This document shows, piece by piece, positions 1-30,058 of a stretch of DNA of 30,058 nucleotides. Source of the stretch: a virus. A program made the position numbers and the translations under genes. The notes under the pieces are model-generated. The model saw only the letters and a list, made by a program, of their open reading frames with translations, ran no database searches and was not told the DNA's origin. Within the stretch, counting starts at the first letter, position 1. The number at the start of each line of letters is the position of its first letter. The stretch is taken from positions 1 to 30,058 of IMG/VR virus record IMGVR_UViG_3300026075_000029; one strand, 5' to 3'.

Positions 1-619
1 CGCAACCGATGCGGCAGACGTAGGACTGCACGCACTTCAGAATCATCGCCGACAGATAGGACCAGGCGCCCTCGGGAACCTCTTCGGCGTGCCCGTCCTT
101 CACGACGGTCTTCGTCCGGGCGTACTCGGAGATCTCGGCGAAGAAGAAGAAGGGCGAGGTGCCGTCCTTGTATTCGAGCAGGCCCCAGGCCCCGCGGACA
201 GAGCCGCGGTGGCTTTCCTGGTCGTCGGCCTTGACGCCCTCGCCGAGGGAGGCGTGGCGGTGGACGAAGTTGATGCCGTCCTGGGTGTGCTCGACCTCGT
301 AGGTGTCTTTGGCGCGGACTACGTCGGAGCGGATGCCTTTGAAGTTGTCGGATTCCCGAGCCTTTTTCAGGAAGCCGTCGCGGCCAACCGCGGGGCGGTA
401 GAAGACTTCGATGCCGGTGCTGGTCTCGCGTTCGCCCTTCAGCAACCAGATCTCGCCGGAAAGCGGGTTGAGACTCATCGAGGCCGCCATCGCCAGGAAG
501 GGAAGTAGCGCGGGGTTCGTCGCCTCTATGCCGAGGTGGTGCGCGATCGCCTGCCGATCGGCCTCGGTGAACTGCGCGGCGGCGGCGAGGGGGTTGAGCT
601 GAATCAGATCTTCGGCCAT
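1..619 (-). CDS. recT: RecT/Bet-family single-strand annealing protein, 3' end beyond window
   Basis: This is the N-terminal 206 residues of a RecT/Redbeta-type recombinase, which anneals complementary single strands in phage recombination and usually works with an exonuclease. I translated it by hand from the ATG at 619. The family signature is clear: MSLNPLSGEIWLLKG near residues 48-62, then FYRPAVGRDGFLKKA near 73-87, followed by a GI-S-V stretch and an H-HA motif. The start is set by GGAGG seven bases upstream. The gene is open at the left edge, so its C-terminus and any exonuclease partner are not seen. It lies beyond a terminator that closes the lysis unit, and an operator-like palindrome sits 23 bases before the ATG, so it probably belongs to a separately controlled early unit. 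Bet versus RecT subfamily is not resolved. Confidence 0.9.
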   Translation of the reverse strand, partial: MAEDLIQLNPLAAAAQFTEADRQAIAHHLGIEATNPALLPFLAMAASMSLNPLSGEIWLLKGERETSTGIEVFYRPAVGRDGFLKKARESDNFKGIRSDVVRAKDTYEVEHTQDGINFVHRHASLGEGVKADDQESHRGSVRGAWGLLEYKDGTSPFFFFAEISEYARTKTVVKDGHAEEVPEGAWSYLSAMILKCVQSYVCRIGC

Positions 620-642
620 CTTGAAGCCTCCAGGTTCGGGTG

Positions 643-659
643 TGGGAAGAAAGTTACCA
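643..659. promoter_or_regulatory. Operator-like imperfect palindrome before recT
   Basis: TGGGAA, five bases, TTACCA: one mismatch from a perfect inverted repeat. It lies between the terminator at 680-701 and the recT ribosome binding site. Thirteen bases (AACTTTCTTCCCA on the recT sense strand) recur in the same orientation relative to the gene upstream of the plus-strand metallopeptidase. A repressor or activator site is inferred; no cognate regulator gene is in the window. Confidence 0.45.
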
Positions 660-679
660 GTCATCCGCCGGAACGAGAA

Positions 680-701
680 GGGGCCACCCGAAGGTGGCCC
701 C
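680..701 (-). terminator. Rho-independent terminator with UUCG tetraloop
   Basis: A perfect 9-bp GC-rich stem (GGGGCCACC/GGTGGCCCC) closes a four-base loop that reads TTCG on the minus strand, the very stable C(UUCG)G tetraloop. It is followed on the minus strand by TTCTCGTTCC, a broken but T-rich tract. It lies after the last gene of the lysis unit and before recT, so it fits as the end of late transcription. Confidence 0.8.
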
Positions 702-790
702 GACTCCCCGTGGTTCAGATCACCCGAACCCTCCCGTCGCAAGGCCTAAGACCTGGCGCGGAGGAATGACCGTCACCTACGCTCGGCAGC

Positions 791-1291
791 TTACCTGAGC
801 GCGGAGACCAAATGCGCTGGTTCGAGGCCGTAGTAGTCGTCCATCAAGATCTCGCGGAGGTGCGCGCGGCGGCGAAAGACATCGGCGGAGTAGTCGCCGC
901 CGGTCGCATAGAGGTCGGGGTCGGCCTGCTCGACATAGCCGCGGACGGCTTCGTCCATGCCCGAGTCCCAGGCAGCGACGGCGACGCGCATCAGCCGATC
1001 GGTCGGGACGCCACGCTCATCGGCCTCCTTCACGTTCTGGTTGAGGACGGTGCGGAGACGGCGGAGGGCCGGGACCAGGAAGGGCTTGTCCCCCCGGCGG
1101 AGCACCTCCTTGGCGGGCGAGGACGGGCCGCGGCCGTCGGTGCGCTCGCGGCTGGCGACGGCGAGCAGATGGTCGATGGTGACCGGCCCGCGCCGCTTAC
1201 TGCAAAGCGCCACCAGGCTGTAGACCCGGTGGCGCCCTATCTGCTCCCGAAGATCTACTTCGAGGGTGAGACGAGAAGGAGTCTTCGTCAC
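791..1291 (-). CDS. Hypothetical protein downstream of holin-like gene
   Basis: I do not recognise a family in this 166-residue protein. It is soluble-looking, charged (many Arg, Asp and Glu) and has no signal peptide or membrane segment. Its ATG overlaps the stop of the holin-like gene as ATGA, so the two are translationally coupled and it is the last gene of the lysis unit before the terminator at 680-701. An arginine-rich central part (residues 45-80) and an acidic C-terminal half with several aromatic residues are visible. The coding assignment rests on the long open frame, the coupling and the position; function is open. Confidence 0.7.
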   Translation of the reverse strand: MTKTPSRLTLEVDLREQIGRHRVYSLVALCSKRRGPVTIDHLLAVASRERTDGRGPSSPAKEVLRRGDKPFLVPALRRLRTVLNQNVKEADERGVPTDRLMRVAVAAWDSGMDEAVRGYVEQADPDLYATGGDYSADVFRRRAHLREILMDDYYGLEPAHLVSALR

Positions 1292-1695
1292 CCGGAGCGG
1301 CCGCTGACCATCGCCCCGAGGCCGTTGTTGGCGAAGAGGCCCTTGGCGACGAAGAGACCGGCGACCCAGGGCGACACCTCATTCACCCATCCTTCGTAGG
1401 TCAGCGGGGCGGAAAGCACTTCGATGCCGCCGACGATCACCGCGACGATCACCAGGAGGACATAGGCCCCCAACACCGGCTCGCCTGCCGTCGCCTTCGT
1501 GAACTTGATCTGCGCGGCGCCGATCCCGACCCCGAGCGCGACCGCCTGGAGCTGGAGGAGGGAGACGAGGCCCATCGCGGTGAGCGGCGTGACGAAGACC
1601 ACGTAGACGCCGATCAAGACGAAGGCGGCAAAGACGACGAGGGCGGTGTTGCTCTGGGTGAGGAACTTCAAGAGGGAGGCGAATTGATGCTTCAC
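1288..1695 (-). CDS. Small multi-span membrane protein, candidate holin
   Basis: A 135-residue protein with three clear hydrophobic segments (about residues 17-37, 43-63 and 74-95) and a weaker fourth (107-123), with a short basic N-terminus and a polar tail. Holins form the inner-membrane lesion that releases or activates endolysins, and small multi-span proteins next to lysins usually fill this role. I chose the GTG at 1695 because AAAGGAA lies about seven bases upstream; a longer open frame reaching 1929 would run through the 53-residue gene and the end of the glycosidase gene. It follows the glycosidase and the 53-residue gene and overlaps the next gene by four bases. Holin function is inferred from topology and place only. 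Confidence 0.7.
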   Translation of the reverse strand: MKHQFASLLKFLTQSNTALVVFAAFVLIGVYVVFVTPLTAMGLVSLLQLQAVALGVGIGAAQIKFTKATAGEPVLGAYVLLVIVAVIVGGIEVLSAPLTYEGWVNEVSPWVAGLFVAKGLFANNGLGAMVSGRSG

Positions 1696-1729
1696 GGGTG
1701 GTTCCTTTCGGTTGAGGCGGGACGGCGCA

Positions 1730-1891
1730 TTACTCGGTGTCCTTGACCATGAGCTGCTGACCGCGCTCCGGCCACTTCCGGTCGGGGACGTAATCGCTGT
1801 TCTGAGAGATGCGGACGATGGCGAAGGTGCCGTTCTCGTCCTCTTCCACGACCTCATCGACGGTCCAGCTATCGGGTTGGTCCTTGGGCAT
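1730..1891 (-). CDS. Small acidic protein in lysis cassette
   Basis: A 53-residue acidic protein with no match I recognise. It starts with an ATG preceded by AAAGGAC at six bases and ends with TAA 34 bases before the GTG of the holin-like gene. The upstream glycosidase gene stops three bases before it, so the cassette is continuous. The sequence is rich in Asp, Glu and Trp and has no membrane segment. An antiholin or regulator is possible from its place, but nothing in the sequence proves this. Confidence 0.7.
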   Translation of the reverse strand: MPKDQPDSWTVDEVVEEDENGTFAIVRISQNSDYVPDRKWPERGQQLMVKDTE

Positions 1892-1894
1892 GGC

Positions 1895-2410
1895 TCAGTC
1901 CTTTCCAGCGAGTTTCGGCCGCCACTCATCGGCCCGGTTCAGCACCTCGGTGGCGTAGGTGCCGTTCGGGTTGCCCTCGCCACCGTTGTAGGCGCCGGTC
2001 CCGGTGAACTCGCCGAGGCGGTCAACGAGTCCGTCCAAGATCTCGACGGCGAGGTAGACCTGCACCTTCGGCTTCCACAGCCCGGAGCGCACTTTGATGT
2101 ACGTCCACCACGTCACCTGGCCGAGGCCGACGCCGTTGGAGCCGCCGCCGCGGCGGCGCACCACCTCGACGCGGAAGCGCAGGTAGTTCTCGCGGGTTAC
2201 TCGCAATCCGGCGTTTAGCCCACCGAGGTCGTGTCCGTAAATCACCTTGAAGTCGGACTCCTGCTCGAACATCGCGAAGCCGAGCGCGTAGCGCAGCTTC
2301 TCCTTGCGGCAGGCGAAGGCGATATAGGTGGCGATGTTCTCGGGCACACCGTGAGCCGCGGCGCGCTTGGCGACGCGGCGGGCAGCACGGCGAGAGAAGA
2401 GGCGGCGCAT
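1895..2410 (-). CDS. SLT-type peptidoglycan glycosidase (endolysin component)
   Basis: A 171-residue lysozyme-fold protein expected to cleave the glycan strands of peptidoglycan. The three hallmarks of the soluble lytic transglycosylase fold are visible in order: the catalytic glutamate in FEQESDF (Glu51 by alignment to QES), a GLGQVT motif at 95-100 corresponding to GLMQ, and GAYNGG at 139-144 corresponding to AYNAG. The N-terminus is very basic (about nine Arg/Lys in the first 16 residues) and carries no signal peptide, so export needs the holin. It starts six bases after the stop of the M15-like peptidase gene, with AGAGG just upstream. Together the two genes supply a glycan cutter and a peptide cutter. 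Confidence 0.85.
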   Translation of the reverse strand: MRRLFSRRAARRVAKRAAAHGVPENIATYIAFACRKEKLRYALGFAMFEQESDFKVIYGHDLGGLNAGLRVTRENYLRFRVEVVRRRGGGSNGVGLGQVTWWTYIKVRSGLWKPKVQVYLAVEILDGLVDRLGEFTGTGAYNGGEGNPNGTYATEVLNRADEWRPKLAGKD

Positions 2411-2416
2411 CCGCCT

Positions 2417-3124
2417 CTAGCCCACCAGGCTGACGCCTACATGGACGTGGTCACCGTGGCCGATGCCGCTACCCCAGAGGATCTGGATGCGGTAGGTGTG
2501 CCCGTCCACCCGGATGTCGAAGGTGGCGTAGCTGTTCGGCGACCAGGAGGTGTTCCCCAGGTTGGCGGCGAGGGCGCGGGCGTCGTCTTCGCCAGAGAAG
2601 GTCGGGAAGTCGCGGGCGTCCGTGGAGGTCTTCGTGGTGAGGTGGTCGCTGGTGGACGACCCGCCGATCGCGGCGTTGTGGGCGGGGGTGCGCTTGCCGG
2701 AGCCGAGCGGCAGGCCGCGGTCCAACAGGAAGCCTTCGATGTAGGCCAGCACCTCGGAGGAGCCGTTGTAGTGCGGCTCGCCGGGGTAGAGGGTGACCTG
2801 GATGCCGCCGAGGGTGCCCGCTTCCTTGTGCTTCTGGCGCTTGCGCTTGGCGTCGTCGCGGCGCGCGATATCGCGCTTCTTCATCTCCTCCGAGCGCGGC
2901 TTCTTCCCGAGCAGGACGGCTTCGATGTGCGGCGTCAGCTTGCCGCGGTGGATCTTGGCGAGCTGCTCATCGGAGAACCCGAGCAGCCAGGCGGCCATGT
3001 GGATGGCGTCCCAGGAGCGCTCGCCCAGCTCCCCGTCCTCCTTGACCTTGCGCCATTTGAAGCGACGCCTACCGAGGATGCCGTTGGCGGCGTGCTGAAG
3101 GCGTTTGGCTTTGCCCGGCTTCAT
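2417..3124 (-). CDS. M15-like zinc peptidase endolysin with N-terminal helical domain
   Basis: A 235-residue predicted peptidoglycan peptidase. The C-terminal domain has the LAS/M15 layout: SDH at 159-161, an Asp at 169 and HVH at 226-228, giving the expected two histidines and one aspartate for zinc. The spacing from His161 to Asp169 is one residue longer than in the canonical SxHxxGxAxD. Residues 1-75 look like a small helical domain resembling peptidoglycan-binding modules; 76-100 is a charged Lys/Arg linker. The ATG at 3124 has only a weak AGG before it but sits 13 bases from a -10 box of the phage promoter family, so translation is probably near-leaderless. It is the first gene of the lysis unit. 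Confidence 0.85.
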   Translation of the reverse strand: MKPGKAKRLQHAANGILGRRRFKWRKVKEDGELGERSWDAIHMAAWLLGFSDEQLAKIHRGKLTPHIEAVLLGKKPRSEEMKKRDIARRDDAKRKRQKHKEAGTLGGIQVTLYPGEPHYNGSSEVLAYIEGFLLDRGLPLGSGKRTPAHNAAIGGSSTSDHLTTKTSTDARDFPTFSGEDDARALAANLGNTSWSPNSYATFDIRVDGHTYRIQILWGSGIGHGDHVHVGVSLVG

Positions 3125-3137
3125 AAACCTGGGGATC

Positions 3138-3167
3138 AGGCTACTACTCTCGCGGAGAGGAAACCGC
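3138..3167 (-). promoter_or_regulatory. Phage promoter family, copy at lysis cassette
   Basis: GCGGTTTC, 16 bases, TAGCCT, then 13 bases to the ATG of the M15-like peptidase. The octamer and spacing are identical to the copies at 18173-18202, 28494-28523 and 29203-29232. The predicted transcript would begin only about six bases before the start codon. Confidence 0.7.
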
Positions 3168-3188
3168 CGAAGCCGATGGATCGATGAG

Positions 3189-3205
3189 TGGGAACTTTCT
3201 TCCCA
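3189..3205. promoter_or_regulatory. Operator-like perfect palindrome in divergent region
   Basis: TGGGAA-CTTTC-TTCCCA is a perfect 6-bp inverted repeat with a 5-base spacer. It lies between the divergent lysis promoter (3138-3167) and the plus-strand metallopeptidase gene. A weak plus-strand -10 (TACCAT at 3215-3220, preceded by TG and one base) would place the palindrome over the -35 region, as expected for repression. Its only other near copy in the window is upstream of recT. Confidence 0.5.
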
Positions 3206-3261
3206 TTCTGGTGCTACCATAACCGGCGTCACCCGAAACCGATCTCCTGAAGGAGGCGCCC

Positions 3262-4008
3262 ATGATCCGCAGAACCCTCCCCCTCGCCCTCGCCGTCGCC
3301 GTCGTCCTCGCCTGGGCCTCGCCCGCCGACGCGATGGTGGTCGCTGGCGACGCCAACCCGTTCTACGTCCAGTGGGCCGCCGAAGCGAAGATGCCGACCC
3401 CGCCCCGGATCGTGGTCGCCGACCGCGAATGCCCAGAGTTCCGCGCGACGATCTGCGCTCACCCGACACGCCGACTCGTGGTGATGCCCGACGAAAGCGA
3501 CCTGTTCGATGAAGGCGACGAGAGCAGTGGTGAAGAGGTCCGGGCCGCCGACGCAGCGAGGCGCCAGCAGTACGTCGCCGAATGGGAACTGCGCCAGGAC
3601 GAAATTCGTCAGGCATCCGAAGAACAGGGATCGTCACCCCCGCCCCGCGAACCCGTGCCCCCGGCGGCGCCCGTGTCGGCCGAGCCGGTGGAAGCGCCCG
3701 AAGATCGAAGTGGCGATCAGGCGATGTACCGCTTCTTCTTCTACCACGAGGTCGCCCACGTGATCGACCTCGGAGAACACCAGGGCGCCCGGCTCTACCG
3801 GCGGATCTTCGGGCACCTAATCGAAGGCTCAACCAGGATCGAACCCCGCGAGCTGCTGGCCGACGCCTATGCCCTATGCGCGTTCGACCGGACGAAGGTG
3901 ACGACGTTCGCCAGCCGCCCACTGAGCGCCTATAGCTACGGAGCTTGGCAGCCGAGTCTGCGGGTCCACCGCCGAGTCTGCCGAGTCCTCGCCGCGGGCC
4001 TGGCCTAG
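3262..4008 (+). CDS. Secreted HExxH zinc metallopeptidase
   Basis: A 248-residue protein with an export signal: two arginines, a hydrophobic core at residues 5-19 and a likely signal peptidase I site after ADA at 24. The catalytic motif HEVAH is at 162-166, followed by ELLADAYA (197-204), where Glu197 or Asp201 could be the third zinc ligand; this is the layout of gluzincin-like peptidases. Four cysteines in the mature part (57, 65, 206, 240) fit an extracytoplasmic protein. Residues 80-152 form an acidic, then Pro-rich linker. The start has a strong AAGGAGG five bases upstream. It is the only plus-strand gene, divergent from the lysis unit and convergent with the tail fibre. A lysis helper, an outer-surface protease or a lysogenic-conversion factor are all possible. 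Confidence 0.85.
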   Translation: MIRRTLPLALAVAVVLAWASPADAMVVAGDANPFYVQWAAEAKMPTPPRIVVADRECPEFRATICAHPTRRLVVMPDESDLFDEGDESSGEEVRAADAARRQQYVAEWELRQDEIRQASEEQGSSPPPREPVPPAAPVSAEPVEAPEDRSGDQAMYRFFFYHEVAHVIDLGEHQGARLYRRIFGHLIEGSTRIEPRELLADAYALCAFDRTKVTTFASRPLSAYSYGAWQPSLRVHRRVCRVLAAGLA

Positions 4009-5009
4009 AGCAAGATCCAGGCCATCGAGCAGCCCAACCCGGCGTCGCAGCGCCGTGCGTAAGCGTTCTTCTTGATCCGCTGCTGGATGGTCTGTTTCGC
4101 AGCGGTAACCGGCAGCGCGTAGGCCTGCATCATCGACCGCCGCATCGGCAGGTTGGTGAACCCGGTGTAGAGGTCTTTCGCCACCCGCACGTTCTCGGCT
4201 TCGGCGTTGAGTTTGATACTGCCTTCGGGTTCATAGGTTTCCCCGCCCGTCCCGGCGGTGGCCGTGAGTTCGATATCCCAGATGGCGACGATGTGCAGGG
4301 TTCCGGCAACTGCAGGGGTGACTTCAAACGAGCAGCCAGTCACGCTGGTCCAGGTATTGGCTGCCAAGGATGCCGTGGCTCCGCTTGCGGAAGCCACCCC
4401 CATGCTCAGTTTCGTCTTCCGTGACGTGATCGCGCCGTCTGCAACGTCGCCCTCGGCGACACTGCCAGCCTTGTATCCCGCGAGCAGGCCGCCGTCTACG
4501 TCGCGCGTCCAAGTGATGTCAGAGCCAGACGCGCTCGAAAGCGCCCCGTCCTCGATCTGGGCGCCGCCGACCGAGCCGTAGGTCTGTCGGATTTTTTCGA
4601 TCGCCGCGCCGGACCAATCGACCTCGCCGATCTTCTCGGTGATGTCGATGCCTTCGCCGGTCGGCGCGGCGCCGGAGGTCACCCTCAGTTCCCAGGTGTA
4701 GACGGTGTGGTCGGTGAAGACAGCGGGCGTGTTATCGACTTCGTTTTTTTTCGCCACCGCCCAGATCGAGTAAGTGGCTTTCGCGCCGGACACCGTCCGT
4801 TCGACGGTCGCCTCGTTCATCCGCCATTTGCCCTCGATGATGACCCCGGCGACACCGAGGGTCGCGTGGGGGGCGACCTGGATCACCGTCGCTGATTTGC
4901 GGGTGATGTGGAGCGTGTTGACGCTGGTGAGCGCCTGCTGGATCGCGTTCGCCCACCACGAGGGGAACACGTCTTTCCGAGCGAAGAGCCAGTTGAGATC
5001 GACCGTCAT
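4005..5009 (-). CDS. Tail fibre or receptor-binding protein
   Basis: A 334-residue protein in the position of the tail fibre, just after the baseplate J and DUF2313 genes. The N-terminal ~140 residues (conserved-looking WWANAIQQAL start) probably attach to the baseplate. The middle (residues 150-205) is rich in Gly, Ala and Asp with the GxI-DGAIT-like pattern typical of trimeric fibre shafts, and the C-terminal ~130 residues look like a beta-sandwich head (S/T-rich alternating strands). It carries its own promoter candidate and no clear Shine-Dalgarno. Its TAG stop overlaps the TAG of the convergent metallopeptidase gene. Receptor binding is inferred from place and composition. Confidence 0.75.
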   Translation of the reverse strand: MTVDLNWLFARKDVFPSWWANAIQQALTSVNTLHITRKSATVIQVAPHATLGVAGVIIEGKWRMNEATVERTVSGAKATYSIWAVAKKNEVDNTPAVFTDHTVYTWELRVTSGAAPTGEGIDITEKIGEVDWSGAAIEKIRQTYGSVGGAQIEDGALSSASGSDITWTRDVDGGLLAGYKAGSVAEGDVADGAITSRKTKLSMGVASASGATASLAANTWTSVTGCSFEVTPAVAGTLHIVAIWDIELTATAGTGGETYEPEGSIKLNAEAENVRVAKDLYTGFTNLPMRRSMMQAYALPVTAAKQTIQQRIKKNAYARRCDAGLGCSMAWILL

Positions 5010-5018
5010 CCGGCAGCG

Positions 5019-5048
5019 AGTCTAGAGGCGTCCGGATTCAGCTCCCGC
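5019..5048 (-). promoter_or_regulatory. Degenerate phage promoter before tail fibre
   Basis: GCGGGAGC, 16 bases, TAGACT, then nine bases to the ATG of the fibre gene. It keeps GCGG, the last C, the spacing and a TAnnCT -10, but lacks the TTT of the full octamer. The fibre gene has no good ribosome binding site, which agrees with near-leaderless translation. Confidence 0.45.
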
Positions 5049-5092
5049 CCAGCTAGGATGGGCACGCGGGGCCAGCCGGTCCCCGGGGCGCA

Positions 5093-5121
5093 GGGGCGGG
5101 CGCGGAGTGGGCGCCCGCCCC
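5093..5121 (-). terminator. GC-rich hairpin after DUF2313 gene, possible terminator
   Basis: A perfect 11-bp stem (GGGGCGGGCGC/GCGCCCGCCCC) with a seven-base loop lies in the 124-base gap between the DUF2313 gene and the fibre gene. No T-tract follows on the minus strand, so termination is less certain than at 680-701; U-less hairpins are proposed terminators in high-GC bacteria. It directly precedes the fibre promoter candidate. Confidence 0.45.
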
Positions 5122-5133
5122 CACTTCGCGAAG

Positions 5134-5676
5134 CTAGGGCGTGGAGTGGAACTGCTGCACGTCCATTTCGGACTGGTCCAAGATGAAGTCCTCGCCCGAT
5201 TCCACGAAGAGTTCCCAGGCGGCCGGGATCTTCGCGCGCAGAATCCGTTCGGCCTGGAGGAAGTCGGAGCTACCCACTTTGAAGGGCACTTTGACCCGGA
5301 TCGTCTGGTCGGGCGTGTTGTCCTCTTCGTAGCTCCACCCCGGGCCGAGGAAGGCGGTGATCTGCTCCTCCCAGGTTTTGCCGGAAGGGTCGGGGATGGC
5401 GCCGAGGAGTTTGGTGATGACGAGGCCGCGGCGGGTGGAGACATCGACGCCGACTGGGTTGACCGTCAGCTTCAGCGCCGTCTCCCAGAGCGGCAAGGTC
5501 AGGGCGTTGGCTTTGATCGGGATCATGCCGTCGCGGATTTCCCGAGCGAGCGCGCGCTGGCGCTCCCCCTCATTGGCGAAGCACAAGCAGAGAGCCTTGT
5601 GCTCCGGCGCTTCCTGCGCCCAGCCCGGCAGCTCTTCGAGCCGGGCCTGGGCGGCGGGCGTGAGCACCCGCGCCAT
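5134..5676 (-). CDS. DUF2313-like baseplate protein (XkdU/YmfQ type)
   Basis: A 180-residue protein in the place and size range of DUF2313 (XkdU, YmfQ, Mu gp48-like) proteins, which cap the wedge beside baseplate J and connect to fibres. The N-terminal LEELPGWAQEAPEHKALC stretch, the WETALKLT segment near residues 64-71 and the run of helices that follows, with a LLGAIPDPSGKTW segment, are in keeping with that family. Its start overlaps the J gene stop by one base (TGATG). Family assignment rests on synteny more than on any catalytic residue, as this is a structural protein. Confidence 0.65.
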   Translation of the reverse strand: MARVLTPAAQARLEELPGWAQEAPEHKALCLCFANEGERQRALAREIRDGMIPIKANALTLPLWETALKLTVNPVGVDVSTRRGLVITKLLGAIPDPSGKTWEEQITAFLGPGWSYEEDNTPDQTIRVKVPFKVGSSDFLQAERILRAKIPAAWELFVESGEDFILDQSEMDVQQFHSTP

Positions 5677-6872
5677 CAGACCGCGCCTTCGGTGATCGTG
5701 GATTCGGTCGGTCGGTATTCGGCGACCTGGGCCGGGTCGTCATCGAGCACAAGGTTCGCGGCCGCAGCGTTGATTTCGACGGCACCGACATCGTGGACGC
5801 CCTCGAAGGAGGCGATCCGGGCGATGATCTTCTGCCGGACCACTTCGTCGCCGGGGGGGACGTGGCTCATGTAGTCGGCGAGGGCCTCATCGATGAAGGG
5901 CTTGAGGGCGACGGTGCCGCCGGTTCCTTCGAGCGAGTAGCCATCGTTGAACTCGATTTTGACTTTGACTTTCGCTTTGACCGTGACCGCGGTTTCGACG
6001 GTGACGGTGTGGCCGACCGGGGCCTGCCCGGAGCCTTTGCCCGCCACTGGGTCCAGGAAGGCTTTGAGGTCGGTGACGAGTTCGGCGGAGTTGGGCTGGC
6101 CGTCCGCGGTGCGGATGACGACCTTGACGGTGCCGGGTCCGTTCCAGACCGGGAAGACGGTGACCAGGCCGATCGACGCGGAGAAGGCGCGCGCCCAGAC
6201 GACGTAGTCGTGGACGTTGCCCGGCCCCTGGCCCTCGAAGACCTCCAGGAGACGTTCGCGGAGAGCCTCATCGGTCTCGGGGTCGGAGCCGCCGATGATC
6301 GGGTCGGCGTTGGCGACCGTCACCTCTTCTTCGGATTCGATGGTCGAGAGGACGATCGTGACCTCGCCGACAGCGGCATCGGTTGCCTTGCCCGATTCGA
6401 TCGCGGTGACCGGCAGGGTGACGGTACCGCCCGCGATCGTCCCGCCTTCGCTGACTTCGTATGCCTTCACCGAGGCCCCTTCGACAGGAGACTCGGCGGC
6501 GACCACGGTGCCCGCCGGGACGAGGGTGCCGTCTTCCCCGGTGAAGGTGACCTCCCCGGAGGCGTGGGTCGCGGCGAGCCGTTCGAGCGAATAGGTGAGC
6601 GCGTGGTCGTCCAGGTAGGTGCCCCAGGCGAAGGCGGGGAAAGTTGCCGCCACGTAGTCGGTGCCCATCACGTCGTAGGTTTTGGCGGCCTCCCGGACAC
6701 CGGGCTGAGAGGAGATGAAGAAGTGGTTGCCCTCGCGGGTGTCCACCCACTCATCGGCGTCATCGACGGTCAGCCCTTCGTTTGCCCAGCCGTTCCACCG
6801 GAGCCGGATGGTCGTCTCCGTCTCTTCGGGAAAGAGCGGCAGGAGGCTCAGGAAGTCTTCAGCGATCGCCAT
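5676..6872 (-). CDS. Baseplate J-like protein (XkdT/gpJ)
   Basis: A 398-residue baseplate wedge protein. Recognisable features are the early G-YLD-HA region (about residues 83-92), the beta-rich middle with EVTFTGEDGTLVPAGTVV typical of baseplate J, and the conserved GGSDPETDEALRERLLEVFE motif near 194-213, followed by WARAFSASIGLVTVFPVW and a DGQPN-like stretch. Length matches the family (350-480). The ATG immediately follows the TAA of the upstream DUF2634 gene, with no separate ribosome binding site, suggesting coupled translation. In PBSX-like tails this protein and DUF2634 form the wedge around the hub. Confidence 0.93.
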   Translation of the reverse strand: MAIAEDFLSLLPLFPEETETTIRLRWNGWANEGLTVDDADEWVDTREGNHFFISSQPGVREAAKTYDVMGTDYVAATFPAFAWGTYLDDHALTYSLERLAATHASGEVTFTGEDGTLVPAGTVVAAESPVEGASVKAYEVSEGGTIAGGTVTLPVTAIESGKATDAAVGEVTIVLSTIESEEEVTVANADPIIGGSDPETDEALRERLLEVFEGQGPGNVHDYVVWARAFSASIGLVTVFPVWNGPGTVKVVIRTADGQPNSAELVTDLKAFLDPVAGKGSGQAPVGHTVTVETAVTVKAKVKVKIEFNDGYSLEGTGGTVALKPFIDEALADYMSHVPPGDEVVRQKIIARIASFEGVHDVGAVEINAAAANLVLDDDPAQVAEYRPTESTITEGAV

Positions 6873-7427
6873 TTAGAAGCCCGTGGGGGAGATGTCGAAG
6901 GGCAGAAGCGGGACGGCCTCAGCCTCGTCGGTGACGACCAGGATATTTGACACGGTGACGACTCCTTCATCGGGATCGAATTCGGGGTCCAGCTCATCGA
7001 GTTCCCGCACCCGGTCGTGCTGGGTCACGGCCTCCCGGGCGCGCGGTTCGAAGGTGGCGATCGCGTCGCCGGGGTCAGCCAGGCCGATCCAGTCGTCCGG
7101 CTCCTCGATGCCGAACTCGTCGGAGAAGATCGGGCTGCCGCCCTGGGCGGTGCAGAGGGCGTTGCCGATCCACTCGCGGAGGGAGTCCTTGCCGTAGACG
7201 ACCTGGGGGGCGGCGCTGGAGCCGCCGCGCTTGTAGCGCTGGCGCTCCCGATCCCATGCCCACGATTTGCCGAACGGGATCGGCGCTGGCGACGAGTCGG
7301 TGGCGAAGGCATCATCGGTGAGGGACGCCTCGGCGGCGGCGAGCTGGGCGTCGGCGCTGAGGAGGTCTTCGTCGCCCGCGGGAAGCAGCTCGAATTCGTC
7401 GTTGTCGGTGAACGTTTCTTCCGCCAT
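6873..7427 (-). CDS. DUF2634/gp25-like baseplate wedge protein (XkdS type)
   Basis: A 184-residue protein with PIPFGKSWAWD (residues 49-59) and VVYGKDSLREWIGNALCTAQG (77-97) followed by a DEFG segment, the pattern of DUF2634/gp25-like wedge proteins that contact baseplate J. The first ~45 residues are an acidic extension. Two starts are possible: ATG 7508, which overlaps the upstream gene by 38 bases, or ATG 7427. I prefer 7427 because a promoter-family candidate (GCGGAAGC, 16 bases, TACCGT) ends 12 bases before it and the gap is then free of coding. Neither start has a Shine-Dalgarno. Confidence 0.8.
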   Translation of the reverse strand: MAEETFTDNDEFELLPAGDEDLLSADAQLAAAEASLTDDAFATDSSPAPIPFGKSWAWDRERQRYKRGGSSAAPQVVYGKDSLREWIGNALCTAQGGSPIFSDEFGIEEPDDWIGLADPGDAIATFEPRAREAVTQHDRVRELDELDPEFDPDEGVVTVSNILVVTDEAEAVPLLPFDISPTGF

Positions 7428-7439
7428 CAGCGTAGGTAC

Positions 7440-7469
7440 ACGGTAGCCCGGCTCGGATTCTGCTTCCGC
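7440..7469 (-). promoter_or_regulatory. Degenerate phage promoter before DUF2634 gene
   Basis: GCGGAAGC, 16 bases, TACCGT, then 12 bases to ATG 7427. It retains GCGG, the last C, the exact spacing and a TAnnnT box. It falls in the 43-base gap that arises if the downstream start is used, so the two calls support but do not prove each other. Confidence 0.35.
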
Positions 7470-7470
7470 C

Positions 7471-7857
7471 TCATGCCGTGGTTTTGTCTTCGATGACCCC
7501 GACGGCATCTAGGACCGTCAGGAGGTTTTTGAGGGCGACGTTGCCGCCACGGGAGCCGGAGACCGAGGGAGGGTCGTCCTCCTGGGCGGAGTCGCCGACC
7601 AGTCGATCGAGCGCCATGTGGTCGCCCCTCTCGTCGTCCAAGACGGTGACGACGGACCCGACGCGGACTTTCCGCTTCAGCCCAGCGTGAAACTCGAAGT
7701 CCTCGTCACCCTCGGTGAGCCGGAGGTCGGAGCCGAAGGCTTCGAGGGTCAACGGGTCGAGCTTGACGACGCGGTAGCGCTGCGGCGGCGGCGACGCCTT
7801 GACGGCCTCCTCCCGAGCGGCCTTCCTCACCGCGTCCGCGAAGTCGCCCTTGCTCAC
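7471..7857 (-). CDS. DUF2577-like baseplate protein (XkdR type)
   Basis: A 128-residue protein with a small beta-barrel-like core: RYRVVKLDPLTLEAFGSDLRL, then KRKVRVGSVVTVLDDERGDHMALDRLV. This agrees with DUF2577 (XkdR), whose members carry a GD-V-V/L core ending in -Y-VLDRL. It starts at GTG, with the upstream stop overlapping as GTGA. Position between the hub genes and DUF2634 is as in PBSX (XkdQ-R-S-T). The role is structural, in the baseplate. Confidence 0.7.
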   Translation of the reverse strand: MSKGDFADAVRKAAREEAVKASPPPQRYRVVKLDPLTLEAFGSDLRLTEGDEDFEFHAGLKRKVRVGSVVTVLDDERGDHMALDRLVGDSAQEDDPPSVSGSRGGNVALKNLLTVLDAVGVIEDKTTA

Positions 7858-8237
7858 GCGATCGTCTCGATTTTGCAGGAGAGCGTCTCGTTGGCGAGGA
7901 TGCCGAGACCCATGAACGGGCGGCGGGCCAGGGAGAGGTCGTCCACGATTGAGGCGGTCCCGAGCACGTAGGCGAAAACGACCCGAGTTTCGGTCGGCAT
8001 CGCGCGGGAGATCTTCACGATGTCGCCAACCAGCTCGACCAGTTCGGAGTCCTCGCGCACGAGCGCGATCGAGCCGGTCTCAGGGTTGGTCGAGGTGTCG
8101 TGCCAGCCGACATCGGCGGCTTCGGCGGCGAGGTCATGGACGGGGCCGTCGAAGGCGGCCTGGGCGACCGGGAAGGCGCGACGGGCCATCTGGAGGTCGA
8201 GGTCGGCCTGGGCGGCGAGGAAGTCGATGAAGCTCAT
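7854..8237 (-). CDS. Unknown baseplate-region protein
   Basis: A 127-residue protein that I do not assign to a family. The start is the ATG at 8237 that overlaps the hub gene stop (AATGA); a longer frame reaching 8468 only re-reads the hub gene. The N-terminal third is helical with aliphatic residues (FLAAQADLDL), the rest beta-rich, ending on a CKIETIA strand. It sits between the XkdQ-like hub and the DUF2577 gene, both overlapping it by four bases, so it is translated with the baseplate set. An adaptor within the hub-wedge interface is plausible. Confidence 0.75.
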   Translation of the reverse strand: MSFIDFLAAQADLDLQMARRAFPVAQAAFDGPVHDLAAEAADVGWHDTSTNPETGSIALVREDSELVELVGDIVKISRAMPTETRVVFAYVLGTASIVDDLSLARRPFMGLGILANETLSCKIETIA

Positions 8238-9493
8238 TCGGCATCTTCCTTTGGCTTGCGTCCGCCCCGCTCCTTCTTCTTCTTGTCCCGGCGCTCTTCG
8301 TCGCGGCGTTTCCGGTCCTCGAAGTAGGGGTCGTCCTGGGCGATGGTGATTTCCGTTTCGTAGCTGCTCGGCAGAAGAATGTGGTTTGCCCCGGTGACGA
8401 AGGCGAAGGAGCGATCCCGGGCAGTGTCCCCTACCTTGCCCGACCAACCCGGCTCGGTGGTGACCCACCTCACCGCCGAGCCTTTCTCCAGGAAGGGGAT
8501 GCCGGGGAGGGTGAGGGTGGCCGTTCGTTCCAGCTTGATCGCCTCGGCAAGGTCGCGCTTGGCCTGCTCGCGAAGATCCGCCCGGGAGTCCACTCGGCCG
8601 TAGTCCTTCTCTTTCTCGATCTTGCCGAAGCGTTTGATGGCGCTGACCGAGCGGATGGTTTCCTCGACCTTCCTGGTCTTCTCGCCGGAGCGGATCCGCC
8701 CCTTGGCGACGATCTGGGTGACCGGCCGGGGCTTACCGGTGGCCTGGGTGGAGCCGCCTTTCTCGATCCCCTTGATCGTGTACAGCGTCCCCGGGCGCCG
8801 GTAGGGGAGCACGTCGAGCCGGGTGTCGCGGAAGCGGATGACGAACTTCTGCGCCGTCTTCTCTTTCTCCAGGGCGACAGCTTTGCGGATGACCTCCAGG
8901 CCCGAGGCCTTCAGCTTCAGCTTCTTGATCTTGCGGCGGCCCTCGGAGATCCGGCCCGGGCGGACGCCGCACTTCTTGCAGACGTAGCGGATGATCTCGT
9001 CCATCGTCCAGCCGTCCGGGTGGCGCTTGTCCTTCTTGAACTCCCATTCGCGCTCGGTCAGGGAGAGCGGGGTCAGGTCGTCTTCGAGGGTGACCGAGAG
9101 GCTGCCGGTCTTCAGATCGACCGGGGGCACGTCGGGGATGCGGAGATCCCAGAGCCGCCGCCAGCGGCCGCCCCAGTGGACCAGGAGGCGGACGCGATCA
9201 CCCCTGACCACCGGGACCGAGTTGATCCTCTTGACGCCGGAGCGCCGGACGGTGAGGGAGCCGGAGAGCGTCGAGCCTTCGGCGTCAGACCAGTCCACCT
9301 CCGTCGTGTTCCGGGTCAGGGTCAGGTAGCGGCTCTCGCGCGGCTGGGCGGGGCGGACCAGGACGATGCGGAAGTCGAATTCACCCGGTTCGATCGAGGA
9401 GATCCGGCGGTCGTAGAAGGCCGACAGGTTGGGAGCGCGGAGTTGCGCCCGCTGGGTCTTCTTGCGCTGCTCGCGGCCGGTGGCCTGGGCCAT
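8234..9493 (-). CDS. XkdQ-like baseplate hub protein
   Basis: A 419-residue protein matching late-control gpD/XkdQ hub proteins in order and pattern. After a basic N-terminus comes a beta-rich domain (LTRNTTEVDWSDAEGSTL with GDRVRLLVHW near residues 100-110), then the VTLEDDLTPLSLTE segment, a helical WTMDEIIRYVCKKCGV element (163-178, with a CKKC pair), and the domain with FRDTRLDVLPYRRPGTLYTI. The C-terminal ~35 residues are an extreme Lys/Arg/Glu tail. The hub threads the tail tube to the puncturing tip. The ATG follows TAA of the LysM gene after a run of A residues without a clear Shine-Dalgarno. Confidence 0.85.
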   Translation of the reverse strand: MAQATGREQRKKTQRAQLRAPNLSAFYDRRISSIEPGEFDFRIVLVRPAQPRESRYLTLTRNTTEVDWSDAEGSTLSGSLTVRRSGVKRINSVPVVRGDRVRLLVHWGGRWRRLWDLRIPDVPPVDLKTGSLSVTLEDDLTPLSLTEREWEFKKDKRHPDGWTMDEIIRYVCKKCGVRPGRISEGRRKIKKLKLKASGLEVIRKAVALEKEKTAQKFVIRFRDTRLDVLPYRRPGTLYTIKGIEKGGSTQATGKPRPVTQIVAKGRIRSGEKTRKVEETIRSVSAIKRFGKIEKEKDYGRVDSRADLREQAKRDLAEAIKLERTATLTLPGIPFLEKGSAVRWVTTEPGWSGKVGDTARDRSFAFVTGANHILLPSSYETEITIAQDDPYFEDRKRRDEERRDKKKKERGGRKPKEDAE

Positions 9494-9497
9494 TTTT

Positions 9498-10268
9498 TTA
9501 GCCGACCTCGACGCCGACGCCTACGAAGTTGTCCGCTGCTTCGGTGCCGCCGCTGGGTCCGCGGTGCGGGCGCTCGGGGATCTTGATGAGGTCACCGACC
9601 TTGAAGCGCGGCAAGCCCACGAGCGGGTCTTCGCTGCCCCAGGTCGTGATCCCGTTCGCCTTCGCGATCTCGCGCCAGAATTCTTCGATGCCGTAGAAGT
9701 TGAGCGCGAGGCCGCGGAGGGTCGTCTGCGGGCCGATCGCGGCGGTCGTTGGCAGGTCGGCGGCTTTCCCGTGGCGACGACGGCGGGAGGAGATCCGGCG
9801 GTGCTCGGAGATGTCAATCTGGAGATAGCGGGTGTCGGCCTCGCCGCGCTTCAGGACGATCGCCAGCCGCCGCAGGGAGGCGAAGCCGTTGAACTCGGCG
9901 AAGTCGGCCGAGGGTTTATTGATGACCATGAGGTCGAAGACGGCGCGCTTGCGGAGGATCTTCTGGAGGGTGCGCTTGACGGCGCGGGGGTTCTGGCCGG
10001 GGGCGACCAGCCATTTCGGGTCGGAGTAGATCGTCAGCGCTTCGGTCGAGATCGTCTTCAGGCCCTCGGCGTGCTCGCCGGGGGCCGGGGTGGCGAAGCG
10101 CCCGGCGCCGACCGAGTCCCACTCTTCCCAGAGCGCTTCCTCCTCGACCACGAACTCGTCGCCGATGACGACCGGCAGGGTGAAGGGCTGGCGGAGCACC
10201 TGGCGCGGGGTCAGGTCAGGGACACGCCGGAAGCGGGCGTGAAGTCCGGCTCGCACTGCGTTCGGCAT
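9498..10268 (-). CDS. LysM-domain tail hub protein (XkdP type)
   Basis: A 256-residue protein with a LysM-like domain at about residues 180-231: GPQTTLRGLALNFYGIEEFW starts it and GDLIKIP closes it. This arrangement, an N-terminal beta-rich part (EALTIYSDPKWLV, ILRKRAVFDLMVINKPS) and a C-terminal LysM, is that of XkdP/gp53-like proteins placed just after the tape measure in contractile phages. The LysM may bind peptidoglycan or serve as a baseplate clamp. A basic SSRRRRHGK linker (161-168) separates the domains. The ATG overlaps the tape measure stop. Confidence 0.85.
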   Translation of the reverse strand: MPNAVRAGLHARFRRVPDLTPRQVLRQPFTLPVVIGDEFVVEEEALWEEWDSVGAGRFATPAPGEHAEGLKTISTEALTIYSDPKWLVAPGQNPRAVKRTLQKILRKRAVFDLMVINKPSADFAEFNGFASLRRLAIVLKRGEADTRYLQIDISEHRRISSRRRRHGKAADLPTTAAIGPQTTLRGLALNFYGIEEFWREIAKANGITTWGSEDPLVGLPRFKVGDLIKIPERPHRGPSGGTEAADNFVGVGVEVG

Positions 10269-13200
10269 CAGCCAACCTCCCGATCGGAGACTCCATCGGA
10301 GCCGTTGAGGGCACCGGCCAGCTCGGCCGCGATTCCCTTGGCGATGTTACGGCCGACGTTGCGGGCCTCGCTCGGGTCGCGGGCGATCACGGTGCCGATC
10401 GTCACCGGGATCGTCACGCCGCCCCCGGCGCCGCCCTTGCGGCCACGGCCCATCGGGGTGATGTGAACGTCCTCGGTGACCCCGCCCTCCCCGGCGCCGA
10501 ACATCGTCGGGTTCTTGACGCGGAAGTGGCCGCCGTTTTTGAACCAGCCCGCCATGCCCGGCACGCGGCCGCCGCGGCTGTACCAGTTGTGGCCCTGGTG
10601 GAAGGACCAGGCGGCCGAGGGCGAGCCGTAGCGGTCTTTTATGTACTTCAGCCCCCAGAGGATCTGCGCCCTCGCAGCAGCCGGGCCGCTGCCCTGGGCC
10701 TCTGGCCCCATCTTCGACGCCGGGAGGCTCTGAGGGATGCCGTACGCGCCGCTGGAGGGGTTCCTGGCGCCAGCGTCCCAGCCAGACTCCTGCTGCCAGA
10801 GGGCTTTCAGGTCCGGCCACTCGCCGCGGCCCCAGCCGAAGCCGCCCAGCATCGAGCGGGCGAGCGCCATGTTCTCGGCCGGGCCGCCGCCGAGACCGCC
10901 CGGCATCCCGCCGCCGCGGCCGCCGCGCCCGGCGACCATGCGGTTGAGGTTGCGGGACATCCCCCCGGCGATCGCCTGGTTGGCGTGGTCGGCGATCAGG
11001 CCGGTGAGGCCGCCGACGCCGGATTTCATCCCGCGGAGCTTTATCTGCGGGTGACCGGCGCCGACAGCGCGGCCGTGGCCGACGCCCGCCGCGCCTTTCG
11101 CGCCACCGCCCATGAACCCGATGTGGACGTGGTCGGAGTGGCCGCCGATCGCGCCGGGGACTTTCTGGCCGTTGTCGATGTAGTAGGGGTACGGGTCGTA
11201 GAACAGCTCGTTGATCGAGCCGCGGAAGGCTTTCTCGGCGCGGCGCCGATAGGCCCACATCTGCTGGGCCGAACCGGAGATGTCGTAGGCGAGGCCCGAG
11301 TAGTGCAGGGAGGTCGGGGCGTGTCCGCCAGAGGGGGTGCCGCCATAACCCGGACCCTGGCTCACCTTGAGGCCCATCGCCTGCGCCATCTTCCCAGCGG
11401 GCAGGATCGAACCGGTGGCAGAGAAGGTGCGGAACGGCTCGGAGTGGGCGCGGCCCTCGCGGCCAATCTCCCGCGCGAGCGTGGTGCCCATGGGCGCCAA
11501 CATCCGGTCGATCTTGCGCTCGGTGTGGCGGTTGTAGATCAGGGTCTCGCCGGGGGCGACCATGTTGCCGCCGCCGAGATCCACAGTGTCGTGAAGGCCC
11601 CGGCCGGGAATGCGCATACCGGTGGCGCCGTGACGGGTGGTCTTGTGGCCAGGTTTGAAGTGAGGGTCGAGCTTGCCGTTGACTTCGGCGGTGGCCGTGC
11701 CCGCGTTCGCGGCGCTGTCGGCGAGCGCCCCCGCTTCGCCCCCCTGGAGGGACTGCTGCGCGAGCTGGCGGGCGACTCCGGGAGAGAAGCCCATGTTGCG
11801 GAGCACGGCCATCGCGCGGTGCTCCAGCGCGGTGAGGTTCTTCGAGGCGGAGGCGAGCGCCTGCTGGGTCTTCGAGTCGGCAGCCTTGGCGACCTGATCC
11901 CAGGAGGACGCCGACACGTCCACGATGTTGCCGTGGATGACCTGAACCTTGCGGCCCATTTCTGCGAAGCGCTGTTCGATCGAGGAGGCGAGCTGATCGA
12001 CGGCGCCCTTGAGTTTCGGGTTTTCGCGGGCCATCTGGCGCGCGAGACCGAGACCCTGGGCGCCGAAGAGCTTGGCGGTGCGCGGGTCGTTGATGTCGCC
12101 GAGACGGTCGGCGATGTTCCCGATCGCCGAGGACCGAGCGCCTTTCGCGCCGTGGTTGATTTCCACCCTGGCCGCCCCCCGGATGTCCTCCACGAAGCCC
12201 CCGGCGCGAGCGGCCTGGGCGCCTTTGATTTTCTCGATCTGCGCCTGGAGGAAAGCTGCCTCGCCCTGCCCCTGCGGGGTGCCAGTGTCGGTGCCGCGGA
12301 GACGCTCGACGGCATAGTTGAGCGGCAGGGGGTGGGACTGGCGGTAGCGGAAGTACCCCGGCGCCTGCCCGGCTTCGCGCGCCGCCGCCGGGATCATGTT
12401 CGAGTAGAACTCGCCGTGAGGCCCGCCGAAGGTGCGCCGGGCCGCGCGGCGTTTACTGGCGAGCGCCGAGCCGAAGCCACTCCGGGCGTCCTCGAAGCCG
12501 GTGGCGAAGCGCTGGTCCATCGTCGGCGGCGCGGGGATCAGGCCGAAGGTGGCCTGACTGAGCGTGCTCCGGCCGCGTTCGCCGAGGTTGCCTTCGCTGG
12601 TTAGGAAGCCCAGGCCCGCCGAGAGCGCCATCAACGGACCGATGCGGGCGCCGAAGCCGCGGGCGAAGCGACCCGCGGTCGGTCCAAACTCCCTACCGGT
12701 GGCTCGCAGGCCAGCGCCGAGGCGCGAGTTGCGATTCCAGGCCGACTGGCCCTCGACGGTGCTGTAGCCGTAGCCGTAGCCGGGACTCCTGATGGCACCG
12801 CCGATGCGACCGAACGCGCCGCCCCGACCCGCGCCGCCGCCCGCTCCACCACCACCGCCGAGGATCAGCGGCATCCCCATGCCCGCAGCACCCGCCCCCG
12901 CGCCGCCGCCGAGCATCCGACCGCGGGCGCCGCCCATCGTGTTCCTAATCCCGGCGCCGCCCGCGATCAGGAAGGGGAGGCCGCCGGGGGTGAGGAGGCC
13001 CGCGTTGTCGAGGAGGCTGACGAGTTTGGTGCCCTGGGTGATCAGCGGCGAGAGGTGCTGCCCGACGCCCCAGAGCATCTGGGAGATGTCGCCGACCGCC
13101 CCGGCGATTTCTTTGGTGCCGCGCACCGCCTCCCGGAAGAACTGGTTGACTTTCCGCGGGTTCCGCTCGATCCAGCGGTCCCACTCTTGGAGCTGGCCGG

Positions 13201-14482
13201 TGAGGTCGGTGACGAGGCTCCGGCCGGGTTTGCGCCCGGCGCCGAGGAGATCCCCCCCGAGGTCGAGGCTGGCGCTGCCGAGGCGGCCCCACGCTTTCAG
13301 GTCATCAACGAATCCGCCGATCGTGTCGCGGGTGCCCTGGAGGTCGTTCGTGGACTTTTTCCAGCCCTCGGTCCAGTCCTCCAGGAAGACCATGCCTTCG
13401 TGGAAGAAGGGGCGCCCGGCGCGGGCGATGTTCTCTATCGAGCGCAGGACGTTCTCGGAGGTTCCCTCCAGGATCGAGAGGTCGGCGGTGGCCTCACGGG
13501 ACATCGCGCGATAGAAGTCGCGCGACCGTGGGTCAGCCAGGAAGTCGGCGAATTTGTCGCCCTGCTGCTGGGCCTCGCCGAGGAAGCGGTTGGAGGCGGC
13601 GCCGAACGCCGGGGTGAGCTGGCGGCCGAGGTTGATGCCGCGGGTGGCGATCCTGGCGACGCTGGCCTGGCCAGGCCCCGTCGCGTTGCCGAACTCGCTG
13701 CCGAGGGCGGTGCGGGCGCGGAGGAACTGGGCGGTGCCGCGGGGGGCGCCTTCGAGGGTCTGGCGATATTCGCGGAGCGCGAGCAGCGAGGCTTTCGAGG
13801 CCGGGCCGGTCTGGAGCACCTCTTCGCGGAACTTCTTCAGCGCATCGGAGGACTCCGCCATCTGCTTCGCGGCAACAATCGAGGTCGGCGCAGCGAGACC
13901 CCCTGCCGCGGCGCCGACGCCCATGCCGGTGAGACCCAGCGCGCCGAGACCCAGGGTGCCCGCCCCGGCACTGCCGAGCAGGGCACCAGCGCCGCCAACG
14001 AGCGGCGGCGTGGCGGCGAGACCAGCCGCGATGAGCGCGGTGGGAACTCGGCCCGCCAGCGGGATGCGAAGACCACCGGCCCCGAAGGAGGAACCACCGC
14101 CGGATGCTCGGGTGGCGGCGGGGACCGCGCCGAGGCCGACGTTGGGGGCGACCGTCTTGCCGTCGAGGACCGCCAGGCGGCGGATGAGCAGCTCGGTTTT
14201 TGCCAGTGCCGTGTCGAGGCCCCGGACGTGGACCTCGGGCGTGGCGCGCATCGCTGAGAGGCGCTCCATCTCTCGCACGAGGGCTTTCGCTTCCCTGCGA
14301 TCGCGGCCGAGCTGTTTCTCGTAGGCCTTGGCTTCCTCCAGGTTTTTGGCGCCGAAGGTGTCATCGACCGTTTTGCCGAGCTTCCGCATCGTGACATCGG
14401 TGCGCTCGCCCTCGCGGCTGATCCGCCGCAGGGCTTCCGTGGCTGGACGCTCGTTGAGGTCGAAGGTCCCTCGAACGGCCAT
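10268..14482 (-). CDS. Tape measure protein with M15 peptidase and SLT glycosidase domains
   Basis: A 1404-residue tail tape measure protein. Residues 1-110 are coiled-coil-like, 130-210 are a Gly/Ala-rich hydrophobic stretch, and long helical regions follow to about 480 and again at 670-900, as expected for a ruler of tail length. The C-terminal third is enzymatic. Residues 1058-1067 match SxHxxGxAxD exactly (Ser1058, His1060, Asp1067), and HVH at 1118-1120 completes the M15/LAS zinc site. A lysozyme-like domain follows, with QQESGW (Glu1232) and GAYGIPQ at 1245-1251. Gly-rich linkers separate the parts. These domains probably open the cell wall during DNA injection. The ATG overlaps the stop of the frameshifted chaperone (TGATG). 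Confidence 0.95.
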   Translation of the reverse strand: MAVRGTFDLNERPATEALRRISREGERTDVTMRKLGKTVDDTFGAKNLEEAKAYEKQLGRDRREAKALVREMERLSAMRATPEVHVRGLDTALAKTELLIRRLAVLDGKTVAPNVGLGAVPAATRASGGGSSFGAGGLRIPLAGRVPTALIAAGLAATPPLVGGAGALLGSAGAGTLGLGALGLTGMGVGAAAGGLAAPTSIVAAKQMAESSDALKKFREEVLQTGPASKASLLALREYRQTLEGAPRGTAQFLRARTALGSEFGNATGPGQASVARIATRGINLGRQLTPAFGAASNRFLGEAQQQGDKFADFLADPRSRDFYRAMSREATADLSILEGTSENVLRSIENIARAGRPFFHEGMVFLEDWTEGWKKSTNDLQGTRDTIGGFVDDLKAWGRLGSASLDLGGDLLGAGRKPGRSLVTDLTGQLQEWDRWIERNPRKVNQFFREAVRGTKEIAGAVGDISQMLWGVGQHLSPLITQGTKLVSLLDNAGLLTPGGLPFLIAGGAGIRNTMGGARGRMLGGGAGAGAAGMGMPLILGGGGGAGGGAGRGGAFGRIGGAIRSPGYGYGYSTVEGQSAWNRNSRLGAGLRATGREFGPTAGRFARGFGARIGPLMALSAGLGFLTSEGNLGERGRSTLSQATFGLIPAPPTMDQRFATGFEDARSGFGSALASKRRAARRTFGGPHGEFYSNMIPAAAREAGQAPGYFRYRQSHPLPLNYAVERLRGTDTGTPQGQGEAAFLQAQIEKIKGAQAARAGGFVEDIRGAARVEINHGAKGARSSAIGNIADRLGDINDPRTAKLFGAQGLGLARQMARENPKLKGAVDQLASSIEQRFAEMGRKVQVIHGNIVDVSASSWDQVAKAADSKTQQALASASKNLTALEHRAMAVLRNMGFSPGVARQLAQQSLQGGEAGALADSAANAGTATAEVNGKLDPHFKPGHKTTRHGATGMRIPGRGLHDTVDLGGGNMVAPGETLIYNRHTERKIDRMLAPMGTTLAREIGREGRAHSEPFRTFSATGSILPAGKMAQAMGLKVSQGPGYGGTPSGGHAPTSLHYSGLAYDISGSAQQMWAYRRRAEKAFRGSINELFYDPYPYYIDNGQKVPGAIGGHSDHVHIGFMGGGAKGAAGVGHGRAVGAGHPQIKLRGMKSGVGGLTGLIADHANQAIAGGMSRNLNRMVAGRGGRGGGMPGGLGGGPAENMALARSMLGGFGWGRGEWPDLKALWQQESGWDAGARNPSSGAYGIPQSLPASKMGPEAQGSGPAAARAQILWGLKYIKDRYGSPSAAWSFHQGHNWYSRGGRVPGMAGWFKNGGHFRVKNPTMFGAGEGGVTEDVHITPMGRGRKGGAGGGVTIPVTIGTVIARDPSEARNVGRNIAKGIAAELAGALNGSDGVSDREVG

Positions 14483-14688
14483 CAGCTAATCGCTTCCCCC
14501 AACGCGCTGATGGCGTCCCGGGTGGTGGTCTCCAATTCGGCGGCGTGGATGGCGAAGGCCGTCTCGATGGCGCGGCCCTTCATCACCGAGACCGGCTCCG
14601 CGAGGCCCCTCCAGGCGGTCCAGGGCTTGATGTCCCTGAACCGCCACTGTGCGTAGAGGAGCCAAGTGGGTCCACGCCGCTCTAGGAT
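14482..14688 (-). CDS. C-terminal extension of tail assembly chaperone, reached by -1 frameshift
   Basis: A 68-codon open frame with no usable start codon. It is in the -1 frame relative to the chaperone gene, begins right at its slippery site and ends overlapping the tape measure ATG. It encodes a Trp-rich helical piece (WLLYAQWRFRDIKPWTAWRG near residues 9-28) followed by IETAFAIHAAELE. Lambda-type G/GT tail chaperones make the same two products, the longer one recruiting the tape measure. The codon choice is in keeping with real coding. It is not an independent gene in my reading. Confidence 0.8.
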   Translation of the reverse strand: MLERRGPTWLLYAQWRFRDIKPWTAWRGLAEPVSVMKGRAIETAFAIHAAELETTTRDAISALGEAIS

Positions 14689-15485
14689 TTCCCCACGGCG
14701 TCCGCGATCGCCTGCTCGGCGGTGATCGAGGAGACCCGGGCGAAGCCGACCCGGTTGTTGACCATCCCGGCCGCGGCGTCGATCTCCTGAGCGACCCCGG
14801 TGATGACGCCCGGCTGGTACTGGAAGCGGGCCTTCACCGCGTCGTAGGGGTCACCGATGCCCTGGCCCATGAAGGTCGGGTCGGCGATCGGGATGACCTT
14901 GCCGGTCCCGTCTTTCATGTAGGTGACGGCGCGGGCCACCTTTTTCGCGTTGAGGGAGGCACGGTCCACCTGAGCCATCGGGCCTTCACCGGTCATGTGT
15001 TCTTTTTCCATCGCTTCGATTTCGGTGTCCCGAAGCTGGCGGAAGTGGAAGACCAGGACGCCGGGGCCATCCGGCGTATCGACCAGCGCATCCACGTCGT
15101 ACTCCAGCGCCTTCGTCGCCCCCAGGATGAAGTCCAGGACAGCGACCTCTTTCTGATTGGCTTCGATCTCGCCCTGCTCGGTGCCGTCACCCTGCAGGCG
15201 GCCTTCTGCTGCCTCGACCAGCGCCTCGGGGGCGTCTTTCGGCAGGCCGAGGGTGACGCGCCTGCGCTCCTCGTCGGTGAGGTCGGCCAGGGCCGGGTCG
15301 TCGTCGGCGGGCTTGCGGACGCCGGGAGGGGCACCGCCTTCGGCGGCGAGCTTCGCCGCGTCTTCCTCCGCTTGGCGGAGGCGCTCCTGGTTCTCCGCAC
15401 TCGCGGTCGGGTCAGCAGGCGGTGGGGACTGGGTCCCGCCCAGCCCGGGCTTCGGGGGGGTGGGGGCGGTGCTCTGCTCGTTCAT
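14682..15485 (-). CDS. Tail assembly chaperone (gpG-like short product)
   Basis: A 267-residue protein placed between tail tube and tape measure, where lambda-type and XkdN-type tail chaperones lie. The first ~95 residues are a Pro/Ala/Glu-rich disordered extension; the folded part contains VLVFHFRQLRDTEIEAMEKE (about residues 142-161), reminiscent of the F-F-L-E pattern of contractile-phage chaperones. AAGGAG lies five bases before the ATG. The last sense codons are GGG AAA TCC before TAG, and the preceding G completes the slippery heptamer GGGGAAA, so part of the translation should continue into the -1 frame. It acts transiently, on the tape measure during tail assembly. Confidence 0.8.
   Translation of the reverse strand: MNEQSTAPTPPKPGLGGTQSPPPADPTASAENQERLRQAEEDAAKLAAEGGAPPGVRKPADDDPALADLTDEERRRVTLGLPKDAPEALVEAAEGRLQGDGTEQGEIEANQKEVAVLDFILGATKALEYDVDALVDTPDGPGVLVFHFRQLRDTEIEAMEKEHMTGEGPMAQVDRASLNAKKVARAVTYMKDGTGKVIPIADPTFMGQGIGDPYDAVKARFQYQPGVITGVAQEIDAAAGMVNNRVGFARVSSITAEQAIADAVGKS
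14688..14694 (-). other. Programmed -1 ribosomal frameshift site
   Basis: The heptamer G GGG AAA is in the right register (X XXY YYZ-like): the P-site GGG re-pairs perfectly after slipping, and the A-site lysine tRNA would re-pair on GAA through a G-U. The zero-frame stop follows after one codon, and the -1 frame is open for 68 codons up to the tape measure. This is the standard place for the tail chaperone frameshift. Confidence 0.75.
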
Positions 15486-15768
15486 CGCGGCTCCTTGCCT
15501 TCGATGTCTCCGGGTCGGGCTTGCCAGAGAGGGGCACTGCCGCCTCGCTGGTATGGGCCGTCGCCTCGGGGACGTGGGTGTGTGGTGGTTGCGGCAGCAC
15601 GCCGTACAGACGCGCCGCCTTCTGGATGAAGTCCTCGGGAATCTGGTGCTTGACGGCGACCTTCTGCATCTCCGCCAGCAGCGAGTCGGTGCCCCAGCCC
15701 TGACCCTCTCGGGTGGCGATCAGCTCGGCGAGTGCGTTCCATGCGGCCTCGTAGTCCACGCGGGCCAT
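15412..15768 (-). CDS. Unknown protein between tube and chaperone genes
   Basis: A 118-residue protein without a recognised family. The first ~60 residues look well folded and helical (WNALAELIATREGQGWGTD, then an EDFIQKAARLYGV segment), while the rest is Pro/Arg/Glu-rich and overlaps the chaperone gene by 74 bases in another frame. It starts 11 bases after the tube gene stop. The low-complexity tail may simply be the consequence of overlap. A role in tail assembly is suggested only by neighbours. Confidence 0.6.
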   Translation of the reverse strand: MARVDYEAAWNALAELIATREGQGWGTDSLLAEMQKVAVKHQIPEDFIQKAARLYGVLPQPPHTHVPEATAHTSEAAVPLSGKPDPETSKARSRDERAEHRPHPPEARAGRDPVPTAC

Positions 15769-15779
15769 GCCCGGCAGCC

Positions 15780-16307
15780 CTAGCCGTTCTGGAACTGGAC
15801 GATGCCGCCGCCCTCGGCGTATTCGAAGCTGTCGAGGGGGAAGTCGTCATCGAACGTGAAGGGCACGTCCCTGACGAGGAGCTGGTCCTCTTGCGAGAAG
15901 CCGCCCGAGTAGCTGAAGAGCTGGCATTCCTGCAAGGCCCAGCGGGTTTTCGCGGGCGCCCCGATGTCATCAATCTGGGTGACCACGTTGAAGGCGGGGA
16001 ATTCGGCGGCGGCGTCGCGGTCGCCGCGACGACGGGCCTGGCAGAAGCCCCAGACCAAACGGCGCCACTGGTCGTCCACGTCCTGGAAGCGGAAGGTGCC
16101 GCGCCGGGCCTCGGCGCCGGGCTTCGTGCCGTCGCTCCAGGTGCCGGGCTTCGGCACCGGGATCTGCTCGATCTCCACATCCCACTGGACGGAGACGATG
16201 TCGCCCATCATCCGCCCGGCGATCCAGACGGTGCCGGAACGACCGGAGCGGCGCTGGCGGTCCTTCAGGTTGCCCTTCGGCCCTGGGTATGCCTGTGAGG
16301 GGGTCAC
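15780..16307 (-). CDS. Tail tube protein (XkdM-like)
   Basis: A 175-residue protein directly after the sheath gene, the invariable place of the tube protein in contractile tails. It has the expected composition of a beta-sandwich with RSGTVWIAGRMMGDIVSVQW early and a VVTQIDDIGAPAKTRWALQ segment before an aromatic SYSGGFSQ turn. Tube proteins stack as hexamers to form the DNA channel inside the sheath. It starts at a GTG located just behind the sheath TAG; a start at a downstream Met would remove residues that seem folded. Confidence 0.82.
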   Translation of the reverse strand: MTPSQAYPGPKGNLKDRQRRSGRSGTVWIAGRMMGDIVSVQWDVEIEQIPVPKPGTWSDGTKPGAEARRGTFRFQDVDDQWRRLVWGFCQARRRGDRDAAAEFPAFNVVTQIDDIGAPAKTRWALQECQLFSYSGGFSQEDQLLVRDVPFTFDDDFPLDSFEYAEGGGIVQFQNG

Positions 16308-17786
16308 CTATTTCACCTGACCCGATCCGAGGAGGTAGTTGGTCGTGCGGACGAATTTCCACCCGAACTCGAAGATGATCGCGTCCTGGAGGTGAGGGGG
16401 GTTGTCCTCCAGCACGCGGAAGAAGGGCTGGCTGCCCTCAGAGAGGACACCGGCCTGGATCAGGCCTCGATCGAGGAGGGCGTTGATTTCGGCGGTGCCC
16501 TGCTGGCGGACGGCGGCTTTCGAGGTATCGGTGACGCGGGAGTCGCCGATGATGTTCTCGTCGCCCCAGACTTTCATCCGGCGGAGGAAGAGGTCGGCGA
16601 CGCGGACGATGCGCGGGTCGCTGAAGAGTTCGTAGGGCCGCGTTTTGTCCGTCTGCGAGTTGAAGGTGGTGACGCCCTTGGAGATCATCAGGCTGGCCCC
16701 CGCAGACTGGGTGCGGCGGAAGACGGTGAGGCCCTGGGCGGCAGCCACGGTCAGTTCGTCGGCGGAGATGTTGACGGTGCCGACCTGCTTGAGGCCTGCG
16801 ACCTGGGCGAAGGTGAGGGAGGCTTCCTCGCCGCACCCGGCAAGGACTCCGGCGATCCGCGGCGCGAGCTGCGAGGTCGAGACTTCTTTGCCGAGGAATT
16901 CATCGAAGAAAGCGCCGCCGGTCAGGCGGATCACGTGTGGGTCGCGGATCGAGCTGACCGCGGTGATCGCTGAGGCGAGTTCCTCGGATTTGGAGCCGCC
17001 GAGGATCGTGGTGATCGGCCGCTGAAGTTCTGCCTGGGCCTGGGTCCAGGTGAAGACCGAGGTGATGATTTCGGCGGTGGTCAGGTCGAAGGGGGCGAAG
17101 ATCGAGAAGTCCTCGAACTCCAGCGCCTCCATCGCGGCGGTCCACTGGGTCGCCGTGAGGGTTTCGCCGTTGGCGCCGCCCGCCAGCGGCGTGCTCGCCG
17201 TAGTCGCCAGTTTGGTTCCCGACACCAGCGATTCGGCTTTCACGAGTTTCGAGCTGGCGTTGATGAGGGTGGCGGCTTCGGTGATCGTCGCCTCGGTGAA
17301 GGAGTAGCGCTCGACCACGACGCCGTCGAAGAGGATCGAGATGCGGTCTTTCGTCGCATCGACCGGGTCGTCTTCGGTTTTGATCGAGATCCGGTCGCCG
17401 CGTTTGCCGGTGTAGTACGCGGTCAGTTTCAGCGCGTTGACCGCTCCGGGGGTGTTTTTGATCGTGAGGGTCGAGGCGGCGGCTTCTTTCGCCATCCGGT
17501 AGGCGAGGACTTCCCCGGCGGCAGCCTTATCGCTGACGCCAGGGCCGACGAAGGCGCCCATGATGGCGTCGCGGCCCGCAGTCGAGGAGTTGCCGAAGAT
17601 CTGCTCGAATTCGCCGAAAGTGCCGAGGCGCTGGATGCCTTCGGCGTCGGAGCCGAGCGGCCCCCAGTCGTGAACGATCGGGATGGCGACGACCTGAGAG
17701 ATCGAGCTGGGCGGGCGGACGGTCTGTTCGCCGACGAGGCCGACGTAGGTGCCCGGGTTCGCCGGGCGAGCCAGAACACCGCTCAT
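16308..17786 (-). CDS. Contractile tail sheath protein (XkdK-like)
   Basis: A 492-residue sheath protein. The N-terminus (PANPGTYVGLVGEQTVRPP, PIVHDWGPLGSD, FGEFEQIFG) and the C-terminus (FFRVLEDNPPHLQDAIIFE and RTTNYL) are characteristic of sheath proteins, and the middle carries the inserted domain with KRGDRISIKTEDDP. The conserved GVTTFNSQTDKTRPYELFSDPR-like central stretch (near residues 380-400) is present. The length fits the family. The protein polymerises around the tube and contracts on binding, which defines this as a myovirus-type tail. The ATG overlaps the stop of the small coiled-coil gene (ATGA). Confidence 0.95.
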   Translation of the reverse strand: MSGVLARPANPGTYVGLVGEQTVRPPSSISQVVAIPIVHDWGPLGSDAEGIQRLGTFGEFEQIFGNSSTAGRDAIMGAFVGPGVSDKAAAGEVLAYRMAKEAAASTLTIKNTPGAVNALKLTAYYTGKRGDRISIKTEDDPVDATKDRISILFDGVVVERYSFTEATITEAATLINASSKLVKAESLVSGTKLATTASTPLAGGANGETLTATQWTAAMEALEFEDFSIFAPFDLTTAEIITSVFTWTQAQAELQRPITTILGGSKSEELASAITAVSSIRDPHVIRLTGGAFFDEFLGKEVSTSQLAPRIAGVLAGCGEEASLTFAQVAGLKQVGTVNISADELTVAAAQGLTVFRRTQSAGASLMISKGVTTFNSQTDKTRPYELFSDPRIVRVADLFLRRMKVWGDENIIGDSRVTDTSKAAVRQQGTAEINALLDRGLIQAGVLSEGSQPFFRVLEDNPPHLQDAIIFEFGWKFVRTTNYLLGSGQVK

Positions 17787-18163
17787 GCCGCGGCCTCCTC
17801 GTCGGGCTTGACCTCACGATTGGCGAACTCCTCGCAGAGCCGCTTGGCCTCGCTGACCGTCACCGGCCCCTCCTTGCCGTGAAGCGCTCCGGCGAGGAAC
17901 GGCTTGCTGTAGCCGGTCATCGTGCGGGAGTTTTCCAGGAGGTGGTCGATCTCGAAACTGGTCTCGGAGGCCTCGGCCTTGGCGGCGTCCTCGGCCCGCT
18001 GGCGCTGGACCTTCTGGATCGCCTCCACCACGGTCTTGCGCGGTTTGTCCTGGCCCTGCTCCTGCTCCAGGAGCGCGACCAGGCCCTCGTCGGTCTGATC
18101 TCCCAGCTTCGAGATCAGCTCATCGGCGGGCGTGTCGGCGGCGATGGGTGAGGCGTCGGACAT
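17783..18163 (-). CDS. Small coiled-coil protein preceding the sheath
   Basis: A 126-residue acidic protein with a helical centre (LVALLEQEQGQDKPRKTVVE then a KVQRQRAEDAAKAEASE segment) and an Ala/Glu-rich end. I do not recognise a family. It has a full promoter-family copy with -10 box nine bases before the ATG and no Shine-Dalgarno, so it is a likely leaderless first gene of the sheath-tube-chaperone unit. Confidence 0.75.
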   Translation of the reverse strand: MSDASPIAADTPADELISKLGDQTDEGLVALLEQEQGQDKPRKTVVEAIQKVQRQRAEDAAKAEASETSFEIDHLLENSRTMTGYSKPFLAGALHGKEGPVTVSEAKRLCEEFANREVKPDEEAAA

Positions 18164-18172
18164 CCGCGTCGC

Positions 18173-18202
18173 AGAATAGGCCCGTCCCGAGAATGAAACC
18201 GC
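18173..18202 (-). promoter_or_regulatory. Phage promoter family, copy at tail unit
   Basis: GCGGTTTC, 16 bases, TATTCT, then nine bases to the ATG at 18163. It fills the 46-base gap after the terminator-like tail gene and has the full octamer. It should drive sheath, tube, chaperone and possibly the tape measure. Confidence 0.75.
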
Positions 18203-18209
18203 TGGAGGA

Positions 18210-18851
18210 CTACGACACGGGGACCGGAGGCTCCCCGGCGAAGGCGCCGGAGATGCTGTCGATGTCCATGACTTCGTCGTCGGCGGGCACCCGGCCGGGG
18301 CGCTCGAAACTGACTCGCATGTTGGCGATCACAGACCAGAGCCGAGCGTCTTCGGGGTCCTGGATCGCCTTCACCAGGAGGGATTTCTCCTCGACCCAGA
18401 GCACGTCGTGCGGGTCGCCAGGGCCTTTCTTCTCTTTGCCGGTAAGGGGGATCTCAGCGTAGTCCCAGAGTGGGATGCGGAACGGCCCGGCGAAGTGGCG
18501 GTCGCCGACCTTGACGGTGAGGCCGGTGTTGAAGAGGAGGTCGAGCTGGGTGGCGAGGTCGTCGGCGACCTTGCGGCCGTCGCGGAGGTCGTCGGCGGAG
18601 GTGGAGGAGGGGGCGGGGTAGAGGTTGATGGTCACCGGGAGCATCTGCTCAACCTCGCCCTGGATCAGGGACGTGCGAGCGCGGATGGTGGCGAGGTCGC
18701 CGAGGACGACGACGCCCACCGGCCTCTCCTCCTCCGACACCTCTCTCCGCTCGACCCGGATCTTCCAGCGCGGGTCGTCCTCTGGCCGCACTGGCATCGT
18801 CATCGACAGGTAGCGACGGATAGACCTGGCGATGTCGTCGCGGGCGTACAC
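18210..18851 (-). CDS. Neck / tail terminator-like protein
   Basis: A 213-residue protein placed between the HK97 gp10-like gene and the sheath, where the tail terminator lies. Its layout fits: an N-terminal helix (ARDDIARSIRRYLSM), a strand with VEQMLPVTINLYPA, a long helix with RKVADDLATQLDLLFN and then a beta-rich half with the FRIPLWDYAEIPL segment. I chose the GTG at 18851 because TATCCT ends eight bases before it; an in-frame TTG at 18878 would add nine residues and lies across this box. The assignment is by synteny and fold pattern. Confidence 0.65.
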   Translation of the reverse strand: MYARDDIARSIRRYLSMTMPVRPEDDPRWKIRVERREVSEEERPVGVVVLGDLATIRARTSLIQGEVEQMLPVTINLYPAPSSTSADDLRDGRKVADDLATQLDLLFNTGLTVKVGDRHFAGPFRIPLWDYAEIPLTGKEKKGPGDPHDVLWVEEKSLLVKAIQDPEDARLWSVIANMRVSFERPGRVPADDEVMDIDSISGAFAGEPPVPVS

Positions 18852-18859
18852 CGCTGTCG

Positions 18860-18889
18860 AGGATACCCGCGCCCGCAATGGCCGCCCGC
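18860..18889 (-). promoter_or_regulatory. Degenerate phage promoter before tail terminator gene
   Basis: GCGGGCGG, 16 bases, TATCCT, then eight bases to GTG 18851. The -10 box is identical to that of the protease promoter, but only GCGG of the octamer is kept. It follows a large hairpin, which makes a transcription-unit boundary here likely. Confidence 0.35.
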
Positions 18890-18901
18890 CGAGAAGTCGG
18901 C

Positions 18902-18946
18902 GAGGGGCCGGGCCGCCATCCCCATGGCGGTGGTTCCCGGCCCCTC
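18902..18946 (-). terminator. Two-tier hairpin in intergenic gap, possible terminator
   Basis: An 11-bp perfect outer stem (GAGGGGCCGGG/CCCGGCCCCTC) encloses a 7-bp inner stem (CCGCCAT/ATGGCGG) with a CCCC loop on the plus strand and a five-base bulge on one side. There is no T-tract on the minus strand. It lies in one of the few gaps in the structural region, between the gp10-like gene and a promoter candidate. A terminator or a processing site are both possible. Confidence 0.5.
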
Positions 18947-19000
18947 AACCAGGCCAATGAGCTACAGCAAGGGAAAGACCCTACAGAGGGTGACCGGACG

Positions 19001-19585
19001 CTAGAGCCGGTCCGCCCACTCGCGCTCCTTCGCGGTGAGGATCGGCCCGGCGACCTCTTCCCAGATCACGGCGATCTCGGCTTCGGTGTCGCGCTGCATG
19101 TGCACGCCCTGCGTTCCTGGGTGCATGACCGAGACCCGGTAGATGAACTCGGGGCCGTAGGGGAAGCGCAGGGTGCCGCGGTAGCCTTCGACCTCGCCGG
19201 TCCGCTTGTTGATCCGGATGCGCGGTTTGGCCTGGATGATGTGGGGCCGGGTGTCCTCCTCGACGTAGTCCACGAGCTGGTCGCCGCGGGCGTTGAAGGG
19301 TTCGTTGGAGAAGACATCGGCGGTGTGGCCCTCGTCGGTCTGGAAGACCAGGGTGCGCCGCCAGGAGTCGCGCATGGTCCGGGGCGTGCGGCCGCCGCGG
19401 TCGGCGATCCAGTCCTCGAAGTGACCTTTGTAGGCCTGGGGGAGGCGGGCGACCGGCGTGCGGAAGGCGACGCCGTCGCGCCAGCGCTCGATCACGGCAT
19501 CGGTGATCGCCCCGCCCACGTCCTCGATGAACTCCTGACCAGGAAAGAGGTCGGTGGCGAGACTGCCATCCGCCGAGTAGCCCAT
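19001..19585 (-). CDS. HK97 gp10-like neck protein
   Basis: A 194-residue protein with the C-terminal pattern of HK97 gp10-like tail completion proteins: a TLRFPYGPEFIYR strand followed by the MHPGTQGVHMQRD motif (about residues 154-166) and a terminal amphipathic helix. The N-terminal half has helices with an Arg/Trp-rich WIADRGGRTPRTMRDSW stretch. Such proteins join the head connector to the tail tube. The ATG overlaps the stop of the preceding gene (TGATG). Confidence 0.75.
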   Translation of the reverse strand: MGYSADGSLATDLFPGQEFIEDVGGAITDAVIERWRDGVAFRTPVARLPQAYKGHFEDWIADRGGRTPRTMRDSWRRTLVFQTDEGHTADVFSNEPFNARGDQLVDYVEEDTRPHIIQAKPRIRINKRTGEVEGYRGTLRFPYGPEFIYRVSVMHPGTQGVHMQRDTEAEIAVIWEEVAGPILTAKEREWADRL

Positions 19586-19863
19586 CAGACCTCGCGCCAG
19601 CGGTGTCCGGCGTCGAGATAGCCGTGCCAGGGCTGGCCGCTCTTGCCGATCTCCAAGGTCAGGATCGACTCGCGGATCTCTAGGCTGCCGTCCGGCTGCT
19701 CCGTGAAGACGTGGGGCGGGCTGACGACGTGGCGGACACCGCCGACCGGGTCGCCGTCCGGAGTCACTAGGCGGAAGAAGACGGCGGGCTTGCTGCCGCT
19801 GTAGCCCTCGATCGGTCCGCAGTAGTCACCCGGCTCCATCTCCGTGACATCTCCGGCCGCCAT
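19585..19863 (-). CDS. Small neck-region protein with WHGYL motif
   Basis: A 92-residue beta-rich protein. It begins with an acidic MEPGDYCGPI turn, continues with PAVFFRLVTPDG and ends in SLEIRESILT plus PWHGYLDAGHRWRE. The C-terminal DGSLEI-ESI...WHGYL block resembles small conserved phage proteins sometimes annotated as DUF6527-domain, but I cannot confirm that. The upstream gene shares the WHG(F/Y)L...G..W ending, so the two may be paralogues. It is coupled on both sides by one-base overlaps. Confidence 0.75.
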   Translation of the reverse strand: MAAGDVTEMEPGDYCGPIEGYSGSKPAVFFRLVTPDGDPVGGVRHVVSPPHVFTEQPDGSLEIRESILTLEIGKSGQPWHGYLDAGHRWREV

Positions 19864-20183
19864 CAGCCGCTCCAGACGCCGCGCTGGAGGAAGCCGTGCC
19901 AGCGGTTGCCGTTGGGCATCACGATCGAGGGGGAGACAGTGATGGTGCCGTCGTCGTGCTCGGCGACCGTGTGGCGCTCGAAGCCGATCGTCGCAACGGC
20001 TCCGTCAGGGGCGCGGACGTACCAGCACCAGACCTCGCCGTTCTCCTTCAGCACCTTCATGTAGGCGCCGGGCGGGGCGATCGTCTGCCGGACCCTTTCG
20101 GCGCCGCGGTGCGCGAGGCGCTCCCAGCGCTCCCAACCCTCGGGGCTGCTGCGCAACACGTCCGGGATGCGCGTGCCCTGCAT
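19863..20183 (-). CDS. Small neck-region protein with WHGFL motif
   Basis: A 106-residue protein; the start is the ATG at 20183, which overlaps the stop of the preceding gene as TAATG. An in-frame ATG at 20219 would add 12 residues and a 37-base overlap and is less likely. The second half is beta-rich: VWCWYVRAPDGAVATIGFER, then DGTITVSPSIV and RWHGFLQRGVW at the end. The layout DGT-I-SI...WHGFL matches the next gene, which suggests duplication. Function unknown; probably connector or neck associated. Confidence 0.75.
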   Translation of the reverse strand: MQGTRIPDVLRSSPEGWERWERLAHRGAERVRQTIAPPGAYMKVLKENGEVWCWYVRAPDGAVATIGFERHTVAEHDDGTITVSPSIVMPNGNRWHGFLQRGVWSG

Positions 20184-20584
20184 TAGGCGCCCCGGACCCT
20201 CTTGAGCCTGCACTCCCAACCGATGAGATCGCCGGGCGCCGCCAGCGGCGTCGGGCCGCCATCCACCTGGAAGAGCACCGGGTCGGGGCCGAGGATCTCG
20301 GGGGCGAGAATCTTCACCTGATCCTCGGACTTCAGGACGATCGGCGAGCCGTCTTCGCGTTCGCCCTCCAGGAGGATCGTCGGCTGCTTGATCTTCTTCG
20401 AGCTGACCGGAGAGGTCACCTCTTTCTCGCCGGGGTCCATGTAGAAGCAGTCGAAGACCTCGCCCTCGACTTCTTCCTCGTCAGGCTCGCCCTCCAGCCA
20501 GAGGTCCTCGGCGTCGTCGTCCTGGACCTTGTCGCGCGTGGCTACCGGCCAGCCGGAGTGGACGCACACGTCCCCGAGTGGCAT
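20183..20584 (-). CDS. Probable head-tail stopper-like protein
   Basis: A 133-residue acidic protein (Asp/Glu-rich residues 22-42). The second half is beta-rich with an ILLEGEREDGSPIVLKSEDQ hairpin and LIGWECRLKRVRG at the C-terminus, the pattern of small stopper or closure proteins that plug the connector. It lies right after the connector adaptor and overlaps it by one base. The call is by place and approximate fold only. Confidence 0.5.
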   Translation of the reverse strand: MPLGDVCVHSGWPVATRDKVQDDDAEDLWLEGEPDEEEVEGEVFDCFYMDPGEKEVTSPVSSKKIKQPTILLEGEREDGSPIVLKSEDQVKILAPEILGPDPVLFQVDGGPTPLAAPGDLIGWECRLKRVRGA

Positions 20585-21447
20585 TACCAGCCATCCGGTC
20601 CGGGGCCGAGAGCGCCGGGGAGGGAACCGGGGCCTCCGGAGTAGTTGGGCCGATCGCCGTACTCGAAGGCGGTCACCGACATCTCACCAGAGGGGTAGGC
20701 CTCCGGATCCCAGAGCTGGATCCATTCGAGTTTCGCCTGCTCGGTGCAGAGCGCCCAGAGGAAGTCGGCCAGGACCGGGTCGGGGTCGAGCTTCTTGGAG
20801 GAGACCATCTGGCCGGGACCGAAATAGCTCTCGGAGTAGCTGCCCGCGGAGAAGGAGGCGAGGTTGCCGCGACTGAGCGAGGACTTGCGCAGCTTTGCCG
20901 AGCCGACCGCCTGGATGAACTGCTCGGTCTTCAGCGCCATGGCGCGGAGCGCCACCTCCCGCAGATGGGCAGGCACGTCTTCACCGTCTTCCTTCCCGGC
21001 GATGTTGCGGCCCGTGATCGAGCCGACCAACGGGGCGACGGCGGCGACGGCGAGCACGAAGTCCCCATCGCCGATGCCGCCCGGATAGCGCGCCTTCAGC
21101 GTCGGCGAGCGTGCCCAGATGTCGGCGACCGTGAAGTCCTCATCGAGGAAGGGGTCGAAGAAGGCGTCGGGACCGACGAAGAGGTTGCCCGCGGCCGCGT
21201 CGCCGATCTCCTGGCCTTTGGAGACCCACCGGTACAGCCAGCTCCCGTCTTCGGTCAGGTCGAGGATCGAGTAAAAGAGGCCCACGTCTTCGCGGACGAT
21301 GTCGCCGCTGGGAGGGTAAGTCCGGGTCTCTTCGGCCCCGCTGGGCCGCGTGATCCGCAGCTCGATGTCGTCGGGGTCGTACAGCGCGCCCGCACCGTTT
21401 TTGGTCGTGTTGCGAAGCTTCGTTACATCGCCGCGGGCGTAGCTCAT
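20584..21447 (-). CDS. Head-tail connector adaptor with N-terminal Ig-like extension
   Basis: A 287-residue protein in two parts. Residues 1-90 form a beta-sandwich-like extension (IELRITRPSGAEETRTYPPS, then a GLFYSILDLTEDGSWLYRW stretch). Residues 105-220 are helical and look like gp6/gp15-type connector adaptors: FTVADIWARSPTLKARYPG, then LREVALRAMALKTEQFIQAV, ending in ASFSAGSYSESYFGPG, which is the recurrent S-G-YS motif of adaptors. It should bind the portal ring. Its ATG overlaps the repeat protein gene by four bases (ATGA). Confidence 0.7.
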   Translation of the reverse strand: MSYARGDVTKLRNTTKNGAGALYDPDDIELRITRPSGAEETRTYPPSGDIVREDVGLFYSILDLTEDGSWLYRWVSKGQEIGDAAAGNLFVGPDAFFDPFLDEDFTVADIWARSPTLKARYPGGIGDGDFVLAVAAVAPLVGSITGRNIAGKEDGEDVPAHLREVALRAMALKTEQFIQAVGSAKLRKSSLSRGNLASFSAGSYSESYFGPGQMVSSKKLDPDPVLADFLWALCTEQAKLEWIQLWDPEAYPSGEMSVTAFEYGDRPNYSGGPGSLPGALGPGPDGW

Positions 21448-23555
21448 GGGCCTCCGTCGCTGATCGTGGAACTGCCGAGTGGTTCCTCGGCAAGGGTACC
21501 CCCGCCCGGATCGACCTCCCGCGTCGAGCTGGCCGTACGGCCTGCGGAGAGCACCGAGGAGGCCCCCTCACCCGCCACGGTCTGACTCGCGGTCGGTTCG
21601 TGAGAGAGCGTCGAGTAGCCAAGGGCGACAGCGCGGACGATTGCCAGCGCGGTGTCCAGCGTGGAGACCCGGCCGATGGCGATGTAGAGGCCGCTTTTTC
21701 GCAGCTCGATCGACTGGTCGCTCTCCTGGACCAGACCGAGGAGGAAGGTGCGGGTCGCGGCGATCGCGGTCGCCTGCGCGTTCTCTTGGGCCTGGGTGAG
21801 CGAGAGCTGGCGCAGGATGCCCAGCGGCAAGGCGCCATCGCCCTCGACAGCGCGGGAGAGCACGCGAGCCTTCAGGACCACCACGGCACTGGCGGAGTCC
21901 ACCCCGGAGGCGCGGCCGAGCACATAGGCTCTCCCGCGGCCGAGCGCGGCCGCGAGGTCAGCCTCGCTGGCCCGACCCAGGCCAAGGGCGTGGAGACGCC
22001 CGAGCGGGGACGAAGAGTCGCTCTCCGCGCCCCGGCCGATGGGACGGGTCCGCCGCGGCGCGAGGGCCTGCGAGGCGTCAGCCTCCGCCGTCTGGCCCAG
22101 GGCCTTGGCCTTGCTCCAGGTGATCGCCCGCGAGGCGGCGGTCTCGGTGGCGCGGGCGACCGAGACGATGAGCTGCGCGACCGCGCTGATCGACAGCGCG
22201 GCGCCCGTCTCGGCCGCCTGCGCGAGCTGCCTGCGCTTGGAGCGGCCGACCGGCTGGGCGCTGTCGCTCTCCACAGCTTGGACGAGAGTGCGGACCTTGA
22301 CCCGGGCGAGAGACCGCGCCAAGCTGGCCTCGATCGCCCGACCGACCTGGCGGACCTTCGGTGCCCAGGCGATCGCGCGGGCGAGATCCGTCTCGGTCGC
22401 CTGCGCGATCGCCTTCACCTTCGAGGGGGTGATCGGGCGCGAGGCACCGGTCTCGGCCGCGACGGCGACCAACCGCGTCTTCGGCGCCCAGGCCACCGGC
22501 CGGGCCGCACCCGCCTCGGCGGCCTGCGTGACGGCCGCGGTCTTGCGGCTGACAACCGTCCGCGCGGTGTCCGCCTCCGCCGCCTGGCTGAGAGCACGGC
22601 GCTTGGCGCGAGCGAGGGCAGTAGCGGCGCCGGTCTCGGCCGCCTGCGCGAGCGCACGCAGTTTCCTTCGGCCGAGAACGAGAGCTGCATCGGCCTCACT
22701 CGCCCGCGCCACTGGATAGACGCGGCGCGGCGAGAGAGCCTGAGCGACATCACCCTCTGCCGTCTGGGCGATCGCCTTGACCTTGGCAGGGGCGATCGCC
22801 GCCGCCGAGGCAGCCTCGGTGGCCTGGCCGATGGCGACGATGGTCGGTCCCGCCGCCGAGGGTTGGACGGTGTACCGCGGCGGACTGCCAGCGAAGTAGA
22901 AGGGGCAGGAACGAGTGGCGACCGTCGTCCCCGCACACACCGACTCGTTCATGCCGGTGCCCGTGAGGTCGGTGACCTTTTCGGCCACAGCGCTCTGACG
23001 TAGCTCCCAGAGACCCGTCGCCCCTTTCGAGAGCATGGCCTGACGAGTGGAGGCGACGGCCTCCCACTGCGCGTCGGTCAACTGGACTCCGTTGAACTCC
23101 ACGACCGCTTCGATATCGCCAGCGAAGTTGTCGGCGGTGCCACCTTGCCACTCGCCGATGCGGACCGTGGCGCCAGCGCCCGCCGTGCTCGGGTTGGCGA
23201 TAGTGCCGCTGAGGTTCTGGTGAGTCCACCCCGTCGCCTGCTTCCAGACGTGACACCGAGGCGTCGTGGTGCCAGCAGCCTTGTCGATGGCAACGAAGAC
23301 CCACCCGTCGGCGGCGAGCACAGTCAGGGTCGATTCTTTTTCTCCAGCCCCCGTACATTCGAGGATGACTTTGTCGTTGGAGCCGATCTCCAGAGCGACG
23401 CGCGTAGCACCGGCTGAGGTGCAGCGGGAGTAGATCGTGTCGAAGGTCGTATCGCTTGCACGCCTGACCCAGGCGCCAATGCTGAAGGCGCCCGTCATCT
23501 GCGCCACCAGCGGGAACCTGTGCTGGTCGCTCGTGGCTGCGTAGGTCCGGGCCAT
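21444..23555 (-). CDS. Lectin-like (LamG/ConA fold) protein with ~20 tandem 20-residue repeats
   Basis: A 703-residue protein. Residues 1-235 are a LamG/concanavalin-like beta-sandwich: FSIGAWVRRASDTTFDTIYS, WVFVAIDKAAGT, GDIEAVVEFNGVQLTDAQWE, with cysteines at 45, 67, 101, 207 and 217. From residue 241 to about 644 there are twenty repeats of 20-21 residues with consensus small-hydrophobic start, (Q/R)A(A/S/T)E(A/T)(D/G)xA, an aliphatic pair and a basic end. The last ~60 residues are Ser/Thr/Gly-rich. It lies between small head proteins and the connector adaptor. A head fibre or carbohydrate-binding decoration is likely; I cannot name the receptor. Confidence 0.75.
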   Translation of the reverse strand: MARTYAATSDQHRFPLVAQMTGAFSIGAWVRRASDTTFDTIYSRCTSAGATRVALEIGSNDKVILECTGAGEKESTLTVLAADGWVFVAIDKAAGTTTPRCHVWKQATGWTHQNLSGTIANPSTAGAGATVRIGEWQGGTADNFAGDIEAVVEFNGVQLTDAQWEAVASTRQAMLSKGATGLWELRQSAVAEKVTDLTGTGMNESVCAGTTVATRSCPFYFAGSPPRYTVQPSAAGPTIVAIGQATEAASAAAIAPAKVKAIAQTAEGDVAQALSPRRVYPVARASEADAALVLGRRKLRALAQAAETGAATALARAKRRALSQAAEADTARTVVSRKTAAVTQAAEAGAARPVAWAPKTRLVAVAAETGASRPITPSKVKAIAQATETDLARAIAWAPKVRQVGRAIEASLARSLARVKVRTLVQAVESDSAQPVGRSKRRQLAQAAETGAALSISAVAQLIVSVARATETAASRAITWSKAKALGQTAEADASQALAPRRTRPIGRGAESDSSSPLGRLHALGLGRASEADLAAALGRGRAYVLGRASGVDSASAVVVLKARVLSRAVEGDGALPLGILRQLSLTQAQENAQATAIAATRTFLLGLVQESDQSIELRKSGLYIAIGRVSTLDTALAIVRAVALGYSTLSHEPTASQTVAGEGASSVLSAGRTASSTREVDPGGGTLAEEPLGSSTISDGGP
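21624..22835. repeat. Twenty in-frame repeats of 60-63 bases
   Basis: The DNA encodes twenty consecutive 20- or 21-residue units; the 21-residue form occurs at units 6, 8, 11 and 12, where one extra residue precedes the next unit. The sequences have diverged at DNA level, so they are an old expansion under protein-level constraint rather than a recent slippage array. Confidence 0.85.
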
Positions 23556-23560
23556 GCCCC

Positions 23561-24091
23561 CTACACCGTGAACTGGAGAGCGACGGCCAGTAGCTCGGCG
23601 TCCCCGGTGAGGGAGTCGGTCTGGCCGCCGCTGGCGTCAGCGTCGCGGTAGACCAGCAGCTCGCAGAGGTCACCCGCGGCCACGCCATCGAGGTTGGCGA
23701 GTTCGATCGTGCTCTCGATCAAACGGCGGGCCTCGGTCGCGTTGGCCGCCGTGCTGACTAGGCTCGCCGCCGCCTCGGCGTGCTCAACCGGCGTGTCGGC
23801 ATCGGCCGGGGTGATCGCGGCGAGTCGCGCACCCCAGGCGCAGGCGTTGGCCGTAGCCGAGTTCGTCATCCAGAGGAGCTTGACCGTGCCGCCTGCTTTG
23901 TAGTCGGCAGGCATTCGGAACTGGAACCAGAGGTGCTCATCGGTCGAGGCGTCGAAGGCGGCGACGCGGACCTGCTTCTTCGGGTTGGCCTCGGTTCCCG
24001 CGACCACCAGCAGCGCCGGGCCTGCATTGCTGGCGGAACCGTCGCCCGGAGCGCCGTCCCATGGCCCCCACTGAAGGGTCGCCGTGGCCAT
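23561..24091 (-). CDS. Small beta-rich phage structural protein
   Basis: A 176-residue protein whose pattern I have seen in phage structural genes: WFQFRMPADYKAGGTVKLLW near residues 55-74, an AITPADADTP turn, then ATEARRLIESTIELANLDG and a LLVYRDADA strand near the end. It is probably a jelly-roll or beta-sandwich fibre/decoration protein. It comes five bases before the lectin-repeat gene, so the two may form one appendage. Specific role unknown. Confidence 0.7.
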   Translation of the reverse strand: MATATLQWGPWDGAPGDGSASNAGPALLVVAGTEANPKKQVRVAAFDASTDEHLWFQFRMPADYKAGGTVKLLWMTNSATANACAWGARLAAITPADADTPVEHAEAAASLVSTAANATEARRLIESTIELANLDGVAAGDLCELLVYRDADASGGQTDSLTGDAELLAVALQFTV

Positions 24092-24097
24092 CGGCGC

Positions 24098-24577
24098 CTA
24101 CGAGGCTCGGAAGAAGCCTGCGGTGGCGATCTGCGCCGTAATGTCCGAGCCGTCCGGCGTGACCGAGAAGTCGTGGAAGGTCCAGGGGAGGACGTTGCCG
24201 TCGTTGCCGCCGGTCGAGTCGGAGTCATAGCCGGTGGCGATGTCGGAGATGGCTCCGGTGCCGTCGTTGGCCACCGCCGTCCAGGTCTGGTCAGGGCAGT
24301 CGGTATCCACCCGGTCATTCGTGTCGTCGTAGGTGATGGTGATCCCGCCCGCGTTGTCGATCGACTTGCGGGTGGAACCGGTGTTGGTGGCGAAGTTGGT
24401 GGCGCCCGCAACCAGAGCTTCAAAGGAGTCGAGGTCTTTCAGCACGGCGTCTTCCTGGACGCCCGTGGCGGCGACCAAGGCGATCAGGAGGACCGAGTTG
24501 GGGGGGTCGTTCCCGTTGATCCGCTCGGCCCACTCGGTGCCGCGGCCCTTGGCGCGGTTGAAGACGAAGTCAGGCAT
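24098..24577 (-). CDS. Hypothetical phage head-region protein
   Basis: A 159-residue protein that begins MPDFVFNRAKGRG and continues with a hydrophobic VLLIALVAATG segment (about residues 28-38) and a Thr/Asp-rich beta region (SIDNAGGITITYDDTNDRVD). Proteins of this kind, with the N-terminal FNxAKG and a D-PDQTW turn, occur among phage head or decoration genes; no function is known to me. The start overlaps the upstream gene by eight bases. Confidence 0.65.
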   Translation of the reverse strand: MPDFVFNRAKGRGTEWAERINGNDPPNSVLLIALVAATGVQEDAVLKDLDSFEALVAGATNFATNTGSTRKSIDNAGGITITYDDTNDRVDTDCPDQTWTAVANDGTGAISDIATGYDSDSTGGNDGNVLPWTFHDFSVTPDGSDITAQIATAGFFRAS

Positions 24578-25064
24578 CGAGCTTTACCTCGTAGTAGTGG
24601 CGGACCTCGCCGCCGAAGCCCGCTTTGCCGTCTTTCTCCTCGGGCCACTTGTCGGGGTTCTCGACCACCTCGTAGCGCACGTCGCCGTCCACGGTCTTGA
24701 AGACCAGGGCGTCGTAGTGGAGGAAGGTGTGCGGGGCGGGGCCGAAGGGGTTCTCCGGCGGGCCGGAGGAGCGCACGACCAGCTCGCCCTCGCCCTCAGC
24801 CTCGATCCACCCCTCAGAGATCCCGTTGGCGACGAAACCGGTAGGCAGCTTCGCCGTCTTCGGCGGCTTGCCCTCGATCGCGATGCCAAGGAGCGGCCGC
24901 GGCGTCGGAGAGACCCCGGCCTCGGCCAGCGCCTCCTGGAGCAGGGGGATCAGGGCCTCGGCGTCTTCGGGCGTGTAGAGAGCCGCCTCGCCGGTCACCG
25001 GGTCGAAGAGCTTGACCCGGTCCGGCCCCTGGTCGGCGAGCTTGCGGATGGCGAAGTTCGCCAT
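24570..25064 (-). CDS. Hypothetical head-region protein
   Basis: A 164-residue acidic protein not assigned to a family. It shows an N-terminal strand-turn (KLFDPVTGEAALYTPEDAEA), a helical part and then a beta-rich part with GWIEAEGEGELVVRSSGP. The upstream GGCGGGG is a moderate ribosome binding site. It is co-directional and tightly packed with the head genes on both sides. Confidence 0.65.
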   Translation of the reverse strand: MANFAIRKLADQGPDRVKLFDPVTGEAALYTPEDAEALIPLLQEALAEAGVSPTPRPLLGIAIEGKPPKTAKLPTGFVANGISEGWIEAEGEGELVVRSSGPPENPFGPAPHTFLHYDALVFKTVDGDVRYEVVENPDKWPEEKDGKAGFGGEVRHYYEVKLDA

Positions 25065-25076
25065 CTGCGCCCCGCC

Positions 25077-25823
25077 TTAGCCCTTCCGGGACTGCTGCTC
25101 GGCCTTCGCGGCCTTGGCGACCGTCGAGCGGTCGTCCTTGGCCAGATCGGCCAGGAGGTCGTCGGAGAAGTCACCGATGCTGGCGACGATGTCCTTCGCC
25201 TTCGCGCCCTCGGGGACCGCGGTGAGCTTGCCGGTGTTGGCCTCGGCGGCAGTGGACTTCTCCGCGGCGCCCTGGCCGTCTTTCTCGGTGACGGCGCCCT
25301 CGGCCGTGGCGCGGCCCTCCTTCTGGAGGCGCTTCAGCTCTTCCTGGAGGCGCTCGTTTTCGGCGGCGAGCGCCTTGGGATTCTCGGTCGTGGCGACAAC
25401 CGCAGTGCCCTCTTCGAGGGCGGAGTCGAAGGCCTCGATCGACTTCGGGAAGAGCTTGTAGGCCGCGCAGCAGCGCCCGGTGCGGCCTTTGGTCGTCAGG
25501 TAGAGGATGACGACGTTGGACTCCAGCGGCATCTCCTTGCGGCCGCGAACGCGGGCCGAGAGGACACGGTCGAGCAGCTCCTCGCCGACGATCGCCTGAG
25601 CCTGGCCGCGGACCTCGTCCTCGTTCAGGAACCGGGTGCGCTGCGTGTGCTCGTGGCGCCCGGCGGCGACGCGCAGGGCGTCCGGCATCGCCCTGTGGGT
25701 CGCCTGGATCAGGTGCTTCGCGTTGCCCGCGATGCCCAGGTCCTTGACCAGCTCGCCGCCCTCACTCTGTTCGAGATCCTCGGGGCCGACTCGGAGGGGC
25801 TGAAGTCCAGTTGCAGGCGACAC
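25077..25823 (-). CDS. Unknown protein downstream of major capsid gene, coiled-coil centre
   Basis: A 248-residue protein starting at GTG with AAGGAG six bases upstream. The N-terminal ~140 residues look folded (VVILYLTTKGRTGRCCAAYKL at about 104-124), residues 145-175 are a strong coiled coil (NPKALAAENERLQEELKRLQ) and the rest is Ala/Lys/Glu-rich with a short C-terminal helical motif (IVASIGDFSDDLLADLA). A minor head protein is suggested by place; I do not recognise the family. Confidence 0.65.
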   Translation of the reverse strand: MSPATGLQPLRVGPEDLEQSEGGELVKDLGIAGNAKHLIQATHRAMPDALRVAAGRHEHTQRTRFLNEDEVRGQAQAIVGEELLDRVLSARVRGRKEMPLESNVVILYLTTKGRTGRCCAAYKLFPKSIEAFDSALEEGTAVVATTENPKALAAENERLQEELKRLQKEGRATAEGAVTEKDGQGAAEKSTAAEANTGKLTAVPEGAKAKDIVASIGDFSDDLLADLAKDDRSTVAKAAKAEQQSRKG

Positions 25824-25838
25824 AGGCGACTCCTTCGG

Positions 25839-26942
25839 TTAGGGCTGGGCCTTGACGGCTCCGAGAGGCTCCCCGACCGCGCCGCCGAACACGTGGCGCA
25901 CCTTGAAGGGGATCTCGTCGTAGTCCATCGAGTACGGGTCGGAGGCGCCGCCGCCGAGACCCTTCATCCCTGAGTCCTCCAGGAAGATGTAGGGGTCGCG
26001 CCGGTTACGGAGGAAGGCCGCCAGGAAGGCCGGACGGTCCTGCGCGTTGGCGAGGAGGTAGTAGTCGCCCGGCGTGTTGAGCCACGGCTCCACGATCACC
26101 GCGTCCTCGGGGAGCAGGTCCGAGAGGGCGTTGTGGCGGCCGGGGTAGAAGCGCCGCGGCGAGGAGTCCACGTCGGCGGTGGCGCCGGTCTCCGTGGAGC
26201 GGATGAACTGGTTGATCTCGGCCTTGGCGCTCGGCTCGCGCACGAGGATTTTGGCCAGCTCGACCGAGATCGGGATGCCGTCGCGGTCGCGCCGGAGCGC
26301 CATCGTGTCGAGCATCGCCATGATGTTGTCCGGGTCGATTTCCGCGGCGGCCCCGGTGACGAGGTTTTCGCGGCCCAGGGAGAAGAAGGGTTCCCCATCG
26401 ACCGAGTAGGTCGGGTTCGACTCGACCAGAGCGGTCATCGCCTGCGCGACGTACTCGGCCATCGACTTGCCCAGCTCGGTCGGGATCATGTTGAGGATGC
26501 GGTCGGTTTCGTCGTTGACCGTCAGCTCGTAGGTGATCCCGTAGATGCCGCCGTACTTGCCGACCGCGAAGGACGGGCCACCGGCCTCCCAGCTCCGGAG
26601 CCGCGGGTACTCGCCGTGCTCCTCAATGCCCTCGAAGCCGCGGATCGCGCCCAGCTCGGAGACGGTGTGCTCGCGGAAGTCCTTGGCGTTCTCGAAGCCA
26701 AGGTAGCGCTCCCAGCGGGAGGCGACGCCGCGGAAGCGCTGGCGCATCCGGTGGTGGATGACGGTCTGGAGGAAGATCGGGAAGTCCACCCGGCCCTCGG
26801 GGGCGCCGCTGCCCTCGCGGAGTGCGCCCTCGACAGCCTCCTCGCCGAGGAGCATCTCGACGGCTTTCGGGTCGGCGCGGAAGTCCTTGAACATCTCGAA
26901 GAGGTCGAGATGTTTGCCCCAGTGTCCGTATGGACTACGCAT
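25839..26942 (-). CDS. Major capsid protein, Mu gpT-like HK97 fold
   Basis: A 367-residue major head protein. The stretch from about residue 85 (FENAKDFREHTVSELGAIRG), the GGIYGITYELTVNDETDRIL segment at 130-149 and the following helix with LGKSMAEYVAQAMTALVE form the N-arm to spine-helix pattern of gpT-like capsid proteins, and RRDPYIFLEDSGM near 310-322 fits the P-domain strand near the end. The ATG has AAAGGAG nine bases upstream. Place directly after a decoration protein and the protease-scaffold gene is fully consistent. Confidence 0.88.
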   Translation of the reverse strand: MRSPYGHWGKHLDLFEMFKDFRADPKAVEMLLGEEAVEGALREGSGAPEGRVDFPIFLQTVIHHRMRQRFRGVASRWERYLGFENAKDFREHTVSELGAIRGFEGIEEHGEYPRLRSWEAGGPSFAVGKYGGIYGITYELTVNDETDRILNMIPTELGKSMAEYVAQAMTALVESNPTYSVDGEPFFSLGRENLVTGAAAEIDPDNIMAMLDTMALRRDRDGIPISVELAKILVREPSAKAEINQFIRSTETGATADVDSSPRRFYPGRHNALSDLLPEDAVIVEPWLNTPGDYYLLANAQDRPAFLAAFLRNRRDPYIFLEDSGMKGLGGGASDPYSMDYDEIPFKVRHVFGGAVGEPLGAVKAQP

Positions 26943-26960
26943 CGTGCAGGTCTCCTTTGC

Positions 26961-27725
26961 CTAGCCCTGGATGAAGGCGTGTAGCGCGTTGGCGTTGATA
27001 CGGGCGACGTGCGGGGTCCGGCTCGCGTCGATCTCGTCCACGACTCCGACCGGCACGGAGACATCGGTGCTGCCCGCTCCGGCCTGAGAGGTGGTGACGG
27101 TGACTTTTTCTTCGCCGCCGGTCAGTTCGTCGTCGGCGGTCGGCGCGGCCACGTCCGTTTTTTCGAACTGGCCGGTCCACTCGACCACGTAGGGGGTGCC
27201 GCCGCCGATGCTGCCGGGGCCGCCCGTGACGACCACGTCGCCGGGGTTGATGCCGTCGAGCGCCTCCAGGGCTTCGCGCACTTCTTTCGTCGTGGCGTCG
27301 AATTTGATTTTCGCCGTGGTGCCGAAGGCGGTGATGATCCGCCAGGTGCCGCCGGAACCCTCGACTTTGAAGGTGGTTTTCTCGTTGGCGTCGGCGCCGC
27401 CGGTCCCGCCACCCGCGGCGAGCAGGAGCGTCTCGCGGTCGGTCGCGTTGATCCAGACCTTCTGGCCGACCGAGAGGTTGGCCAGCGCGCCGACACAGGC
27501 GACCTCGTGGACGCCGCCGAGGACGCCGACACAGCGCTCGCCGGGCTGGATCTGGAGGACGGCGGAGCTGTCGGGCCGGTCGAAGCGGGTGGGCTGCCCC
27601 GTCTTGACGAGGTAGAGCACCTTGTTGTCAACGAAGGCGAACCGGCTGGAGCTGATCGGGCCTTTTTTTTCGGCACCGAGGCCCGGGAAGATGACCTCTA
27701 CGCGCTGTCCTGGGGCGTCGTACAT
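26961..27725 (-). CDS. DUF2190-like capsid decoration protein with inserted Ig-like domain
   Basis: A 254-residue protein. Residues 1-105 resemble capsid decoration proteins of the DUF2190 type (CVGVLGGVHEVACVGALANL, then VGQKVWINATD), and residues 220-254 (VPVGVVDEIDASR, PHVARIN) look like the end of the same fold. Between them, about 113-216, lies a separate beta-sandwich: GTWRIITAF, KEVREALEALDGI, DVVVTGGPG, TPYVVEWTG, DELTGG, VTVTTSQAG. This is the repeated Ig-like module seen in many phage tail and fibre proteins. GGGAAGG upstream provides a ribosome binding site. The protein should cover the capsid surface, with the inserted domain displayed. Confidence 0.75.
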   Translation of the reverse strand: MYDAPGQRVEVIFPGLGAEKKGPISSSRFAFVDNKVLYLVKTGQPTRFDRPDSSAVLQIQPGERCVGVLGGVHEVACVGALANLSVGQKVWINATDRETLLLAAGGGTGGADANEKTTFKVEGSGGTWRIITAFGTTAKIKFDATTKEVREALEALDGINPGDVVVTGGPGSIGGGTPYVVEWTGQFEKTDVAAPTADDELTGGEEKVTVTTSQAGAGSTDVSVPVGVVDEIDASRTPHVARINANALHAFIQG

Positions 27726-27731
27726 GCCTGG

Positions 27732-28454
27732 CTACCTTCCCTCGCTCAGCATCTCGTGGAGATGCTTCTCGTCCTTGTCTTTGTCGCCGGTCAGATCGCC
27801 GGACTCCTCCAGGAACTGGGTGAAGCGGCTGCCCTGGCGCAGGCCCGACGGGGTCTCGCTCTCGCGGGCTTTGCCGCCGTCACCGTTCGGGTCGCCCTCG
27901 CTGGGGCTGAGGCCGGTGACGCGGGGGGTGCCCCCGGCGGCCTCGATCAGCTTGTTCGCCTGGATGCAGTCGGCTTTGACGGACTCGGTGATGGCCTCTT
28001 TCTTGGCCTCGATGTCCTCGCCCTCGACCATCAGGCCGCGACTCGGCCCGGAGGCGTAGAGGACGTAGTTCTTGCGGATCTCGGCGCCGTACTCTTTCGG
28101 CAGGCCGTTCTCCTGAAGGGTGTCGATCTCGGAGACCGCGTGGTCGGCGAGGATGCGGTACTCCTCGCGCTCTTCCACGATCGCCTCGGCGCGTTCCTTG
28201 ATCTCCGTCTCGGAGAGCTGGGCGCCCTGGAACTCCTCGGTGATCGCCTCGCGCTGCCTCGTGAGCGCGGCGTTGAGCTGCGCCTCGGTGATCGCGCCGT
28301 CGCCGCCGGGGGTGATCGCCGGGGCCGGGGCGGCCTTGGGGCCGGAGATGATCGACTCGGCGAGCGTCTCGTTGCCCGCCTCCTTCAGCGCCTCGGCGAG
28401 CGCCTCCGGCGTGAGCGCCGCGATCTGCTCGTTGGACATCTCCGAGAGTTTCAC
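27732..28454 (-). CDS. Nested scaffold protein from internal start
   Basis: An in-frame internal GTG, with AAGGAG six bases upstream, would give a free 240-residue scaffold consisting of the C-terminal half of the protease-scaffold gene. A full promoter-family copy lies just upstream inside the gene. Lambda C/Nu3 is the known precedent for an internal scaffold start. The protein starts KLSEMSNEQIAALTPEALAE after the initiator, is rich in helices (QREAITEEFQGAQLSETEIK) and ends with a charged tail. Extra scaffold over protease is what head assembly needs. Confidence 0.7.
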   Translation of the reverse strand: MKLSEMSNEQIAALTPEALAEALKEAGNETLAESIISGPKAAPAPAITPGGDGAITEAQLNAALTRQREAITEEFQGAQLSETEIKERAEAIVEEREEYRILADHAVSEIDTLQENGLPKEYGAEIRKNYVLYASGPSRGLMVEGEDIEAKKEAITESVKADCIQANKLIEAAGGTPRVTGLSPSEGDPNGDGGKARESETPSGLRQGSRFTQFLEESGDLTGDKDKDEKHLHEMLSEGR

Positions 28455-29195
28455 CTGGCGCTCCTTGCGGTCGTCGTCTCCATCTCGCGGAGCAGTGTAG
28501 GCAGACTCCAAAAGTGAAACCGCTGAACGACGCTCCTCCTCCGACAGCGGGCGCCCCCCGGCGCCGCCCCGGAAGACGAAATCGACACTCCCCATCGGCT
28601 TCTCGCGGATGCCCTCGATGAGCGCACCCTTGACGCCCTTGTCCCACGACGCGGTGCCGACGCGGACCGCCTTCGGCCAGGCGTTGATGGAAACGTTGAG
28701 GCACCCGGCGTCCTCTTCGAGCATCTCGCGGATGGCCTTCTGCGGGATGACTTCGCCGACGACGCCGCCCTTCTGGTAGCCGTGGTCGGCGTCGTCCTCG
28801 AAGACCAGATCGGGGTCGAAGTAGGAGCGCAGGACGCGACCGCCGAGGGAGTTGAGGGAGCGGCCCTTCTCCTGGAGCAGCTCCATGACTTCCTCGGCCA
28901 ACTCCTCGGCGACGTGGTCGATGTACATAGGCCACCCGGTGAAGACCGAGGCGTGCTCGGCCAGCATCTTGGCCTCGTAGATCGGCTGGAGGCCGCGGAT
29001 CGCGCGCCCTTTCGAGCGGCACGGCCGGATGATGGCGAACTTGCCGACGAAAGCCTCGTGGCCCTCCACGACCTTTTTCCTGAAGATCGACCCTTTCTTC
29101 GGGACGATCAGCTTGGACTGGGACTCCTGAAGCGTCGAGAGGTCGTTGGGCGTGATGAGCGCGCCCTCGGTCAGCTCATCTTTCTCCGGGTCCAC
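27732..29195 (-). CDS. Prohead protease fused to scaffold
   Basis: A 487-residue capsid maturation protease. Relative to the GTG start, His94 in MYIDHVAEE and Ser169 in LNVSINAWP are the likely catalytic pair of a HK97 U35/S78-type protease, followed by GSVDFVFRGGAGG at 202-214. From about residue 248 the protein becomes a helical, Ala/Glu-rich scaffold with LSEMSNEQIAALTPEALAEA and a coiled coil. No ATG and no Shine-Dalgarno fit the N-terminus, but the GTG lies seven bases behind the -10 box of a full promoter-family copy, so leaderless translation is expected. The protease cleaves scaffold and itself during head assembly. Confidence 0.85.
   Translation of the reverse strand: MDPEKDELTEGALITPNDLSTLQESQSKLIVPKKGSIFRKKVVEGHEAFVGKFAIIRPCRSKGRAIRGLQPIYEAKMLAEHASVFTGWPMYIDHVAEELAEEVMELLQEKGRSLNSLGGRVLRSYFDPDLVFEDDADHGYQKGGVVGEVIPQKAIREMLEEDAGCLNVSINAWPKAVRVGTASWDKGVKGALIEGIREKPMGSVDFVFRGGAGGRPLSEEERRSAVSLLESAYTAPRDGDDDRKERQVKLSEMSNEQIAALTPEALAEALKEAGNETLAESIISGPKAAPAPAITPGGDGAITEAQLNAALTRQREAITEEFQGAQLSETEIKERAEAIVEEREEYRILADHAVSEIDTLQENGLPKEYGAEIRKNYVLYASGPSRGLMVEGEDIEAKKEAITESVKADCIQANKLIEAAGGTPRVTGLSPSEGDPNGDGGKARESETPSGLRQGSRFTQFLEESGDLTGDKDKDEKHLHEMLSEGR
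28451..28483 (-). CDS. Ten-codon leader ORF coupled to nested scaffold
   Basis: The first ATG after the internal promoter, ten bases past the -10 box, opens a ten-residue frame (METTTARSAR) whose TGA overlaps the GTG of the nested scaffold as GTGA. It contains the scaffold ribosome binding site. Translation of it could deliver ribosomes to the scaffold start. It is short, so chance is possible. Confidence 0.35.
   Translation of the reverse strand: METTTARSAR
28494..28523 (-). promoter_or_regulatory. Phage promoter family, copy inside protease gene
   Basis: GCGGTTTC, 16 bases, TACACT. The octamer and spacing are the same as in the three intergenic full copies, but this one lies inside coding sequence, 40 bases before the internal GTG of the scaffold. 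It would give a separate scaffold, decoration and capsid transcript. Confidence 0.7.
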
Positions 29196-29202
29196 GCGGC
29201 TC

Positions 29203-29232
29203 AGGATAGAAGTGCGCGGATTGGGAAACCGC
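29203..29232 (-). promoter_or_regulatory. Phage promoter family, copy at head unit
   Basis: GCGGTTTC, 16 bases, TATCCT, then seven bases to the GTG of the protease gene. The seven-base distance places the transcription start on or beside the start codon. It lies immediately after the stop codon of the upstream gene. Confidence 0.75.
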
Positions 29233-29871
29233 TCAGTTGCCGAAGAAGGCTGACTCGGCGAGGCCCTTGTGCCGACGCCGCGCTTTCGCGGCCGGGTGCT
29301 TGGCGACAGTCTTTTCCCGCTTCGACTTCTCCCGGTCGATGTTGGCGGCCGCGCCACCGGTTTCCCGGATGAGCCTGCTGGCGGACCCCGGCTCATCGAC
29401 GCGCAACCAACGCACCGTCGCGTCCCGGGCAGCCTTGCCGGGGTCGGTGTGTTTCTTGTCGGCTCCCCCACCGCGGACGAGGTAGCCGTCCTTGGCCTTC
29501 GTGACGGAGACGCCGTGACCCTTCTCCATCCTCTGACCAGGGGTGAGCCTGTTGAGGTGCTCGGTCGTTGAGGCTTCCGAGCGCCGGATGCCGTCCGGCG
29601 TCGGCTCGTTGGGTGCGCGGCGCCGCTGATCTCCGAAGGCTTTGATCTTCCCTCGTTCCCGATCTGCCTCCGCGTCGTCTTCGGCGCGTTTCCTCTTCAC
29701 CTCGTCCGACTCTTTTGGTCGCTTGGAGCTGCGCCGCCCGTCGCTATCAAGCGACCCGCCGGGAGCAAAGGGACTACCCGACCGTTCCCCGGCCTTGCGC
29801 TCGTTCTCGGCACGCTCTTTCCTGGATGGGAGCTTGGCCGCTTTTCTGCCCGCGGCTGCGCGCTTCGCCAC
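29233..29871 (-). CDS. Basic protein of unknown function at right phage end
   Basis: A 212-residue Lys/Arg-rich protein when started at GTG 29871 ([20 protein letters not shown] follows the initiator). Frames to ATG 29916 or 30021 run into the mtaB-like coding fragment and are not trusted. The middle is a charged, probably disordered linker; residues 120-165 look folded ([17 protein letters not shown], then [13 protein letters not shown]); the end is basic again. It precedes the protease, where a portal or head morphogenesis gene would be usual, but it matches neither. It may be the truncated remnant of a longer gene cut at the junction. Confidence 0.5.
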
Positions 29872-30058
29872 GTGCCACGGTCGTAATGCAGAACGTACAC
29901 TGGTTGTTGCACCCATCCTGCACTTTGATGAAGGCACGCGTGCGGCGATGCAAACCGGGGAGCGGGGCGCGGGCCAGAGGTTCAAGGTCGAATGTTTGAG
30001 GGTTGAAAGTTGAAGGTTCAAGGTTTAAGGTCTCAGCGACCAGATTGTCCTTGCGGGT
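29852..30058 (-). pseudogene. Truncated MtaB/MiaB-like tRNA methylthiotransferase fragment
   Basis: Read from the right edge, the first 69 codons match the central part of radical SAM methylthiotransferases: [19 protein letters not shown] followed by [12 protein letters not shown]. The CxxxCxxC cluster motif is Cys50, Cys54 and Cys57 of the fragment. These enzymes thiomethylate tRNA A37 and are chromosomal, not phage, genes. The similarity stops after ARSR, and the same frame then runs through phage sequence to a TAG at 29774 without further likeness. The gene is therefore broken at about 29852. Prophage integration into mtaB or a chimeric assembly at the contig end could each explain it. Confidence 0.75.
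29978..30024. repeat. Low-complexity TTGAACC-type direct repeats
   Basis: AGGTTCAAGGT occurs at 29978-29988 and again at 30014-30024, with related GTTGAA/TTGAGG words between. The stretch is distinctly more AT-rich than the phage part and encodes a Thr/Leu/Glu/Pro linker (about residues 10-28) in the mtaB-like fragment, before its radical SAM motif. Confidence 0.6.

Follow-up and report, generated by a model that had tools for sequence, protein, structure and literature searches.

Late genes of an uncultivated contractile-tailed soil phage are preceded by a class of promoter-like sites, and the sequence and position of these sites give good support to the view that the class is real. The phage is IMG/VR record IMGVR_UViG_3300026075_000029, which is complete within the 30,058-bp stretch of DNA analysed here (hereafter the window; GC content about 67%). 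The late region lies on its minus strand, with Pfam and PHROG matches to capsid (Phage_capsid_4), tail sheath, baseplate J and M15 peptidase lysin proteins. We consider it highly probable from the sequence that the sites act as late promoters for leaderless or near-leaderless mRNAs, in which an ordinary -10 element (TANNCT) would be combined, at a fixed spacing of 16 bases, with a phage-specific box in the -35 position (GCGGTTTC, or more generally GCGG[TG][AT][TG]C). The reader of this box would more likely be encoded by the phage. The late timing is deduced from the kind of gene that the sites would serve.

Exactly four GCGGTTTC octamers are present on the minus strand of the window and all four are followed, after exactly 16 bases, by a TANNCT hexamer, at 3138-3167 (TAGCCT), 18173-18202 (TATTCT), 28494-28523 (TACACT) and 29203-29232 (TATCCT), just as a preliminary description of this DNA had reported. 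An extra exact copy on the plus strand, at position 5989, has no -10 element. Because TANNCT is a loose pattern, and because octamers with at most one mismatch show no enrichment, one might argue that an octamer and a weak hexamer coincide by chance within a 30-kb window. However, the pattern had no match in 100 dinucleotide shuffles of the window, the homologous positions are kept in diverged contigs and there is a single spacing peak, which refutes this explanation and leaves it with a practically negligible probability. None of the one-mismatch octamers on either strand of the window has a TANNCT at spacings of 14-19 bases. The rarity of TANNNT in the window, with 40 occurrences across both strands, gives additional weight to the pairing of the octamer with the -10 element.

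The preliminary description had placed three of the four sites in gaps, 13, 9 and 7 nt ahead of a start codon. These distances could be confirmed and the three sites do precede genes, whereas the fourth, at 28494-28523, sits inside ORF 27732-29195. The site at 29203-29232, the predicted late promoter of the protease/capsid operon, begins directly after the TGA of the preceding gene and ends 7 nt before GTG 29195, the start of this ORF (27732-29195, minus strand), which contains both an internal predicted promoter and a nested start. The capsid genes follow the ORF directly, and it is conserved in seven contigs. Since its protein has no Pfam or PHROG family match, the names head protease and scaffold are inferred from synteny. 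The site at 18173-18202 lies 9 nt before ATG 18163 and would serve a small gene of a family of unknown function (phrog_1939) together with the tail sheath gene behind it (16308-18163, minus strand), and the site at 3138-3167, the predicted promoter of the lysis genes, lies 13 nt before ATG 3124 of the M15 peptidase lysin gene (Peptidase M15_3; 2417-3124, minus strand). As a count of the family, four proved too low, as the comparison with relatives revealed two more minus-strand members in the window with a diverged -35 box and the same architecture, each ahead of a tail gene: 5019-5048 (GCGGGAGC-N16-TAGACT, 9 nt to ATG 5009) and 18860-18889 (GCGGGCGG-N16-TATCCT, 8 nt to GTG 18851), the latter being the weaker of the two. 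Upstream of the predicted lysin promoter, at about 3175-3217 on the minus strand, the window also carries a small hairpin (GGGAA-GAAAG-TTCCC), the stem of which reads GGTAA/TTACC in the related contig G2, a compensatory change. A lone plus-strand ORF (3262-4008) runs divergently from the lysin gene and encodes a signal-peptide-like start and a zinc-peptidase-like HEVAH motif, without a Pfam or PHROG match.

Relatives of the phage were found among viral contigs. G3 is near-identical to the window; the protease is 63% identical in G1, 59% in G2, 47% in G7 and 45% in G18, the capsid protein is 77% identical in G6 and 57% in G7, and the sheath protein is 44% identical in G8. The closest named phages are remote, with capsid identities of about 30% or less and sheath identities of about 25%; a protease relative was not found among named phages, and scans of a collection of bacterial and archaeal genomes gave no relative. 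A motif search over the phage and its relatives, the check suggested in the preliminary description, recovered the architecture GCGG[TG][AT][TG]C-N16-TANNCT-N6..9-ATG/GTG in six diverged viral contigs, the most distant of which have drifted boxes, and the genes served match those of the window, namely protease, nested scaffold, sheath block, tail gene and lysin. The three reachable sites of G1 have octamers identical to those of the window, four of four sites are found in G2, one of them as ACGGTTTC, and three sites are found in G6. Taken by position, the 29203 site is kept in G1, G2 (here as ACGGTTTC) and G6, the 18173 site in G1, G2 and G6 and the 3138 site in G2, while the internal site is kept in G1, G2 and G6, is exact in G18 and reads GCGGTATC in G7. 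Counterparts of the 5019 site, both with TAGACT, are GCGGGATC in G2 and GCGGGAGC in G6, and the 18860 site corresponds to GCGGCTCC-N16-TATCCT before the orthologue in G6. Both the 29203 and the 18173 site have drifted in G7, G8 and G18; the drifted boxes are ACGGTATG, GCGGTATC and ACAGTATC before orthologous starts in G7, GTGGTATC with TACGCT in G8, and GCGGTCCT, GCGGTTTG and GAGGTTCC in G18.

Between the window and its relatives the boxes are kept while the flanks and most spacer bases change. The spacer had been called unrelated, which is true for most of its bases; however, in 16 sites from the window and relatives, positions 3-8 read roughly TTTYSG and a C is usual before the TA. The -35 box varies by phage lineage, whereas the -10 element stays nearly constant, TANNCT being present at all six window sites with few exceptions among the relatives. 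Taken together, these alignments support a lineage-wide class of predicted promoters, which is kept at the same places in diverged relatives.

The class also stands out when genes are called in a way that is blind to the motif. With a simple codon-usage caller, 427 genes were called in seven contigs, and 48 of 86 TANNNT hexamers in the stretch scanned upstream of their starts end 6-9 nt before the start codon (P 1.5e-28 against a uniform expectation), with counts of 17, 16, 4 and 11 at gaps of 6, 7, 8 and 9 nt and no more than 4 at any other gap. GCGG is found at N20 before these TANNNT hexamers in 18 cases and in at most 3 at each of 15 other spacings, and the GCGG-box sites occur in one orientation only. 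A second class is leadered: here TANNNT is mostly located 25-39 nt upstream, the leader often contains CACCCGAWC and AGGAGG, and GCGG is present at the same offset in only one of 25 cases. The window holds such a contrasting site at 627-662 on the minus strand, with a promoter-like TGG-TAACTT and the leader CACACCCGAACCTGGAGG before ATG 619 and without the GCGG box. A strong terminator-like hairpin (GGGGCCACC-TTCG-GGTGGCCCC, 680-701, minus strand) is located where the lysis genes end, just ahead of this leadered site. Leaders that combine CACCCGAWC with AGGAGG are also found ahead of early genes in G2, G7 and G8 and resemble a start-associated sequence. To assess specificity, 2.9 million viral contigs were searched with an extended pattern that included the start codon. 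Among the 18 matching stretches, six fall in four contigs of this lineage; the other 12 occur once per contig, mostly ahead of short open frames. Because all matches elsewhere are solitary, the class is, within the sensitivity of this search, confined to this lineage. Among the papers listed by a literature search for the octamer GCGGTTTC, none was relevant.

Transcription begins about 7 bases downstream of a -10 element, and the accumulation of TANNNT at 6-9 nt before start codons is therefore what leaderless mRNAs require. At 29203, 18860, 18173 and 5019, the -10 lies 6-9 nt before an RTG codon that has no Shine-Dalgarno sequence; transcription would thus begin either at the start codon or a few bases ahead of it, and the leaderless or near-leaderless mRNAs produced would not need a Shine-Dalgarno sequence. 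If transcription starts 7 nt downstream of the -10, the gap is too long for a strictly leaderless mRNA at the lysin gene (13 nt) and at the sheath site of G18 (15 nt), and the lysin site is near-leaderless only. The sites had been presented as a near-leaderless promoter family; this agrees with their presence before the same genes in diverged relatives and with the distance of the -10, but it does not extend to the 28494 site, which is intragenic and would serve a nested gene with a leader. The proximity to start codons might instead indicate that the sites are not promoters and act post-transcriptionally or as translational signals. Yet the intragenic copy lies about 40 nt upstream of a start with its own Shine-Dalgarno sequence, the intergenic sites have none, and the most constant part is a -10-like TANNNT at promoter distance, which makes a post-transcriptional or translational role very improbable.

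We next consider the intragenic site, the -10 of which is TACACT. The 28494-28523 segment encodes AVSLLESAYT within the protease ORF, and the site is located about 40 nt upstream of a nested start, GTG 28454, that is in frame with this ORF and has an AAGGAG Shine-Dalgarno sequence of its own (28452-28466 in total, with the GTG at 28454-28452, minus strand). AAGGAG and GTG align without any difference between the window, G1 and G2, and G6 retains the GTG. The internal copy would thus give rise to a short-leadered mRNA, and the nested in-frame start would suit a scaffold protein encoded within the protease gene. The box and the bases that follow it form the codons GTT TCA CTT TTG. Each of these makes up 3-6% of its codon family, and the window, G1, G2 and G6 share all four. 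Ten orthologous genes, with 1146 amino-acid-conserved codons, contain no more than seven rare codons conserved in this way, and four of them are at the internal site (hypergeometric P 0.0007, in a test devised post hoc after plain codon identity had come out non-significant). Plain identity, with six of nine codons at the internal site identical (P 0.27), is uninformative in such GC-rich genes. In G7, the protein has changed to AVSVLASTYP and the promoter layout is retained. These codons indicate that the intragenic site is under constraint at the DNA level. The arrangement resembles that of C/Nu3 of phage lambda, where a scaffold gene is nested within a head protease gene, in that a scaffold would start in frame inside the protease ORF; the difference is that the nested start described here seems to have its own promoter within the coding sequence.

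Which factor might read the box? That the spacing is so rigid speaks for a single protein complex on the box and the -10, and the box is located where region 4 of a sigma factor would bind. We propose that the host RNA polymerase probably touches the -10 through its main sigma factor, and that a late-acting factor, more likely encoded by the phage, reads the box, from which weaker conserved bases extend into the spacer. When compared with promoters of the housekeeping sigma-70/SigA type, the sites have a TANNNT -10 but nothing close to TTGACA in the -35 position. The earlier statement that the -35 differs from TTGACA is borne out, the box being GCGGTTTC-like, and TTGACN-N16..19-TANNNT is absent from both strands of seven contigs, even though each contig has between 36 and 144 copies of TTGAC. 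Promoters of the SigB/SigF type have a GTTT-type -35 and a GGGTA -10; GGTTT is present here, but none of 16 aligned sites has GGG before the TA, where CC is usual. Assuming a start 7 nt after the -10, the box would cover about -36 to -29, so that it agrees with the MotA type in position only.

A host alternative sigma factor with a preference for GCGGTTTC at -35 and TANNCT at -10 would require no phage factor, and the position and length of the -35 suit a contact with sigma region 4. A search for sigma region 2 (PF04542) at E 0.5 gave no match in eight records, several of them fragmentary, with 11 of 14 controls detected, and a lack of this domain among the contigs searched is in line with a sigma factor supplied by the host. 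On the other hand, the box drifts across phage lineages while the -10 stays, for which different hosts could account, and conserved bases reaching into the spacer are unusual for a plain sigma contact; we regard a host sigma factor as possible but doubtful. A box that differs by lineage next to a -10 that hardly does would fit a phage-encoded reader or different hosts.

The window lacks the early region of the phage, and the absence of a regulator from it therefore carries no meaning. Matches to sigma region 4 above the cut-off were obtained only in G1 (6287-6709) and G7 (36758-37240), in both cases in small double-HTH proteins. The G7 protein is homologous to the product of G2 62841-63440 (35% identity), with the order HTH, CxxC pair, HTH, and G2 encodes another double-HTH protein at 77893-78426. 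As the G7 and G2 proteins are homologous and yet barely related to the G1 protein, these sigma-region-4-like proteins are no more than candidate box readers. For a conserved protein of about 120 aa near the late genes, the structure model is of low confidence (pLDDT 59.5). We speculate, tentatively, that the phages run their late programme through leaderless promoters with a small double-HTH factor of their own that replaces sigma region 4 at the -35 and co-evolves with the box from one phage lineage to another, and that the intragenic promoter sets scaffold levels. Alternatively, GCGGTTTC could be an operator for a phage repressor or another DNA-binding protein that overlaps ordinary promoters, as an imperfect inverted GCGG-N9-CCGC is found at the protease sites of the window, G1 and G2 and at the sheath site of G1. 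However, neither the internal site nor most sheath sites have the inverted half, the distance to the -10 is rigid, the polymerase would have no alternative -35, and the sites all share one orientation, all of which makes an operator improbable.

The hosts of the lineage are probably high-GC bacteria; that they are actinobacteria can only be guessed, from the GC content and from a weak H2TH match in G2. This H2TH/mIHF-like protein might point to such a host, but its sole Pfam match is below the cut-off and it is kept as a weak hint. G2 further encodes a head protein with a weak Intein_splicing match fused to a 2'-5' RNA ligase-like domain (L027:10636-12720), and its early region (L026, L027) is rich in repair functions, with Ku, RecT, RecA, RusA and RNase H domains.

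Classes of late promoters are known for few cultivated phages, and here one could be read from metagenomic sequence alone, together with an operon map covering protease, scaffold, tail and lysin genes. The class suggests that, in phages of high-GC soil bacteria, leaderless mRNAs can account for much of virion production. Its description also corrects gene starts and exposes a conserved predicted promoter inside a coding sequence, and the lineage-specific -35 boxes form a natural data set in which to look for their reader.

Several known systems share parts of this architecture. In T4 middle promoters, a phage-specific box (the MotA box) likewise replaces the -35 at about -30 and a host-type -10 is retained (PMC6755090), but the box sequence differs and T4 middle genes are neither late nor leaderless. 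In mycobacteria, leaderless genes with a -10 directly before an RTG start, and translation from an RTG at +1, are established (PMC4633059); the sites described here similarly have the -10 directly before RTG without a Shine-Dalgarno sequence, whereas the mycobacterial examples are host genes with a normal -10, for which that paper reports no fixed special -35 box. Leaderless SigA-like promoters have been predicted for Cluster O mycobacteriophages such as Corndog (PMC4351075). As in the window, the predicted start there is the first base of the start codon, intergenic gaps are short and one promoter lies within a coding region; in contrast, the -35 elements of these phages are SigA-like (e.g. 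TGTCAA) and only a few of their promoters are leaderless, while the -35 of the window is GCGGTTTC-like and the class spans late operons. Lastly, the start-codon-proximal SAS element of Cluster K mycobacteriophages, GGGATAGGAGCCC, lies over the ribosome-binding region (PMC3203893). It is also a short conserved element repeated before start codons across a phage lineage, but the element of the window is located in the predicted promoter and not in the ribosome-binding region, and the closer analogue of SAS is the leadered class of these contigs with its CACCCGAWC and AGGAGG.
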